Part shown: in pieces, positions 1 to 64,000 of the stretch
How positions within the stretch are numbered: position 1 is the first letter of the stretch
Layout: every line of letters starts with the position of its first letter
Assembly: GCF_004216665.1 (NCBI RefSeq)
Contig: NZ_SGWY01000001.1
Coordinates: 310,001 to 374,000, forward strand
Source of the DNA: Agromyces ramosus
GTDB taxonomy: Bacteria; Actinomycetota; Actinomycetes; Actinomycetales; Microbacteriaceae
Direction of reading: 5' to 3'
Length of the DNA: 64,000 nt
The notes under the pieces: generated by a model
The model's database searches: none
Told to the model about the DNA's origin: nothing
The model's input: the letters and a program-made list of their open reading frames with translations, nothing else
Position numbers and translations under genes: made by a program

Positions 1-1719
1 CAGGAGCAGCATCAGGATCACCAGGATCACGCCCAGCACGAGTGGGATGATCAGGGTTCGGTCGCGGATGGACGCCTCCTTCGTGTCGAGCGCGACCGCG
101 GTCGTCCCGCCCACGAGCACGGGGTCGTCGGTCGTCGACACGCCCGCCAGCTCCGCGCGGAGCGTCGACACGACCGCCTCCGCCTCGTCGGAGTCGCTCG
201 CGTCCGCGAGGGTCGCGTCCAATTGCACGAGTCCATCGACCACGGTCGGATCGCCGGCCGGAGTGCCGGGTGGGCCCACCGGCTGGATTCCGTCCTCGGT
301 GACGGGCAGCGAGCCGCTCGGCGAATCCTCCGAGACGATGGACACCGCCTCGACCCCCTCGGTGGCGAGCAGCACGTCGGCGACATCCTGCACCTGCTCC
401 TCGCTCGCGATGACCACCGCGGGCGTGCCCGAGCCGCCCGGGAAGTGGGCGCTGAGCAGCGCCTGGCCGTCCCGGGCCTGCGATGCACCGAGGACGAACT
501 CGCTCGACGGCACGCCGTCGGCCTTCAGCTGCGTCATCCCGAGCGCCATGAGCGCGAGCAGCAGCGTCGAGACGAGCCACGTCACCCGGGGCCGTCGCGC
601 GATGAGTCGGGCGACCCTCGGCCAGATCCCGCGACGGCCGACGACGTCGTCGGCCTCGACGTGCGCGCCGAACCTCGGCCTCACCGGCCAGAACGCCGCA
701 CGGCCGGCCCAGAGCATGAGCGCGGGCAAGAGCGTCAGTGCGGTCAGCAGCGCGAAGGCGATGCCGATCGCCGAGACGGGCCCGAGGATCTTGTTCGACG
801 TGAGCTGGCTCGCCAGCAGCATCAGCAGGCCCGCGATCACCGTGCCGCCCGAAGCGACGATCGGCTCCCACGATCCCCGCAGCGCCGCCCAGGTGGCATC
901 CCACTTGCGCGCGTGGGTGTGCAGGGCTTCCCGGTAGCGGGCGATGTAGAGCAGCGAATAGTCCGTGGCCGCGCCGATGACCAAGATGAACAGGATGCCC
1001 TGGGTCTGGCCGTTGAGCACGAGCACGTCGGCCCGCGCGAGAGCGACGACCACGAGCACCGACGCGCAGAGCGCGGTGAGGCTGGTGCCGAGGACGATGA
1101 CGGGCAGCAGCGGCGACCGGTAGACGACCACGAGGATGACGAAGACGGCCGCGAAGGCGACGAGGAGCAGCAGGCCGTCGATCCCGGCGAATGCGGCCGT
1201 GAGGTCGGCGGTGAAGCCGGCCGGGCCGGTCACCGCAGCCTCGAGGCCGTCGCCCGCCGTCTGTGCGACACGATCTCGGATCCCCCCGACGACCTCGTCG
1301 ACCTCGGCCGTGGCGTCCACCTGCACGAAGACCTCGGCGGCCTCGCCGTCGTCCGACGCGACGGGCGGCGACACCCCGTCGTCGACGACACCCGGCACGT
1401 CCTGGAAGGCGGTCGCGTCGTCCGCGACGGCGTCGGCGTCGGCATCCGTCAACCCGCCGTCGCGCGCGTAGACGACGACGGCCGGGATCACGTCGGCCGA
1501 GCGGAACCCGGCCTGGAGGTCCTGCACCCGCGTCGACTCCGCGTCGTCGGGGAGGAACTGCGACTGCTCGTTCTCGACGACGTCGCTGAGGGAACCGAAC
1601 GATGCGCCGCCGGCACCGAATGCGCCGAACCAGATCAGGATGAGGACGGTGGGGATCAGGAGCCGCAGCCAGGCGGGGACTCGGGATCGGCGGGGGCTGT
1701 CGTGCGTTGCGGGTTCCAT
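1..1719 (-). CDS. MMPL/RND-family transporter, C-terminus beyond window
   Basis: Inner-membrane exporter of the MMPL (RND-like) superfamily, expected to move hydrophobic or lipid substrates using the proton gradient. The visible 573 codons start with a Pro/Arg-rich cytoplasmic tail (MEPATHDSPRRSR), then a first membrane helix and a large extracytoplasmic loop that runs to about residue 175. A block of hydrophobic helices follows, with the family's Asp-Tyr pair in GAATDYSLLYIARY near residue 260. A second outer loop and a new helix then begin at the window edge. Family members are usually 700-1000 residues, so a quarter or more is probably missing. It lies 112 bp downstream of rsrA on the same strand and could be read through from the sigR operon. 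The substrate cannot be inferred. Confidence 0.9.
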   Translation of the reverse strand, partial: MEPATHDSPRRSRVPAWLRLLIPTVLILIWFGAFGAGGASFGSLSDVVENEQSQFLPDDAESTRVQDLQAGFRSADVIPAVVVYARDGGLTDADADAVADDATAFQDVPGVVDDGVSPPVASDDGEAAEVFVQVDATAEVDEVVGGIRDRVAQTAGDGLEAAVTGPAGFTADLTAAFAGIDGLLLLVAFAAVFVILVVVYRSPLLPVIVLGTSLTALCASVLVVVALARADVLVLNGQTQGILFILVIGAATDYSLLYIARYREALHTHARKWDATWAALRGSWEPIVASGGTVIAGLLMLLASQLTSNKILGPVSAIGIAFALLTALTLLPALMLWAGRAAFWPVRPRFGAHVEADDVVGRRGIWPRVARLIARRPRVTWLVSTLLLALMALGMTQLKADGVPSSEFVLGASQARDGQALLSAHFPGGSGTPAVVIASEEQVQDVADVLLATEGVEAVSIVSEDSPSGSLPVTEDGIQPVGPPGTPAGDPTVVDGLVQLDATLADASDSDEAEAVVSTLRAELAGVSTTDDPVLVGGTTAVALDTKEASIRDRTLIIPLVLGVILVILMLLL

Positions 1720-1830
1720 CCCGAACGACGCTACGGGCTCGACTCCCCGCGCCGCGTCCACCGAAAGACGGAAACACCCCGGTGCGTCGGCGGCGCGGCG
1801 CCGGTCGGCGGGATGGCCGTCGCCGCGGTG

Positions 1831-2088
1831 TCAGTCGACGAGGATGCCGTGACCCGACTGGATGTCGCGGATCCGGGCGAGCACCACCATGCGCAGCTCT
1901 TCGGGCGCGCTCTCCTTGCAGGCACGCTGCACCACCTCGGTGATCGCGACGCCCACGCGCAGTTCCGCCTGGCAGTCGGCGCAGTGCTCGACGTGCTCGC
2001 GGATGTCGGCCGCATCCTCGCGGCGCAGTTCGTGGTGCAGGTACTCCTCGAGTTCGGCCCTGGCCTTCTCGCAGCCGCAGTCGGTCAT
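1831..2088 (-). CDS. rsrA: Zinc-binding anti-sigma factor (RsrA/RshA type)
   Basis: This 85-residue cytoplasmic anti-sigma factor has the ZAS signature H-x3-C-x2-C (His32, Cys36, Cys39). Extra N-terminal cysteines at 4 and 6 would supply the fourth zinc ligand. In this family, thiol oxidation forms a disulfide, releases zinc and frees the cognate sigma factor. Its start codon overlaps the sigma-factor stop in an ATGA, so the two are translationally coupled. The short C-terminus with [13 protein letters not shown] is typical of actinobacterial mycothiol-system anti-sigma factors. Function is by family. Partner identity follows from the overlap. Confidence 0.9.
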
Positions 2089-2741
2089 CGTGAGCTCCTC
2101 GGCATGGTCTGCCTCCTGGTGGTCTTGGCCGCCGTCTCGAAGCCCTGCTCGCGGGCGTACTCGGCGAGGGACTCGCGGAGCATCCGCCTGCCACGATGCA
2201 GTCGGCTCATCACGGTCCCGATGGGGGTGTTCATCATGTCGGCGATCTCCTGGTAGGAGAAGCCCTCCACGTCCGCGAAGTACACGGCGAGGCGGAAGTC
2301 CTCGGGCAGCGCCTGCAGGGCGTCCTTCACCGCGCTGTCGGGCAGGTGGTCGATCGCCTCGGCCTCGGCCGATCGGCTCGACCGCGCCGTCGTCGACTCC
2401 GCGCCGCCGAGCTGCCAGTCCTCGAGCTCATCGATCGTGCCCTGGTATGGCTCTCGCTGCTTCTTGCGGTAGCTGTTGATGAAGGTGTTCGTGAGGATGC
2501 GGTACAGCCACGCCTTGAGGTTGGTGCCCTGCGTGAACTGCCCGAAGGCCGCGAAGGCCTTGACGAACGTCTCCTGCACGAGGTCCTGCGCATCGGCTGG
2601 GTTCTTCGTCATGCGCAGCGCCGCGGCGTAGAGCTGGTCGATGAACGGCAGCGCCTGCTCCTCGAAGAGCTCACCGAGCGGGCGGCCCTCGTCGTCGGGC
2701 ACCGCATCGGTCGGTGTGGTCTCGATCTCTTCGGCAGTCAT
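2085..2741 (-). CDS. sigR: ECF sigma factor of the SigR/SigH thiol-stress type
   Basis: RNA polymerase sigma-70 family ECF factor of 218 residues. Region 2 includes [14 protein letters not shown]. Region 4 contains the helix-turn-helix [24 protein letters not shown]. The adjacent RsrA-like zinc anti-sigma identifies it as the disulfide-stress factor, which in actinobacteria controls thioredoxin and mycothiol genes. I chose the ATG at 2741 because a TAGGAT -10 element (2755-2750) ends 8 nt before it, which suggests a leaderless start. An in-frame ATG at 2813 would add 24 residues, but its AGGAG abuts the start codon. Streptomyces SigR also has a longer unstable form, so the upstream start may be real under induction. 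Confidence 0.92.
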
Positions 2742-2749
2742 CACCGGCC

Positions 2750-2755
2750 ATCCTA
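2750..2755 (-). promoter_or_regulatory. Candidate leaderless -10 (TAGGAT) of sigR
   Basis: TAGGAT on the minus strand lies 8 nt before the ATG at 2741. That spacing would place transcription start at or next to the start codon. No convincing TTGACA-like -35 is present, and I found no SigR-type GGAAT/GTT pair at the right spacing for autoregulation. Confidence 0.35.
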
Positions 2756-2850
2756 GATCGTCGGCCGGTGCGACAACTGGGCGTTCGAGCACCACGACTG
2801 GCACGCGCACCATCTCCTTCCGCGTTCGCTGACGCTACTGTTGATAACCG

Positions 2851-4221
2851 ATGCAGATATCGAGGTATTCCGCCCCCGAGTTCGATCCCTACGGTGAGGC
2901 GAGGCAGACCGAGCCCGACGACGGGTGGCGGGCGCCCGTCGCCACGGCCCCGCTCGAATCCGTCGTGGCACTCCCCGGCTCGAAGTCGCTCACGAACCGC
3001 GAGCTCGTGCTCGCCGCCCTCGCCGACGGCCCGTCGACACTGCGCGCGCCGCTCTGGTCGCGCGACAGCGAGCTCATGGTCGAGGGCCTGCGCGCGCTCG
3101 GGACCCGATTCGAGCGGATGCCGGGAACCGGCGGGTTCGGCGACGACCTCCGCGTCATCCCGGCCGACGAACTGCTCGGCTCCACCACGATCGACTGCGG
3201 ACTCGCCGGCACGGTCATGCGGTTCCTCCCGCCGGTGGCGGCGCTCGCACTCGGGCCCACGACGTTCGACGGCGACGAGGGCGCCCGCCGGCGGCCCATG
3301 GGGGGCTCGATCGAAGGCCTGCGCGCCCTCGGCGTCGACCTCGACGACGACGGCCGCGGCGCCCTCCCATTCACCGTGCACGGCACGGGTCGGGTCGAGG
3401 GGGGACCGCTCGAGATCGACGCCTCGGCGTCGAGCCAGTTCGTGTCGGGCCTGCTGCTCTCCGCGGCGCGGTTCGAACGCGGCCTCGACCTTCGTCACGT
3501 CGGCGAGCGACTGCCGAGCCTGCCGCACATCGAGATGACCATCGCGACCCTCGCCGCGCGAGGCGTGGCGGTCAGGAGCCCCGAGCCCGGCCGCTGGCAG
3601 GTCGACCCCGGTCCGATCCGCGCTGTCGATGTGGACGTCGAGCCCGACCTCTCGAACGCCGCGCCATTCCTCGTGGCCGCCCTCGTCGCCGGCGGCCACG
3701 TCACCGTCACGGGGTGGCCGGCCGAGACCACGCAGGTGGGCGCCCAGCTCGCCAGGATCCTCCCCCGCTTCGGCGCCCGGGTGTCGATCGACGCCGACCG
3801 GCTCATGGTGCGAGCCCCCGAACCCGGCGCCGACGGGGGTCGCGGCATCCGCGGGGTCGACCTCGACCTGTCGGAGGCCGGCGAGCTCGTGCCGAACCTC
3901 GTCGCACTCGCGGCATTCGCCGACGCACCGAGCACCTTCACGGGCATCGGCCACATCCGCCACCACGAGACCGACCGGCTCGCGGCGCTCGCCGCGGAGC
4001 TCAACGGGCTCGGCGGCGCCGTCACCGAGCTCGACGACGGGCTCCGCATCGAGCCCGCGCCGCTCACGGGCGGCCCGTGGCGCGCCTACGCCGACCACCG
4101 CATGGCCACGACCGGCGCGATCGTCGGTCTCGCGGTACCGGGCGTCGTCGTCGACGACATCGGGTCGACGTCGAAGACGCTGCCGCAGTTCACCAGGCTC
4201 TGGGAGCAGATGCTGGCATGA
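2851..4221 (+). CDS. aroA: 3-phosphoshikimate 1-carboxyvinyltransferase (EPSP synthase)
   Basis: Sixth step of the shikimate pathway: transfers enolpyruvyl from PEP to shikimate-3-phosphate in the cytoplasm. At 456 residues it has the usual length. It carries the substrate-binding LPGSKSLTNRELV motif near residue 42, the CGLAGTVMRFLPP motif near 115, the conserved HHETDRLAALAAEL region and the late DHRMATTGAIVGL motif. It is divergent from sigR across about 110 bp and overlaps rsgA by 4 bp (ATGA), so aroA-rsgA form an operon. The same sigH/aroA/rsgA neighbourhood is known from M. tuberculosis. Confidence 0.97.
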   Translation: MQISRYSAPEFDPYGEARQTEPDDGWRAPVATAPLESVVALPGSKSLTNRELVLAALADGPSTLRAPLWSRDSELMVEGLRALGTRFERMPGTGGFGDDLRVIPADELLGSTTIDCGLAGTVMRFLPPVAALALGPTTFDGDEGARRRPMGGSIEGLRALGVDLDDDGRGALPFTVHGTGRVEGGPLEIDASASSQFVSGLLLSAARFERGLDLRHVGERLPSLPHIEMTIATLAARGVAVRSPEPGRWQVDPGPIRAVDVDVEPDLSNAAPFLVAALVAGGHVTVTGWPAETTQVGAQLARILPRFGARVSIDADRLMVRAPEPGADGGRGIRGVDLDLSEAGELVPNLVALAAFADAPSTFTGIGHIRHHETDRLAALAAELNGLGGAVTELDDGLRIEPAPLTGGPWRAYADHRMATTGAIVGLAVPGVVVDDIGSTSKTLPQFTRLWEQMLA

Positions 4222-5258
4222 GCTGGTGGGACACGGACGACGACGAGGACGAGCCCGAGTTCGACGAGTCCGACGTCCGCGTGCGCCCCAACCGACGCGG
4301 GAGCCGTCCTCGCACGAAGGTGCGACCCGAGCACGCCGACGCCGTGCCGGGCACGGTCCTCGGCGTCGATCGCGGACGCTACGCCGTGCTCATCGACGAG
4401 GGCGGCTCCGACGAGCGCGAGATCACGGCGGCGCGTGCGAGCGAGCTCCGCCGCAAGTCGGTGGTCACCGGCGACCACGTCGACCTCGTGAGCGACACGA
4501 CCGGCGAGCCCGGCACGCTCGCCCGCATCGTGCGCATCGGCGAGCGGTCGACCCTGCTCCGGCGGAGCGCCGACGACACCGACGAGGTCGAGCGCATCAT
4601 CGTCGCGAACGCCGACCAGATGCTCATCGTGGTGGCGGCGGCGAACCCCGAGCCGCGCATCCGGCTCGTCGACCGCTATCTCGTCGCCGCCTTCGACGCG
4701 GGCATCCAGCCACTGCTCGTCATCACCAAGACCGACCTCGCCGACCCGGCCGAGTTCCTCGAGAACTTCGCGGGTCTCGACCTGCCCGTGTTCCGGTCGA
4801 GCACCGAGCGGATGCCGCTCGAGGAGATCACGCGAGCGCTCATCGGGCACCGCACCGTCTTCGTCGGGCACTCCGGCGTGGGCAAGTCCACGCTCGTGAA
4901 CGCGCTCGTGCCGGGCGCCGACCGCGCCATCGGGCGGGTCAACGAGGTCACGGGCCGCGGACGCCACACGTCCTCCTCCACGGTCTCCCTGCGCGTCGAG
5001 GACGGGCGCGGCGGCACCGGCTGGGTGATCGACACTCCGGGCGTGCGCTCGTTCGGCCTCGGCCACGTGGACCCGGCGAACATCCTCGGCGCGTTCACCG
5101 ACCTCGCGCGAATCGCCGAAAACTGTCCCCGCGGGTGCACGCACCTGCCCGACGCCCCCGACTGCGCGATGAACGAGGCCGTCGCCGCCGGTGAGCTCGG
5201 CGAGACCGGTCGTGCCCGACTCGACTCGCTGCAGCGGCTGCTCGCGACGTTCGCGTGA
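4218..5258 (+). CDS. rsgA: Ribosome small-subunit-dependent GTPase A
   Basis: Late 30S ribosome assembly GTPase of 346 residues. It has an acidic and basic N-terminal tail followed by an OB fold, then the circularly permuted GTPase order typical of the family: G4 (VITKTDLAD), then P-loop GHSGVGKST, then G3 DTPG. The C-terminal zinc knuckle is visible as CPRGCTHLPDAPDCAM. The ATG at 4218 overlaps the aroA stop, which fixes the start and implies translational coupling. A GC-rich inverted repeat follows the stop. Confidence 0.96.
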   Translation: MSWWDTDDDEDEPEFDESDVRVRPNRRGSRPRTKVRPEHADAVPGTVLGVDRGRYAVLIDEGGSDEREITAARASELRRKSVVTGDHVDLVSDTTGEPGTLARIVRIGERSTLLRRSADDTDEVERIIVANADQMLIVVAAANPEPRIRLVDRYLVAAFDAGIQPLLVITKTDLADPAEFLENFAGLDLPVFRSSTERMPLEEITRALIGHRTVFVGHSGVGKSTLVNALVPGADRAIGRVNEVTGRGRHTSSSTVSLRVEDGRGGTGWVIDTPGVRSFGLGHVDPANILGAFTDLARIAENCPRGCTHLPDAPDCAMNEAVAAGELGETGRARLDSLQRLLATFA

Positions 5259-5265
5259 CGGTCGC

Positions 5266-5302
5266 AGCGCCCGGCAGCGGCCCCGCCGTCGCACCGGGCG
5301 CT
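5266..5302 (+). terminator. GC-rich hairpin after rsgA
   Basis: Perfect 9-bp inverted repeat AGCGCCCGG / CCGGGCGCT with a 19-nt loop, starting 8 nt after the rsgA stop and ending before the bcp promoter. There is no U-tract, as is common in high-GC actinobacteria. A termination role is inferred from position. Confidence 0.45.
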
Positions 5303-5316
5303 CAGGCTGCCGTGCC

Positions 5317-5322
5317 TACGAT
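5317..5322 (+). promoter_or_regulatory. Candidate leaderless -10 (TACGAT) of bcp
   Basis: TACGAT ends 6 nt before the bcp ATG. That spacing puts the transcript start on or next to the A of the start codon. No -35 is recognisable. The same geometry recurs at other genes in this window. Confidence 0.4.
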
Positions 5323-5328
5323 GGACGG

Positions 5329-5805
5329 ATGACCGACGCACGACTCGCCCCCGGCGACCTCGCCCCCGACTTCACGCTCGACGACCAGGATGGCACCCCC
5401 GTGTCGCTCTCGTCCCTCCGCGGAACCCGCGTCGTGCTGTACTTCTACCCCGAGGCGATGACGCCCGGTTGCACCACCGAGGCGTGCGACTTCCGCGACA
5501 ACCTGAACTCCTTCAGGGCCGCGGGCGTGCGCGTCGTCGGGGTGTCGAAGGACGACGTGGCGAAGCTCAAGCGATTCGCCGAGCGCGACGGGCTGAACTA
5601 CACGCTGCTCGCCGATGAGGATCTCGCCGTCCAGCAGGCGTACGGAGTGTGGGGCGAGAAGATGCTCTACGGCAAGACCGTGGTGGGTTCGATCCGCTCC
5701 ACCTTCGTGATCGGCGAGGACGGCCGCATCGAGCGCGCCTGGTACAACGTCAAGGCCACCGGGCACGTCGCGCGCGTGCGCCGCGAGCTCGGACTCGACG
5801 GCTGA
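5329..5805 (+). CDS. bcp: Thioredoxin-dependent thiol peroxidase (Bcp/PrxQ)
   Basis: Cytoplasmic peroxiredoxin of 158 residues that reduces hydrogen and organic peroxides, with electrons from thioredoxin. The active-site motif PEAMTPGCTTEAC places the peroxidatic Cys at 48 and the resolving Cys at 53, the spacing of E. coli BCP. The FTLDDQDG opening and the GEKMLYGKTVVGSIRSTF block are standard. The start is set by family length and by the TACGAT element just upstream. Proximity to sigR/rsrA fits a redox-defence neighbourhood, though it is on the other strand. Confidence 0.96.
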   Translation: MTDARLAPGDLAPDFTLDDQDGTPVSLSSLRGTRVVLYFYPEAMTPGCTTEACDFRDNLNSFRAAGVRVVGVSKDDVAKLKRFAERDGLNYTLLADEDLAVQQAYGVWGEKMLYGKTVVGSIRSTFVIGEDGRIERAWYNVKATGHVARVRRELGLDG

Positions 5806-5806
5806 G

Positions 5807-5831
5807 CCGACGGTCGATCAGGCGCCGTCGG
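5807..5831. terminator. Convergent terminator hairpin between bcp and the membrane protein
   Basis: CCGACGG / CCGTCGG inverted repeat with an 11-nt loop spans the 12-bp gap and the stop codon of the convergent membrane gene. Placement suits a bidirectional terminator. The stem is short, so confidence is modest. Confidence 0.35.
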
Positions 5832-6279
5832 GCGCCCGGTCCCCGTCCTCCTGGCGCGTGTAGGCGAGCCGCACCGGCGTCCAGAGGAGCAGCCCGATCA
5901 CGGTGACCGCCGGCACGAGGAGCAGCCACCCGACATCCGGCCGTGCGAAGAGGCCCTGGAACGCGCCGACGGCGATCGAGACCTGCAGGATCTGCCAGAC
6001 GATCGCCGCCGCGCGCGACCAGCTCGCCCGCCGAAGCGAGGCGATCGCCACGGCGCCGACCCACACGGCTCCGATCACGACGAGCACGATGAGCGCGATC
6101 GCCGTCGGGTACGACGACGGCTCCAGCGTGACGAGGTCGACGACCAGCCAGACGATGATCGCGACCAGCGCGACCGCCTCGAGGAACAGCAGCGCGCTCA
6201 CCACGACCAGCGCGGCCTTCACCCCACCCGAGACGGATGCCGCCGGCGGCATATCCCCGTCGGCGTGCTCCTGATTCAC
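5818..6279 (-). CDS. Small integral membrane protein, unknown function
   Basis: A 153-residue protein with four strongly hydrophobic segments (about residues 21-48, 58-82, 87-110 and 118-138) and short hydrophilic ends. I recognise no catalytic motif. Convergent with bcp and divergent from whiB1 across 200 bp. Small four-helix proteins of this kind are common and unannotated in Microbacteriaceae. Coding status is supported by the membrane-protein composition. Confidence 0.75.
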   Translation of the reverse strand: MNQEHADGDMPPAASVSGGVKAALVVVSALLFLEAVALVAIIVWLVVDLVTLEPSSYPTAIALIVLVVIGAVWVGAVAIASLRRASWSRAAAIVWQILQVSIAVGAFQGLFARPDVGWLLLVPAVTVIGLLLWTPVRLAYTRQEDGDRAPDGA

Positions 6280-6348
6280 AGCGTTATCCCATACACGGCT
6301 ATTGCTTCGATCTCTCCGCTATGCGACCATTTATGAGGCCGAATTGAT

Positions 6349-6366
6349 GCTCACAGGGACGTGAGC
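6349..6366. promoter_or_regulatory. Inverted repeat GCTCAC-N6-GTGAGC upstream of whiB1
   Basis: A perfect 6+6+6 inverted repeat in the 200-bp gap between the divergent membrane gene and whiB1, 112 bp before the whiB1 ATG. The arms are in the opposite orientation to the CRP-family TGTGA-N6-TCACA site known at mycobacterial whiB1, so I call it only a possible operator. Confidence 0.3.
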
Positions 6367-6478
6367 CGATCAGTCATGATCCTACTTCCCGAGATTCGGC
6401 CTTTCCCCCTGCAGCAGCCGTCACCGGCAAGCGCAATCGAGCGCGTCTGCGAACGAAGTACACGCAAGGAGCATCTCC

Positions 6479-6727
6479 ATGGATTGGCGCGACAAGGCCG
6501 CCTGCCTCACCGCAGACCCGGAACTCTTCTTCCCGGTCGGCAACACTGGTCCCGCCGTCGACCAGATCGAGAAGGCCAAGGCTGTCTGCGCCCGGTGCAC
6601 CGTCACCGAGATCTGCCTGCAGTACGCCCTCGAGACCGGTCAGGACTCGGGCGTCTGGGGTGGCCTCAGCGAAGACGAGCGTCGCGCCCTCAAGCGCCGC
6701 GCGGCTCGCGCGCGTCGGGCCTCCTGA
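6479..6727 (+). CDS. whiB1: WhiB1-type iron-sulfur transcription factor
   Basis: An 82-residue Wbl protein that binds a nitric-oxide-sensitive [4Fe-4S] cluster and, in mycobacteria, the primary sigma factor. The four cluster cysteines are at 9, 37, 40 and 46, matching WhiB1 numbering, with the GVWGG turn at 58-62 and a basic C-terminus (KRRAARARR) for DNA contact. The opening MDWRDKAAC and PELFFPVGN are characteristic of WhiB1 rather than WhiB2. An AGGAG ribosome site precedes the ATG. The gene faces the pdtaS-type kinase tail to tail, as whiB1 and Rv3220c do in M. tuberculosis. Its 3' end has been copied downstream. Confidence 0.95.
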   Translation: MDWRDKAACLTADPELFFPVGNTGPAVDQIEKAKAVCARCTVTEICLQYALETGQDSGVWGGLSEDERRALKRRAARARRAS

Positions 6728-6838
6728 ACCGCACCTGAACCCGTGGACGGGTGGGCTCGTTCACGTCGGGCCTCCTGAACCGCACCTGAGTCCGCCCCCG
6801 GTGGGCTCGTTCACGTCCTGCGCCCGAACCGCACCTGA
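6713..6838 (+). repeat. 50/51-bp tandem repeat, 2.5 copies, seeded by the whiB1 3' end
   Basis: The first unit (6713-6763) begins inside the last codons of whiB1 and includes its stop. The second (6764-6813) repeats its first 26 bases exactly and its last 14 bases exactly. A third, partial copy (6814-6838) keeps CGAACCGCACCTGA. Each copy therefore carries the whiB1 stop-codon context. The first unit also holds a small ACCCGT-GG-ACGGGT hairpin (6739-6752). Confidence 0.9.
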
Positions 6839-6857
6839 CCCCCACGGCATCAGCACC

Positions 6858-8351
6858 CTACTCGGGTGCGATCCACCGCAGCGGCACGTCGATGGTCACC
6901 TCGGTACCGCGGCCGACGACCGTGTGCCAGTCGATGGTGCCGCCGAGCTCGCCCTGGATGAGCGTGCGCACGATCTGCGTGCCGAGGCCCTCGCCGACCT
7001 TCCCCTCCGGCAGGCCGGACCCCGTGTCGCGCACCTGCACGGTGAGCGCCGTCGGCGACCGGTCGGCGGTGATCTCGACGTCGCCCTCCTGGCCGGCGAG
7101 ACCGTGCTCCACCGCGTTCGTGACCAGCTCGGTGAGGGCCAGCGCCAGCGGCGTCGCGTACTCGCTCGGCAGGACGCCGAACGAGCCCGACCGCTTCGGG
7201 TGGGCGGTGGTGTTGTGCGCCGAGGCCACCTCGGCGACCAGCAGCAGCGCACGGTCGAAGACCTCGTCGAAGTCGACGTTCTGGGTGAGCCCCTCGGAGA
7301 GCGTGTCGTGCACGACGGCGATCGCGCCGACCCGTCGCATCGCCTGGGTGAGGGCGTCGCGAGCCTCGTCGGAGTGCGTGCGACGAGCCTGGATGCGCAG
7401 CAGCGAGGCCACGGTCTGGAGGTTGTTCTTGACGCGGTGGTGGATCTCGCGGATCGTCGCGTCCTTCGTGATCAGCTCCTGCTCCTGGTGCCGGAGTTCG
7501 GTGACGTCGCGGCTCAGCACGATCGCGCCGATCCGCTCGCCGCGATGGCGGATCGGGATGGCGCGCAGCGAGACCGTCACGCCGCGCGATTCGACGTCGG
7601 TGCGCCACGGCGCCCGCCCCGTGACCACGAGGGGCAGCGACTCGTCGACGACGAGCTTGCCGCTGAGGAGCCTCGTGGTCACCTCGGCGAGGGACTCCCC
7701 CTCGAGCTCGTCCTCGAAGCCCATCCGGTTGAAGGCCGACAGGGCGTTCGGGCTCGCGAAGGTGGTGACGCCGTCGACGTCGAGGCGGATGAGCCCGTCC
7801 GAGGCACGCGGGGCGCCGCGACGAGGCCCGGTCGGCGCGCCGAGGTCGGGGAAGTCTCCCGACGCGATCATCTGGAAGAGCTCCTCGGCGCACTCGTTGA
7901 ACGTGAGCTCCTGCCGGCTCGGCGTGCGCTGCGCACCGAGGTTCGTGTGCCGCGTGATGACCGCGACGGGCTCGGGGGCGAGCTGGGTCCCGGTGGCGGA
8001 CAGCCGACGCATGACGGGCACCGCGCGCACGCGCGTGGGCATCTCCTCGTACCAGTCGGGTGCGGATGAGTCGGCGATGCGGGCGCTCGCGAACGCGTGG
8101 GTCACGAGGTCGCGCCACTGCGGCTTGATCTGCTGGCCGACGAAGTCCCGGTAGAAGAGCGTCGCCGCGCTGGAGGGGCGCGCGTGCGCGACCGCGACGA
8201 AGTCGTCGTCGCCCGACGGGACCCAGAGCACGATGTCGGCGAAGGCCAGGTCGGCGAGCAGCTGCAGGTCGCCGACGAGCATGTGCAGCCAGTCGACATC
8301 GGCCTGACTGCTGCGGCCCTGGGCGAGGACGAGATCACTGAGGGTCGACAC
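6858..8351 (-). CDS. pdtaS: PdtaS-type soluble sensor histidine kinase
   Basis: Cytosolic two-component kinase of 497 residues with no membrane segment. An N-terminal GAF-like domain (about 1-165) is followed by a PAS domain (about 185-290), then a HisKA_2 helix with the signature IREIHHRVKNNLQTV (His304/305) and an HATPase domain with the N-box ELVTNAVEHG and G-box DTGSGLPEG. Length and domain order match M. tuberculosis PdtaS (501 residues), which signals to the ANTAR-type RNA-binding regulator PdtaR. No PdtaR gene lies nearby, as in mycobacteria. Convergent with whiB1. Confidence 0.93.
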   Translation of the reverse strand: MSTLSDLVLAQGRSSQADVDWLHMLVGDLQLLADLAFADIVLWVPSGDDDFVAVAHARPSSAATLFYRDFVGQQIKPQWRDLVTHAFASARIADSSAPDWYEEMPTRVRAVPVMRRLSATGTQLAPEPVAVITRHTNLGAQRTPSRQELTFNECAEELFQMIASGDFPDLGAPTGPRRGAPRASDGLIRLDVDGVTTFASPNALSAFNRMGFEDELEGESLAEVTTRLLSGKLVVDESLPLVVTGRAPWRTDVESRGVTVSLRAIPIRHRGERIGAIVLSRDVTELRHQEQELITKDATIREIHHRVKNNLQTVASLLRIQARRTHSDEARDALTQAMRRVGAIAVVHDTLSEGLTQNVDFDEVFDRALLLVAEVASAHNTTAHPKRSGSFGVLPSEYATPLALALTELVTNAVEHGLAGQEGDVEITADRSPTALTVQVRDTGSGLPEGKVGEGLGTQIVRTLIQGELGGTIDWHTVVGRGTEVTIDVPLRWIAPE

Positions 8352-8423
8352 AGACCCAGCGTAGTGCGCCCCCTCGCCGCCGGCGTTCCCGCGCCCTGGG
8401 TCCCGACCCCCGCATGCCCGCGA

Positions 8424-9671
8424 TCAGCCCGCGGCCGCGCGCCGGACCGCCGGAAAGGCCGATCGGCGCCGCCGCGCGGGCTGCGGCACCGGCAGGATCC
8501 GGTCGAGGGCGTACTCGCGCAGCGCCGCACGGAGGGGGCTCCGCGGCGCGGCGTCCCGCAGCGTGCGCGCCGTGAGGATGGCGGCATCCGTAGCCCGCCC
8601 GTCGTGCGGGAGCAGGGTCGCATCGCCGATGCCGGCGAAGCGCCGGAGGGTCTGGCGCACCTGCGCGTGGGCGTCGATGCCGAGGGCAGCCGTGCGCACC
8701 CGGTTCACGATCACGTCGACGCGCTCGGGCTCGACGTGCTCCAGGAGATCGCCGTGGCCGCGGAGCAGTCGCGACAGCCCGACCGGATCCGCGAGGCCCA
8801 CGGCCACCACGCGATCGGCCGCCGAGATCGCGGCGAACGTGGCGGCGTTGCGGCGCGGCGCGAACTGGTCGCTCGTGAGCTCCTCGTCGCGCTCGAGGCT
8901 GAACCCCGTGTCGATCACGACGTACTCCACGCGTGCGGCGATGGCCCGGATCGCGGCCATGACCCGATCGTGCGCCAGCTCGGGCCATCGGCTCGGACCG
9001 ACGAGGCCGGTGAAGACGTCGAAGGAGGCCCTCGGTGCCGAGTACCGCTGCGCGATGCGCTCGAGCTCGGCGCGGTCGAGCGCGTCGCCCCCGGCGAGCC
9101 GGCAGGCCGACGCGAGCCCGGGCGCCTCGTCGAGGAGCCCGAGGGCGGGGGCGATTGCGCCGCCGTACGGATCGGCGTCGACGAGGGCGACCGAGTGCCC
9201 GGCCGCGGCGAACTCGGCGGCGAGGTTCACGGCGATCGTGGTGCGGCCCGGCGCGCCGGCCGGGCCCCACACCGCGATGACCTCGGCGGCTCGCTGCGCC
9301 CTCGGCTCGGGGTCGCCGAGCCGGGACGGAACGGGCACGCCGCCCCTGACGAACGCGTCGATCGCCGTCCAGTGCGCGGATCGGTCGAGGACCTCGTGGA
9401 GTCCGAGCTGTGCGGCGTGCGCGCGATCGGCGTCAGCGGCCGCGAGGGCGATCAACCGGATGCCCCGATCGTCGCACCCGGCGAGGAGCTCGCCGCTCAA
9501 CGTGGCGCGCCCGGCGCCGACCAGCACGACATCGGGTGCGAGCACATCCAGGTTCTCGAGCACGTCGCGCCAGCCGACGAGGCGGGCGACGATCGCGTGG
9601 CCGTGCTCGACGGCATCGGCGATCAGGCGGTCCTCGGTGGCCGGATCGAGGGCGAGTGCGAGGCGCACCAT
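8424..9671 (-). CDS. CpaE/MinD-like ATPase with atypical P-loop
   Basis: A 415-residue protein with an N-terminal degenerate receiver-like domain (about 1-130) and a ParA/MinD-fold ATPase (about 138-380), the architecture of CpaE proteins and of mycobacterial Rv3660c. The P-loop reads GPAGAPGRTTIAVNLA, with Arg where the signature Lys normally sits. Downstream, VALVDADPYGGAIAPALG fits the A'/switch region and YVVIDTGF a Walker-B strand. It overlaps the upstream SAF-domain gene by one base (TGATG), so both are co-translated. It probably acts in polar or pilus-like assembly or in septum placement. No pilus genes are visible here, so the role is open. Confidence 0.8.
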   Translation of the reverse strand: MVRLALALDPATEDRLIADAVEHGHAIVARLVGWRDVLENLDVLAPDVVLVGAGRATLSGELLAGCDDRGIRLIALAAADADRAHAAQLGLHEVLDRSAHWTAIDAFVRGGVPVPSRLGDPEPRAQRAAEVIAVWGPAGAPGRTTIAVNLAAEFAAAGHSVALVDADPYGGAIAPALGLLDEAPGLASACRLAGGDALDRAELERIAQRYSAPRASFDVFTGLVGPSRWPELAHDRVMAAIRAIAARVEYVVIDTGFSLERDEELTSDQFAPRRNAATFAAISAADRVVAVGLADPVGLSRLLRGHGDLLEHVEPERVDVIVNRVRTAALGIDAHAQVRQTLRRFAGIGDATLLPHDGRATDAAILTARTLRDAAPRSPLRAALREYALDRILPVPQPARRRRSAFPAVRRAAAG

Positions 9672-10300
9672 CAGCGTCCGGTCGCCCGAGCCGGGACGAG
9701 GTCGATCGAATCACCCGCCGTGAGGCCCTCGAGGAGCGCGGCCACCTTGTCGCGCGGGATGAGCAGTTCCACGGACACGCCGCCGGAATCGACCATCCCC
9801 TCGGGCTCCTGGATGGCGGCGACCTCGGCGTTCGCGACCAGCACGGCCGGCGGCTCGTACGCGCCGCGCTCGAGCTCGCGCGCCGCCCACACGTCGACCG
9901 TGGAGCCGGGACCGAGGCCGGTCGGCAGCGCGCCACGGGTCGGAACGACGACGCTCGCCAACCCGCTGCGATCCACGTCGTCGACGGCGGAGTCGGGGAC
10001 GAGCTCGCCCCGCTCGACGGTGCGGGTCACGACGAGTCCGCGGTCGGGCACCTCGCCCGGCACGAGGTAACGGTCGACCGTCGCGCCGAGGCGCACCGAC
10101 TCGACCACGAGGTCGCCGGCCTCGATGCGGGTGCCCGGCGTCGCCGTCTCGCGCAACGCGTAGGCCTCGACGCTGTCGTCGAGGCCCGATACCAGCGCCC
10201 AGACGCCCGTCGTCGAGCCGGCGACGAGCAGGATGCCGATGACCAGGCGCGGGTCGAGACGGAGCGCGCCGCGCTCCGAGCGTTCCGGTCGACGGACCAT
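9671..10300 (-). CDS. SAF-domain membrane protein (CpaB-like)
   Basis: A 209-residue protein with a basic N-terminus, one membrane helix (about 19-40) and an extracytoplasmic SAF domain (about 50-115; ATPGTRIEAGDLVVESVRLG and YLVPGEVPDRGLVV). A C-terminal domain has the IQEPEGMVDSGGVSVELL block. SAF domains occur in Flp-pilus CpaB proteins. The partner gene just downstream is CpaE-like, which supports a remnant or specialised Flp-like module. The ATG at 10300 is chosen because it directly precedes the basic/hydrophobic anchor. Confidence 0.8.
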   Translation of the reverse strand: MVRRPERSERGALRLDPRLVIGILLVAGSTTGVWALVSGLDDSVEAYALRETATPGTRIEAGDLVVESVRLGATVDRYLVPGEVPDRGLVVTRTVERGELVPDSAVDDVDRSGLASVVVPTRGALPTGLGPGSTVDVWAARELERGAYEPPAVLVANAEVAAIQEPEGMVDSGGVSVELLIPRDKVAALLEGLTAGDSIDLVPARATGR

Positions 10301-10409
10301 CGGGTTCCCTCCTGACACGGGCGCGAGCACGCCGGGCACCATCGTCGCCCGATTCCGGGAGGTCGCCCCGAAGTTATCCACATCCGCGGCCGCTTCCGCG
10401 CGCCGGGTC

Positions 10410-10415
10410 GATACT
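10410..10415 (+). promoter_or_regulatory. Candidate leaderless -10 (GATACT) of the HTH gene
   Basis: GATACT ends 6 nt before the ATG at 10422, the same geometry as at bcp. A GGAG lies in the gap but is too close to the ATG to act as a normal ribosome site. Confidence 0.35.
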
Positions 10416-10421
10416 GGAGTC

Positions 10422-10715
10422 ATGACCTCTCCCGGTTCAGGCGATGAGATCGGCCGGTTCCTCACCGTCGCCGACGCGGCGGAGCTCCTCGCCGTCGACG
10501 TCCCGACCGTCGACGAGCTGATCCGCTCGGGCGAGCTCCCGGCGATCCGGGTCGGCAGCGCCGGCCCGTGGCGAGTGGAGCGCACGCAGCTCGAGGTCTG
10601 GATCGAGGAGCAGTACGAGGCGACCCGTCGTCATTCGCTCTGGAACCAGGGCGAGTTCGCGAACGTGGCGGAGCTCTCGGGGGCCCGCGCGGGGCGCCTG
10701 CGACCCGTCGACTGA
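10422..10715 (+). CDS. Small MerR/excisionase-type helix-turn-helix protein
   Basis: A 97-residue DNA-binding protein. Residues about 12-60 form a winged helix of the excisionase/BldC type (FLTVADAAELLAVDVPTVDEL, then a wing with IRVG and W/R residues). The C-terminus is charged and Trp-containing. It is divergent from the SAF/CpaE-like operon across about 120 bp, making it a plausible regulator of that pair, which is inference. No phage or integrase genes are nearby, so an excisionase role is unlikely. Confidence 0.8.
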   Translation: MTSPGSGDEIGRFLTVADAAELLAVDVPTVDELIRSGELPAIRVGSAGPWRVERTQLEVWIEEQYEATRRHSLWNQGEFANVAELSGARAGRLRPVD

Positions 10716-10724
10716 ACGCAGGGG

Positions 10725-11324
10725 CTACGGGAACGAAACCAGCACGATCCGCTCGAGCGGAACGAGGCGGATGCCGCGCACGAGGTTGTCGCGACGCACC
10801 GTGCCGGGCTCGTGCACGGCGAGGTCGAGGTGGTCGCGCGCCACGCGATCGAGCGTGCCGTGCACACGGCCGTCGTCGGTCGTGAGGTGCACGGGAGTGC
10901 GGCGGCGGCAGAGGTCGCGCAGCACGAACGACATGCCGATGCGTTCGGCGAGCCGAGCGGACGACTCCGGCACCGGCCGGAGGCTCGGTTCCAGCTGCGA
11001 GCGCGTCGGCAGCACCGCGGCGATCGCCGCCAGCGGCACGATGCAGTGGCCACCCCCTCGGCCTGGCGCGTCCAGCGCGGCGCTCATCCAGTCGCGCCCG
11101 AATGCGAGCGGGCGCACTTCGAGCACCTGTGCGTCGCGGAGCTCGACGCGGATGCCCGCGGACGGGTCGTGGTCGGCGATGCGGGCCATCGAGGTGAGCC
11201 GGTCGCGGAGGGTGAGACGACCCATCCGGAGCCGCTCCTCCTCGAGCGCGAGCGCCCGCTCCTCGTCGCGCTGCTCCTGGTCGAGCTGCGACTCGAGGTC
11301 GTCGAACAGCAGGTCCCAGCGCAT
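10725..11324 (-). CDS. Conserved actinobacterial protein, unknown function
   Basis: A 199-residue soluble protein. Residues 1-45 form a highly charged helix (DLESQLDQEQRDEERALALEEERL), likely coiled coil. The middle is mixed alpha/beta. The C-terminal 60 residues (VHLTTDDGRVHGTLDRVARDHL, then VPLERIVLVSF) look like a small beta barrel of SH3/Sm-like type, which is a pattern judgement only. Convergent with the HTH gene (9-bp gap) and divergent from the Rv3235-like gene. I cannot assign a function. Confidence 0.65.
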   Translation of the reverse strand: MRWDLLFDDLESQLDQEQRDEERALALEEERLRMGRLTLRDRLTSMARIADHDPSAGIRVELRDAQVLEVRPLAFGRDWMSAALDAPGRGGGHCIVPLAAIAAVLPTRSQLEPSLRPVPESSARLAERIGMSFVLRDLCRRRTPVHLTTDDGRVHGTLDRVARDHLDLAVHEPGTVRRDNLVRGIRLVPLERIVLVSFP

Positions 11325-11385
11325 GCACGCACGTTACTCCGGCCCCCCTGACCGCCCATTCGTTCTCCACAGGTTCCCGAATCCC

Positions 11386-11415
11386 TTGACACGGCTCGGG
11401 CCGGCTCAATACCGT
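11386..11415 (+). promoter_or_regulatory. TTGACA / TACCGT promoter for the Rv3235-like gene
   Basis: Consensus -35 TTGACA (11386-11391), 18-bp spacer, then TACCGT (11410-11415). This is one of few clear consensus -35 hexamers in the window. The expected start near 11422 falls at the left edge of a large inverted repeat. Confidence 0.5.
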
Positions 11416-11423
11416 TCACTCAA

Positions 11424-11457
11424 GGATCACCCGACGTCCCCCGATCGGGGGTGATCC
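11424..11457 (+). promoter_or_regulatory. Nested inverted repeats in the 5' leader
   Basis: GGATCACCC (11424-11432) pairs with GGGTGATCC (11449-11457). Within it CCCCC-GATC-GGGGG (11438-11451) forms a competing palindrome. Since the outer right arm shares bases with the inner one, only one can form at a time. It sits at the predicted transcription start, 45 nt before the ATG. It could be an operator or a leader structure. Confidence 0.4.
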
Positions 11458-11501
11458 CGCAGTGGGCCGCGAGGCCGACGCCATCCCCTCATGGAGCCGA
11501 C

Positions 11502-11948
11502 ATGACCGCACGCCCTGCCGCCGGCCGCGCCCCGGCGAGAAGTTCTGCCCTGCAGTTCCTCGACGATGACGACGAGTACTTCGCCCGTCAGCCGGCGCGA
11601 CGCAGCGAACTCCCCGATCCCGAGCCGCTGCTGCGCAACCTCACGCACTGCGTCATCGAGGTGCTCGCCGGTGCGCGCGACCTCGACCAGCTCGCGCGCT
11701 GGGTGACCGACGACGTCTACCGCAACCTGTCGAAACGCGTGGTGCTCGCCGCTCGTGCTCGGCGTGTCAAGGGGCAGGCGCTGCAGCGTCCGGCGTTCAG
11801 CCTCGGCACGGTCATCACCTGCGAGCCGGCCGATGGCGTCGTCGAGGCCGTCGTGATGGTGCACCAGCGGGCACGTTCGCGTGCGGTCGCGATCCGGCTC
11901 GAGGGGCTCGACCAGCGATGGCGGGCCAGCGCGATCAGCGTGCTCTGA
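11502..11948 (+). CDS. Rv3235-family conserved protein (DUF6459)
   Basis: A 148-residue protein with a disordered Ala/Pro/Arg-rich start and a conserved core from about residue 45 (LLRNLTHCVIEVLAGARDLDQLARWV, then VYRNLSKRVVLAAR and a C-terminal AIRLEGLDQRWRASAISVL). This matches the actinobacterial family typified by Rv3235, which lies close to secA1 in mycobacteria as here. The role is unknown. A GGAG ribosome site 7 nt before 11502 fixes the start. It has its own promoter and leader structure. Confidence 0.8.
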   Translation: MTARPAAGRAPARSSALQFLDDDDEYFARQPARRSELPDPEPLLRNLTHCVIEVLAGARDLDQLARWVTDDVYRNLSKRVVLAARARRVKGQALQRPAFSLGTVITCEPADGVVEAVVMVHQRARSRAVAIRLEGLDQRWRASAISVL

Positions 11949-11965
11949 CGCCCTCCGTCGTCACT

Positions 11966-12004
11966 CGCGGCTGCGGCCGCGGCCGCGGCTGCGGCTGCGG
12001 CTGG
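11966..12004. repeat. Low-complexity GCGGCY hexamer tract
   Basis: About six imperfect hexamers of GCGGCC/GCGGCT between the convergent Rv3235-like gene and secA. No gene or known element explains it. Confidence 0.7.
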
Positions 12005-12026
12005 AGCGTCGTCGCCGCCCAGCCGC
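11997..12026. terminator. Possible convergent terminator downstream of secA and the Rv3235-like gene
   Basis: GCGGCTGG / CCAGCCGC, an 8-bp stem with a 14-nt loop, lies in the 138-bp convergent gap. GC-only stems arise easily in a GCGGCT tract, so support is weak. Confidence 0.25.
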
Positions 12027-12086
12027 GCGCTCCTCGACCCGCTGCACCGGTGCCGTGGCGGGCGTGCAGCAGATCGAGGATGCGGG

Positions 12087-14879
<2,793 letters not shown>

Positions 14880-15006
14880 GAATGTTCTCCTGTACTCGTC
14901 GGGCGCCGTGTTCCTCGAGTGGAACTCCCGGGCACGCCCGTTGCCGCCGTGCAGACGGTCATCATAGCCATGCTAGCGGGCAGCTGGCTGGGCGCGGACG
15001 GAGAGC

Positions 15007-15042
15007 GGGCCGGGTGCGGGCGCTGGGGCCCGCACCCGGCCC
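15007..15042 (-). terminator. Strong hairpin terminator after hpf
   Basis: A perfect 15-bp stem GGGCCGGGTGCGGGC / GCCCGCACCCGGCCC with a 6-nt loop (15022-15027), 23 nt beyond the hpf stop on the minus strand. There is no U-run, but stem strength and position make it the most convincing terminator in the window. It separates hpf from secA. Confidence 0.8.
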
Positions 15043-15064
15043 GGGTGCGGAGGACGGCTGCGCG

Positions 15065-15772
15065 TCAGGCGGACGCGCGCTGCAGTTCGGGTGCGGATGC
15101 GTCGGACGTGGCATCCGCTCGGTCGTCGAGGCCGATCAGGCCGTAGTCCCATCCCTTGCGGCGGTACACCACGCTCGGCCGGCCCGTCTCGGAGTCGACG
15201 AAGAGGTAGAAGTCGTGGCCGACGAGCTCCATGAAGTAGAGGGCGTCGTCGACGGTCATCGGAGTGGAGGCGAACACCTTTCGGCGGATGACCACGGGGC
15301 AGTAGACCTCGTCCTCCTCGGTGTAGGGGGCTTCCTGGCCCTCCTCGATCACCGGAATGCTGCCCGTGCGCACCTGTTCGAGCACCTCGGGCGCTGCGGC
15401 CTGCACGCCGACCTCGGCGAAGCCGACATCGGTCGCCTCGCGGAGCGAGGTGGGCCTGCGCTGGCCGCGGTGGACCTTGCGGCGGTCCTTCGCGCGGCGG
15501 ATGCGTTCGAGGAGCCTCCCGAGGGCGACGTCGAACGCGGCGTACTTGTCTGAACCGTCCGCTTCGGCCCGGACGACGGGCCCCTTTCCGACGAGCGTGA
15601 GCTCGACGCGGTCGGGTCCGGTGTTGCCGTTCTTCTCATTGTGACGGCTGAGCTTCACGTCGAGGGAGATGGCTCGTTCGGCGAGATGAGTGACCTTCTC
15701 CGACTTCTCCGCCGCGTAGGCGCGGAAACGATCGGTGATCCCCAGGTTTCGTCCGACGATGTTCAGTTCCAT
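15065..15772 (-). CDS. hpf: Ribosome hibernation-promoting factor, long form
   Basis: A 235-residue protein that dimerises 70S ribosomes into inactive 100S particles in stationary phase. The N-terminal S30AE domain (1-105) starts MELNIVGRNLGITDRFRAYA. A linker precedes the C-terminal dimerisation domain (about 170-235) with VIRRKVFASTPMTVDDAL, FYLFVDSETGRPSVVYRRKGWDYGLI. The start at 15772 is preferred over an ATG 12 nt upstream because GGAGG sits 5 nt before it and is itself within that upstream ATG's codons. The same spot is held by Rv3241c in mycobacteria. Confidence 0.95.
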   Translation of the reverse strand: MELNIVGRNLGITDRFRAYAAEKSEKVTHLAERAISLDVKLSRHNEKNGNTGPDRVELTLVGKGPVVRAEADGSDKYAAFDVALGRLLERIRRAKDRRKVHRGQRRPTSLREATDVGFAEVGVQAAAPEVLEQVRTGSIPVIEEGQEAPYTEEDEVYCPVVIRRKVFASTPMTVDDALYFMELVGHDFYLFVDSETGRPSVVYRRKGWDYGLIGLDDRADATSDASAPELQRASA

Positions 15773-15795
15773 TTCGACCTCCATTCACCGGCGTG

Positions 15796-16560
15796 TCACC
15801 CGGATCTGAAGGGTGGATCGACCACGCCTGTCCTGCCACCGTAGTCGTCCGGGCCGTGGATGTCACGGTGTGTCTCACGAGTTCCTGCCATGTGTCCCGA
15901 TCGCCGCAACGGGGTCTCCGCCAGCACCGCGAGGGCCGCCACCGCGCCGCCGGCGGCGAGCACCGCACGCCGTGTCTCGGCCAGCGTCGCACCCGTCGTG
16001 AGCACGTCGTCGACCAGCAGGAACCGCCGTCCGACGAGCCGCGAGCGGGCCTCGAGGCCGCCCTCGGCATTGGCCAGGCGGGCCTCGACGCCGAGCCCCG
16101 CCTGGTCGCGACGCTCACGTGCGAGGCGCAGCACCGGCGACGGTCGGATGCCGCATCGGGACAGCATCGCGTCGACGGGCGCGTAGCCCCGTCGACGGCG
16201 CGCGGCCGGGGTCGACGGCACCGTGCACACCTCGACGGAACCGGCGCGACGCTCGCCGAGGGCCGCTCCGACCGCTGCGCCGAGCGCGTGCGCGAGCGGT
16301 GCCGCGGCATCCGTGCGCAGGTCGTCCTTGTAGGCGCGGATGACGGCAGCGGCCACGCCGGCGTACTCGAGCGCCGTCCACACCCTGAGGTCGCCCCGGG
16401 CGACCGTGCGCGGCGACGGGCGGAGCGCCGCCGCGCACGACGGGCACACCGAGCGATCGGGCGCGCCGCAGCCGGCGCAGGTGACGGGCAGCAGCAGCCC
16501 GATCGCGTCGAGCCCAGCCCGTCGCGCCGCAGCCAGGAGCGGCCGGTCGAGGAGTCGCAT
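15796..16560 (-). CDS. comF: ComF-family amidophosphoribosyltransferase-like protein
   Basis: A 254-residue PRTase-fold protein. The N-terminal zinc finger has CAGCGAPDRSVCPSC near residues 29-43. The PRPP loop reads FLLVDDVLTTGATLAE near 180. The basic RRRRGYAP and RDQAGLG segments are standard. In Gram-positive and Haemophilus species ComF/ComFC acts in DNA uptake during competence. In actinobacteria the gene is conserved near hpf-secA, but its role is untested as far as I know. A start 6 codons upstream (16578) is possible. No other competence genes are in the window. Confidence 0.9.
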   Translation of the reverse strand: MRLLDRPLLAAARRAGLDAIGLLLPVTCAGCGAPDRSVCPSCAAALRPSPRTVARGDLRVWTALEYAGVAAAVIRAYKDDLRTDAAAPLAHALGAAVGAALGERRAGSVEVCTVPSTPAARRRRGYAPVDAMLSRCGIRPSPVLRLARERRDQAGLGVEARLANAEGGLEARSRLVGRRFLLVDDVLTTGATLAETRRAVLAAGGAVAALAVLAETPLRRSGHMAGTRETHRDIHGPDDYGGRTGVVDPPFRSG

Positions 16561-16655
16561 CGTCCGAGCGTGGCGCATCGCGGACGATCGCCGGCCGAGA
16601 TCGGGCCGCACGGTCCGGACCCGGTCTGCGGCTCGCATCGTGGAGGACGAGTCGA

Positions 16656-18335
16656 TCAGTCGGGCTGCTGGGACGCGAGGAACCGGATGTTCCCGGCGCG
16701 GACCTGCCAGCCGACGCCGCTCTGTACGTTGAGCGTTCCCTCGCCGGTGAGGACGCGCGGGTCGGCATTGCCGCCGTCGACCTGCACGCCCCCGACGGGT
16801 CCGTCGCGATCGCGTGCGAAGCCGCCGAGCTCCTGGGTCACGACGTGGGTCACGCCGTCGGCGAGTCCGGTGAGCGATGCCACGGTACTGGAGTCGAGCC
16901 AGGTGACGTCGAGCGGCGTGCCCGAGACGTCGGCGAGCCGGAGCGCCGTGGGGCTCAGGGCCACCGGCAGGCCGTCGGCGCCGCGCTGGATCGAGGCGGC
17001 GACGAAGTGCGTGCGTCCGCCGTCGGCGAGGAGCGCCACGATCCGGGTCGAATCCCGCGACACCTCGATCGCCGCGATGGACGACCCGCTCCAGGGCGCG
17101 GCGACCTGCTCCGACACGCTCCCGTCGGGCGCGAACCAGACGAGCTGGTCGGGGAATGCGGCCGGGACGGACCAGACGACGCCCTCGCCGTCGATCGTCG
17201 GCACGACGAGTCCCTCGCGGGGGTCGAGGAGCACGGATTCCTCGCCCGCACGCACGCTCCACACGCCCTCCGCCGACCGCACCGCGGCAGCGTCGGCCTC
17301 GAGTCCGAGCGCGGCTCCGGTCGGCGCGAGCGCGACGACCTGGTCGGACAGGTCGGCGATCGGGTCGATCCCCTCCCCCGACGTCGCCAGGTAGCCGAAG
17401 GTCTCGCCGTCGAAGACCACCGATCGGGGATCGACGCGCGGGTTCTTCACCGGCGGGCTCGCGAGCGGCGGCGCATCGGGGTCGACGCCGTTCAACGTGA
17501 GGTCGACCGAGCTGATGTTGCGCACGCCGATGAGGCTCGCGTCGAGCTGCTCCTGCATCTGCTGCACCGTGGCGAGGTCGTCGAAGGCGGCTCCGGCGAG
17601 GGACACGTTCGCGACGCCGCCGGTCACCGGCACGGCGGCGGGTTCGAGCTGCATGCCCTCGGGGAACGCCGATACCACTCCCGGCCTGAGCCACTCGGCG
17701 GGTCCGGCGAGCATGGCCTGCACCATGCTGGTCTGCGCCGAGTCGCGCCCCGCGTACCACCGCACGTCGGGCACGAGGTAGCGATGCGTCGGATCGAAGA
17801 AGTAGAGCGTGTAGTCGCGGAAGACCTGCGTGAAGCTCACCTGGTCGATCAGGATTCCCGTCGGCGCACTCGAGATGCGCCATTGCCCGTCGACCTGCTC
17901 GAAGCGGTAGTCGAGCGGGATCGGCGTGCGGGACTCGGGCTCCTCGTACTGGCCGTTGTCGCGAAGGGACGCGGCGGGCGTGGCGTCGATCCGGATCGTC
18001 GTCTCGTCCACGACCTCCTGTTCCCGGTCGGCGAGCACGTCGATCGTGGCGGCGGCATCGGCCTGCCACTCGTCGGAGAAGGTCGGCGTGAGGTACTCGC
18101 GGGCGACCTGGTAGTTGTTGCGGGGGCTCTGTGCGGCGGTGAGGAAGCCCTCGAGGATCTGCTCCTGCGTCGCGTCGGCCGTCGGTCCCTCGACCACGAT
18201 GTCGAGGTCGGGCGACGAGTCCGCCGGCACGGGGTCGCCCTGTTGCACCGGCCCCGAACTCGGGATGGTCGCGCACCCCGCGAGCAGCATCGAGAGCAGG
18301 GCAGCGGATGCCGCGGCGGCCAGGCTGCTACGCAT
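16656..18335 (-). CDS. lpqB: LpqB-family lipoprotein
   Basis: A 559-residue secreted lipoprotein. The signal peptide ends at lipobox LLAGC (Cys about 18). A GerMN-like domain (about 40-260) follows, then a beta-propeller-like C-terminal domain (about 300-555). LpqB interacts with the extracellular part of MtrB and tunes MtrA signalling and cell-wall homeostasis in mycobacteria. Its ATG overlaps the mtrB stop region by 8 bp, giving a coupled mtrA-mtrB-lpqB operon in the order conserved across actinobacteria. Confidence 0.95.
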   Translation of the reverse strand: MRSSLAAAASAALLSMLLAGCATIPSSGPVQQGDPVPADSSPDLDIVVEGPTADATQEQILEGFLTAAQSPRNNYQVAREYLTPTFSDEWQADAAATIDVLADREQEVVDETTIRIDATPAASLRDNGQYEEPESRTPIPLDYRFEQVDGQWRISSAPTGILIDQVSFTQVFRDYTLYFFDPTHRYLVPDVRWYAGRDSAQTSMVQAMLAGPAEWLRPGVVSAFPEGMQLEPAAVPVTGGVANVSLAGAAFDDLATVQQMQEQLDASLIGVRNISSVDLTLNGVDPDAPPLASPPVKNPRVDPRSVVFDGETFGYLATSGEGIDPIADLSDQVVALAPTGAALGLEADAAAVRSAEGVWSVRAGEESVLLDPREGLVVPTIDGEGVVWSVPAAFPDQLVWFAPDGSVSEQVAAPWSGSSIAAIEVSRDSTRIVALLADGGRTHFVAASIQRGADGLPVALSPTALRLADVSGTPLDVTWLDSSTVASLTGLADGVTHVVTQELGGFARDRDGPVGGVQVDGGNADPRVLTGEGTLNVQSGVGWQVRAGNIRFLASQQPD

Positions 18336-20007
18336 CGTGCACCTCCCGCGCGCCCGTGTCGAGGCCCGGCGTCGCCCCCACCGCGCCCGTGGACGGAGGT
18401 CCCTCCGCGCCGGGGTCGACCGGCTCGAGCGGCAGCGGCGACACGACGGCCGCGGCATCCGGTGTTCGCGGCAGCGTGAGGCGGAACACGGTGCCCTTGC
18501 CGGGCTCGGACCACACGTCGAGCATTCCGCCGTGGGCGACGGCGTCCTCGAGGGAGATCGCAAGGCCGAGCCCCGTGCCGCCGATCGTGCGCGTGCGGCT
18601 GGGATCGGCGCGCCAGAACCGGTCGAAGACGCGGGCCGTCTCCTCCTCGCTCATGCCCATGCCGTAGTCGCGCACCGACAGGGCGATGGCGGTCTCGTTG
18701 CTGTCGACGGCGACCACGATGGGGCGCCCCTCGCCGTGCTCGATGGCATTGCCGAGCAGGTTCCGCACGATGCGGCCGATGCGACGGGGATCCACCTCGG
18801 CGTCGAGGTGGCCCCCGGGCGCGTCGAGACGCAGCTCGCAGCCCTGCTCGCGTGCGAGCTCGTGCATCGACTCGATGGCGTCGCCCGCCAGGTGCACGAG
18901 GTTGGTCGGCTCCGTCGTGAGCTTCACCGAGCCGGCGTCGTAGCGGCTGATCTCGAGGAGGTCGGCGAGCAGTCGCTCGAACCGGTCGGTCTGGGTGTGC
19001 AGGAGCTCGACGGTGCGGGAGGTCGGGCCCGGGAAGTCGTCCCGCTGCCCGTAGAGCACGTCGCCCGCGAGCCGGATGGTCGTGAGCGGCGTGCGGAGCT
19101 CGTGCGAGACGTCGGAGACGAATCGCTGCTGCATCACGGAGAGCTCGGCGAGCTCGCGGATGCGGGCCTGCAGGCTGTCGGCCATGCCGTTGAAGGAGGC
19201 GGCCAGGGTGGCGAGCTCGTCCTCCCCGCTCTCTGGCATGCGCACGCCGAGATCGCCCGCGGCGAGGCGACGGCTGGTCGCCGCGGTCGCGCGGATCGGC
19301 TCGATCACGCCGCGCACCACCACGAGGGTGATCGCGCTGAGCAGGGCGAGCAGGGCCGCGGCGCCGACGATGCCCGTGACCTGCATGAAGGCGAGCGTCT
19401 GCTCGGCCTCGGAGAGGTCGTAACCCAGGTAGAGCTCGTATCGGCCGGCCGCCGGCACCTCGAGGTCGCTGCCGACGACGATGCCCGGGTCGGTGCCGGC
19501 GTCGGCGTTCGGGAGGGCCACCGACTGCCAGTACTGCCGGTCGGGGTGCTCCTGCACCTGCTCGCGCAGCTCGGGCGTGATCACTCCGCCGCCGAGGCGC
19601 GGGCTCTGCCGATCGGGCGGGGCGATCAGGACGGAATCCTGGCCGGGCTCCCGGAACAGGGCGATGTCGTTGCTGCCGGACACGCTCGAGATGGTCCGGA
19701 TCGCCGAGGCCATGAGCAGCTGGAGCGACGCGCGGTCGGCGGCATCCGACGAGTCGAGGATGCTCTGCGCGGCCGCGGTGGCGTTGTTCGACGCCTCGAG
19801 CACGGTCTCGCGCTGCGCCTGGAACAGGTTCGAGGCGACGCTGAAGGAGATGTAGAGGCCGATCACGAGGATGGCGAGTCCCGAGAGTCCCAGCGTGATG
19901 AGGACCGTGCGGAACTGCAGCGACCGGCGCCAGAGCACCGCGAGTCGACGCGGCACCTCCCGCCACGATCGAGCGGCGAAGAGTGGGGAGGCGTCGGCCG
20001 CTGACAT
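18328..20007 (-). CDS. mtrB: Sensor histidine kinase MtrB
   Basis: A 559-residue membrane kinase. It has a first transmembrane helix at about 33-58, an extracytoplasmic sensor loop (60-205), a second helix (207-233) and a HAMP domain (234-285). The phosphoacceptor motif SDVSHELRTPLTT contains His302. HATPase boxes include NLLGNAIEHG and the G-box GTGLGLAI. It phosphorylates MtrA, controlling cell division, cell-wall and osmotic genes. The gap to mtrA is 7 bp and the overlap with lpqB is 8 bp. Confidence 0.97.
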   Translation of the reverse strand: MSAADASPLFAARSWREVPRRLAVLWRRSLQFRTVLITLGLSGLAILVIGLYISFSVASNLFQAQRETVLEASNNATAAAQSILDSSDAADRASLQLLMASAIRTISSVSGSNDIALFREPGQDSVLIAPPDRQSPRLGGGVITPELREQVQEHPDRQYWQSVALPNADAGTDPGIVVGSDLEVPAAGRYELYLGYDLSEAEQTLAFMQVTGIVGAAALLALLSAITLVVVRGVIEPIRATAATSRRLAAGDLGVRMPESGEDELATLAASFNGMADSLQARIRELAELSVMQQRFVSDVSHELRTPLTTIRLAGDVLYGQRDDFPGPTSRTVELLHTQTDRFERLLADLLEISRYDAGSVKLTTEPTNLVHLAGDAIESMHELAREQGCELRLDAPGGHLDAEVDPRRIGRIVRNLLGNAIEHGEGRPIVVAVDSNETAIALSVRDYGMGMSEEETARVFDRFWRADPSRTRTIGGTGLGLAISLEDAVAHGGMLDVWSEPGKGTVFRLTLPRTPDAAAVVSPLPLEPVDPGAEGPPSTGAVGATPGLDTGAREVHDA

Positions 20008-20014
20008 CCTCGGC

Positions 20015-20695
20015 CTACGTCGTCGCGCCGGCCCGATAGCCGACGCCGCGCACGGTCATGACGATGCGCGGGTTGTCGGGGTCGTGCTCGACCTTCGCGC
20101 GCAGGCGCTGCACGTGCACGTTCACCAGCCGGGTGTCGGCCTTGTAGTGGTAACCCCACACCTGCTCGAGGAGCATCTCGCGAGTGAACACCTGCTGGGG
20201 CTTGGACGCGAGCGTGAGCAGCAGGTCGAACTCGAGGGGCGTGAGGTTGATGCGCTCGTCGCCGCGACGCACCTCGTGGCCCGCGGCGTCGATGGTGAGG
20301 TCGCCGACCCCGAGCGTGTCGACCACGGGGTCGGGGGCCGGCCGCAGCCGCGTGCGGATGCGGGCGACGAGCTCCTTGGGATTGAACGGCTTGACCATAT
20401 AGTCGTCGGCGCCCGATTCGAGGCCCTTCACGACGTCGGCGGTGTCGGACTTGGCCGTGAGCATGATGATCGGCGTGCCCGACTCGGCACGGATGCGACC
20501 GCAGACCTCGATGCCGTCGATGCCGGGCAGCATCAGGTCGAGCAGGACGAGGTCGGGCTTCGTCTCGCGGAACGCGGCGAGCGCGCCGGTGCCGTCGGCG
20601 CAGAACGCCGGGTCGAAGCCCTCGGTGCGCAGCACGATGCCGATCATCTCCGCGAGGGCCGTGTCGTCATCGACGACGAGTACGCGTGGGGTCAT
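20015..20695 (-). CDS. mtrA: Response regulator MtrA
   Basis: An OmpR-class regulator of 226 residues. The receiver domain has an acidic pocket at Asp9-11, phosphoacceptor Asp53 (DLVLLDLMLPG) and the conserved KPF. The winged-helix DNA-binding domain (about 125-222) has the LTPLEFDLLLTLASKPQQVFTRE and VHVQRLRAKVE helices. It is the most conserved actinobacterial response regulator and usually essential. First gene of the mtrA-mtrB-lpqB operon. Its leader holds a hairpin and a 14-bp palindrome. Confidence 0.98.
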   Translation of the reverse strand: MTPRVLVVDDDTALAEMIGIVLRTEGFDPAFCADGTGALAAFRETKPDLVLLDLMLPGIDGIEVCGRIRAESGTPIIMLTAKSDTADVVKGLESGADDYMVKPFNPKELVARIRTRLRPAPDPVVDTLGVGDLTIDAAGHEVRRGDERINLTPLEFDLLLTLASKPQQVFTREMLLEQVWGYHYKADTRLVNVHVQRLRAKVEHDPDNPRIVMTVRGVGYRAGATT

Positions 20696-20713
20696 CCGTT
20701 CGGTTTCCGTCGG

Positions 20714-20749
20714 GGCCCGCGAGGCGGGCCGATGGCAGTGGATCCACTG
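20714..20749 (-). promoter_or_regulatory. mtrA leader: hairpin and 14-bp palindrome over a -10
   Basis: CAGTGGATCCACTG (20736-20749) is a perfect 14-bp palindrome overlapping a minus-strand TACAGT -10 candidate (20751-20746). Between it and the ATG lies a hairpin GGCCCGC-GAG-GCGGGCC (20714-20730). I see no GTAACG-type MtrA box. Operator function is inferred. Confidence 0.4.
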
Positions 20750-20895
20750 TAGTCGTTCGTTGCCGTGAGCCGCCCGGAAGCGCGCTGGGAGCCGCGGGAG
20801 GCCCCCTCGAGCCGGCCGCTCGGGCCGGGCAGGTGACGGATGCCTCGCGGTACGCGAAATGTGCGAGCATGGGGACACCCCGCCGGAAGGAGCGC

Positions 20896-22197
20896 ATGCA
20901 GGTGTCCGATCACGACTGGCAGGCGCCCGGCGGACCGGCTCCGGCCCCGAACGGCACGCGGGCCGCGGGCGACGCGACGACCGGGGGCGTGACGCCGCCA
21001 CCGCTCCCGCCCGGCTCCACCGCGTACGGGCCTCCCGGCGCCACTCCGCCTCCCGGCGCCTTCCCGCCTCCCGGCGCCTTCCCGGCTCCCGGCGCCTTCC
21101 CGCCGCCCGGCGCGGGAGGCTGGACGCCGCCGCCGAAGCCCGGCCTCCTCCCGCTTCGCCCGATGAGCTTCGGCACCCTGCTCTGGGCGCCCTTCCGCAC
21201 GCTCCGCCGCAATCCCGCCGCGACCTTCGGCAGCGGCCTCGTGGTGCAGCTCGTCACCGCGATCGCGACGGCCGCGGTCCTGGTGCCCTTCCTCACGCTC
21301 ACCCTGTCCCGGCTCGAGGGTGCGACGACCGCCGACGCCGATGCGCTGCTCTCCGGCGCGGTCGGCGGCTTCCTCCTGCTCATGCTCGTCCCCGTCGCAC
21401 TGTCGGTCGTCGCCGGCGCGTTCCTCCAGGGCGTGATGGTGGTCGACGTGGCGACCGGCACCGTGGGCGAACGGCTCGGGTTCGGCGCGCTCTGGAAGCG
21501 CGCCGCGAAGCGGATCTGGCCCCTGATCGGATGGACCCTCCTCGTCGGTGCCGCACTGCTCGTGGCGTTCGCCCTGCTCTTCGGCGTCGTCCTTCTCGCC
21601 GCCGCCGTCGACTCCTCGCCCCTCGGCATCCTGATCGGCGTCGTCGGGGCCCTGGTCCTCGGGCTCGGCCTGCTCGTGGTCGGCTTCTGGGTCGGCGTGA
21701 AGCTCGCCCTGGTGCCGAGCATCATCGTGCTCGAGCACGCCGGCATCCGCACCGCGATGACCCGGTCGTGGCGCCTCACGAACGGTGCCTACTGGCGCAC
21801 GCTCGGCGTGCTGCTGCTCGTCGGCGTGATCCTGAACGTGGCCGCCCAGGTGGTCGTGCAGCCGGTCTCGCTGGTCGGCACCCTGCTCGCACTCGTGATC
21901 GACCCGACCGGCACTGGCGCCGCCCTCACGATCACGATCATCACCACGATCGTCACCCTCGTGCTGTCGCTGCTGATCGGCGCGATCACGGCCGTGGTTC
22001 AGGCGGCGCTCGTGGCCGTGATCTACATCGACCTGCGCATGCGCAGGGAGGGACTCGACCTCGAGCTCGAGCGGTTCGTCGAGCAGCGCGACGCGGGGCA
22101 GCCGGTCGGCGATCCGTACCGCGTCCCCGCCGACGCGTCCACCCCGGCCGCCGCGTCGGCGCCGCCCGGAAGCGAGCGCCCCGCCACGTGGTCCTGA
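20896..22197 (+). CDS. Polytopic membrane protein with Pro-rich N-terminus (GlpQ-membrane-domain-like)
   Basis: A 433-residue protein. The first 95 residues are a cytoplasmic Pro/Gly/Ala-rich tail with repeated PPPGAF units. Beyond that are about six long hydrophobic segments (starting near residue 112) and a hydrophilic C-terminus. Actinobacterial proteins of this shape are often annotated as glycerophosphodiester-phosphodiesterase membrane-domain proteins, without the catalytic part. AAGGAG 4 nt before 20896 fixes the start. It heads a tightly overlapping operon with DUF4129, DUF4350, MoxR and DUF58 genes. Confidence 0.85.
   Translation: MQVSDHDWQAPGGPAPAPNGTRAAGDATTGGVTPPPLPPGSTAYGPPGATPPPGAFPPPGAFPAPGAFPPPGAGGWTPPPKPGLLPLRPMSFGTLLWAPFRTLRRNPAATFGSGLVVQLVTAIATAAVLVPFLTLTLSRLEGATTADADALLSGAVGGFLLLMLVPVALSVVAGAFLQGVMVVDVATGTVGERLGFGALWKRAAKRIWPLIGWTLLVGAALLVAFALLFGVVLLAAAVDSSPLGILIGVVGALVLGLGLLVVGFWVGVKLALVPSIIVLEHAGIRTAMTRSWRLTNGAYWRTLGVLLLVGVILNVAAQVVVQPVSLVGTLLALVIDPTGTGAALTITIITTIVTLVLSLLIGAITAVVQAALVAVIYIDLRMRREGLDLELERFVEQRDAGQPVGDPYRVPADASTPAAASAPPGSERPATWS
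21031..21114 (+). repeat. 18-bp tandem repeat encoding PPPGAF units
   Basis: About 4.5 copies of an 18-bp unit (CCTCCCGGCGCCTTCCCG), each with the palindrome GGCGCC. It encodes the Pro-rich tail of the membrane protein and is a likely slippage site. Confidence 0.9.
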
Positions 22198-22865
22198 GCG
22201 TCCTGAACCCCCTGCTCGAGACGCCGCTCGATCCCGATGCACCCGAGGCCCGGCGGTGGCTGCAGGACGAGCTCTCCAAGCCCGAGTACGTGAGCGCGGA
22301 ACCCAACGCGTTCGACCTCGCCATGCAGTCGATCCGCGACTGGTTCGTGGGGCTCTTCGAGGGCGCCTCGGGCATCCCTGGCCCGCTCCTCGCGCTACTC
22401 GTGCTCGTCGTCGTGGTCGTGCTGGTCGTGGTCGGCCTGCTCGTGTTCGGGCTACCGCGACTGCGGCGACGTCGACGGGCCGCCGAACCGCTCTTCGACG
22501 ACCACGACCGCCGCGACCTGCGGGCGCTCCGCCGCGCCGCCGTCGCGGCCGCCGAGGCGGGCGACTGGCCCCTGGCCATCGAGGAGCGGTACCGGGCGAT
22601 CGTGCGCGGCATCGTCGACCGCGATCTCGTGCGCGTGCACCCCGGCACCACCGCCCGCGGCGTCGCGGATGCCGCGGCCGCTCCGTTCCCGGCGCACGTC
22701 GAGGCCCTGCGGTCCGCGGCCGCCGACTTCGACGCGGTGCGGTACCTCGGCCGATCGGGCTCCCGCGAGGACTACGACGCGCTGACCCGGCTCGACGGCG
22801 AGCTCGCGGCCGCGACGCCCGCGACGCCCGTCCGCGAGCGCGCGACCGACGGAGCGCCGGCATGA
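22188..22865 (+). CDS. DUF4129 membrane protein
   Basis: A 225-residue protein with one membrane helix (about 66-90) after an extracytoplasmic segment, and a cytoplasmic DUF4129 domain (about 100-200; RRAAVAAAEAGDWPLAIEERYRAIV, then LVRVHPGTTARGVAD). The GTG start at 22188 lies inside the preceding gene's last codons (10-bp overlap), and the stop overlaps the next ATG by 4 bp. DUF4129 proteins travel with MoxR-DUF58 systems, proposed to work as ATPase-driven assembly or chaperone complexes. Confidence 0.85.
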   Translation: MVLSVLNPLLETPLDPDAPEARRWLQDELSKPEYVSAEPNAFDLAMQSIRDWFVGLFEGASGIPGPLLALLVLVVVVVLVVVGLLVFGLPRLRRRRRAAEPLFDDHDRRDLRALRRAAVAAAEAGDWPLAIEERYRAIVRGIVDRDLVRVHPGTTARGVADAAAAPFPAHVEALRSAAADFDAVRYLGRSGSREDYDALTRLDGELAAATPATPVRERATDGAPA

Positions 22866-24127
22866 CCGCCACCCGCGCCCCCGCCCGCGCGCCCGCCGCC
22901 GAGACGGGCACCGACCCCGTGGCCGCCGCGATCACGCCGACCCTGCGCGAGACGTTCCGGCGCAGGCGCGCGTGGATCGTCATCGCAGCCGTCCTGGTGC
23001 TCGGCGCGCTCGTCGTGCTCGTCGTGCAGGGCGGTGCACGCGCGCCCGGGCCGATCCTCGGGGCCGACAACCCGGCGCCGCCCGGCTCGAAGGCGCTCGT
23101 CCAGGTGCTCCGCGCGCACGGCGTGGACGTGAGCGAGGCGCGGACGGCGGAGGCCGCGCTCGATGCCGCCGCGAGCGGTGCGACGGTGCTGCTCTACGAC
23201 GAGACCGGGATCCTCGGGGCGGAGCGCCTCACGGAGCTGGCCGCCGCCGCAGACCGCCTCGTGGTCGCCGAGCCGGGGTTCGGCGCGCTCGAGGCGCTGG
23301 CCCCCGGCGTGCGCCTCGCCGGCGCGGCGAGCGGTCCGATCGACGACGTCGCCTGCGCGGCGCGGCCGGCCGAGCGCGCGGAGGCCCTGTCGGACGGCCA
23401 GCGGCTGCTCACGGTCGACGATGACGCCGCGGCGGCCGGGTGGCGAGGATGCTTCCGCGACGGGGAGTTCGGGTACGCCGTCGCCACGGGTCCCGGTCCG
23501 TCGGGCGGCGAGGTCGCGCTCGTCGCGGCGACGACCGTGTTCGAGAACGAGCACGTCGACGAGTCCGGCAACGCGGCGCTCGCGATCGGCCTGCTCGGGG
23601 CATCCGACGAGCTCGTCTGGTACCTGCCCGGGCCCGCCGACGCCGACGCCGCCGAGGCGCCGACCCTCGCGGAGCTCACACCCGGGTGGGTGAGCCCGGT
23701 CGTGGTGCTCGCGATCGCCGTCACCATCGCCGCGGGCGTCTGGCGAGGACGCCGTCTCGGGCCGCTCGTCGTCGAGCGGCTGCCCGTGCAGGTGCCCGCG
23801 GGCGAGACGAGCGAAGGCCGGGCCCGGCTCTACGCGCGCAGCACGTCGCGAGGGCACGCGCTCGACCAGCTCCGCATCGGGGCGATCGGCCGCATCGCCG
23901 CCGTGCTGCGGCTGCCGCGCTCGGCACCCGTCGAGGCGGTCGCGGATGCCGCGGCGCAGGCGACCGGGCGTGACGCGGCATCCGTGGCCCGCCTCCTGGT
24001 GGGCACCCGACCGGCCGGCGACCGCGAGCTCGTCGACCTGGCCGCTGAGCTCGACCGGCTCGAACACGACGTCGCCGCCTCCGTGCGGCCCGACGACCGC
24101 ACCGACCCGACAGGAAGGCGACCATGA
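22862..24127 (+). CDS. DUF4350 membrane protein
   Basis: A 421-residue protein anchored by helices near residues 38-58 and about 283-300. The extracytoplasmic middle is the DUF4350 Rossmann-like domain (GADNPAPPGSKALVQVLRAH, VLLYDETGILG). The C-terminal cytoplasmic part is helical and charged. ATGA overlaps on both sides couple it to DUF4129 and MoxR. The same gene set occurs at Rv3691-Rv3694c in M. tuberculosis. The molecular role is unknown. Confidence 0.85.
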   Translation: MTATRAPARAPAAETGTDPVAAAITPTLRETFRRRRAWIVIAAVLVLGALVVLVVQGGARAPGPILGADNPAPPGSKALVQVLRAHGVDVSEARTAEAALDAAASGATVLLYDETGILGAERLTELAAAADRLVVAEPGFGALEALAPGVRLAGAASGPIDDVACAARPAERAEALSDGQRLLTVDDDAAAAGWRGCFRDGEFGYAVATGPGPSGGEVALVAATTVFENEHVDESGNAALAIGLLGASDELVWYLPGPADADAAEAPTLAELTPGWVSPVVVLAIAVTIAAGVWRGRRLGPLVVERLPVQVPAGETSEGRARLYARSTSRGHALDQLRIGAIGRIAAVLRLPRSAPVEAVADAAAQATGRDAASVARLLVGTRPAGDRELVDLAAELDRLEHDVAASVRPDDRTDPTGRRP

Positions 24128-25098
24128 CCGACGCGATCGCGACCACCGAGGAGGAGCTGCGCGCCGCGCTGAACCGCGTGCGCACCGAGGTGGGCAAGGC
24201 CGTGGTCGGCCAGGACGGCGCCGTCACCGGCCTGATCATCGCCCTGCTCACGCGTGGCCACGTGCTGCTCGAGGGCGTGCCCGGCGTCGCGAAGACGCTG
24301 CTGGTGCGCACGATGAGCCGCACCCTGCAGCTCGACACGCGGCGCCTGCAGTTCACGCCCGACCTGATGCCGGGTGACGTGACGGGATCGCTCGCCTACG
24401 ACCCGCGCACCGGCGACTTCGCGTTCCGCGAGGGTCCGGTGTTCACGAACATCCTGCTCGCCGACGAGATCAACCGGACGCCCCCGAAGACCCAGTCGGC
24501 GCTGCTCGAGGCGATGGAGGAGCGCCAGGTGTCGGCCGACGGCGTGACCCGCCCGCTGCCCGACCCGTTCATGGTCGCCGCCACCCAGAACCCCATCGAG
24601 TACGAGGGCACGTATGCACTGCCCGAGGCCCAGCTCGACCGGTTCCTGCTGAAGCTCGTGCTCGAGGTGCCCGAACGCGACTCGGAGGTGCTCCTGCTGC
24701 GGCGCCACGCCGACGGCTTCGACCCGCACGACCTCGCCGCCGCGGGGGTGACGCCGGTGCTCGGCGCGGAGGAGCTCGCCGCGGCGCGCGCCGCCGCCGC
24801 CGCCGTGCGCGTCTCCGACGACGTGCTCGCCTACGTCGTCGACCTCGCGCGCGCCACCCGACGCAGCCCGTCGATGCGGCTGGGCGTCAGCCCGCGGGCC
24901 ACCACCGGGCTCCTCGCGGCGTCGAAGGCGTGGGCGTGGCTCACCGGCTACGACTCGCTGACGCCCGATCACGTGCAGGCCATGCTCCTGCCCGTGTGGC
25001 GGCATCGGGTGCAGCTGCGTCCCGAGGCCGAGCTCGAGGGCGTGTCGGTCGATGCGGTGCTGCGGTCGATCGTGCAGCAGGTGCAGGTGCCGCTCTGA
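24124..25098 (+). CDS. MoxR-family AAA+ ATPase
   Basis: A 324-residue cytoplasmic AAA+ ATPase with Walker A EGVPGVAKT near residue 57, Walker B LLADEINRT near 115, sensor 1 VAATQNPIEYEGTY and a C-terminal lid domain. MoxR ATPases act with DUF58 and VWA proteins as metal-insertion or protein-maturation chaperones. The ATG overlaps the DUF4350 stop by 4 bp, and the DUF58 gene follows after one base. The operon pattern is the textbook MoxR-DUF58 arrangement. Confidence 0.95.
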   Translation: MTDAIATTEEELRAALNRVRTEVGKAVVGQDGAVTGLIIALLTRGHVLLEGVPGVAKTLLVRTMSRTLQLDTRRLQFTPDLMPGDVTGSLAYDPRTGDFAFREGPVFTNILLADEINRTPPKTQSALLEAMEERQVSADGVTRPLPDPFMVAATQNPIEYEGTYALPEAQLDRFLLKLVLEVPERDSEVLLLRRHADGFDPHDLAAAGVTPVLGAEELAAARAAAAAVRVSDDVLAYVVDLARATRRSPSMRLGVSPRATTGLLAASKAWAWLTGYDSLTPDHVQAMLLPVWRHRVQLRPEAELEGVSVDAVLRSIVQQVQVPL

Positions 25099-25099
25099 C

Positions 25100-26437
25100 A
25101 TGGCGGTCACCGGTCGGTTCGTGCTCCTGGTCGCGCTCGGCGTCGTCCCCGTCGTCGTGGCGGGCCTGCAGGGCGCGGATGCCGCGTGGCTCGCGCTCGT
25201 CGGATGGCTCGCCCTCTCGATCGGCGCCGGCGTGCTCGACCTCTCGCTCGCGGCGTCGCCGCGCCGGCTCGTCCTGACGCGCTCGCTCCCCGATCGGGTG
25301 CGCCTCGGCGAGACCGTGACGTCGGAGCTCGCCGTCCAGCACCTCGGCCCGCGCGTGCTCCGGGCGGTCGTCAGGGACGGCTGGGATCCCTCGGCGGGCA
25401 TCGCCGGGCCCAACCGCACACGCCTGCGGATCCCGCCGGGCGAACGGCGCCGGATGTCGCTGGAGCTCACGCCGTGGCGTCGCGGCGACCGCCGGGCCGA
25501 GGAGGTCACGATCCGCTCCTCCGGACCGCTCGGGCTCTGGTCCCGCCAGGCCACGCTCGCCGCGCCGGGCCGCCTCCGCGTCCTGCCGCCATTCCATTCG
25601 CGGGTGCACCTGCCGTCGCGGCTCACGCGCCTGCGGGAGCTCGACGGACGCACGCCGCTGCTCATCCGCGGCCAGGGCACCGAGTTCGACTCGATCCGGG
25701 AGTACGTGCGAGGCGACGACGTGCGGTCGATCGACTGGCGGGCCACCGCGCGGCACGTCGACCCCGAGGTGCCGGGGAGCATGCGCCTCATGGTGCGAAC
25801 CTGGCGGCCCGAGCGCGACCGCCGCATCGTGATCGTCGCGGACACGTCGCGCACCGCCGCGGCGCGGGTCGACGACGAGCCGCGACTCGACACTGCCTGG
25901 GAGGCGTCGCTGCTGCTCGCCGCGCTCGCGTCGCACGCGGGCGACCGCGTGGACTTCCTGGCGTGGGATCGCCGCCTGCGGGGCCGGGTGCACGGGGCGG
26001 GCGGCGCCGAGCTCCTCGCCCGCATGGTCGACACCATGGCGGGCATCGACGCGGAGCTCATCGAGGCCGACTGGGCGTCGGTGCCCGGACACGTGCGCCG
26101 GGTGACCAGCCACCACGCCCTCGTCGTGCTCCTCACCGCGGCGGACTCGCCGGGCAGCGCCCGCGGACTCCTCTCGGTGCTCCCGCAGCTCACCGCACGC
26201 CACACCGTGGTGGTCGCCTCCGTCGCCGATCCGGCGCTCCTCGCCGCGCGCCACGAGCGTGACACGCTCGACGAGGTCTACGGGGCGTCCGCGGCCGAGC
26301 GCGGCCTCCTCGACGTGGAACGCGTGGGGGCAGCCATCCGACGCCTGGGCGGGATCACCGTGACCGCGGCACCGCACGAGCTGCCGCCGGCGCTGGCGGA
26401 CTGCTACCTCGAGCTGAAGGCGACCGGCCGGCTCTGA
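25100..26437 (+). CDS. DUF58 domain protein
   Basis: A 445-residue partner of the MoxR ATPase. Two short membrane helices span residues 1-55, then a beta-rich region, then the DUF58 signature (REYVRGDDVRSIDWRATARH) near 210 and a VWA-like fold with IVIVADTSRT in place of a clear MIDAS DxSxS. The ATG at 25100 overlaps nothing but follows the MoxR stop by one base. It ends a five-gene operon and is convergent with the SpoIIM gene. Confidence 0.9.
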   Translation: MAVTGRFVLLVALGVVPVVVAGLQGADAAWLALVGWLALSIGAGVLDLSLAASPRRLVLTRSLPDRVRLGETVTSELAVQHLGPRVLRAVVRDGWDPSAGIAGPNRTRLRIPPGERRRMSLELTPWRRGDRRAEEVTIRSSGPLGLWSRQATLAAPGRLRVLPPFHSRVHLPSRLTRLRELDGRTPLLIRGQGTEFDSIREYVRGDDVRSIDWRATARHVDPEVPGSMRLMVRTWRPERDRRIVIVADTSRTAAARVDDEPRLDTAWEASLLLAALASHAGDRVDFLAWDRRLRGRVHGAGGAELLARMVDTMAGIDAELIEADWASVPGHVRRVTSHHALVVLLTAADSPGSARGLLSVLPQLTARHTVVVASVADPALLAARHERDTLDEVYGASAAERGLLDVERVGAAIRRLGGITVTAAPHELPPALADCYLELKATGRL

Positions 26438-26492
26438 GCGCCATGCTCGTCGCGCGCTCGACGGCCGCGGTTCCTACCCCTGTCCGCCGTCG

Positions 26493-27488
26493 TCATCCGG
26501 CGACGATACGGCTCGCGCCGGCGTCGAACTCGACGAGGTCGCCCGTCTCGCCGGCTCGCCACGCGCGCCGCCCGAGCACGAGCATGTACGCCAGGAACCC
26601 GCCGAGCGCGGCCACGCCGATGCTGATCTTCACGGGCCACGGCCACGGCGCCGGCGTGACGAAGCCCTCGATCAGGCCCGACACGAAGAGGAAGAACACG
26701 AGCCCGATGGCGACGCTGAACAGCGAACGCGCATCCTCGGCGAGGGCGACGCCGCGCGAACGCGGTCCGGGCGCGACCCACGCCCAGAAGATCCGCAGGC
26801 CCGCCGCCGCAGCCACGAACACGCAGGTGAGCTCGAGGAGTCCGTGCGGCGCGATGTAGAGGAAGAACGTGTCGGCCTCGTCGTAGGCGAACATGACGGC
26901 GGCCGTGACCCCGAGGTTCTGCGCGTTCTGCAGGATCACGTGGGGCACCCAGACCCCGAGGATGCCGAACGCCACGCACTGCGCGGCGATCCACGCGTTG
27001 TTGGTCCAGACCGCCCCGGCGAACGACGCTGCGGGGTTCTCGGAGTAGTAGGCGACGAAGCCCTCGTCGGCGACCTGCCGCAGCTCCTCCTCGGTGCCGA
27101 GGGCCGCGAGCACGCGCGGGTCACCGCCGATCCACCAGGCGTACAGCGCGGCCACCGCGAACGTGACGACCGCGACGGCCAACGAGAGCCACCGGAGGCG
27201 GTAGAGCGCGGCCGGGAGGCTGACGATCGCGAACCGGGTGAACTGGCGGAGCGGGTTCTCGGGCGCACCGGTGAACCGGAGCCGGGCGCGCGCGAGGCTC
27301 ACCGACAGTCGGTCGCCGAGCGCCGTCGACCCCGCCGTCGCCTGGACGAGCGAGAGATCGGACGCCGTGGCCTGGTAGCGCTCGATCAGCTCGTCGGCGC
27401 CTGGGCCGTCGAGCCGGCGCGTCGTCGCGAGCACGTCGAGCCGCTCCCAGTCGTCGTGGCGGGCGGAGGCGAGCGCGTCGAGGTCCAT
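26493..27488 (-). CDS. Stage II sporulation protein M-like membrane protein
   Basis: A 331-residue DUF95/SpoIIM-family membrane protein with a cytoplasmic helical start and about five transmembrane segments from residue 105 on, including HGLLELTCVFVAAAAGLRI. The organism is not a sporulator by this evidence. In actinobacteria the family accompanies RDD and MoxR-DUF58 genes. It is divergent from the RDD gene with only 17 bp between start codons. Function unknown. Confidence 0.88.
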   Translation of the reverse strand: MDLDALASARHDDWERLDVLATTRRLDGPGADELIERYQATASDLSLVQATAGSTALGDRLSVSLARARLRFTGAPENPLRQFTRFAIVSLPAALYRLRWLSLAVAVVTFAVAALYAWWIGGDPRVLAALGTEEELRQVADEGFVAYYSENPAASFAGAVWTNNAWIAAQCVAFGILGVWVPHVILQNAQNLGVTAAVMFAYDEADTFFLYIAPHGLLELTCVFVAAAAGLRIFWAWVAPGPRSRGVALAEDARSLFSVAIGLVFFLFVSGLIEGFVTPAPWPWPVKISIGVAALGGFLAYMLVLGRRAWRAGETGDLVEFDAGASRIVAG

Positions 27489-27495
27489 CTGCTTG

Positions 27496-27502
27496 AATAC
27501 TA
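27496..27502. promoter_or_regulatory. Overlapping opposed -10 elements between spoIIM-like and RDD genes
   Basis: The 17-bp gap holds AATACT on the plus strand (27496-27501) and TAGTAT on the minus strand (27502-27497). Each lies 4-8 nt before its own ATG. Both transcripts would be leaderless and could not start at once. Confidence 0.4.
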
Positions 27503-27505
27503 CCC

Positions 27506-28348
27506 ATGGCCTCCGCGACCGCCGCCCGGAGCCGGGTCGCCCGGTTCGACGACGAGGGACTGGTCACCGGCGAGGCCGTCACGCTCGACGTCCGACCGGC
27601 CAGCGCCCTCATCAGGGCCGCCGGCTCGGCGATCGACGTGCTCCTGTCGCTGCTGCTCATCGTGGCGCTGCTGCTGTCGCTCGCCGGGCTCTCCGTCGAC
27701 GAGGCCGCCTTCCGCGCCATCCTGGTCGCGGGCATCGTGGGCTGCATCGTGGTGCTGCCGACCGCGGTCGAGACCGCCTCGCGCGGGCGGTCGCTCGGCA
27801 AGCTGGCGCTCGGGCTCCGCGTGGTGCGCGACGACGGCGGCGCGATCGGATTCCGCCACGCGTTCATCCGCGCGCTCACGGGCGTCGTCGAGATCTACCT
27901 CACGTTCGGCGGCCTCGCCGTGCTGGTCGGCTTCCTGAACCCCTCGTCGAAGCGCCTCGGCGACCTGCTCGCGGGTACCCACGCCCAGGTCGAGCGGGTG
28001 CCGAGGGTGCCGTCGGCGGCGTTCGGTGTGCCGGCCGAGCTGGCGGACTGGGCGGCCACCGCCGACGTGGCGCGCCTGCCCGACGTGCTCGCGCGTCGCG
28101 TCGCCTCGTTCTTCGGGAACATCGACCACCTCGTGCCCGAGAGCCGCGCCCGGGTCGCCGCGTCGCTCGCAGCCCAGGTCGCACCCTTCGTCTCGCCCGT
28201 GCCGGATGCGCCGCCCGAGCGGTTCCTCGCCGCGGTCGTCGCCGTCCGGCGGTCCCGCGACCTCACCGCGCTGCAGCTCGAGGACGCACGAATGGACGCC
28301 CTCGCGCCGGTGCTCACGGCCAAGCCGGTGGGATTCCCGGAGCGGTGA
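27506..28348 (+). CDS. RDD-family membrane protein
   Basis: A 280-residue protein with an RDD domain of about three membrane helices (residues 30-150; SALIRAAGSAIDVLLSLLLI, SRGRSLGKLALGLRVVRDDG). A soluble helical C-terminus (160-280) contains repeated R/A-rich helices. RDD proteins are ion or solute exchange candidates and are regularly paired with SpoIIM genes and MoxR-DUF58 operons in actinobacteria. The role is not established. Confidence 0.88.
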   Translation: MASATAARSRVARFDDEGLVTGEAVTLDVRPASALIRAAGSAIDVLLSLLLIVALLLSLAGLSVDEAAFRAILVAGIVGCIVVLPTAVETASRGRSLGKLALGLRVVRDDGGAIGFRHAFIRALTGVVEIYLTFGGLAVLVGFLNPSSKRLGDLLAGTHAQVERVPRVPSAAFGVPAELADWAATADVARLPDVLARRVASFFGNIDHLVPESRARVAASLAAQVAPFVSPVPDAPPERFLAAVVAVRRSRDLTALQLEDARMDALAPVLTAKPVGFPER

Positions 28349-28352
28349 GGGC

Positions 28353-28378
28353 CGGATGCCGCGAGCCCGCGGCATCCG
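28353..28378. terminator. Convergent terminator built from an inverted pair of the 10-mer
   Basis: A perfect 11-bp stem CGGATGCCGCG / CGCGGCATCCG with loop AGCC fills the gap between the RDD gene and ahcY, which converge. Each arm contains one copy of the dispersed 10-mer. It reads as a hairpin for both strands. Confidence 0.7.
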
Positions 28379-28384
28379 TCGTCG

Positions 28385-29866
<1,482 letters not shown>

Positions 29867-29903
29867 GCGGACCATTCTCGCAGGACCGCGGGAACTCGTC
29901 GCG

Positions 29904-30542
29904 TCAGCCGCACAATTCGGACGGGACGTTCGACGTCGGAACCGCCGAGATGTTCACGACCGCCTCGTCGTCCATCCAGAAGACGATCCAGCCGTCGGAG
30001 TCCTCGACCGCGAACAACCGCGAGTTGTTGCTCGTCCCCGTCTGCTGGATACCCGGGTACGCTGCCTCCAGCTCCGAGAGGGTCGCCCCCAGCCGTATGC
30101 CGGCGGCGGTCGACGGCGAGACGACGGCGCCCGGGGTCCCCCAGCTCGTGACCTGCACGAACGCGATCGCCGAGCCGTCCTCCTCGGTGACGACCGACAG
30201 GTTCGCCAAGCCCTCGCCCTCCAGGTACGTCACCAAGGGATTGGGGCACGCCGTCGCCTCGACTGCGTACGGCCCTGTCCCTGGAGCTGCCGGGTCGAAC
30301 GCCGCGCCCCGCTTCAGCGGCCCGATGCCCGCGCCGCTGACGATCCACGTCGATGGATCGTCGAGGACCTGAGGCGACTGCATGGGGGTGTCGTCCGCGG
30401 GCGCGGTGCTCGGCGACGGCGTCGCGCTCGCGGTGGTGCCGGCCGGCGGTGTGCTCGGCGTGGCGTCCGCTCCCGGAACGCACCCGGTCAGCGCCGCGAT
30501 CGATGCGGCCACGAGTGCGAGCCTTGCCCAACGAACGTTCAA
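29904..30542 (-). CDS. Secreted lipoprotein, unknown function
   Basis: A 212-residue protein with a signal peptide and lipobox ALTGC (Cys21), then a Thr/Ser/Pro-rich linker (22-55) and a folded domain. That domain has repeated [13 protein letters not shown] and [16 protein letters not shown] motifs, typical of small actinobacterial surface lipoproteins with two related halves. The mature protein has a single cysteine pair (Cys near 98 and 211). No enzymatic motif. It lies between ahcY and manB on the same strand. Confidence 0.8.
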
Positions 30543-30647
30543 TCCGTGTCCTCCCTTGGTGCGCGACGGCCGTTCGGACAGGCCGACGGCGGGGTCCTGG
30601 TCCCCGCCGTCGCTCTGTATCGTCTCGGCCTGGGCCGAGCCTAGCGC

Positions 30648-32081
30648 TCAGGCGCGGATGAGCCCGAGCACCTCGTCGCGCACCGCCGCCATCGTGGCCG
30701 CGTCGGCGCCCTCCACGTTCAGCCGCAGCAGCGGCTCGGTGTTCGACGGTCGCACGTTGAACCACCAGAACGGCTCGCTCTCGGGCGTGATGCCCGTCAC
30801 CGTGAGCCCGTCGAGCTCGTCGAAGTCGGCACGACCGGTGAACGCCTCGACGATGCGCGTGTAGGCGGCGGGCACGTCGTCGACGACCGAGTTGATCTCG
30901 CCCGACAGCGCGTAGGGCGTGTAGCGGGCAGCGAGCTCGGAGAGCGGTGCCTCCTGCGCGCCGAACTCGGCGAGCAGGTGCATCGCCGCGAGCATGCCGT
31001 TGTCGGCGCCCCAGAAGTCACGGAAGTAGTAGTGCGCGGAGTGCTCGCCTCCGAACACCGCACCCGTCTCCTTCATGCGGTCCTTGATCAGGGAGTGGCC
31101 CACCCGCGTGCGCACTGCCGTGGCGCCGGCCTCCTCGATCGTCTCGGGGACGAAGCGCGAGGTGATCAGGTTGTGGATGACGGAGATGTCGTCCTCCCCG
31201 GCGGCGCGAACGCGCGAGATCTCGCGGAGCGCGACGATCGCGGCGACCGCGGAGGGGTTCACCGCCCCGCCCTGTTCGTCGACGACGAAGCAGCGGTCGG
31301 CGTCGCCGTCGAAGGCCAGGCCGAGGTCGGCGCCGTGCTCCACGACCGCGCGCTGCAGGTCGACGAGGTTCGCGGGCTCGAGCGGGTTCGCCTCGTGGTT
31401 CGGGAAGGTGCCGTCGAGCTCGAAGTAGAGCGGCACGATCTCCAGCGGCAGGGCGGGCAGGCCGGCGGCCTCGCCGAGCACCGCGGGAACCGTGAGTCCG
31501 CCCATGCCGTTGCCGGCGTCGACCACGATCTTGAGGGGCCGGATGCCGCTGAGGTCGACGAGCGAGCGGAGGTAGGCGGCGTAGTCGGCGAGCACGTCGG
31601 CGGTGCTGATCGTGCCCGGGGTGGCGGCGTCCGTGATGCCCTCGTCGAGGTAGTCGCCGGCGCGGTCGCGGATCGCGGCGAGGCCGGTGTCCAGGGAGAT
31701 GCCCTGTGCGCCCGCGCGCGAGAACTTGATGCCGTTGTAGGCGGCCGGGTTGTGGCTCGCGGTGAACATCGCGGCCGGGGCGTCCATGGACCCCGAGGCG
31801 AAGTAGCTCTCGTCGGTCGAGCAGAGCCCGATGGCCACGACGTCGGCACCCCGTCGGGTGGCGCCGCGGGCGAAGGCCGCGGCGAAGCCGGGCGAGGAGT
31901 CGCGCATGTCGTGCCCCACGACGACCGTGCCGCCTGCGGCGCCCACCTCGTCGACGAACCCCGCACCGAGTGCCTCGACGGACTGCTCGGTGAGCCCCTC
32001 GCCCACGATGCCGCGGACGTCGTAGGCCTTCACGATCGCGTCGAGGCGCGCGCGAGCTTGGGAGGGTGCAGCGGGAGTCAT
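30648..32081 (-). CDS. manB: Phosphomannomutase/phosphoglucomutase
   Basis: A 477-residue alpha-D-phosphohexomutase converting mannose-6-P to mannose-1-P for GDP-mannose, with glucose-P activity common in the family. The active-site phosphoserine loop is FTASHNPAAYNGIK (Ser109). The metal loop DGDADRC is at 258-263, the sugar loop is GGEHSAHYYF, and the phosphate-binding loop is RPSNTEPLLRL. It is coupled to the upstream DUF3499 gene by an ATGA overlap, as Rv3257c and Rv3258c are in mycobacteria. Together with manA in this window it would supply mannosyl donors for surface glycans. Confidence 0.95.
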   Translation of the reverse strand: MTPAAPSQARARLDAIVKAYDVRGIVGEGLTEQSVEALGAGFVDEVGAAGGTVVVGHDMRDSSPGFAAAFARGATRRGADVVAIGLCSTDESYFASGSMDAPAAMFTASHNPAAYNGIKFSRAGAQGISLDTGLAAIRDRAGDYLDEGITDAATPGTISTADVLADYAAYLRSLVDLSGIRPLKIVVDAGNGMGGLTVPAVLGEAAGLPALPLEIVPLYFELDGTFPNHEANPLEPANLVDLQRAVVEHGADLGLAFDGDADRCFVVDEQGGAVNPSAVAAIVALREISRVRAAGEDDISVIHNLITSRFVPETIEEAGATAVRTRVGHSLIKDRMKETGAVFGGEHSAHYYFRDFWGADNGMLAAMHLLAEFGAQEAPLSELAARYTPYALSGEINSVVDDVPAAYTRIVEAFTGRADFDELDGLTVTGITPESEPFWWFNVRPSNTEPLLRLNVEGADAATMAAVRDEVLGLIRA

Positions 32082-32293
32082 GCCTTGAAATGTACCCCAC
32101 CGAGAGAAACGTGCCGCACGACCTGCCACCCGACCGGCGCGGAGGTGCGCTCGGCATGACGGCTGCAGAGGTCGTAGCCGTTGGGCTCGCGCGCGAGGGC
32201 GAGCGGGCCCAGCACCGCCATCGAGTCGGCGTAGTCGAACGTGAGGGTCGCGACCGCCTCGGCGGTGCATGCGGTTCGCGAACAACGTCTCAT
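32078..32293 (-). CDS. DUF3499 small Cys-containing protein
   Basis: A 71-residue protein with CSRTAC near the N-terminus and LCSRHAERT in the middle, giving two Cys pairs plus His that could bind zinc. It corresponds to Rv3258c by family and by position upstream of manB. The stop overlaps the manB ATG by 4 bp, so it is the leading gene of a two-gene operon. The role is unknown. It is divergent from the zincin-like gene with a 45-bp gap. Confidence 0.85.
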   Translation of the reverse strand: MRRCSRTACTAEAVATLTFDYADSMAVLGPLALAREPNGYDLCSRHAERTSAPVGWQVVRHVSLGGVHFKA

Positions 32294-32325
32294 GGCTCCA
32301 CCAGAGTAGCGAGCGATGCGGACAT

Positions 32326-32331
32326 TACGAT
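32326..32331 (+). promoter_or_regulatory. Candidate leaderless -10 (TACGAT)
   Basis: TACGAT ends 7 nt before the ATG at 32339 and overlaps an upstream in-frame ATG at 32330. That makes 32339 the more plausible start. Confidence 0.4.
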
Positions 32332-32338
32332 GGAGGGC

Positions 32339-32779
32339 ATGCCCCGTTCCCGTCGTGTCGCCACACCTCGCTCCCCCAGGCGGCTCGCCCGGGACCGACA
32401 CGGCCGCGGCATGCGCTCCGCGGTGACCGGGCCGCACCTCGAACCCATCCGCACCCGCCTCGACGAGTTCGACTTCACGGTCGCGACGACCGCGGCCTAC
32501 CTGCGCGGCCTCTGGCCCGAACTCGAGGGCGTCGTGTTCGAGGTGGCCCAGGGTCCCGCCGAGGCGATCCACGGCGACCACGTCGACCGGTGGAAGGTGA
32601 TGCACGACGAGCGGCGCATCACGTTCTACCGGCTGCCGATCGTGCGGTTCCTGCGCCTCCAGGAGGGCGAGGATCGCGAGGAGAAGCTCCTGGTCGAGAG
32701 CTGCGTGTTCCGCGCGGTCGCCGAACTCCTCGACAAGGATCCGTGGGAGCTCGCGCCCGGCCGCTACCGCCACCTCTGA
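32339..32779 (+). CDS. Zincin-fold (metallopeptidase family) protein lacking HExxH
   Basis: A 146-residue homologue of the Rv3259/DUF1025 zincin-like family, placed next to DUF3499-manB as in mycobacteria. The basic N-terminus precedes a compact alpha/beta domain ([36 protein letters not shown]). Where zinc-dependent relatives have HExxH, the helix here reads LVESCVFRAVAELLDKDPWEL, so both zinc histidines are gone. It is therefore unlikely to be a peptidase. The fold assignment is from family resemblance. Confidence 0.8.
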   Translation: MPRSRRVATPRSPRRLARDRHGRGMRSAVTGPHLEPIRTRLDEFDFTVATTAAYLRGLWPELEGVVFEVAQGPAEAIHGDHVDRWKVMHDERRITFYRLPIVRFLRLQEGEDREEKLLVESCVFRAVAELLDKDPWELAPGRYRHL

Positions 32780-32787
32780 GCGCGTCC

Positions 32788-32810
32788 TCGCCGGCATGGT
32801 CCGCCGGCGA
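32788..32810. terminator. Convergent terminator between the zincin-like gene and DUF5719
   Basis: TCGCCGGC / GCCGGCGA, an 8-bp perfect stem with a 7-nt loop, in the 39-bp convergent gap. Position suits a bidirectional terminator. Confidence 0.5.
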
Positions 32811-32818
32811 CGCCCGCA

Positions 32819-34270
32819 TCAGTTCGGGTAGACGCGGATGGGCGAGTCGAGCGGGCCGGGCGGCTGGATCCCGAACGCGGCGAGCTCGTCGTCGCCGGCG
32901 AGCGACACCGTCGCGTGCAGCCCCGTCGTGCCCGTGAGTGCCACGGATGACGCGCCCCCGAGCGAGACCGAGAGCGCTCCCGCCGCCGGCACGTCGACGG
33001 TCCGCTCCGCGCCGCCCTCGACGAGCGTCACGGTCGCCGGGGCGCCACCCGGATTGAAGAGGTGCAGCGTCGGCGACGGACCGGGCGGCACGGCGATCAC
33101 GGCGGAGTCCAGCAGGGGCGCCGTCGCGACGGTCCAGGCGAGGTCGGACGGTGCCGCGGCATCCGTCTGCCCCTCCGCGCCGCCGACGGTCGTGCGAGCG
33201 GCGGCGACCACCGGCTGGTCGGCCTCGATGCGCACCGTGTAGGAGCCCTCGTCGAGCACGCCGAGCGGCACGTCCGTCACGCTCCCGGGCTGGAGCGTGG
33301 CCTCGATGGTGTTGCCGCCGCTGCCGGACTCGGGGACCACGCCGATCGACACGTCGACGGTGCCCTCCCCCGGCGCGAACAGCCGGACCGCCGGGAAGTC
33401 GTCGCCTTCGGCGTGGTCCTCGGATGCCTCCACGCCGCCGGACTGGGGCACGACGAGCCCCGGGATCACCTGGCTCGTCGCGGGGGTGGCGGTCACGCCG
33501 GTGAGCTCGATGCCGGCCGGAGCGAGGCCGACGACCACGGAGGTCTCGAGGCTCGCCGCGATCGCGCCGCCCGTGCTCGTGACGTGCACCACCGGGGACG
33601 TCAGGTTGGGAGCCAAGCCCGCGAGCGACAGCACGCGCTGGCTGCCCGGCTGCACGATGATGCCGAGCGCCGACGGCGCTTCGACGGGCCCCGCCTCCCC
33701 GTTCACGCGCACGTCGACGGTCGCGGCGACGGCGGTGGGGTTCGAGAGCAGGACGAGCCCGCTGCGGCCGAGGTTGGTCGCCCCGGCCACCAGCCAGGCG
33801 TTCGCGACGGCCTCGCCGCACGCGGCTGCGGCGAATCCGCCGAGCGTCTCGGTCGACACGCCCTGGGACTGGGCACCGGCGAGCATGCCGGCGGCGACGC
33901 CGCCAGGCTCGGCGGCGACGGCGACCGGTGCGCCGTCCTCGGCCGCGTTGGGATTGCCGGGCGCCGCGAGCGGGACCTCCTCGAGCACGGCGTCGGCCGG
34001 TTCGGCCGCGGTCACGACGTCGGCCGAGCCGACCGACGATGCGGTCGTCGCGGCGGCTGCGTCCTCGCCGAGGGCGAGCAGCGGTCCGGGGCAGACTCGC
34101 TGCTGACGGCTCTCCGCGGGCTGCACGAGCACCGACGGGGCATCCGCCCGGTGTTCGGGCCACGGCACCAGCGCGGCGGCGGCGACCGTGCCGACGGCCA
34201 GCGCGGCCGCGGCGACGAATCCTGCCGCGCGCCCGCCGAGACGGAGCGCCCGCTTGCGATCAATGCGCAT
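32819..34270 (-). CDS. DUF5719 secreted/anchored protein
   Basis: A 483-residue envelope protein with a basic start, an N-terminal hydrophobic helix (about 12-36, uncleaved or signal) and a long beta-rich, Ala/Val/Gly-rich exported region. Repeated sandwich-like stretches include VVLLSNPTAVAATVDVRVNG and LHLFNPGGAPATVTLVEGG, each of about 110-130 residues. Its ATG lies inside the 3' end of the large glycosyltransferase gene (11-bp overlap), so the pair is co-translated. This DUF5719-glycosyltransferase pairing is a recurring actinobacterial arrangement near whiB2. Role unknown. Confidence 0.85.
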   Translation of the reverse strand: MRIDRKRALRLGGRAAGFVAAAALAVGTVAAAALVPWPEHRADAPSVLVQPAESRQQRVCPGPLLALGEDAAAATTASSVGSADVVTAAEPADAVLEEVPLAAPGNPNAAEDGAPVAVAAEPGGVAAGMLAGAQSQGVSTETLGGFAAAACGEAVANAWLVAGATNLGRSGLVLLSNPTAVAATVDVRVNGEAGPVEAPSALGIIVQPGSQRVLSLAGLAPNLTSPVVHVTSTGGAIAASLETSVVVGLAPAGIELTGVTATPATSQVIPGLVVPQSGGVEASEDHAEGDDFPAVRLFAPGEGTVDVSIGVVPESGSGGNTIEATLQPGSVTDVPLGVLDEGSYTVRIEADQPVVAAARTTVGGAEGQTDAAAPSDLAWTVATAPLLDSAVIAVPPGPSPTLHLFNPGGAPATVTLVEGGAERTVDVPAAGALSVSLGGASSVALTGTTGLHATVSLAGDDELAAFGIQPPGPLDSPIRVYPN

Positions 34271-37200
34271 CGTCGTCCCCCTTCGGGTGCGCCCGCGGCT
34301 CGGCGTCGGGTTCGCGCTCGCGTTCGGCGTCGGCTGCCGGGTCGGGTACCGGCTCCGACGCGGCTTCGGTGCCGGTGGCGTGCGATCCCACGTCGTCGTC
34401 CGAGGCGTCGTCGACGGATGCGTCGTCGACGGATGCGGCGGCCTCGGCGGCATCCTCATCGCCATCGCCATCGCCGCCCGCATCGTCGACGGGCTCGACT
34501 GGCCCGGCACCGGCACCGGCGCCGAAGGCGGCAGCACCGGCAGCGGCGGCGGCGGTTGCGGCACCGCGCCGCCGGGGCATCCGCCGCGGTGCTCGCCGGT
34601 CGGCCTCGCGTCCCGCGCCGGTCGGGATCGACAGCAGCAGGGCCGCGCCGATCACGATCACCTGGATCGTCGTGATGAGCGCCCCGAGCCACCCGCCGGC
34701 GTCGTCGGGCACCTGGGCCGCCGCGGCATCCGGCTCTGCGGCCGCGAACCGCCAGAGCGCGCCGATCTCGGTCTCGCCCACCGCGACGAGCGCGGAATTA
34801 CCGTCGAGGGCCGTGCGCGCCCTCGCCTCCGTCTGCGTGGCCTCACGGCCGTCGGGCGCCGGCGCCAGCAGCACGAACGAGGCGCCGAACTCGCGCATGG
34901 CCGCCTCGGGATCGAATCCGCTGCGGGACGCGAGGTTCCCCGCGACCGTGGCGAGCTGCACCTCCTCGTCGGTCAGCTCCGTCCGGGTCTGCGCGAGCGT
35001 CGACTGGTCGTCGAGGGTCATGCCCGTGCCGTGCTCCAGCGTGGCTCGCAGTCCTCCGTCGGGCTCGGGTTCCATGCGCAGGGTGGTCACGCGCGGATCG
35101 GCCTCCGCCTGGGCGACGACGTAGGCGGGAAGGGTCCGCTCGCTCGCCGGGGCCAGGGGCACCGCATCCGTCGCGATCGCGAACGACAGCGGAACCACCG
35201 CCACGAGCGACACGACCACCACGAGTGCACCGACGGCGGCCGCACCGCGTCGGAGCGCGTCGAGGGCGGACACCGAGGCGAGGACGAGCCCGAGCCAGGC
35301 GAGGCTCAATCCGGCGCCGGCCCAGATGGGCACGACCTGCGGTCCCACGATGGCGACGGACACGAGCGTGGCCGCGACCGCGGTGGCGTAGCCGAGCAGC
35401 ACGGTGCCGAGGGCGAGCACGGCGCGGCGCCACCCGGGCGCGAAAGCCGACGCGAGCGCGGCGAGCACGAGCGGCACGACGAGCAGGGTGGCGACGACTC
35501 GCGGGTCCAGCGACGTCGTCGCCGTCACGAGCTCGTCCCAGCCGCCCCATCCACCGCTCGGCAGTCCGAGGGCGAGCTGCCATGCGGTCGGTTGCGCGCC
35601 CCCGACGGGCAGGCCCGGATCGGCGAGGAGTCCGAACGGCGTGCCGCGGCCCACCTGCTCGACGATCAGCGGCAGGGCGAGCACGAGGGCGGGGACCGGC
35701 AACCCCGCGAGTCGCACCGCAGCGCGGCCGCTCACCGCGAGCGCGACGATCCAGCCGACGATGAGGGCGGGAGCGAGGCTGGGCGCCGCCGCCACGACCG
35801 CGGCGAAGAGCAGCGAGGCCGTGGCCGCCGCCGCCCACGACGTGGCGGCGCCGAACACCGCGAACGCAAGCCAGCCGAGCAGGACGTGCGCGATCACGGC
35901 GCCCGGCCGGCCCTCGGCGAGCGCCGTGAGGAAGGGCGGGGAGGCGACCCAGAGGATCGCGGCGACGGCACGGAGCGATCCGCGTGCGGTGAGCCGCGAG
36001 GCGGCGAACCAGACGCCGATCGCGGCGGCGGGCATGGCGATGAGCCAGAGCAGCACCATGGCGAAGGACGGCGCCCAGAACGTGAACGATCCGAGCACTG
36101 CGAGCACGCCGTTGAACGGGTCGGCCGCGCCGACGAATCCCGTGCCGATGTCGCGCCAGCCGTACGCAGCGTTGCGCCAGAGCTCGGCGAAGCCCGAGAG
36201 CGGCAGCAGCCCACCGCCGCCCACGCCGACCGAGCCGATCAGCCACGAGTACAGCCCGACGGATGCGGCGGCGGTCGCGAGCAGCACCCACCCGCCGCCC
36301 GTGCCGATGAACTGCAGCTCGTGCGAGCGCCCCCGGGCCCTGGTGCGACGCGCCTCGGCTGCGGCCTGGCGCCGGCGGCGCACCTCGTCGGGCTGCAGCC
36401 GGAGCGGTGCGATCGCCGACCAGCCCACCGTCCGCGACGATGCCAGGACGCGACGCGCGCGGGCGACCCGAACGCCGGAGACCATGGTGGCCAGCGCCGC
36501 GCTGAACTCCCCCGGGATGGCGCCGGGCTGCTTCACCAGCAGCAGCCGGATCGACCGCAGGATCGCAAGCGGGAGGAAGCTCAGCCAGTGGAACGGCACG
36601 GCGGGCGCCGGCGCGTACGCCAGGCGGCGGTGCAGGGCGGCAGCGCGCGCGGCGCGGGTGTTGCGGCGACGCGTGCGCGCCCGTCCGTCGTCGGGCGGCC
36701 CCGCGACGCCGTCGGCGGCGAACCGCACGCGCGCCGCGGGCACGACGGCGACGCGATGACCGGCGAGGCGTGCACGGACGCCGAGGTCGAGGCCGTCGTC
36801 GACGGTCGGGAGCGCGGGATCGAGGCCGTCGAGCGACTGCCAGACGGTGTGCCTGACGAGTATGGCCGCCGGATCGAGGCCGAGCACATCGCTGAGTCCG
36901 TCGTGCTGGCCCTGGTCGAGTTCGCCGGCGACGACGGGGACGCTGCGGCCGAGGCGCGTGACGGTACGGCCGAATCCGGCGATTCGGCCCGGCTCGTCCC
37001 ACTCCATGAGCTTCGGACCGGCCACGGCCACGGACTTCGCCGTCTCGAGCGTGGCGAGCAGCGCGTCCAGCGCCTCGGGTTCCGGCGCGGAGTCCTCGGC
37101 GAGCAGCCAGAGCGAATCCGCCTCCGATGCGGGCGCGTCGAGCACCCGTTCGCCCGCTCGCACGGCCTCGCCGAACGAGAGGGGCTCCTGCAGCGACACG

Positions 37201-37373
37201 ACATGGGTGGCGCCGGCGGCGGCGCTCTGCGCGCGCGCCTCCGTGTCGGCCTGCGCGAGCACCACCACGAGCGCGTCGGGTGTGCGCACCTGCGCACGGA
37301 TCGCGTCGAGCGTGCGCCGGAGATGGTCGCCGCCGTGGCGAACGACGAGGACGGCGGTGACTCTGGGGAACAT
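34260..37373 (-). CDS. Large GT2 glycosyltransferase with C-terminal multi-pass membrane domain
   Basis: A 1037-residue protein. Residues 1-230 form a GT2 GT-A domain (VTAVLVVRHGGDHLRRTLDAI, VVVLAQADTEARAQ, acidic LLAEDSAPEPEAL) facing the cytoplasm. From about 300 there are a dozen or more hydrophobic segments with extracytoplasmic loops. A soluble outer domain near 830-920 precedes a final helix, and the tail is long and acidic (D/E/P-rich). Two active modules (cytosolic GT2 and GT-C-like membrane part) in one chain suggest transfer coupled to export or polymerisation. It is the upstream gene of DUF5719 and sits by whiB2. Confidence 0.88.
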   Translation of the reverse strand: MFPRVTAVLVVRHGGDHLRRTLDAIRAQVRTPDALVVVLAQADTEARAQSAAAGATHVVSLQEPLSFGEAVRAGERVLDAPASEADSLWLLAEDSAPEPEALDALLATLETAKSVAVAGPKLMEWDEPGRIAGFGRTVTRLGRSVPVVAGELDQGQHDGLSDVLGLDPAAILVRHTVWQSLDGLDPALPTVDDGLDLGVRARLAGHRVAVVPAARVRFAADGVAGPPDDGRARTRRRNTRAARAAALHRRLAYAPAPAVPFHWLSFLPLAILRSIRLLLVKQPGAIPGEFSAALATMVSGVRVARARRVLASSRTVGWSAIAPLRLQPDEVRRRRQAAAEARRTRARGRSHELQFIGTGGGWVLLATAAASVGLYSWLIGSVGVGGGGLLPLSGFAELWRNAAYGWRDIGTGFVGAADPFNGVLAVLGSFTFWAPSFAMVLLWLIAMPAAAIGVWFAASRLTARGSLRAVAAILWVASPPFLTALAEGRPGAVIAHVLLGWLAFAVFGAATSWAAAATASLLFAAVVAAAPSLAPALIVGWIVALAVSGRAAVRLAGLPVPALVLALPLIVEQVGRGTPFGLLADPGLPVGGAQPTAWQLALGLPSGGWGGWDELVTATTSLDPRVVATLLVVPLVLAALASAFAPGWRRAVLALGTVLLGYATAVAATLVSVAIVGPQVVPIWAGAGLSLAWLGLVLASVSALDALRRGAAAVGALVVVVSLVAVVPLSFAIATDAVPLAPASERTLPAYVVAQAEADPRVTTLRMEPEPDGGLRATLEHGTGMTLDDQSTLAQTRTELTDEEVQLATVAGNLASRSGFDPEAAMREFGASFVLLAPAPDGREATQTEARARTALDGNSALVAVGETEIGALWRFAAAEPDAAAAQVPDDAGGWLGALITTIQVIVIGAALLLSIPTGAGREADRRAPRRMPRRRGAATAAAAAGAAAFGAGAGAGPVEPVDDAGGDGDGDEDAAEAAASVDDASVDDASDDDVGSHATGTEAASEPVPDPAADAEREREPDAEPRAHPKGDDDAH

Positions 37374-37464
37374 CGGGGCCAGCCTAAGCGGCCCCCGGCG
37401 CGGCATCCGCAACCCGGCCGGGCGCGCCACGAAACGATCGGATCCCCTCAGGGCCGGCGCGCCG

Positions 37465-37494
37465 GTCCGACGCGACGTCGGTGTCGCGTCGGAC
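37465..37494 (-). terminator. Strong hairpin after whiB2
   Basis: A perfect 12-bp stem GTCCGACGCGAC / GTCGCGTCGGAC with a 6-nt loop, 5 nt beyond the whiB2 stop on the minus strand. It is followed by a 12-bp palindrome CCGGCGCGCCGG (37454-37465). Confidence 0.75.
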
Positions 37495-37499
37495 GAGGC

Positions 37500-37820
37500 T
37501 CAGACCGCGCGCTTGCGGAGCTTGCGGCGTTCGCGTTCGGAGAGCCCGCCCCAGATGCCGAATCGCTCGTCGTTGGCGAGCGCGTACTCGAGGCACTCCC
37601 CGCGCACTTCGCATCCCGTGCAGATCTTCTTCGCGTCCCGCGTGGAGCCGCCCTTCTCGGGGAAGAACGCCTCCGGATCGGTCTGCGCACACAGCGCGTC
37701 GCTCTGCCATGCCAGCGGATTGTCGTCGCCGGCCCCCTGCCGAACCCCCGGAACGCCCAGCCTCACCGGATCGACGAACCAATCGTCAGGTACTCCAGAA
37801 CGATATTCAGGATTGCCCAT
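37500..37820 (-). CDS. whiB2: WhiB2-type iron-sulfur transcription factor
   Basis: A 106-residue Wbl protein (WhiB/WhmD type) linked to septation and cell division in actinobacteria. Cluster cysteines are at 44, 67, 70 and 76, with the GIWGG turn at 88-92 and the basic end RERRKLRKRAV. The longer acidic N-terminus distinguishes it from WhiB1. The start at 37820 is chosen because GGGAG sits 8 nt upstream. An in-frame ATG at 37871 would lie inside the promoter -10. Monocistronic: its own promoter/operator upstream and a strong terminator just past the stop. Confidence 0.94.
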   Translation of the reverse strand: MGNPEYRSGVPDDWFVDPVRLGVPGVRQGAGDDNPLAWQSDALCAQTDPEAFFPEKGGSTRDAKKICTGCEVRGECLEYALANDERFGIWGGLSERERRKLRKRAV

Positions 37821-37869
37821 ATCGTCTCCCACCCAGTTGTACCGACCACCCAGAGGGTGTGTCACGACC

Positions 37870-37887
37870 AATTACACCGGTGTAATT
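37870..37887. promoter_or_regulatory. 18-bp perfect palindrome in the whiB2 promoter
   Basis: AATTACACCGGTGTAATT is perfectly symmetric and covers the -10 hexamer plus most of the spacer of the whiB2 promoter. Bound protein would block polymerase. The flanks CACG/CGTG extend the symmetry beyond a 2-nt bulge. I do not recognise it as the site of a known regulator. Confidence 0.7.
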
Positions 37888-37899
37888 CGTGAGAGTCAA
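37871..37899 (-). promoter_or_regulatory. Near-consensus promoter of whiB2
   Basis: On the minus strand TTGACT (37899-37894), a 17-bp spacer, then TGTAAT (37876-37871). The expected transcript start is near 37864, leaving a leader of about 44 nt with a GGGAG ribosome site. This is among the best sigma-70 promoters in the window. Confidence 0.7.
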
Positions 37900-38023
37900 G
37901 TCGCAGATCGTAAACCCTCAAGCGGCCGTCGAGGCTTCATCGCGCTCGCGACACGCCGACGGCGTTCCGCAGACGTTACCTTCGGGTCGCCGATCACGCT
38001 CGCGGACGGACGCGTGGACCGGA

Positions 38024-38992
38024 TCAGGCGTCGGGCGCGGCGCGGCGGGCCTCCCATGCGCTCTCCACCATCTGGGCGAGCGAGTGGCGCATGCGCCAGT
38101 CGAGGTCGCGTGCGGCGAGCTCGCCGGAGGCGACGATCCGGGCGGGGTCGCCGGCGCGGCGCGGGCCGACCTCGGGAGCGAACTCGATGCCCGTGACGGC
38201 CGCCACCGCGCGCATGATCTGCCCGACCGAGACCCCGTCGCCGGAGCCCAGGTTGTAGACGGGCTCGAGGGGCTCGCCCGCGTCGAGTCTGCGGGCCGCC
38301 ACGACGTGCGCGGCGGCGAGGTCGGCGACGTGGATGTAGTCGCGCACGCACGTGCCGTCGGGCGTCGGATAGTCGTCGCCGTTGATGCGCGGCGTACGCC
38401 CCTCGATCAGCGCGTCGAACACGAGCGGGAAGAGGTTGTGCGGACTGGGGTCGAACACCCGCGTGGTGCCCGACCCGACGACGTTGAAGTAGCGCAGGCT
38501 CGTGTGACGCAGGCCCGTGGCGCGCGCCTGGTCGGCGAGCAGCCATTCGCCGATGAGCTTGGACTCGCCGTACGGCGACTCGGGGCGCTGCGGCGTCGCC
38601 TCCGTCACGAGGTCGACGTCGGGCGTGCCGTACACGGCCGCGCTCGACGAGAACACGATGCGATCGACGCCCGTCGACTCCATGGCCGCGAGGAGGGTCG
38701 CCGTGCCCGTGACGTTCTGCTGGTAGGTGTGGAGGGGGCGGCTCACGGAGACGCCCGCGTACTTGAAGCCCGCGAGGTGCACGACGCCCTGGACGTCGTG
38801 GTGGCGGATGGCGGCCTCGAGCGCCGGCCCGTCCAGGATCGTCCCCTGGACGAACGGGGTGCGCGGCGGGAGGAACGCGTGCCGACCGGAGGACAGGTCG
38901 TCGACCACGACGGTGTCGATGCCCTGCTCGGCGAACGCCCGCACGACGTGCGACCCGATGTACCCGGCGCCTCCGGTGACCAGCCAGCTCAT
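38024..38992 (-). CDS. galE: UDP-glucose 4-epimerase
   Basis: A 322-residue short-chain dehydrogenase-fold epimerase interconverting UDP-glucose and UDP-galactose in the cytosol. The NAD motif is GGAGYIGSH at residues 7-15. The catalytic triad is represented by SSSAAVYG and YGESK. The substrate region holds CVRDYIHVADLA. It would supply galactosyl donors to the polysaccharide genes downstream. Translation may be modulated, because the ribosome site GGGAGG lies in the 3' arm of a stable hairpin just upstream. Confidence 0.93.
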   Translation of the reverse strand: MSWLVTGGAGYIGSHVVRAFAEQGIDTVVVDDLSSGRHAFLPPRTPFVQGTILDGPALEAAIRHHDVQGVVHLAGFKYAGVSVSRPLHTYQQNVTGTATLLAAMESTGVDRIVFSSSAAVYGTPDVDLVTEATPQRPESPYGESKLIGEWLLADQARATGLRHTSLRYFNVVGSGTTRVFDPSPHNLFPLVFDALIEGRTPRINGDDYPTPDGTCVRDYIHVADLAAAHVVAARRLDAGEPLEPVYNLGSGDGVSVGQIMRAVAAVTGIEFAPEVGPRRAGDPARIVASGELAARDLDWRMRHSLAQMVESAWEARRAAPDA

Positions 38993-39000
38993 GTTCCCGC

Positions 39001-39018
39001 CTCCCGCCCGCGGGAGGT
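39001..39018 (-). promoter_or_regulatory. Hairpin sequestering the galE ribosome site
   Basis: CCTCCCGC-CC-GCGGGAGG is a perfect 8-bp stem. On the minus-strand transcript its second arm contains the GGGAGG that serves the galE ATG, 8 nt away. If formed, it would hide the ribosome site. Confidence 0.45.
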
Positions 39019-39151
39019 CCGCACGCTCAACCCGATGGTATCGGGGAGGCGGGAGGGTCGGTCGCGGCGCTCACGCCCCTGCGCGACGGTCGAGCGGCCG
39101 GACTCCGCGGGCTCGGGAGGGCGCACGCCATCGGCGCGACTCGAGGCCCGG

Positions 39152-39301
39152 TCAGACCGTGCGAGTCGGCAGGTTCTCGGCGTGCCGGTTGCGGTCCCGG
39201 ATCTCAGGGCGGCCGTAGCCGTCGGTGTCCAGGCGGAGCACCGTGGCGAGGACGCCCCAGATGGCGAGTCCTGCGATGACGAGGAACACTATCGTGGTCA
39301 T
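39152..39301 (-). CDS. 49-residue single-helix membrane protein
   Basis: A short open frame between galE and the GlxA gene. It starts MTTIVFLVIAGLAIWGVL, giving one clear membrane helix (residues 3-20), then a charged tail with RPEIRDRNRHAENLPT. The composition is that of a genuine small membrane protein rather than random high-GC translation. It is divergent from the GlxA-type gene, sharing its 85-bp control region. Function unknown. Confidence 0.65.
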   Translation of the reverse strand: MTTIVFLVIAGLAIWGVLATVLRLDTDGYGRPEIRDRNRHAENLPTRTV

Positions 39302-39373
39302 GGCAGTTAATGTACTCCTTGCGACATCCTGCCGGAAGTGGCAGAGTAGCCACCAAACGACCTATTCCTGCCA
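39301..39373. promoter_or_regulatory. Cluster of four TGGCAG/CTGCCA half-sites upstream of the GlxA-type gene
   Basis: TGGCAG at 39301-39306 and 39339-39344, and the complement CTGCC(A) at 39329-39333 and 39368-39373, within 73 bp. The middle pair forms CTGCC-N6-GGCAG. This could be the operator of the adjacent regulator. Confidence 0.35.
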
Positions 39374-39386
39374 TCCGGAGGATTCC

Positions 39387-40343
39387 GTGCTCCAGACCAT
39401 CGCCTGCATCGCCCTCCCGCAGATGGCGCCGTTCGAATTCGGCGTGATCTGCGAGGTCTTCGGCATCGATCGCCGCGAGCACGGCGGGCCCACGTTCGAC
39501 TTCCACGTCGTGGCCGCCGACCCCGGCCCCATCCCGACGAAGCTCGGATTCGACGTCGTCGTGAAGGAGGGACTCGAGTTCGCCTACGAGGCCGACCTCG
39601 TCGCCGTGCCAGCCTCGCTGGTCGGCTCGCCGGCCGACGAACGCGTGCTCGACGTCATCCGCCACGCCGTCGACCGGGGCGCCTGGGTGCTCTCGGTGTG
39701 CTCCGGCGCCTTCACGCTGGGCTACGCCGGCGTGCTCGACGGCCGGCGGTCGACCACCCACTGGATGTACACCGACCGGATGGCCGAGCTGTTCCCGAAG
39801 ACCGACGTCGACCCCGACGTCCTCTTCGTGCAGGACGGCAAGGTCGTCACGGGCGCCGGCACCGCGGCCGGCATAGACGCGGCCCTGCACATCGTGCGCA
39901 CCGAACTCGGTGCGAGCGCGGCGAACATCGTCGCCCGCCGCATGGTCGTGCCGCCGCAGCGCGACGGCGGACAGTCGCAGTTCATCCAGACGCCGGTGCC
40001 GGAATGCCAGAGCGATTCGTTCGCCAAGGTCACCGAGTGGATGCTCGAGCACCTCGACCACGACCTCACGGTCGACCTGCTCGCGCGCAAGGCGCTCATG
40101 TCGCCCCGCACGTTCGCCCGCCGATTCCGCGCCGAGACCGGCACCACGCCGAACGCGTGGCTCAATCGCCAGCGGCTCCTGCGCGCCCAGCAGCTGCTCG
40201 AGGAGACCTCGCTCTCACTCGAGGAGGTCGCCCGCGAGACCGGGTTCGGTGCGGCCGCGGTGATGCGCCACCACTTCCTGAAGGTGCTGCAGACGACGCC
40301 GACGCAGTACCGTCGCCTCTTCGGCCTGCGCGCCGCGAGCTGA
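39387..40343 (+). CDS. GlxA-family AraC-type transcriptional regulator
   Basis: A 318-residue regulator. The N-terminal DJ-1/PfpI-like domain (1-175) has the nucleophile elbow SVCSGAFTLGYAG. The C-terminal AraC double helix-turn-helix (about 215-315) has LTVDLLARKALMSPRTFARRF and LEEVARETGFGAAAVMRHHF. The GTG start at 39387 is supported by CCGGAGG six bases upstream. The ligand is unknown. Neighbouring manA and galE make sugar control possible but unproven. Convergent with manA. Confidence 0.9.
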   Translation: MLQTIACIALPQMAPFEFGVICEVFGIDRREHGGPTFDFHVVAADPGPIPTKLGFDVVVKEGLEFAYEADLVAVPASLVGSPADERVLDVIRHAVDRGAWVLSVCSGAFTLGYAGVLDGRRSTTHWMYTDRMAELFPKTDVDPDVLFVQDGKVVTGAGTAAGIDAALHIVRTELGASAANIVARRMVVPPQRDGGQSQFIQTPVPECQSDSFAKVTEWMLEHLDHDLTVDLLARKALMSPRTFARRFRAETGTTPNAWLNRQRLLRAQQLLEETSLSLEEVARETGFGAAAVMRHHFLKVLQTTPTQYRRLFGLRAAS

Positions 40344-40368
40344 CCGTCGGGCCCGCTGAGCGGCGTCG

Positions 40369-41631
40369 TCAGTCGGCGGATGCCGCGGGCGAGCCGGTCG
40401 TGGCGATCCAGGCGATCCCATCCCCCGCGACCGCCAGCCCGCCCTCGTCGGGCGTGACGTAGACGGCGTCGCCGCGCGCGACGGACGCGGCGCCGCCCGC
40501 TCCGCGGAGCCGCACCTCGCCCCCCTCGGCGAGCACGATGGCCGGGCCGTCGAGCGGCACGACCGGGGCGTCGGCCCCTGCGGCATCCGCCTCGACGCGG
40601 TAGAGCACGAAGTCGGGCACGTCGGGCCGGAACGCGACCACGCCCGGCGCCACCGGCTCGGGCTCGAGGCGCGGCGGTGCGATCGGGGTGAAGTCGAGCA
40701 CGTCGAGCAGCTCGGTCACGTCGATGTGCTTCGGCGTGAGCCCGCCGCGGAGCACGTTGTCGCTCGCAGCCATCAGCTCGATCCCGAGCCCCGCGAGGTA
40801 GGCGTGGATGTTTCCGGCGGCCAGGTACAGCGCCTCCCCGCGGCGCAGCCGCACCCGGTTGAGCAGGAGCGAGATCACGACGCCGGGATCGCCGGGGTAG
40901 GCCTCGGCGAGCGCGCCGACCGTCTCGAAGGACAGCGCGTACGGCGAGCTGCGGGCGGGCTCGGATGCCGCGAGCAGGGTGATCCGCTCGGTGACCCATG
41001 CGGCCTCGCCCGTGTCGCCGCCCCGTCCGTCGCGCAGGAGCCACTCGACCGTGTCGCGCAGCGGATCCGGCGTGCCGAGCCGTGCCGCGAGCAGGTCGAG
41101 CGCCCCCGGCTCGGGCTCGTCCTGCGCGGCATCCGCCGCCCGCAGCACCGCGAGCACGCCCGACACCTCGTCGAGCGGGCGGAAGCCGGACAGCGCGTCG
41201 AACTCCTCGCTCAGGGCGACGATGAGCTCGGGCTTGTGGAACGGATCGCGGTAGTTGCGGTCGTACGCGTTGATCGGAATGCCCTCGGCCTCCTCCCGGG
41301 CGAACCCGGCGCGCGCCTGCTCGGGCGTGGGGTGCGCCTGCAGCGAGAGCGGCTCGGCGGCGGCGAGGAGCTTCAGCAGGAAGGGCAACCGCGGGCCGGC
41401 GTCGGCGAGGCGCGCGCCGAGCGCCTGCTCGGGGGCCGCCGCGATCCACGAGGCGAGGTCGGCGTGACCGACGGATGCCGCGTCGACGACGATCGCGGGC
41501 GATCCGGCGTGCGCACCGAGCCACAGCTCCGCCTCGGGCGATCCCGAGGGCGCGACACCGCGGAACTCCGCGATGGCGGCCGTGGAGCCCCAGGCGTACT
41601 CGCGCGGGCTGTTGCCGATCGTCACAAACAT
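40369..41631 (-). CDS. manA: Mannose-6-phosphate isomerase, class I
   Basis: A 420-residue zinc enzyme interconverting fructose-6-P and mannose-6-P. The metal-site motif LQAHPTPEQA is near residue 96, with the later Glu/His ligands in LAAGNIHAYLAGLGIELMA, and the C-terminal cupin-like domain completes the fold. The start at 41631 fits the family opening (MFVTIGNSPREYAWGS). With manB it forms the mannose-1-P branch feeding GDP-mannose and the glycosyltransferases to the right. Confidence 0.95.
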   Translation of the reverse strand: MFVTIGNSPREYAWGSTAAIAEFRGVAPSGSPEAELWLGAHAGSPAIVVDAASVGHADLASWIAAAPEQALGARLADAGPRLPFLLKLLAAAEPLSLQAHPTPEQARAGFAREEAEGIPINAYDRNYRDPFHKPELIVALSEEFDALSGFRPLDEVSGVLAVLRAADAAQDEPEPGALDLLAARLGTPDPLRDTVEWLLRDGRGGDTGEAAWVTERITLLAASEPARSSPYALSFETVGALAEAYPGDPGVVISLLLNRVRLRRGEALYLAAGNIHAYLAGLGIELMAASDNVLRGGLTPKHIDVTELLDVLDFTPIAPPRLEPEPVAPGVVAFRPDVPDFVLYRVEADAAGADAPVVPLDGPAIVLAEGGEVRLRGAGGAASVARGDAVYVTPDEGGLAVAGDGIAWIATTGSPAASAD

Positions 41632-41735
41632 CCTCGGTGGTCCCTTCCCAGACTTTGGGTCCAAACTACCAACGGCTTCATCGCCCGCCGCGTCCCGCCC
41701 TAGGCTCGACGGATCCGACGACGCATTGGAGCATC

Positions 41736-42914
41736 ATGACGTTCGAGCCGCTCGCGAGCGACTTCTACTCGTACGAATCCCTTCTCAACGACCGGGAGCT
41801 GGCCGCCATCGCCGAGCTCCGCGCCTGGCTCGAGTCGGAGGTGCGGCCGATCGTCGCGGGCTACTGGGATCGTGCCGAGTTCCCGGCGCAGATCGTGAAG
41901 CCGCTCGCCGAGCTCGGCGCCTACTCGTTCGCATGGGACGAGACGAAGCCGTTCGAGAACTCCGCCGTCTTCCGCGGGTTCATCGCGATGGAGCTCGCCC
42001 GGGTCGACCCGTCGGTCGCGACGTTCGTCGGCGTGCAGAACGGGCTCGTCAACGGCACGCTCAGCATCTGCGGCTCGGCCGAGCAGCGCCGGGAGTGGAT
42101 CCCCAGGATCGCGAGCGGAGAGATCGTCGGCGCGTTCGGCCTCACCGAACCGCTCTCGGGCTCCGACTCGGCGCAGGGGCTCCGCACCACCGCACGGCGC
42201 GACGGCGACACCTGGGTGCTGAACGGTTCCAAGCGGTGGATCGGCAACGCCACGTTCTCGGACATCACGATCATCTGGGCGAAGGACCTCGCGGATGGCC
42301 AGGTCAAGGGCTTCATCGTGCCGACGAGCACCCCCGGGTACCACGCCACGAAGATCGAGGGGAAGGTCAGCCTCCGCATGGTGCAGAACGCCGACATCAC
42401 CCTCGAGGACGTCGTCGTGCCCGAGTCCCACCGGCTCCAGAACGCGAACTCCTTCCGGGACACCGCCGCCGTGCTCCGCCTGACCCGCGCGGAGGTCGCC
42501 TGGGCGGCCGTCGGCACGGCGGTCGGCGCCTACGAGGCGGCCCTGACGTACGCGGGCGAGCGCGTGCAGTTCGGCAAGACGATCGGCTCGCACCAGCTCA
42601 TCCAGGACCTCCTGGTGAAGAGCCTCGGCAACATCACGGCGTCGCTCGGCATGGTGATCCGGGTGTCGGAGATGCTCGACAGCGGCGAGCAGCGCGACGA
42701 GCACTCCGCGCTCGCGAAGGCCTACGCGACGGCGCGGATGCGCGAGACCGTGGCGTGGGCACGCGAGGTCGTCGGCGGCAACGGCATCGTGCTCGACTAC
42801 GACGTGGCCCGGTTCTTCGCCGACGCGGAAGCGCTCTACTCCTACGAGGGGACCCAGGAGATGAACACCCTCATCGTGGGCCGCAGCATCACCGGCAGGG
42901 CCGCCTTCGTGTGA
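41736..42914 (+). CDS. Acyl-CoA dehydrogenase, glutaryl-CoA-dehydrogenase-like
   Basis: A 392-residue FAD enzyme. The FAD/substrate motif FGLTEPLSGSDSAQG is near residue 135. The C-terminal domain has FGKTIGSHQLIQDLL and REVVGGNGIVLDYDVARFF. The YEGTQEMNTLIVGRSITG block resembles glutaryl-CoA dehydrogenases, with the catalytic Glu at 371. The glutaryl versus short-chain substrate is uncertain. It stands alone between manA and the polysaccharide genes and ends in a terminator made of the inverted 10-mer. Confidence 0.92.
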   Translation: MTFEPLASDFYSYESLLNDRELAAIAELRAWLESEVRPIVAGYWDRAEFPAQIVKPLAELGAYSFAWDETKPFENSAVFRGFIAMELARVDPSVATFVGVQNGLVNGTLSICGSAEQRREWIPRIASGEIVGAFGLTEPLSGSDSAQGLRTTARRDGDTWVLNGSKRWIGNATFSDITIIWAKDLADGQVKGFIVPTSTPGYHATKIEGKVSLRMVQNADITLEDVVVPESHRLQNANSFRDTAAVLRLTRAEVAWAAVGTAVGAYEAALTYAGERVQFGKTIGSHQLIQDLLVKSLGNITASLGMVIRVSEMLDSGEQRDEHSALAKAYATARMRETVAWAREVVGGNGIVLDYDVARFFADAEALYSYEGTQEMNTLIVGRSITGRAAFV

Positions 42915-42921
42915 GCCGCGA

Positions 42922-42959
42922 GACGGATGCCGCGCCCCATGCAGCGCGCGGCATCCGTC
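42922..42959 (+). terminator. Terminator after the acyl-CoA dehydrogenase, built from inverted 10-mers
   Basis: A perfect 14-bp stem GACGGATGCCGCGC / GCGCGGCATCCGTC with a 10-nt loop, 7 nt past the stop. Each arm holds one copy of the dispersed 10-mer. There is no U-tract. Confidence 0.7.
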
Positions 42960-42983
42960 ACCTGGCGGCGACCGCGCGCGCGA

Positions 42984-42989
42984 TAGCCT
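42984..42989 (+). promoter_or_regulatory. Candidate leaderless -10 (TAGCCT) of the first O-antigen ligase gene
   Basis: TAGCCT ends 7 nt before the ATG at 42997, directly after the terminator of the preceding gene. A GGAG in between sits only 2 nt from the ATG. Confidence 0.35.
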
Positions 42990-42996
42990 TGGAGCC

Positions 42997-44352
42997 ATGA
43001 CCACCGGCCGACGTCGCACGCTCATCGGCGCCTACGCGACGTTCGCGCTGTTCACGGTGCTGGCCGGGCAGTTCTGGCGCAACCTGCTGGGCTGGTGGGG
43101 GTTCGCGGCGGTCGCGGCGGTCGTGATCGGCGGCGCGGTCGCGCTGCTCGTCGCGGAGCGCCCCGCATGGCGGTGGCGGCGGGTGCCGAAGTCCACCATC
43201 GCGTTCCTGATCATCGCGACGGCGTCCCTCGCGTGGTCGTACTACCCCGCGGCGACCCTGCTCGGACTCGCGATCACCCTGTCCACGACCCTCGTCGCCG
43301 TGGCCCTCGTGCTGTGCGTGCCGTGGACGCGGATCGTCCGAGCGGTCGGCGGCGCCATCAAGTGGATCCTCGCGCTCTCGATCCTGTTCGAGCTGTGGGT
43401 CGCGATCTTCGTGCGGGAGCCGGTGGCGCCGAACTTCACCGACTACGGCGACGACGCGCCGATGGCGTTCTTCTGGTCGCGGGGGCTGCTCTTCCAGGGC
43501 GGTCCCATCGAGGGCATCGTCGCGAGCCGCAACCTCCTCGGCATGATCGCGCTGCTCGGGCTGATCGTCTTCGGCTCGCTGCTCGCGGCCGGGAGCATCC
43601 GGCGCGCGCAGGGCATCGGCTGGCTCGTCGTCGCCGGCGCGGTCATGCTCCTCACGCGATCGGCGACCGTGATCCTCGTCGCCGTGGTCGTGCTCGTCGC
43701 CCTCGGCTTCGCCCTGTGGGCGAGGAAGGTCGGACCCGACCGGCGCCGCGGCGTGTACTGGGCGGCGGCCGGCGCCCTCGTGGCATCCGCAGCCCTGCTG
43801 CTCGTCTTCTGGAACGCCCTGCTCGCCGTCTTCGGCAAGAGCGACGACCTGACCGGGCGCCTCGACATCTGGAACGCCGTCATCGGCCTCGCGCTCGAGC
43901 GCCCGTGGTTCGGCTGGGGGTGGATCGGCTACTGGCAGCCATGGGTGGAGCCGTTCGACGGGCTCGCGGTGCGCAACGGCGTGGAGTACCTGCAGGCGCA
44001 CAACGCGTGGCTCGACGTCTGGATGCAGCTCGGCATCGTCGGCCTCGTCGCCTTCGCCTCGATCGCCGTCGGCGCGCTGTGGCGCTCGTGGTTCCTGGCC
44101 GTCGACCGGCCGAGGGACGACGCGGGTCTCCCGCTCCCCCATTCCGCCGCCGCGCTCGTGCCGCTCCTGCTCCTCGTCGCCCTCCTCGGCCAGAGCCTCG
44201 CCGAGAGCCGCATCCTGATCGAGGGCGGTTGGCTGCTGCTCATCGCGATCGCGTGGTCGACGAAGCAACGGCAGTGGGCGGCCGAGCCCCTTCCCGCAGA
44301 GCCGCCGCCCGTCCCCGCATCCCGGATGCCGCCGCCCGAGGGGCGGCGATGA
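42997..44352 (+). CDS. O-antigen ligase/polymerase family membrane protein (Wzy/WaaL-like), copy 1
   Basis: A 451-residue protein with about ten to twelve membrane helices. The large extracytoplasmic loop carries the family pattern GRLDIWNAVIGLALERPWFGWGWIGYW near residue 285. It would polymerise or transfer lipid-linked glycan units outside the membrane. It overlaps the second copy by 4 bp (ATGA). First gene of the polysaccharide region on this strand. Ligase and polymerase cannot be told apart by sequence alone. Confidence 0.88.
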   Translation: MTTGRRRTLIGAYATFALFTVLAGQFWRNLLGWWGFAAVAAVVIGGAVALLVAERPAWRWRRVPKSTIAFLIIATASLAWSYYPAATLLGLAITLSTTLVAVALVLCVPWTRIVRAVGGAIKWILALSILFELWVAIFVREPVAPNFTDYGDDAPMAFFWSRGLLFQGGPIEGIVASRNLLGMIALLGLIVFGSLLAAGSIRRAQGIGWLVVAGAVMLLTRSATVILVAVVVLVALGFALWARKVGPDRRRGVYWAAAGALVASAALLLVFWNALLAVFGKSDDLTGRLDIWNAVIGLALERPWFGWGWIGYWQPWVEPFDGLAVRNGVEYLQAHNAWLDVWMQLGIVGLVAFASIAVGALWRSWFLAVDRPRDDAGLPLPHSAAALVPLLLLVALLGQSLAESRILIEGGWLLLIAIAWSTKQRQWAAEPLPAEPPPVPASRMPPPEGRR

Positions 44353-45677
44353 CGGATCCCGTCGCCGGGGGGCACCTCGCCCGCGCCCTGCGCGACTTCG
44401 CGGGTTCCGCGCGGTTCGCCCAGGCACTCGCCCTCCTGGTCGTCGGGTTCGCGTTCTCGACGCACGCCGTGCGGAGCCTCATCGGATGGCCCGGCCTGCT
44501 CGCCGCGCTCGCGGGCCTCCTCACCCTCTGCGTGCTCTCGCTCATCGCGAGGTGGCGGGCGGTGGAGTGGTACGGGATCCTGCCGATCACGATCCTGGTG
44601 TTCGTGGGGTGGTGCGCGGCATCCGTGCTCTGGAGCAACTTCCCCGGCGCGACGGCGATCCGGGTGGTCTACCTCATCGCCTTCGCCTTCCTCGGCGTGT
44701 ACGTCGCCCTCATGCGCGACACCATCCAGATCGTGCGCGCGTTCGGCGACGTGATGCGCGTGCTGCTGGGCGCGTCGCTCGCGCTCGAGGTGCTCTCGGG
44801 CATCCTGCTCGACGTCCCGCTCGCGATCCTCGGGATCCAGGGCGACCTCGCGTCGCTCGGGCCCATCCAGGGGCTGTTCGGGTCACGCAACCTGCTCGGC
44901 TTCGTCGCCCTCATCGCCCTCCTGACCTTCGTCGTGGAGTGGCGCACCCGGATCGTGCCGCGGGGGCGTGCCATCGGATCGCTCGTGCTCGCGTCGCTGT
45001 GCCTCGTGTTGTCGGGATCGCCGACGACCTGGGCGGCGCTCGGGGTCTCGCTGCTGGCCCTGGCCGCGCTCTACGGCCTGCGCCGCGCCACGCCCGCCAC
45101 GCGCTGGCGGTGGCAGATCGCGCTGCTCGTCGCTGCAGTGGTGGTCCTGGTGACCGCATGGATCTTCCGCATCCGGATCATCGAGCTCCTCGACGCGCGT
45201 GCCGAGTTCGACGTGCGCCTCGACGTCTGGCGGGAGCTCTCCCGCTACCTCAACCTGAACCCGCTCCAGGGATGGGGCTGGGTGGGGCTCTGGCCGGATG
45301 CCGCGCCGTACACCTGGATCGAGCTCGCGACCGGCCGGCCGCATTCGTCCGCGCTCAGCGCCTACATCGATGTCTACTTCCAGGTCGGCGTGATCGGCCT
45401 GCTCCTGTTCGTCGGCCTCGTCGGGGTGGCCCTCGTGCGAGCCTGGCTCCTCGCCTCGACGCGGCGGAGCGTCGTGTACGTCTGGCCGGCGCTCATGCTC
45501 GTCGTCATCGCGGTGACGAGCTTCGCCGAGAGCTTCGCCCTCGGCGAAGGCGGCTGGATGCTGCTCGTCGTCTGCGCCGTGAAGGCGGCACGGGACATGA
45601 GCTGGCGCGACGCGCTGGCGACCGGTCGGCCGCCGCCCCCGACGGTGGAGCGGATCGAGCAGCTGCCCGGCGGCTGA
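44349..45677 (+). CDS. O-antigen ligase/polymerase family membrane protein, copy 2
   Basis: A 442-residue paralogue of the preceding protein with the same topology and the loop motif VRLDVWRELSRYLNLNPLQGWGWVGLW. Its long loop also has GRPHSSALSAYIDVYFQVG, corresponding to the copy-1 segment LQAHNAWLDVWMQLG. ATGA overlap couples the two. Tandem copies suggest a division of labour, for example one polymerase and one ligase. Convergent with the glycosyltransferase gene that follows. Confidence 0.88.
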   Translation: MTDPVAGGHLARALRDFAGSARFAQALALLVVGFAFSTHAVRSLIGWPGLLAALAGLLTLCVLSLIARWRAVEWYGILPITILVFVGWCAASVLWSNFPGATAIRVVYLIAFAFLGVYVALMRDTIQIVRAFGDVMRVLLGASLALEVLSGILLDVPLAILGIQGDLASLGPIQGLFGSRNLLGFVALIALLTFVVEWRTRIVPRGRAIGSLVLASLCLVLSGSPTTWAALGVSLLALAALYGLRRATPATRWRWQIALLVAAVVVLVTAWIFRIRIIELLDARAEFDVRLDVWRELSRYLNLNPLQGWGWVGLWPDAAPYTWIELATGRPHSSALSAYIDVYFQVGVIGLLLFVGLVGVALVRAWLLASTRRSVVYVWPALMLVVIAVTSFAESFALGEGGWMLLVVCAVKAARDMSWRDALATGRPPPPTVERIEQLPGG

Positions 45678-45707
45678 CTCGCTCCGGGCGGGGTCTTCCC
45701 GTCGGGG

Positions 45708-46880
45708 TCACTCCCGTCGGAGCCCGACCTTCAGCGCACCGAGGAACATGCCCGCCATGATCGTCTGCGCCCCGAGCATCATGAACAGGGCGGCGAGCAC
45801 GGCGGTGCGGAGGGTCGACGACGGGTCCTGTGCCCCGAACCCCGATGCCGCCCACACCGAGAACTGCCAGATCGCGATGCCCAGCCCCACGAGGAACAGG
45901 AACAGGCCCACCAGCGCACCGCTCTCCAGGCTGATGCGCTTCTCGAGTCGGTCGAAGTTCCGGGAGCGGGGGATGTTGAACCCCTCGTGCTGCGCGTAGA
46001 TCTTCGTGAGGATCGCGAACAGGATCGCCTGATAGCCCACGACCGCGAGTGCCGCGAGGTAGATCTGGCTCGACACGTCGAACCCGACGTCACCCAGCTC
46101 GACCGGACCGATCGCGAGGAGGAAGGCGCCGAGGAATCCGACGAAGAACGCGACGACTCCCGGGATCAGGAACAGCCAGCGCGGGCTGAAGATCAGGAGG
46201 AACCGGAGGTGGCGCCAGCCGTCGCGCCAGCTGCGAAGGTGCGGCGGGCGGCTGCGGCCGTCCTTGTCGAGCGTCGTCGGCACCTCGGAGACGCGGAGGC
46301 CGCCGAGCGTCGACTTGACGACGACCTCGCTGGCGAACTCCATGCCGGTGGTCTGCAGGTGGAGGTTCAGGATGGATCGGCGGTTGAATCCGCGGAGGCC
46401 GCAGTGGAAGTCCCCGATCGGCGACCTGAACAGCACCTGACCGATCCAGGAGAGCACCGGGTTGCCGAGGTACTTGTGCAACGGGGGCATCGCGCCCTCG
46501 GCGATGCCGCCCTTGAAACGATTGCCCATCACGAGCTCGTCACCGGCGCGGAGTCGCTCGACGAACGGGTCGAGCTTCGAGAAGTCGTAGCTGTCATCGG
46601 CGTCGCCCATGATCACGTACTCGCCCCGCGCTGCTTCGATGCCGCCCATGAGGGCGCTCCCGTACCCCTTCGCCGGGACGTCGACGACGCGGGCGCCGTG
46701 CGCACGCGCGATGTCCTGGGAACCGTCGGTGGAGCCGTTGTCGGCGATGATCACCTCGCCGACGACGCCGCTTCGTGCGAGGTAGCCCTGCGCCTTGTCG
46801 ATGCACACGGCCAGCGTCTCGGCCTCGTTGAGGCAGGGCATGACGATCGAGAGCTCGATCGCATCGGTGGAAGTCGGCAT
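45708..46880 (-). CDS. GT2 glycosyltransferase with C-terminal membrane helices, paralogue A
   Basis: A 390-residue dolichol-phosphate-mannose-synthase-like enzyme. The GT-A domain (1-225) has the nucleotide-binding LSIVMPCLNEAETL, IIADNGSTDGS and metal-binding MGDADDSYDF motifs. Four C-terminal membrane helices (about 238-385) anchor it. It would charge polyprenyl phosphate with a sugar for use outside the membrane. Very similar along its whole length to the gene at 48010-49179, pointing to duplication. Confidence 0.92.
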   Translation of the reverse strand: MPTSTDAIELSIVMPCLNEAETLAVCIDKAQGYLARSGVVGEVIIADNGSTDGSQDIARAHGARVVDVPAKGYGSALMGGIEAARGEYVIMGDADDSYDFSKLDPFVERLRAGDELVMGNRFKGGIAEGAMPPLHKYLGNPVLSWIGQVLFRSPIGDFHCGLRGFNRRSILNLHLQTTGMEFASEVVVKSTLGGLRVSEVPTTLDKDGRSRPPHLRSWRDGWRHLRFLLIFSPRWLFLIPGVVAFFVGFLGAFLLAIGPVELGDVGFDVSSQIYLAALAVVGYQAILFAILTKIYAQHEGFNIPRSRNFDRLEKRISLESGALVGLFLFLVGLGIAIWQFSVWAASGFGAQDPSSTLRTAVLAALFMMLGAQTIMAGMFLGALKVGLRRE

Positions 46881-47020
46881 GTCGGGGTCCTGTCGTACGG
46901 CGGGCGGGCCACCTCATCGTACTGAATGGGGTGCGGTGAGTCTGAGGGTCTCCTCGCCTCGCTGCCCTGCCGCGCGGATCCGTGGAGCGTCTGCTCCTCC
47001 CGGAGCGGCTGCGCCGGGTC

Positions 47021-48007
47021 CTAGACCGGCTGCACGAGGTCGCGGAGGACGTCCTGCGCGCCGCGCCCGAATCGGTCGTAGGCGCCGGAACGCCACTCAC
47101 GCAGGACGGGTGCGATGCGGCGCGCGCGTGCGGCGGGAATGGCTCCGCGCATCACCTCGTGGGCGAGCTTTCCACGCACCGCGGCCTCCGTGTGCGACGG
47201 CTCGTCCGCGATCGCGGGCAGGCGGTCGGCGAGCTCGATTGCACGGCGGAGCAGCTTCGCATTGCGATCCGTGCGGGGCTCGCGAAGGCGCGCCAGCCTC
47301 CCCCCGGCACCGAGTCGCTCGACGCCGATCTGGTTCGCGCCGTGCTGCCGGTAGTCGATCACCGGCTCGGGGATGACGGCGATCCCGCCACCGACGGCGG
47401 CCACGACCGCGAGCCATTCGTCGTGCACCCACGACGCGGGGAACGGCGCCGCGCGGTCCACCAGGGAGCGCGTCACCATCGTCGTGGCACCCGTGACCAG
47501 GTTGCGCTTGAGCAGCTCGTCGAGGGCGGCATCCGACTCGAGCCTGTCGCGCACCGCGGCGTCCACGCCCAGCGTCGCGAACAGCGAGGCGTGGAGGTCG
47601 GCGCCCTCGGCATCGACCAGGCGCGCGTCGCCCGCCACGAGCTCGACGGCGGGGCGGCGCTCGAGCGCGGCGAGGGCCCGCGAGATGCGATCGGGGTGCC
47701 AGACGTCGTCCTGGTCGGCCAGGGCGATGACGTCGCCGGATGCCGCGAGCAGCGCCTGCGCGAAGTTGCCGGTGACACCGAGCGGCGCGGGGTTGCGGAG
47801 CACGACGAGCGCAGGGGCAGCGGCGCCCGAGGCGCGGCGATCGTCGAGCAGCCCGATCGCCAGTTCCACGGTGCCGTCCGAGGAGGCGTCGTCGGACAGG
47901 ATGATCTCGTCGACGGGACGCGACTGGTCGAGGATGCTCTCGAGCTGCGCTCCGAGGAAGCGCGCGCCGTTGCGCGTTGCCAGCGCGACCGAGACCGTCG
48001 TGGCCAC
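47021..48007 (-). CDS. GT2 glycosyltransferase, rhamnosyltransferase-like
   Basis: A 328-residue soluble GT-A enzyme with VSVALATRNGARFL, IILSDDASSDGT and the DxD region ALADQDDVWHPDR. The C-terminal helical domain has RLREPRTDRNAKLLRRAI. The GTG start at 48007 comes 2 bp after the stop of the upstream paralogue B, so the two are coupled. Rhamnosyl specificity is a family-level guess. It lies between the two duplicated DPM-like genes. Confidence 0.85.
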   Translation of the reverse strand: MATTVSVALATRNGARFLGAQLESILDQSRPVDEIILSDDASSDGTVELAIGLLDDRRASGAAAPALVVLRNPAPLGVTGNFAQALLAASGDVIALADQDDVWHPDRISRALAALERRPAVELVAGDARLVDAEGADLHASLFATLGVDAAVRDRLESDAALDELLKRNLVTGATTMVTRSLVDRAAPFPASWVHDEWLAVVAAVGGGIAVIPEPVIDYRQHGANQIGVERLGAGGRLARLREPRTDRNAKLLRRAIELADRLPAIADEPSHTEAAVRGKLAHEVMRGAIPAARARRIAPVLREWRSGAYDRFGRGAQDVLRDLVQPV

Positions 48008-48009
48008 GA

Positions 48010-49179
48010 TCAGCGTCGTCGCACCGGCACCGAGAGGATGCCCAGGAACATCCCCGCCATGATCGTCTGCACACCCAGGATCATGAGCAGCGCCGCGGGG
48101 ATCGCGAGGCGCACCGTGTCGACCACGTCCTGGCCCCCGAAGCCGACCGCCGCCCACGCGGCGAACTGGAGCACGCCGATGACGAACCCGGCGATGAAGA
48201 GGGCGGTGCCGACGAGCGCGCCGGACTCCAGTGTCGCGCGTTCCGCGAATCGCTCGAACGCGGCGCTGCGTGGGATGAAGAACCCCTCATGTCGGGCGTA
48301 GAGCTTGGCCAGGAGCGCGAACAGCACGGCCTGGTAGCCGACGATCGTGAGGGCCAAGAGGTACACCTGCGTCGAGACGTTGAACCCGACCGAGCCCACC
48401 TCGACCGGACCGAACGCGAGCATGACGCTGCCGATGAGCCCGATCAGGAAGGCGACGGCGCCCGGGTACAGGAACAACCACCTCGGGCTGAAGATGAGCA
48501 GGAACCGGAGGTGGCGCCATCCGTCTCGCCAGCTGCGGAGGTGCGGCGGACGGGAACGACCGTCCTTCGCGAGGGTCGTGGGTACCTCGCTGATCCTGAG
48601 TCCGGCGAGGGTGGACTTCACGACGACCTCGCTCGCGAACTCCATGCCGGTGGTGATGAGGCCGATCGAGAGGATCGACTCGCGCTTGAATCCGCGCAGG
48701 CCGCAGTGGAAGTCCCGGATCTGGGAGGGGAAGAACAGGCGACCCACGAACGAGAGCACGGGGTTGCCGAGGTACTTGTGCAGGGGCGGCATCGCCCCGG
48801 GCTCGATCCCGCCGCGGAACCGGTTGCCCATCACGAGGTCGTCACCGGCGCGGAGTCGTTCGACGAACGGGTCCAGGTCGGAGAAGTCGTAGCTGTCGTC
48901 GGCATCGCCCATGATGACGTATTCGCCGACTGCGGCCTCGATGCCCCCCATCAGCGCACTGCCGTAGCCCTTCTCGGGGACGTCGACGACGCGGGCGCCG
49001 AGCTCGCGGGCGATCTCCTGCGATCCGTCGGTGCTGCCGTTGTCGGCGATGACGACTTCGCCGACCACGCCGGATCGTTCGAAGTACCCCTGCGCCTTCC
49101 GGATGCAGACGGCGAGCGTCTCGGCTTCGTTCAAGCACGGCATGACGACCGAGAGCTCGATCGTGGAGGTGGTGATCAT
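48010..49179 (-). CDS. GT2 glycosyltransferase with C-terminal membrane helices, paralogue B
   Basis: A 389-residue protein with the same architecture as the gene at 45708-46880: GT-A motifs LSVVMPCLNEAETL, VIADNGSTDGS, MGDADDSYDF, then four membrane helices. Long stretches are identical between the two, including GNPVLS, DFHCGLRGF, SEVPTTL and SWRDGWRHLRFLLIFSPRWLFL. The N- and C-terminal ends differ most. A minus-strand TAGAAT at 49212-49207, overlapping the upstream stop, is a possible internal promoter. Confidence 0.92.
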   Translation of the reverse strand: MITTSTIELSVVMPCLNEAETLAVCIRKAQGYFERSGVVGEVVIADNGSTDGSQEIARELGARVVDVPEKGYGSALMGGIEAAVGEYVIMGDADDSYDFSDLDPFVERLRAGDDLVMGNRFRGGIEPGAMPPLHKYLGNPVLSFVGRLFFPSQIRDFHCGLRGFKRESILSIGLITTGMEFASEVVVKSTLAGLRISEVPTTLAKDGRSRPPHLRSWRDGWRHLRFLLIFSPRWLFLYPGAVAFLIGLIGSVMLAFGPVEVGSVGFNVSTQVYLLALTIVGYQAVLFALLAKLYARHEGFFIPRSAAFERFAERATLESGALVGTALFIAGFVIGVLQFAAWAAVGFGGQDVVDTVRLAIPAALLMILGVQTIMAGMFLGILSVPVRRR

Positions 49180-49209
49180 GGGGTCCTTCGCGGTGGGTGA
49201 CGAGATATT

Positions 49210-50499
49210 CTAACGGACCTCGTCGATGCCCCCGTCGCCTGCGATCACACCGCGCTCGGCGCGCTCGGGCGGGCGTGGCGGCAGTCGGAACGACCAGCCG
49301 ACCGACAGCAGCGCGCTCGCCCCGGTGCCCACGATCACGCCGAACGCGGCCGCGAACGCTCCGCCCAGCGCTCCCGACGTGGCCGCCATGACGACGACGC
49401 CGAGCACGGAGCCGATGCCGGCGGCCACGGTCGCGGACATGGTCCGCCACGAGGTGATGAGGAACGACGAGGCGATCAAGCCGATCGAGAAGAGGAAGAC
49501 GCCGACCAGGAGCAGGCGGAGCAGTGGGACCGCGTCCTCGTACCCGGGACCGTAGAGCAGGGGGACGAGCCAGGGTGCGACCAGCGCGACCAGGCCGAAT
49601 GCGACGAGGAGGATGCCGGTCATCGCCGCCATGACGCGGAGGTGATGCCGGCGCGCCTCCGCCCGATCCTCCTCGAGCCAGTGCGCGTACCTGGGGATCA
49701 GCACCTGGCTCACCGCCTGCGCGAGCATCGAGGCCGGCGTCGCCAGTGCGATCGCCGCAGCGAACATGCCGGCCTCCTCGGCGCCCGAGTTGGCGAACGC
49801 GAAGACCATCGAGAACTGGATGAGTCCGTTGCTCGCGATCAGGCCGACGGAGTTCCATGCGATGAGGTGCCAGACATCGGCGGACGCCGAGGCGGTGTCC
49901 GGCGACCGATCGCGGCCCGCGCGACGCATCGCGGGCACCGCCGCGAGGGCGAAGATCGCGTACCCGACCGTCAGCGGCCACAGCAGGAGCACGGTCTGGC
50001 CCGAGGCGATGACGAGGGCGAGCAGGGCGAGGCTGATGAACGCGGTGATCGCGTCCCAGGTCGCGGCCGCCCCGACCTGGCCGAGCCCCATTCGCACGCC
50101 TCGCGTGAGGATGTACGCCGACCAGGCGAGCGTGAGCGCGATCATCCCCGCCGTCTCGACCGGATCGGCGCCGATGAACACGACGGCGATGACCGCGCCC
50201 ACGACGACGATCGCGACGGACGCCAACGCGGTCGATCCCCAGAGCAGCCGGAGCACGTACTGGGGCGACCGGCCGTTCCGGAGCGCGCGGGCCAGGAACG
50301 TCCCGGCCGCGTTGCCCGCGGCGGTCGGCCACAGCAGGGAGAGGATGATCGAGAGGGAGATGAGGGTGTTGACGAGCGCGAGCGGCTCCGCCCCTACGAA
50401 TCGCGCGATGAGGATCGAATAGCCGAATCGCGCCAGCCCCTGCACGGCCACGCCGACGGTCGACAGCACCCCCTGTCGGATGAGGGAGGATTGAGGCAC
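49210..50499 (-). CDS. Wzx-like polysaccharide flippase
   Basis: A 429-residue MATE/MOP-type transporter with about twelve to fourteen membrane helices, expected to flip lipid-linked glycan units across the membrane. It opens QGVLSTVGVAVQGLARFGYSILIARFVG, the typical flippase start with an early charged face. The GTG start at 50499 is preferred because a minus-strand TAGCAT lies 6 nt before it. It heads a minus-strand group running to 45708 and is divergent from the GT2 gene at 50548. Confidence 0.88.
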   Translation of the reverse strand: MPQSSLIRQGVLSTVGVAVQGLARFGYSILIARFVGAEPLALVNTLISLSIILSLLWPTAAGNAAGTFLARALRNGRSPQYVLRLLWGSTALASVAIVVVGAVIAVVFIGADPVETAGMIALTLAWSAYILTRGVRMGLGQVGAAATWDAITAFISLALLALVIASGQTVLLLWPLTVGYAIFALAAVPAMRRAGRDRSPDTASASADVWHLIAWNSVGLIASNGLIQFSMVFAFANSGAEEAGMFAAAIALATPASMLAQAVSQVLIPRYAHWLEEDRAEARRHHLRVMAAMTGILLVAFGLVALVAPWLVPLLYGPGYEDAVPLLRLLLVGVFLFSIGLIASSFLITSWRTMSATVAAGIGSVLGVVVMAATSGALGGAFAAAFGVIVGTGASALLSVGWSFRLPPRPPERAERGVIAGDGGIDEVR

Positions 50500-50505
50500 C
50501 CGAGA

Positions 50506-50511
50506 ATGCTA
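50506..50511 (-). promoter_or_regulatory. Candidate leaderless -10 (TAGCAT) of the flippase gene
   Basis: On the minus strand TAGCAT ends 6 nt before the GTG at 50499. A small inverted repeat CCCCGT-CA-ACGGGG (50513-50526) sits directly upstream, between the divergent genes. Confidence 0.35.
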
Positions 50512-50547
50512 ACCCCGTCAACGGGGCAGAGGAGCGCCGAGACCCCC

Positions 50548-51438
50548 ATGCCGTTCGACATCATGATGCCGTTCTACGGTCGCGTCGACCACTTCCGCAT
50601 CGCGGTGCGGAGCGTACTCGACCAGACCGACGAGGACTGGCGCCTCGTGGTCATCGACGACCACTACCCGGATCCGAGCGCGGGCGAGTGGCTCGTCGGC
50701 CTCGGCGACGAGCGGATCGAGTACGTGCGGCACGCCGCGAACGTCGGGATCAACGCGAACTTCCAGGAAGCCGTCGACCGGTCCGTTGCGGACTGGTTCA
50801 CCATCTTCGGGTGCGACGACGTGCTGCATCCTGGCTACGTCCGGCACATGCGATCGCTCGCCGCCGAGTTCCCCGACGCCGCGATGCTGCACCCGGGGGT
50901 GCGGATCATCGACGAGGACGGCGAGGTCGTGCGCACGATGGTCGATTCGGCGAAGGCGTTCTACCGTCCGAGTGCACGGCAACCCATCCGCCTCTCCGGG
51001 GAGCAGCTGGCCACCAGCGTGACACGGGGCAACTGGATGAACTTCCCGTCGGTCGCCTGGCACGGCCCTCGCACCCGAGCAACGGGATTCCGCGACGGAT
51101 ACGAGGTGGTCCAGGACCTCGCGCTCGTCCTTGACCTGTGCCAGGCCGGCGGGTCGCTGATCGTCGACGACACCGTCGAGTTCGACTACCGCCGCCACGC
51201 CGGCAGCGTCTCGTCGTGGAAGGCCGTCGACGGGAGCCGCTTCGTCGAGGAGCGTGCGTTCTTCGTCCAGCTCGCGCGGCAGTTCGAGGAACGAGGATGG
51301 CACCAGGCCGCCAGGGCGGCCCGCTTCCACCTCTCCAGCCGGGTCAACGCGCTGACGCGCATCCCCTCGGCGCTCGCCGCGCGAGACGGCTTGGGAATCC
51401 GCACGCTCGCCGGCCACACCTTCGGCAGGAGCCGCTGA
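50548..51438 (+). CDS. GT2 glycosyltransferase
   Basis: A 296-residue soluble enzyme with FDIMMPFYGRVDHFRIAV, LVVIDDHYPDP and the acidic IFGCDDVLHPGY. The C-terminal part is helical and without membrane segments. Acceptor and donor are unknown. GAGGAG lies 13 nt before the ATG at 50548, a rather long spacing. It is isolated on the plus strand between two minus-strand genes. Confidence 0.85.
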   Translation: MPFDIMMPFYGRVDHFRIAVRSVLDQTDEDWRLVVIDDHYPDPSAGEWLVGLGDERIEYVRHAANVGINANFQEAVDRSVADWFTIFGCDDVLHPGYVRHMRSLAAEFPDAAMLHPGVRIIDEDGEVVRTMVDSAKAFYRPSARQPIRLSGEQLATSVTRGNWMNFPSVAWHGPRTRATGFRDGYEVVQDLALVLDLCQAGGSLIVDDTVEFDYRRHAGSVSSWKAVDGSRFVEERAFFVQLARQFEERGWHQAARAARFHLSSRVNALTRIPSALAARDGLGIRTLAGHTFGRSR

Positions 51439-51460
51439 CCACTCGTCGGAACGGCCCGGC

Positions 51461-53482
51461 TCAGGAACGCGCCGGGATCACCTCGAGGATGCGCAGCTCA
51501 CCATCGGCCGCGAGGTCGAACTCGTCGACGGGCACGAGGCAGTCGCTCTCCACGTCGACCGACTCGTCGACGAGGACGAAGTCCACGTGCTCCTGCGCGA
51601 ACTCCGAGCAGGCGTCGAACGTGGCGACGATCTGGTCGGGCGCCGGATTGGAGATCTGCGGCTCACCGGTTCCGGGGGTCCAACCGACGCCCGCCAGGCG
51701 ATTCCACTCGAACTCGTACTTGCCGGTGGGATCGACCAGTCCCCACATGGACTCGGACGGAGCGCCCTGGAACCCGTTGAACGCCTCGACGCCCGACTCG
51801 AGCAGGAGCGCGGTCGGAAGGCGTCCGCCCATTCCGACCCACGTGGCCCCATCGGCCTGCTCGTCGAGCGCCTGCACGGCGGCGGAGGCATCCGTCTCGC
51901 GGAGGTCGAGGACGCCGCGATACAGCGGGTTGACGGTCGCTGAGCTGATGACGCCCACGAGCAGGAAGGCCGCGACGCCGAGCACCGCCCTGGACCGGGC
52001 GAGGAGGTAGATCGCGGCGGCCGAGACCAGCGCCAGGAGCCACCAGTACCGCGCCGGGTCGATCGCGCCGGGCGCCGTCACGCGCAGCGCGATCGCGATC
52101 GCGCCCTGCGAGGCGAGGAAGGCGAACGCCAGGACACCGGCGAAGACACGTCCGGGGCGGCGATCTCGCGAGAGTTCCCTGATCAGGATCACCGTGATGA
52201 CGAGCGAGGCGAACCCGAGGCCGATCCGCAGCCGATTCGGCATCGTCCGGTCCAGGAAGAGGAGGTGCGCCACGGCGTCCCAGCCGGGGATGAAGATGAA
52301 CGCCAGGATGACCACGGTCGACGCCGAAGCGCCGACCAGCATCCACGGGAACGCCATCGTCCGCCGCGACCTGACGAGCAGCCACACCACCACCGGGAGC
52401 AGGAAGATCCCGACGAAGAAGAACGTCGACGCCTCGGACGCGTTCGTGCCGAGCCATCCGCCCGACTTCAGCGCGAGGGCGAACGACGAGGACAACGTCG
52501 CCGCCACCTCGACCAGGTCCCCGCGGCCCGTCGGGAAGAGCCGTTCGCCCGGGTACGCGGTGCCGAGGAACGCCTCGACGGTCTCGCGCTTCTCGGAGAG
52601 CCAGAGGACCGTGACCGCCGAGCCGAGCACCCCTGCGACCAGGACCGGCGAGAGTCGCAGCGCGAGGCGACCGAACCGCGTTCCGCCCCTCGTCGCGTCG
52701 ACGACGGCGCCGACCGCGGCAAGGGCGCACACCAGCACGATCGGGACGATGAACGGTACGTAGATCCCCATCGCCATCACGACCGTGAGGTAGGCGAGGA
52801 TGCCCGCCCAGACGATCGGGACGACCTTGGTCGCCGAGCGGAGGCACCAGACCAGGGTGGTCAGCAGCACGAAGCCCCAGACGACGGGCCACAGTGTCGT
52901 CTGGAGGAACCACCACTGGAAGAACGGACTCAGGAAGAACCCGAGGGAGATCGCCGCGGCGAGGAGTGGTCGCCGCGGCAGGATCGTGACCGCGAAGCAG
53001 TAGGCCGCCGCGACGAGCGCGAGTCCCGGCAACCACCACTTCAACGCGATCGCGTGGTCGACATCCCACACCAGGAAGCCGAGGAGGTGCGGGCGGAACG
53101 CCACGGACCAGTCCGCCCGAGGGAGGTCCTGCGGGATCGTGGCGTCCATGCCCCCGGGGAACGTCTCGTTCTCGACGGGCAGTCCCTGCTCGGCCTGCGC
53201 GATCGCCCAGACCGTCTGGACGTTCCACTCGTCGGTTCGGATGAGTTGCGGCGCGCCGGCGATGAGGTCGGGGTCGCGTCCCTCGTGCAACTCCGGATAG
53301 AACGCCCCCGACGAGGAGCCGTTCACCGAGAGGCCGACGAGGATCGCCCCGACGACGGCGAGCAGGAGCGGGAGCGCGACGAGGACGCGGATGGCGGGCA
53401 GCCCGTCGGGCCGCGGCTCCACCCAGCGATCGAACCGTGCGCGCCAGGCGGCCAGCCGGCCGGGGCTCGCAGTCTCGCTCAC
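51461..53482 (-). CDS. GT-C-like polytopic membrane protein A
   Basis: A 673-residue protein with about twelve to thirteen membrane helices. An early outer loop carries an acidic LIRTDEWNVQTVWAIAQAE segment, and a folded outer domain forms the C-terminus (about 560-673). The DEW motif after the first helix is the position of the catalytic Asp in GT-C glycosyltransferases, which use polyprenyl-linked donors. Function as a glycosyltransferase is inferred, not demonstrated. Convergent with the GT2 gene. Confidence 0.7.
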   Translation of the reverse strand: MSETASPGRLAAWRARFDRWVEPRPDGLPAIRVLVALPLLLAVVGAILVGLSVNGSSSGAFYPELHEGRDPDLIAGAPQLIRTDEWNVQTVWAIAQAEQGLPVENETFPGGMDATIPQDLPRADWSVAFRPHLLGFLVWDVDHAIALKWWLPGLALVAAAYCFAVTILPRRPLLAAAISLGFFLSPFFQWWFLQTTLWPVVWGFVLLTTLVWCLRSATKVVPIVWAGILAYLTVVMAMGIYVPFIVPIVLVCALAAVGAVVDATRGGTRFGRLALRLSPVLVAGVLGSAVTVLWLSEKRETVEAFLGTAYPGERLFPTGRGDLVEVAATLSSSFALALKSGGWLGTNASEASTFFFVGIFLLPVVVWLLVRSRRTMAFPWMLVGASASTVVILAFIFIPGWDAVAHLLFLDRTMPNRLRIGLGFASLVITVILIRELSRDRRPGRVFAGVLAFAFLASQGAIAIALRVTAPGAIDPARYWWLLALVSAAAIYLLARSRAVLGVAAFLLVGVISSATVNPLYRGVLDLRETDASAAVQALDEQADGATWVGMGGRLPTALLLESGVEAFNGFQGAPSESMWGLVDPTGKYEFEWNRLAGVGWTPGTGEPQISNPAPDQIVATFDACSEFAQEHVDFVLVDESVDVESDCLVPVDEFDLAADGELRILEVIPARS

Positions 53483-53576
53483 CGCGGGGATCCGTCCGTC
53501 GACACCGTATGGCAGATGGCGGGCAGGGGCAGCGAGCGCGAAATCACCTACGTAACCTACCCGAACTCCGCCGTGG

Positions 53577-56060
53577 CTAGCGGCGCTTCAGGCGGAGGCG
53601 GCTCTGGACCTTCGAGGCCAGCACGCGCGGGCCCCCGGTGCGAAGGTAGTGCACCGCGAGATCCACGTCGTGCAGGATTCCGTGACGCTTGCGGGGCGGC
53701 GTCTTCCGCGTCCGGACGGGGCCGCCGGTCGCGCCATCCGACCCCGCCAGGTCCCGTGCGCGCCGGGGCGACGCTGCGAAGTCGACGAGCGGCTCGAGCA
53801 CCACCTCCCATGCGTAGTCCTCCCGCACCCGCCGGATGTTCTGCTTCGCCTCCGCCCGGAACTCCTCGTCGAACATCACGGTCTCGAGTGCCGCGGTCAG
53901 CGCCTCGACATCGTTGGGCGGAACGACGATCCCGAGGCCCTCCGCCTCGACGAGATCGGCGAAGTGGTCGCCCGCCGTCACCACCATCGGTAGTTCAGCC
54001 CAGAGGTAGTCGAGGATGCGGGTCCGGAAGGAGAAGGTCGTCTCGACATGTGCGAAGTGCGTGCTCACGCCGGCATCGGCCTCGGCGAGGTAGTTGTGGC
54101 GCTCGCGATAGTCCACCCACGAGGCGTTGAAGTACACGGCACGGTCGAGCACGCCCAGCTCGCTCGCGAGGGCACGCGACTCCGCCACGATGGCCATCTC
54201 GGGAACGCCCGGGTGCGGATGCTTCGTGCCCTGGAAGAACAGCCGCACGGTCGGCCGTCGCGACGACAGCTTGGCGACGGCGCGGATCAGCGACTTCGGA
54301 TCGAACCAGTTGTAGAGGCCCCCACTCCAGAGCAGGACCCGGTCGTCTGCGCCGATTCCCGGCACGACGCCCTTGAGCACCTGCCGATCGTGCGCGGGGA
54401 ACGCGGAGCCGAGCCCGAACGGGACGACGGCGATGAGACGCTCGAGGTCGGGGTCGGTCTCGTAGTTCGTCGGGTTGATCCGGCCCAGCGCCGCGAGCTG
54501 GCCGAGGTAGAAGTGACGCTGCCGCTCCGAGGCGCACAGGAAGAAGTCCCCCCGGAGGAGCTGCTCGTTCAGCACCTCGGTCGCGTCGAGCACCTGCCGG
54601 TCCCACTGGGCCCGAGGCAGGTCGCGCCCCTGCTCGAGGTGCTCGAGATGCATCGGGTCGTAGATGTCGCACACGATGATCTTGTTGCTCTTGCGGATCG
54701 AGTTGAACAGCGCCATCGCCAGGCCCTGGAAGACGATGATGTCCGTCTCGCGCTCCAGCGCACCCATCGACCGGTCGTCGCCCGGTGCCACGTGCACGAC
54801 GCGGAACGGGGCGTCGACGGCGTCGACCTTCGCAAGCGAGACCAGGGTGACCGAATGCGTCGTCGCGAGCGCCGCCGCCATGTGCCAGGCGCGGATCGCC
54901 GGCCCGGCCATCTTCGGTCCGATCGGATCCCCTGTGATGATCAGCACCCGCGACGGCGTGGGCTCGGAGTAGACGTCGAATGCCTCGGCGATGTTCACGT
55001 ACCCCTCGAGGTAGGCCCCGCCCTGGTACGAGGGTGCATCGGTGACGCCGAACAACGGCCAGATCCGCGCGTCGGACACCGCTCGCTTCGACTGCACCTC
55101 GTGACGTGCCTTCTCGAGCTCGGGGAGCTCCTCGACGAACTGGTCGATGCCGAAGATGCCGGCGAGGGCGGACTTCGCCACGGTCATCGACGGTTCGTCA
55201 CTCGCCCCCCGACGGAGGTCGAACGAACTGGAGTCGAGCTCGCCGCGGGCGACCGAGCGCCTGACCGTCAGCGCGAGCGTCGCCGGAAGGAGCCGGGCGA
55301 GCTCCTCGTCTCCGAGGTTCTTGTACATCGTGAAGAGGGCGTTGCGCTCGAGGAGGTAGGTCTCCTTGAACTCCCCGAACGACGACATGGAGGCGTGGTG
55401 CTTGTGGTAGGCGAGGGATGCCGGCTCGTAGACGAACCGCCATCCCGCCAGGTTCACGCGCCAGCCGAAGTCGACGTCCTCGAAGAACATGAAGAACCGC
55501 TCGTCGAATCCTCCGAGCGCCTCGTAGACGGACCGCCGCACGAACATCGCGGATCCGGTGCCGAACAGCACGTCGGACGGCTCTTCCGCTGACTTGGGAA
55601 CGGGCTGCGCGGTGAGCGGCTTGTAGCCCATGCCGAACCAGGTCAGGGCAGCGCCGATGAAGTCGACGTGCTTCCCCTCCCAGTCGAGGACCCGGCTCGC
55701 GACCGCTCCGACGTCGGGGCTGCGCTGGAACCGCTCGACGGCGGCGGCCACCCACGCGCGGTCAGGGCGCGCGTCATTGTTGAGGAACGCCAGGTACTCG
55801 CCGTGCGACGAGCGGACACCGAGATTGCACCCTCCTGCGAACCCGAGGTTCTCGTCGGACTCGACCACGGTCACGTGGGGCGCTGCGGCTCGAATGCGCT
55901 GCGCGCTGTCGTCGCCGGATGCGTTCTCGACGACGACGATCTCGAGTCGGTCGCGTGGCCAGTCGAGTTCACCGAGGAAGCCGATGGCTGCGATCGTGTC
56001 ATCCGCACCGCGGAAGTTGACGAGGACGACGGAGACGAGCCCCGGGGTCGGCTTGGCCAT
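53577..56060 (-). CDS. Bifunctional GT2-GT4 glycosyltransferase fusion
   Basis: An 827-residue protein made of two glycosyltransferases. Residues 1-330 form a GT-A (GT2) domain of the rhamnosyltransferase type, with LVSVVLVNFRGADDT, VVVENASGDDS and the NND sequence YLAFLNNDARPD. Residues about 365-780 form a GT-B (GT4-like) domain beginning VLIITGDPIGPKMAGPAIRA, with the late E-rich donor site near VVPPNDVEALTAALETV. A basic tail follows. Two transfers in one chain would build a disaccharide unit or a repeating motif. Divergent from the dehydrogenase operon. Confidence 0.88.
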   Translation of the reverse strand: MAKPTPGLVSVVLVNFRGADDTIAAIGFLGELDWPRDRLEIVVVENASGDDSAQRIRAAAPHVTVVESDENLGFAGGCNLGVRSSHGEYLAFLNNDARPDRAWVAAAVERFQRSPDVGAVASRVLDWEGKHVDFIGAALTWFGMGYKPLTAQPVPKSAEEPSDVLFGTGSAMFVRRSVYEALGGFDERFFMFFEDVDFGWRVNLAGWRFVYEPASLAYHKHHASMSSFGEFKETYLLERNALFTMYKNLGDEELARLLPATLALTVRRSVARGELDSSSFDLRRGASDEPSMTVAKSALAGIFGIDQFVEELPELEKARHEVQSKRAVSDARIWPLFGVTDAPSYQGGAYLEGYVNIAEAFDVYSEPTPSRVLIITGDPIGPKMAGPAIRAWHMAAALATTHSVTLVSLAKVDAVDAPFRVVHVAPGDDRSMGALERETDIIVFQGLAMALFNSIRKSNKIIVCDIYDPMHLEHLEQGRDLPRAQWDRQVLDATEVLNEQLLRGDFFLCASERQRHFYLGQLAALGRINPTNYETDPDLERLIAVVPFGLGSAFPAHDRQVLKGVVPGIGADDRVLLWSGGLYNWFDPKSLIRAVAKLSSRRPTVRLFFQGTKHPHPGVPEMAIVAESRALASELGVLDRAVYFNASWVDYRERHNYLAEADAGVSTHFAHVETTFSFRTRILDYLWAELPMVVTAGDHFADLVEAEGLGIVVPPNDVEALTAALETVMFDEEFRAEAKQNIRRVREDYAWEVVLEPLVDFAASPRRARDLAGSDGATGGPVRTRKTPPRKRHGILHDVDLAVHYLRTGGPRVLASKVQSRLRLKRR

Positions 56061-56236
56061 TCGTGCCTTTCGTGAGGAGCGCTTGCGTTCGGGAGTCTAC
56101 CCAATCCCACTCGGCGCCCGTCCTGCGGCCGGTGGGCGGACGCCTCGAAACGGACCATGACGCTTTCTCGAACTAGGATGATCGCGACTCTTGCATGCCA
56201 GCACGGCTCGATCGTGCTTCTCCGAGTGAGGACTCC

Positions 56237-57442
56237 GTGAACTCAGCTTTCTCCAACGATGTCGTCGTCATCGGCGGCGGCGGCCATGTCGGCCTCCCGC
56301 TCGCGATCGCCCTGGCCGACCGCGGATCCAAGGTCGTGGTCTACGACATCAGCGCGAGCGCGGTGGACATCATCAACTCGGGCAGGATGCCGTTCTCCGA
56401 GCCGGGCGCCGAGCCCGTCCTGCGACGCGCCCTCGACGCGGGCATGCTGACCGCATCCACGGACCCGTCGGTGGTCGCGACCGCGGCCAACGTGATCGTG
56501 GTGATCGGCACCCCGGTCGACGAGCACCTCAACCCCGATCCGACGGCCATCCCCGAGGCGCTCGCATCGTGCAGCCGGTACTTCCGCGACGGGCAGCTCC
56601 TCATCCTCAGGAGCACCGTCTACCCCGGCGTCACCGCACTCGTCGAGAAGATGGTGGCCGACCTCGGAGTGCAGGCCGATGTCGCGTTCTGCCCCGAGCG
56701 CATCGCCGAGCACAAGGCGATGGAGGAGCTCTACACCCTGCCGCAGATCGTGTCCTCGCGCTCGGAGGACGGTCGCCGACGCGCCGCGGCCCTCTTCGGG
56801 ACCCTCACCGACGAGATCGTCCACCTCGAGCCCGAGGAGGCGGAGCTCGCGAAGCTCTTCACCAACACCTGGCGCTACATCAAGTTCGCCGCCGCGAACC
56901 AGTTCTACATGATGGCGAACGATCGCGGACTCGACTTCGAGAAGATCCGGAAGGGTCTCACCCACAACTACCCCCGCGCGAAGGATCTGCCCGGACCCGG
57001 CTTCGCGGCGGGGCCCTGCCTGTTCAAGGACACCATGCAGCTCGCGGCCTTCAGCGACAACACGTTCAACCTCGGCCACTCGGCGATGCTGGTCAACGAG
57101 GGCCTGCCGCTCTACCTCGTCAGCCGGCTGGAGAAGTCCTACGACCTGGCGGACATGACGGTGGGCATCCTGGGCATGTCGTTCAAGGCGGGCTCCGACG
57201 ACATCCGCTCGAGCCTCTCCTACAAGCTGCGGCGCGTCCTCAAGTTCAAGGCGAAGGCGGTGATCGGCACGGACCCGCACGTCAGCGAGGAGATCGACGA
57301 CACGCTCCTGCCGCTGGACGCCGTCCTGCAGAAGGCGGACCTCCTCATCATCGCGACTCCGCACGAGGAGTATCGGAACCTCGAGACGTCGCTTCCCGTT
57401 GCCGACGTGTGGAACCTGCTCGGCGACGGAGTACGGGTGTGA
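56237..57442 (+). CDS. Nucleotide-sugar dehydrogenase (UDP-ManNAcA/UDP-Glc dehydrogenase family)
   Basis: A 401-residue four-electron dehydrogenase oxidising a UDP-hexose at C6 to the uronic acid. The NAD motif is VIGGGGHVGLPLAIALAD at 12-28. The catalytic Cys is at 261 in AAGPCLFKD, the central domain has FTNTWRYIKFAAANQFYMM, and the C-terminal domain has GMSFKAGSDDIR. It resembles the WecC/UDP-N-acetylmannosamine branch more than UDP-glucose dehydrogenase, a moderate-confidence call. GTG start at 56237 with TGAGGA upstream. It heads a three-gene operon. Confidence 0.9.
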   Translation: MNSAFSNDVVVIGGGGHVGLPLAIALADRGSKVVVYDISASAVDIINSGRMPFSEPGAEPVLRRALDAGMLTASTDPSVVATAANVIVVIGTPVDEHLNPDPTAIPEALASCSRYFRDGQLLILRSTVYPGVTALVEKMVADLGVQADVAFCPERIAEHKAMEELYTLPQIVSSRSEDGRRRAAALFGTLTDEIVHLEPEEAELAKLFTNTWRYIKFAAANQFYMMANDRGLDFEKIRKGLTHNYPRAKDLPGPGFAAGPCLFKDTMQLAAFSDNTFNLGHSAMLVNEGLPLYLVSRLEKSYDLADMTVGILGMSFKAGSDDIRSSLSYKLRRVLKFKAKAVIGTDPHVSEEIDDTLLPLDAVLQKADLLIIATPHEEYRNLETSLPVADVWNLLGDGVRV

Positions 57443-58224
57443 CGCCTCGCGCCACGGTCGTCATCCCGGCGTACAACGAGGGCGACGCCATCCTGCCGGG
57501 TCTCGATCGGATCATCGAGGCCGTCAAGCTCGACGCCGAGATCCTGGTGGTGGTCGATTCACCCGACGACACGACCGTTCCGACCGTCGAGCAGTACGCA
57601 GCGTCGCATCCGTCCGTTCGGATCGTGATCAACACGTACGGGCGCGGGCCCGCACAGGCCATCCGGTTCGGGATCGACGCCGCGGCCGCGCGGACCGTCG
57701 TCGTCACGATGGCCGACGGGTGCGACGACCCCAGGCAGATCGACGACCTGGTCCGTCTCGTCGAACGCGGCGTCGTGGTCGCAGCGGCATCGCGGTACAT
57801 GCCCGGCGGCCAGCAGGTCGGCGGTCCGCGGTTCAAGCGCTTCCTGTCGCACACCGCGGGATTCAGCCTCAACCTGCTGACCAGCGCGGGGACGCGCGAC
57901 GCGACGAACTCGTTCAAGGCCTACGATGCCGCATTCGTCAAGGAGGTCGGCATCGACAGCCGCGACGGATTCGAGATCGGCCTGGAGCTCACGGCGAAGG
58001 CACGACGGCTGCGGCGTCCCGTTGCCGAGATCCCCACGATCTGGCTCGATCGGCAGTTCGGCCAATCCAACTTCAAGATGTCCAAGTGGATCCCGAAATA
58101 CCTTCGGTGGTACCGCTTCGCCTTCGGCCCTCCGCTGAGTGCCGAACAACTTCGGTCCAAGGTGGGCGGTTCGCCCGCCATCGGTACCGATTCCAACGAG
58201 AAAGCAGAGAAACGAACGCCATGA
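57439..58224 (+). CDS. GT2 glycosyltransferase (DPM/undecaprenyl-P type)
   Basis: A 261-residue soluble GT-A enzyme with TVVIPAYNEGDAILPGLDRI, ILVVVDSPDDTT and the metal-site TMADGCDDPRQID. Unlike the paralogues at 45.7 and 48.0 kb it has no C-terminal membrane block. The GTG start overlaps the dehydrogenase stop (GTGA), and its own stop overlaps the epimerase ATG, so all three genes are coupled. It probably transfers the sugar made by the flanking enzymes. Confidence 0.88.
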   Translation: MTPRATVVIPAYNEGDAILPGLDRIIEAVKLDAEILVVVDSPDDTTVPTVEQYAASHPSVRIVINTYGRGPAQAIRFGIDAAAARTVVVTMADGCDDPRQIDDLVRLVERGVVVAAASRYMPGGQQVGGPRFKRFLSHTAGFSLNLLTSAGTRDATNSFKAYDAAFVKEVGIDSRDGFEIGLELTAKARRLRRPVAEIPTIWLDRQFGQSNFKMSKWIPKYLRWYRFAFGPPLSAEQLRSKVGGSPAIGTDSNEKAEKRTP

Positions 58225-59246
58225 AGAAAGTCGTCGTCACCGGATCCGCCGGATTCATCGGCGGATACATCGTCGAGGAACTCCTGAACCAGGGGTACGA
58301 GGTCGTCGGAGTGGACAACTACTCCAAGTACGGGCCGATCAAGAAGTCCTACGACGACAACCCCAACTACCGCCTCGTCGTCGGCGACGTCCAGGACGTC
58401 GAGCTCATGACCGAGCTGCTGTCGGACGCCGATCACTTCATCGCCGGCGCCGCGCTGATCGGCGGGATCTCCTACTTCCACACCTACGCCTACGACCTGA
58501 TCGCGCAGAACGAGCGCATCATCGCGTCGAGCGTGGATGCCGCGATCGCCGCGCACAAGCAGGGCCGCCTCGAGAAGGTCACGTACATGTCCTCGTCGAT
58601 GGTCTTCGAGTCGACGGACCGCTGGCCCAGCAAGGAGGGCGACGAGCGCCTCGTTCCGCCGCCGCTGTCGTCGTACGGATTCCAGAAGCTGGCGGTGGAG
58701 TACTTCGCCCGGGCCGCGTGGGACCAGTACAAGCTTCCGTACACGATCCTGCGCCCGTTCAACTGCGTCGGGATCGGCGAATCGCGCGCTCTGGGCGATG
58801 TCGAGATCGACTCGGGCAACGTGAAGCTCGCCATGAGCCACGTCGTTCCCGATCTCGTGCAGAAGGTGCTGAAGGGCCAGGACCCGCTCCACATCCTCGG
58901 CGAGGGCGACCAGGTGCGCCACTACACCTACGGTGGCGACCTCGCGCGCGGGATCGTCCTCAGCCTCGACCACCCCGCCGCGCGCAATGAGGACTTCAAC
59001 GTCTCGACGGCAGAGGGTCACACGGTCAAGGAGCTCGCAGAGGTGATCTGGCGCAAGATCAAGGGACCCGACGTCCCGCTCCGCCTGACCAGCGATCCCG
59101 GCTTCGAGCACGACGTGCAGAAGCGCGTCCCCGACGTGACCAAGGCGAAGGAGGTTCTCGGCTTCGAGGCGACGACCAAGCTCGAGGACATGCTCGACGA
59201 GGTCATCCCGTGGATCGAGAACGCCGTCAAGGACGGCACCATCTGA
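58221..59246 (+). CDS. NAD-dependent sugar-nucleotide epimerase/dehydratase
   Basis: A 341-residue extended short-chain dehydrogenase with NAD motif VTGSAGFIGGYIVEEL at 6-21, the Ser of MSSSMVFES and the YxxxK pair in SSYGFQKLAVEYF. A C-terminal domain with YTYGGDLARGIVLSLDHP follows. It could epimerise or dehydrate a UDP- or dTDP-sugar. The specificity is not readable. ATGA overlap with the upstream glycosyltransferase. Operon ends in a strong hairpin. Confidence 0.9.
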   Translation: MKKVVVTGSAGFIGGYIVEELLNQGYEVVGVDNYSKYGPIKKSYDDNPNYRLVVGDVQDVELMTELLSDADHFIAGAALIGGISYFHTYAYDLIAQNERIIASSVDAAIAAHKQGRLEKVTYMSSSMVFESTDRWPSKEGDERLVPPPLSSYGFQKLAVEYFARAAWDQYKLPYTILRPFNCVGIGESRALGDVEIDSGNVKLAMSHVVPDLVQKVLKGQDPLHILGEGDQVRHYTYGGDLARGIVLSLDHPAARNEDFNVSTAEGHTVKELAEVIWRKIKGPDVPLRLTSDPGFEHDVQKRVPDVTKAKEVLGFEATTKLEDMLDEVIPWIENAVKDGTI

Positions 59247-59268
59247 TCAGCCGCGTCGCGGATGCACG

Positions 59269-59306
59269 CGAACGAGGGAGTCGCCCACCGGCGGCTCCCT
59301 CGTTCG
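59269..59306. terminator. Convergent terminator after the epimerase operon
   Basis: A perfect 12-bp stem CGAACGAGGGAG / CTCCCTCGTTCG, with a GCC/GGC pair possible inside the 14-nt loop. It lies between the convergent epimerase and GT-C-like genes. The strongest hairpin of this part of the window. Confidence 0.75.
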
Positions 59307-59346
59307 TCGTCAGGGTGCAGGCACTCGGGCCCGGATGCTCCGGCGA

Positions 59347-60963
59347 TCACTGCCCGTCGACGGGCAACGCCGCGCACAGTGATCCGTTCGAGGGCACCTC
59401 GAGGCGCAGGGATGCCCCCTCGACCCCGCTCAGCTCGCTCCAGCCCTGCGGAAGCTGCACCTGGGCGAACTGGGACTGCGCGTCGCCGTCGACCGCCCGT
59501 ACTCGCACGGTGGCGTCGACCGACGATTCGACGAGCGGTTCGTCGTCATCGAGTGCGACGAACCCCTCGTCGTCGACCGGTGCGCACTCGTATCCCTCAG
59601 GCGCGCTGACCGGCTCGGCGCGGAGGAACAGGTTGAGACGCACGTCGAGCTCATCGGAGTCGGAGTACTCGACCGGGGTGTACTGTCCACGCGCGACGAA
59701 CTCCCGGATGTCCGCCATCGTGAGCGGCGGCGCGACGATCGGTGACGGCCGCCTGCCGGCCAGCTCATCCGAACCGTCGTCGAGGTCGATCGCCGCCGAG
59801 ATCGCGCGATTCACCGACTGCTCCAGCGTGGCCTGTCCCGTGGCCTGCTGCAGGAGGCCGCCCACGTTGAACGCGAGGGTCATGGCGAGCACCACCGAGA
59901 CGGCGGTGAGACCCACCCTCCCCCTCCCGGCGAGCACGCTGAGGCAACGTCCGGCGGCCGGGACCAGCAGGGCGACGTAGACGTAGACGTACCGCCCGGC
60001 CGACGCGCTCTCCACCCCCAACTGCACGCGAGTGAATGCCGTCAGCAGGCTGAATGCGAGTGCGGCCAGCACGAGTGCGTGCACGGCAGAGATGCGCCCG
60101 GCGCCGCCCTTCCGAACGTCGAGGACGAGCCAGACGGCGAAGAGCAGCACCAGGGCGGGGGCGAGCTGGTCGAACGGAATCGTCTTCGCGAGGCTGTCCA
60201 CGAATCCGTGGGAGATGTACTCGGGCATGCGGACGAGCACGTCGTACGCGCTGGAGGCACGCATTCCGTCCGTCCCCTGGCTCCCTCGGTTGAACGCCAG
60301 GTACCAGACGCCGTACACCGCACCGAAGACTCCCCCGATGAGCACGGCGACCCGCCATCCATGCCGGACCAGGAGGAACACCAGGAGGGCCCCGGTGATG
60401 GGAATGGCCGTGCCCGCGAAGCCGACCCCGACGAGGAGCAGTGCGGTGATGATGAGGATGTCGCGTCGTCGCAGCTCGGGTCGCATGGCGATGAGCAGGG
60501 CGGCGGCACCCGTCACGAGCGGCGTGATGAAGCCGACCTGGAACGCCCAGAGCGTGTTCTCAGCGCCCGGCGCGAGCACCGCGAAGATCGTCGAGACCAG
60601 CAGTGCGACGAGCGGGTGGCTTCCGGTTCGGAGCATGACCCGCCACAGCAGGTGCGCCAGGAGCAGATGGACCGCGATGGTGAACCCGAGGTACGGCCAG
60701 TACTCCTCGAGGCCGACGACGCCCTTCGTCAGCGTGGTGAGCAGCTGGGGGAAGAAGCTGAGGTGGCCGTTGTGCGGACCGAGCAGGTTCCATTCGGCCC
60801 GGCTCGCGAGGAAGTCCCACTCGTCGTAGAAGAACCACTGGCCGCGCGCCGCCAGGACCAGGAGCACCAACGCGATCCCGAGGCTCACCAGGTGTGCGAT
60901 CGTCCACCGGCGGGAGGTTCTCGACCAGAGTGCGAGGGGTTCCTCGGGCGGCGGTACGGGCAT
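59347..60963 (-). CDS. GT-C-like polytopic membrane protein B
   Basis: A 538-residue protein with about ten to eleven membrane helices and an outer C-terminal domain (about 405-538). The first outer loop has GQWFFYDEWDFLASRAEW, the acidic DE/DEW site of GT-C enzymes. It resembles protein A at 51.5-53.5 kb only in plan, not in clear sequence. Likely role: extracytoplasmic sugar transfer from a polyprenyl donor, inferred. It lies directly downstream of the secreted repeat protein on the same strand. Confidence 0.72.
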   Translation of the reverse strand: MPVPPPEEPLALWSRTSRRWTIAHLVSLGIALVLLVLAARGQWFFYDEWDFLASRAEWNLLGPHNGHLSFFPQLLTTLTKGVVGLEEYWPYLGFTIAVHLLLAHLLWRVMLRTGSHPLVALLVSTIFAVLAPGAENTLWAFQVGFITPLVTGAAALLIAMRPELRRRDILIITALLLVGVGFAGTAIPITGALLVFLLVRHGWRVAVLIGGVFGAVYGVWYLAFNRGSQGTDGMRASSAYDVLVRMPEYISHGFVDSLAKTIPFDQLAPALVLLFAVWLVLDVRKGGAGRISAVHALVLAALAFSLLTAFTRVQLGVESASAGRYVYVYVALLVPAAGRCLSVLAGRGRVGLTAVSVVLAMTLAFNVGGLLQQATGQATLEQSVNRAISAAIDLDDGSDELAGRRPSPIVAPPLTMADIREFVARGQYTPVEYSDSDELDVRLNLFLRAEPVSAPEGYECAPVDDEGFVALDDDEPLVESSVDATVRVRAVDGDAQSQFAQVQLPQGWSELSGVEGASLRLEVPSNGSLCAALPVDGQ

Positions 60964-61022
60964 CTTGATCCTCTCCTGGGCAACGACGCACCCTAGGCTA
61001 GTTCACTCCGCGAGCGCTCACC

Positions 61023-63374
61023 TCACTGGCGCGACACCACGGTGCATCCGATCACGGGATTGATGCCCGATGGGGTATTGATCGCGAACACGCAGATCTC
61101 GTGCGTGCCGGGCGGCGCCTGCACGGTCGCTCCGAACGCGTGCGCATCGCCGAATCCCGGGTAGCGGACGCCGAGGTCGCCGCGAGGCTGATTCGCGGGG
61201 AAGATCCCGGCGATGCGCCCGTCGACGTAGACGTGGACGTCGATCGGAGCCGCCACGTCAGGGTCCACGGCGTGCCCCCAGACGCCGAACCCGTCGGCCA
61301 CGGGCTGGATGTTCTCGACCTGGCCCACGGGGTCGCCGCTCACCGTCGTCGTGAAGCAGCCGAGCGAGGCGTTCTCACCCCACCCGGTGTCGATCGCATA
61401 GACGCAGACCTCGTGACGCCCGGGCGTCGCGGGGAAGGTGGCGCCGAATCCGTGCCCATCCCCGTATTCGGCGGGAATCTCCGGGACGTCGGGGCGCGCC
61501 GTCGACGCACCGGCCCCTGCCGCGAACCGTCCGTCGACGTAGATGTGCACCGGGATGCTGTCGGCGGTGTCGCGGTCGTAGGCCCACCCCCACACACCGA
61601 TCGATCCGAAGCCCGGTTGACCGTTCTCGATGCGGCCGACCGGCGACCCGCCGACTTCGACGGTCGGGCAGCCGATCGATGGATTCGCATCTCCCGCCAT
61701 CGTGTTGAGTGCGTAGAGGCAGACCGTGTGCGGTCCGTTCGCGGCCGGGATGGTCACGTCGTACCCGTGACGATCTCCGAAGCCCTGGTAGATCCCGAGG
61801 TCGTTCCGGGGCCGATCCGCGAGCACGCCCGCGGCGAATCGGCCATCGGTGTAGACGTGGAGCCAGATCGGATCGCGCGTGTCCGGGTCGAGGGCCCAGC
61901 CCCGCAACGTGATGCTGCCCAGGCCCGTGGTCGCCTGCTCCTGCGCTCCGATCGGATTCCCGCCCGACTGCACCGTGGCGCAGCCGAGCTCCGTGTTCAC
62001 CGAGCCCGTGGCGATGTTGAGTCCGTACACGCACAGGCGATGAGCCCCCGCGGATGCCGGCACGAAGAACCCGTACCCGTGGCGCTCGCCGTAGCCCGGG
62101 AACCGGCCGGGGATGTCGGGACGGATCGCATCGGCCAGGTACCCGCCGGCGAAGCGGCCGTCGAGGTAGGCGTGGACCCAGATCGGGTCCGACGAGTCCG
62201 GATCGAGGGCGAATCCCCACACGCCGAGGCCGCCCGGCTGGGCCTGGACGTTCTCGATGGCACCGACCGGATCCCCGCCGCCGCCGAAGACGTCGGCGCA
62301 CGTCATCAGGCGGTTCTCCCCCGCGCCGACATTCAAGGCGAAGACGCACACGCTGTGGCGCCCTCCGCCGGTCGGGACCTTGATGGCGAAGCCGTGGTTC
62401 GCGCCGAGCCCGAAGCGCTGCCCGATGTCCGGGCGTGAGACGTCGGCGAGTGCGCCGGTCGAGAACACGCCGTCGACGTAGACGTGGATGGTCAGCGGTT
62501 CGGCCGTCTCCGTGTCGACCGCCCAGCCCCAGACGCCGACCCCTCCCGGTATCGGCTGCATGTTCTCGACCGCCCCGATGGGCGAGGCATCCGTCGGGGA
62601 GCCGAACCAGTCGTAGTAGATCCGCCAGAAGTTGCGATTGCCGTAGGCGGAGCATCCGTCGCCCGTGCCGTAGAGGTTCGCCAGCGCGGCGGCGTTCGGC
62701 TGGTACGGCGTGTAGTTGTAGAGGTTCGCCGTCGCCTGGTTGCGGATGTTCACGTTCGTCCCGCCGCACGCGGCGTTCGGGTGGTACCGGACGAAGACCG
62801 TGCCGACTCGATGGTTGTAGGACGTCGGGTACTTCCCGTACTGGCGGAACTGCCACGCGGCGTTGTACACCTGATTGAAGAAGCCGAAGTACTCCGCGTT
62901 GCAGTCGGCCGTATCCGGGCAGGCGTAGCCCATCGCCCGGGAGTACCCGTAGGAGCTCGGATTCGTGAGGAGGGCCTGCTCCTTCTGCAGCATCACCAGC
63001 AGGACCTTCGGGCTGATGCCGCACGCCGTGGCGACCTTCGTGATGATCCTCGCCGCGCTCTCATCGGAGCCGCCCTGGTACGCATCGCACTGGGCGTCCC
63101 CGGCGTCCGCGATGCTGTACGTCGTCTGCCGATAGTCGGCGAGGCACGGAAGTCCGTCGCGCGGCGTGCACGAGATGCCGCCGAGGAAGCGCTGCACGTC
63201 CGCCTCCCCCATCGCACGCGAGTCGAAGAACTGCGCGTCCGAGATGATGTTGCCGGGGTCGAAGGCGCCCACCGGCGCCGCCGCCGCCGGAGTCGGCTGG
63301 GCCTGACCCGCGCCGACTCCCGTCGCCACGAGGACGAGCGCCAGAACCGCGGTCACCACTCGACGTCGTCGCAT
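61023..63374 (-). CDS. Secreted protein with lysozyme-like N-terminus and five 104-residue repeats
   Basis: A 783-residue exported protein. The signal peptide (1-33) has a basic start and an Ala-rich end. Residues 35-260 form a Cys-rich domain opening FDPGNIISDAQFFDS, with a helix PKVLLVMLQKEQALL that resembles the transglycosylase Glu helix (Glu132). Five tandem repeats follow at about 264-367, 368-472, 473-576, 577-681 and 682-783. Each has GVWGWA-DPDT, VHVYVDGRFA, RPD, HGFG and a paired-Cys VCVYALN...GC pattern. The ATG at 63374 has GGGAG 7 nt upstream and is preferred to a GTG at 63392. Cell-wall or glycan binding is plausible. I do not recognise a named repeat family. Confidence 0.85.
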   Translation of the reverse strand: MRRRRVVTAVLALVLVATGVGAGQAQPTPAAAAPVGAFDPGNIISDAQFFDSRAMGEADVQRFLGGISCTPRDGLPCLADYRQTTYSIADAGDAQCDAYQGGSDESAARIITKVATACGISPKVLLVMLQKEQALLTNPSSYGYSRAMGYACPDTADCNAEYFGFFNQVYNAAWQFRQYGKYPTSYNHRVGTVFVRYHPNAACGGTNVNIRNQATANLYNYTPYQPNAAALANLYGTGDGCSAYGNRNFWRIYYDWFGSPTDASPIGAVENMQPIPGGVGVWGWAVDTETAEPLTIHVYVDGVFSTGALADVSRPDIGQRFGLGANHGFAIKVPTGGGRHSVCVFALNVGAGENRLMTCADVFGGGGDPVGAIENVQAQPGGLGVWGFALDPDSSDPIWVHAYLDGRFAGGYLADAIRPDIPGRFPGYGERHGYGFFVPASAGAHRLCVYGLNIATGSVNTELGCATVQSGGNPIGAQEQATTGLGSITLRGWALDPDTRDPIWLHVYTDGRFAAGVLADRPRNDLGIYQGFGDRHGYDVTIPAANGPHTVCLYALNTMAGDANPSIGCPTVEVGGSPVGRIENGQPGFGSIGVWGWAYDRDTADSIPVHIYVDGRFAAGAGASTARPDVPEIPAEYGDGHGFGATFPATPGRHEVCVYAIDTGWGENASLGCFTTTVSGDPVGQVENIQPVADGFGVWGHAVDPDVAAPIDVHVYVDGRIAGIFPANQPRGDLGVRYPGFGDAHAFGATVQAPPGTHEICVFAINTPSGINPVIGCTVVSRQ

Positions 63375-63442
63375 CCGGCATCTCCCGAGCACCGTGTCGT
63401 CATCGACGAACGGGTGTCACGCGATGCGGCGCCTCCCCGCAA

Positions 63443-63484
63443 TATAATCGAACGGCATGCTTCGTCCGTCACCTCGTGGTGACG
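63443..63484. promoter_or_regulatory. TATAAT element and CGTCACC-TCGT-GGTGACG inverted repeat
   Basis: In the 264-bp divergent gap, TATAAT (63443-63448, plus strand) overlaps TATATT (63446-63441, minus strand), so one AT-rich patch could serve both genes. A perfect 7-bp inverted repeat with a 4-nt loop (63467-63484) lies 18 bp downstream on the plus side. No clear -35 on either strand. The rest of the gap shows nothing recognisable. Confidence 0.4.
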
Positions 63485-63638
63485 TGTCGGAAATGCGGTC
63501 GAGGGGCCGCAGCGTCACGCTGGACCGCCATTGCGACGTTCGTGTCGTGGAGAGCCGACGACAAGGCCTGGCCGCGTCGCCGACGGATCGCCACGATCGG
63601 TACGACGAGCATGAGACGCAGAGTGAGAATGGTGACAG

Positions 63639-64000
63639 ATGAGCAGCGCGTACCCTACGACCGTCGTCGTTCCCCTCTACGGTGACCTCCCCTCGGCCGA
63701 GCGCTGCATCCTGAGCGTGCTCGAGACGGTCGACCTCTCGGTGCATGCCCTCCTCGTGGTCAACGACGTCGGACCCGACGCCGACGTCATGGAGCAGCGG
63801 GTCCTCGAGCTCCTCGAGGGGACCCGGAATACGCGTTACGTCCGCAACGCGGAGAACCTGGGGTTCGTCGGAACGTGCAACAGGGCCGTGGGCGAGCTCG
63901 ACACCAGCGAGAACGACATCCTCCTCCTGAACAGCGATGCCCTCCTGACCGACGGTGCGCTCGACGAGCTCTCCGAGGTGCTCCACCTCGCGGAGAAGCA
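63639..64000 (+). CDS. GT2 glycosyltransferase, truncated by window end
   Basis: The first 120 codons of a GT-A enzyme: MSSAYPTTVVVPLYGDLPSA, LLVVNDVGPDADV, NAENLGFVGTCNRAV and the metal-site LLLNSDALLTD. Family members run 280-350 residues, so most of the protein lies outside. The start is chosen by homology. No strong ribosome site is visible. It continues the polysaccharide region. Confidence 0.88.
   Translation, partial: MSSAYPTTVVVPLYGDLPSAERCILSVLETVDLSVHALLVVNDVGPDADVMEQRVLELLEGTRNTRYVRNAENLGFVGTCNRAVGELDTSENDILLLNSDALLTDGALDELSEVLHLAEK

Follow-up and report, generated by a model that had tools for sequence, protein, structure and literature searches.

The question raised by this locus is why a single 10-mer, CGGATGCCGC, occurs in it so often. 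In the window, that is, the whole stretch of 64,000 nt analyzed here, the word has 32 exact matches, 17 on the plus strand and 15 on the minus strand. The initial annotation had counted 30 copies in about 41.5 kb and had put the chance expectation below one. Our recount agrees on both points: 30 of the 32 copies fall in 6234..47746, and 100 dinucleotide shuffles of the window contained 0.98 copies on average, with a maximum of 4. The copies, all of them exact matches, and the ComF-like gene are as follows.

3842..3851, minus strand, copy in aroA
4809..4818, plus strand, copy outside called ORFs
6234..6243, plus strand, copy
8581..8590, minus strand, copy
10768..10777, plus strand, copy
about 15796..16557 (start approximate), minus strand, ComF-like gene (TIGR00201) with two copies
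16145..16154, plus strand, copy in the ComF-like gene
16304..16313, minus strand, copy in the ComF-like gene
18305..18314, plus strand, copy in lpqB
18452..18461, minus strand, copy at the lpqB start
19739..19748, minus strand, copy
22666..22675, plus strand, copy
23943..23984, inverted pair (23943-23952 plus, 23975-23984 minus), predicted stem-loop within a called ORF
25176..25185, plus strand, copy
28353..28378, inverted pair (28353-28362 plus, 28369-28378 minus), terminator-like stem-loop
31540..31549, plus strand, copy in a phosphomannomutase gene
33156..33165, minus strand, copy
34723..34732, minus strand, copy
37400..37409, minus strand, copy
40377..40386, plus strand, copy in manA (five in total in this gene)
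40580..40589, minus strand, copy in manA
40962..40971, plus strand, copy in manA
41126..41135, minus strand, copy in manA, at a site common to 19 of 26 aligned Agromyces
41472..41481, plus strand, copy in manA
42924..42957, inverted pair (42924-42933 plus, 42948-42957 minus), predicted stem-loop between divergent called genes
44323..44332, plus strand, copy in an O-antigen-ligase-like gene
44616..44625, minus strand, copy outside called ORFs
45295..45304, plus strand, copy
47526..47535, minus strand, copy
47737..47746, plus strand, last copy of the window

The pair at 28353..28378 is located between two convergent gene ends, those of 27506-28348 (plus) and ahcY at 28385-29875 (minus). The remainder of the window, 47747..64000, contains no copy, where about 10 would be expected (P = 4e-5, for a contrast noticed post hoc). 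This part is mostly a surface-polysaccharide gene cluster that is poorly conserved among Agromyces.

The excess extends over the genome. The 3.84-Mb genome of Agromyces ramosus contains 2387 copies, 1198 on one strand and 1189 on the other; the reversed word, used as a control, has 47 (28 + 19). In a 464-kb sample, which consists of the window and 20 stretches of 20 kb and represents 12% of the genome, 291 copies were observed against 12.6 under a third-order Markov model, and the claimed genome-wide excess survives this comparison. When the order of the model was varied from 0 to 5, the expectation ranged from 5 to 64. Among the 10-mers with at least 15 copies in the sample, CGGATGCCGC had the top score. 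The over-representation is real, and the initial annotation had understated it. The favored extended form is CGGATGCCGCGG, with 115 occurrences in the sample against 1.5 expected. The core of the word is sharp, variants altered in GGAT being without enrichment, and the flanking signal is confined to positions -1, +10 and +11. The word is not palindromic, nor is any of the other main words described below its own reverse complement.

The copies in called ORFs of the sample are distributed over all six frame and orientation classes (80, 64, 21, 16, 10 and 9), and 91 lie outside. ORFs were called by GC3 with a simple method that assigned a coding fraction of 0.80, and the number outside is therefore an upper bound. 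When synonymous codons were shuffled within genes (n = 60), 19.4 +/- 3.6 copies remained, 27 at most, as compared to the 200 observed. The codons GAT and GCA, which the word often uses, are both minority codons here (19% of Asp codons and 6% of Ala codons, respectively). These results bear out the earlier statements that the word lies in different reading frames, that it uses rare codons and that selection acts on DNA rather than on protein; codon-pair bias in a single frame does not explain it. The two orientations are equally common, as had been claimed, both in the genome and in the sample (146/145), and orienting the copies by the GC skew of the 21 stretches gave 149/142. Even spacing was ruled out, the gaps between copies looking random. 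Taken together, a genome-wide, strand-neutral signal acting at the DNA level is strongly supported.

Close copies in the 464-kb sample showed a clear preference of arrangement: 22 pairs were in the stem-loop arrangement, against 2, 2 and 1 in the other three, and 247 of the 291 copies were outside such pairs. In the other samples with GGATGCC, the pooled pairs numbered 10 (plus-minus), 0 (minus-plus), 4 (plus-plus) and 8 (minus-minus), and no stem-loop pair of its own word was found in the sample of another genome, G036. That is, stem-loop pairing is strong only in the Agromyces ramosus genome.

The word and its relatives are widespread. CGGATGCCGC is enriched in all 60 Agromyces examined and at least threefold in 47 of 85 Microbacteriaceae genera, and lineages poorer in it often carry related words. 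Some Agromyces have CGGATGCCTCGG; further related words are CGGATGCGC, GTGGATGCGG, AGGAGGCGCGG and GGCGCAGGAGC, and GTATGCCG is found in some members of a second family, which belongs to the same order. Whole-genome counts bear out CGGATGCCTC as a dialect word, AGGAGGCGCG in one genus and GTATGCCGYG in three genera of the second family. GGATG is absent from the dialects AGGAGGCGCGG and GTATGCCG. The DNA-level constraint is found here also, the dialect words exceeding synonymous shuffles in 7 of 7 sets. Within Agromyces the sites turn over: 20 word sites were patchily present across 26 aligned members (25 of 29 loci kept, four dropped by length). As judged from the sequences without a tree, the related dialects appear to be bound to lineages. 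The dialect word of G036 was divided 41/18 between the strands in a 120-kb sample (p = 0.004), an imbalance not tied to GC skew; over the whole genome the division was 712/678.

Hints of words in 20-kb stretches of 20 genomes were followed by deeper sampling of four (G158, G168, G176 and G145). In 3 of 10 family genomes sampled at 100-120 kb, no convincing word was found: the top word of G179 reached a z of only 7.9, and G277 had a weak CCGGAGGCGCG alone (12 vs 1.1). Of the 6 stretches of the third genome, G280, 3 contained words that looked like repeats. Many other single stretches of 20-22 kb, which have little power, gave nothing clear. A word in G353, of another family, was rejected as a dialect; it belongs to longer repeats.

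We also looked at competence and pilus genes. The comF gene of the initial annotation corresponds to the ComF-like frame listed above, which matches TIGR00201 with E = 1.4e-13 and 51 bits, below the model cut-off of 234. With it, the competence-type genes of the Agromyces ramosus genome are ComEC and three T2SSE (pilus/secretion ATPase) matches above the cut-off; a PilB-class ATPase is not among the matches of this genome, the best match being of another class. Of 299 family genomes, 293 have ComEC; Agromyces ramosus is among them, and so is G179, in which no word was detected. It is nearly universal and therefore uninformative, and it was ruled out as a predictor of the word. ComEA was seen only in a congener, where it adjoins ComEC. 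The PilB-class ATPase, found in 45 of the 85 first-listed genera, was likewise set aside as a predictor: the median word ratio was 6.6 with it and 2.4 without it (p = 0.007, 85 genera), the association weakened to p = 0.07 on 68 genera when small controls were dropped, and the class was not matched in Agromyces ramosus. Two Microbacteriaceae members are described as naturally transformable in PMC11577799, which used incubation in the dark for Rhodoluna, and Aurantimicrobium is a genus with a transformable species. In 22 kb of Aurantimicrobium, which gives little power, no word was found (11 of 80 loci in this survey, shorter than 12 kb, were left out).

What, then, could have produced such a word? 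That composition, codon use or codon-pair bias produced it by accident is hardly credible and is refuted by the tests above. Skewed words are usual in high-GC genomes, and in the controls G179, G277 and G280, which have no dialect, z values rise to about 8 to 11 in 120 kb, but the 291 copies surpass the expectations of all Markov orders from 0 to 5, and the count in the coding frames, all six of them, is tenfold that of the synonymous shuffles. We consider it very improbable that the copies are terminator arms or a dispersed repeat spread through the genome. The 22 stem-loop pairs in 464 kb, one of them exactly between convergent genes, would fit such an origin; the unpaired majority would not, and the shared sequence ends two or three letters beyond the word. 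Because most copies are intragenic, the terminator arm that the initial annotation had offered is disfavored as the only role, and a dispersed (REP-like) repeat was rejected since homologous flanks are lacking. The Chi or FtsK-type site also offered there fares no better. Chi and KOPS show strand skew along the replichore, and no skew was seen here by strand or by GC skew; both a Chi-type recombination signal and a KOPS-type sequence orienting FtsK are therefore disfavored, with a very small chance of being correct. In their favor, these are short, over-represented, high-copy words, and Chi varies among species (PMC3630211).

A site for a chromosome-organizing or recombination protein unconnected with DNA uptake is rather unlikely. 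Strand neutrality and roughly random spacing genome-wide fit a nucleoid or recombination protein, but dialect shifts within one genus would demand that a protein with thousands of sites change fast, and such a protein does not predict stem-loop pairs. The main rival is a HIP1-like word, which a DNA methyltransferase, or else a process of methyl-directed repair, would have made and would maintain by recognizing the core; it is unlikely too, if less so. The alternates would then mark changes of enzyme specificity, and the intolerant core GGATG could serve as an enzyme site. HIP1 is no uptake word, and PMC4390886 describes it as similar in copy density and as having alternates of its own, matched by methyltransferases. 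Known HIPs are described there as palindromic, however, and none of the main words here is; moreover, GGATG is not retained in all dialects, and stem-loop pairs of a non-palindromic word are not expected.

We return to the DNA uptake sequence. Among the options of the initial annotation, the uptake-like reading is the best: it gains from the lineage dialects and, in the Agromyces ramosus genome, the stem-loop pairs, both reported for the Neisseriaceae DUS, although the word is not predicted by the presence of ComEC. We give a probability of about 0.6 to the reading that CGGATGCCGC, or its longer form CGGATGCCGCGG, is a DNA-uptake-sequence-like word and one dialect among those of much of Microbacteriaceae and part of a second family. 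On this reading it is a self-recognition signal for natural transformation. We propose that free DNA may enter via Flp/Tad pili, ComEA and ComEC, and that a putative receptor in this machinery would prefer DNA with the local word. Such DNA would more often be taken up and recombined into the genomes of relatives, and by this preference the word would spread by molecular drive. It would persist where protein and RNA constraints permit, that is, in several frames, between genes and in inverted pairs, which may act as terminators. Drift in receptor specificity would then replace the word site by site and give rise to dialects. Several observations weigh on the other side: G179 has ComEC but no convincing word, none appeared in the 22 kb of Aurantimicrobium, stem-loop pairing outside Agromyces ramosus is weak, the G036 sample is uneven between the strands, the PilB class is missing from the matches of Agromyces ramosus and is weakly associated with the word, and alternates occur in HIP1 as well. 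That there is an independent, dialect-forming DNA uptake system in Actinobacteria, covering much of Microbacteriaceae and some members of one or more other families, with a Flp/Tad- or ComEA-linked receptor and a preference for kin DNA, seems to us an evenly balanced proposition.

To our knowledge, uptake sequences are confined to Neisseriaceae and Pasteurellaceae, and in the open-licence papers searched we found no description of such a word or of uptake sequences in these bacteria. If the reading is true, they arose independently in Gram-positive bacteria, with self-tags that can number thousands in a genome and a specificity that shifts even between congeneric species, and ideas on the origin, spread and switching of such words could be tested afresh. 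Material for it exists in the 60 sequenced species of one genus and in several dialects. The words would forecast gene-exchange partners across a large family associated with soil and plants, and adding the right word might render hard-to-transform members transformable. Should the word not serve uptake, a genome-wide signal of great strength would still call for an explanation.

DNA uptake sequences have been described for Neisseriaceae (PMC3630211) and Pasteurellaceae (PMC12616744, PMC7811141). Like the Neisseriaceae DUS (PMC3630211), which is non-palindromic, 10-12 letters long and present in roughly one thousand to several thousand copies, the Agromyces word occurs within and between genes and, in the Agromyces ramosus genome, in inverted pairs and overlapping dyads, with related dialects that retain a core and minor dialects intermixed. 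It differs in sequence, phylum and the high GC content of Agromyces, in the Flp/Tad instead of classical type IV pili of the Agromyces ramosus genome, and in being known from genome sequence alone, whereas the DUS has the receptor ComP. The Pasteurellaceae USS (PMC12616744) is likewise short, serves as a self word throughout the genome and is linked to competence, but its sequence is another one, and the flanking signal in Agromyces stops at -1, +10 and +11. Cyanobacterial HIP1 (PMC4390886) resembles our word in being short, very abundant and replaced by alternates in some lineages; it is a palindrome linked to methyltransferases, and the Agromyces-type words are not palindromes. The part of PMC6370729 considered here, which names no uptake sequence for it, describes the Flp-pilus transformation of Micrococcus luteus; like Agromyces, this actinobacterium has comEA and comEC together with Tad clusters.

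On most of the genomic traits tested, the word CGGATGCCGC, known here from genome sequence alone, looks like a DNA uptake sequence (DUS), a class whose defining functions are uptake preference and a receptor and with which the word was compared by genomic traits only. In the window the word occurs 32 times, 17 on the forward and 15 on the reverse strand, against 0.98 in dinucleotide shuffles. The initial annotation had counted 30 copies in 6234..47746, and 30 of the 32 copies indeed lie there. Across the six contigs of the genome (3.84 Mb) there are 1198 + 1189 copies, and the word read backwards, which is our control unless shuffles or a Markov model are named, gave 28 + 19. Roughly an eighth of the genome was read base by base, and the remaining counts came from pattern searches.

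In a 464 kb sample of this genome (the window plus 20 further 20-kb stretches), 291 copies were found against a third-order Markov expectation of 12.6; orders 0 to 5 gave expectations of 5 to 64. The extended form CGGATGCCGCGG was found 115 times in this sample, against 1.5 expected. In the aligned copies, position -1 tended to be a purine, and positions +10 (0.76) and +11 (0.54) favoured G. A repeat element was rejected, and we regard CGGATGCCGC as a word, because the flank signal scarcely extends past these positions. The second-best 12-mers of the sample came from 8-base-unit arrays at two loci, L016 (~2.8-3.1 kb; GTGCGGTT and relatives) and L018 (~1.0-1.5 kb; CACCAGAG/CACCACAG).

What keeps the word acts at the DNA level and in all reading frames. 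The 200 copies inside called ORFs fall in all six frame/orientation classes (80, 64, 21, 16, 10 and 9), and 91 copies lie outside (0.98 per kb, versus 0.54 per kb inside); the ORF picker was simple, with approximate calls covering 80% of the DNA, and therefore some of these 91 sit in missed genes. When synonymous codons were shuffled gene by gene, so that protein and codon use were preserved, 19.4 +/- 3.6 copies remained against the 200 observed. Moreover, 80 of 115 [ASTP]-Asp-Ala-Ala tetrapeptides were encoded by the word, with GAT, which makes up 19% of Asp codons. Single-letter neighbours were enriched when changed at positions 1, 7, 9 and 10, and those changed in GGAT (positions 2-5) showed no enrichment in the 464 kb sample. 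These neighbour counts show that the core is sharp.

Orientation in the same sample was balanced (146 forward, 145 reverse) and unrelated to GC skew (149 vs 142), and the spacing appears random. Neighbouring copies at most 30 bases apart had a stem-loop arrangement: +- 22, -+ 2, ++ 2 and -- 1. The 400 kb outside the window gave 19, 2, 2 and 1, with ~1.7 of each expected. The window has three such pairs, among them:

28353-28378, inverted pair of CGGATGCCGC, between two convergent gene ends

Ten of the 22 pairs lie inside called ORFs, 7 between co-directional genes, 2 between convergent and 1 between divergent genes, and 2 are unassigned; terminator function therefore explains the pairs at most in part.

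The word-rich part of the window includes aroA, a ComF-like gene (two copies), lpqB, phosphomannomutase and the following gene:

40369-41631, manA, five CGGATGCCGC copies in one gene, both orientations

The final 16 kb, mostly a glycosyltransferase cluster, holds no copy of the word against ~10 expected (P = 4e-5). All 60 Agromyces gave matches, some partial, to the part at 40.3-44.4 kb, and that at 48.2-63.4 kb was matched only piecewise in the 12 other Agromyces examined (longest piece 5.2 kb). This contrast, spotted post hoc in a single segment, fits a word that accumulates in shared DNA and is absent from exchanged DNA. The window also has 22 sites of GCGATCGC, the HIP1 octamer of cyanobacteria (e.g. 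16806, 21259, 52089), and 10 sites of CGCGATCGCG, which is at ~6 times the third-order expectation (20 vs 3.2, both strands counted).

A leucyl-tRNA synthetase from a congener identifies the genus as Agromyces: six named Agromyces match it at 87-95%, and other genera at no more than 79%. Enrichment in CGGATGCCGC extends to all 60 Agromyces genomes, counting this one (140 to 3082 copies), and is lowest in G040, with 279 against a control of 73. In the 4.1 kb segment at 40.3-44.4 kb, aligned across 26 Agromyces, the window included, there are 20 distinct word sites, 8 in a single species each and one common to 19; this patchy presence means that word sites come and go. The survey of the Microbacteriaceae covered 299 genomes of 85 genera. 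Taking the first-listed genome of each genus, the word exceeded its control at least 3-fold in 47 genera and 10-fold in 25, and was below 1.5-fold in 18. Beyond the family, in 230 genomes from a set of 248, it was mostly near control, with small exceptions (59/6 in G567, 152/52 in G575, 104/59 in G554).

Related words, or dialects, were sought in 100-120 kb of each of ten further genomes of the family. Within Agromyces, G036 gave CGGATGCCTCGG (32 vs 0.16) and a second form, CGGATGTCTC; G041 gave CGGATGCCTC (21 vs 0.9); and G006 gave CGGATGCCGC (18 vs 2) together with CGGATGACGC (17 vs 1.1). Four other genera gave CGGATGCGC (G158, 43 vs 4.3), GTGGATGCGG (G176, 23 vs 0.9), AGGAGGCGCGG (G168, 27 vs 0.6) and GGCGCAGGAGC (G145, 23 vs 0.7). 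In such samples G179 had no word, G277 a weak one and G280 repeat-like words only. The repeat-like words GCTCAGGGACC and GCTCAGGGAACG occur in two genera (L041 and L235-L239 of G280; L055 of G080). In a second family of the order, f18, G369 gave GTATGCCG (72 vs 3.3). Synonymous shuffling was exceeded by 7 of 7 dialect sets.

Whole-genome counts confirm three dialects. CGGATGCCTC has 70-1390 copies in each of 60 Agromyces, against 0-7, and outnumbers CGGATGCCGC in genomes including G036, G041, G016, G028, G001 and G023. AGGAGGCGCG has 513-952 copies in all six genomes of one genus, g36 (controls 29-51) and low counts outside it, with one weak case (G114, 216 vs 75). For GTATGCCGYG, nine genomes from three f18 genera carry 226-1462 copies (controls 5-39), and the other 239 genomes have at most 42; nine more f18 genomes are without it. 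Single 22 kb loci, of low power, gave hints of GGATGCGC in Leifsonia Root227, GGATGCCCG in Subtercola, CGGATGCTC in Herbiconiux gentiana, CAGGATCC in Frondihabitans and GGGAGGCGCC in Agrococcus. At equally low power, GGACGATGC (14 vs 0.7 in 22 kb; L157) of Demequina phytophila is possibly another dialect outside the family. In G353, of another family (f2), a longer repeat around GGTGGCGGGATTGCATGATCAC forms dispersed clusters (L165, L242, L243, L244).

As for competence genes, ComEC (PF03772) was found in 293 of the 299 family genomes, including this one, and in a congener comEA (SLBB and HHH_3) sits between comEC and leuS. This genome has three above-cut-off T2SSE matches; one adjoins T2SSF- and TadE/G-like genes, and another has a prepilin peptidase and a weak, below-cut-off RcpC/CpaB match nearby. 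Of the 85 first-listed genera, 45 have PilB-class matches (E below 1e-100); this genome has none at that threshold. Within genera this ATPase is patchy: Agromyces G040 has it and the five other Agromyces sampled do not. A Tad-like cluster of this genome (L082, ~7.6-13.1 kb) has a third-position GC of 0.76-0.83, many neighbours being at 0.9 or above, and was perhaps acquired. Natural transformation is reported in the Microbacteriaceae Rhodoluna lacicola and Aurantimicrobium photophilum (PMC11577799), and via Flp pili in Micrococcus luteus (PMC6370729).

Several observations count against the DUS reading. ComEC occurs also in lineages without a word. Close pairs pooled from the samples of the other genomes were +- 10, -+ 0, ++ 4 and -- 8, with no stem-loop pair in the G036 sample, so that among the samples compared strong pairing is confined to this genome. 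In its sample, the dialect word of G036 was split 41/18 between the strands (p = 0.004), an imbalance seen with either sign of GC skew, and over its whole genome the split was 712/678. The main alternative to the DUS reading is a word like HIP1, alternates of which, with matching methyltransferases, have been described (PMC4390886); that CGGATGCCGC is no palindrome makes this alternative less likely. A word of 10-12 letters with thousands of copies, DNA-level and strand-neutral, with stem-loops, dialects that are mixed and tied to lineages, and competence genes, has the profile of a DUS. For the DUS of Neisseriaceae, 943 to nearly 6000 copies are reported, as are inverted pairs, overlapping dyads and mixed dialects (PMC3630211).
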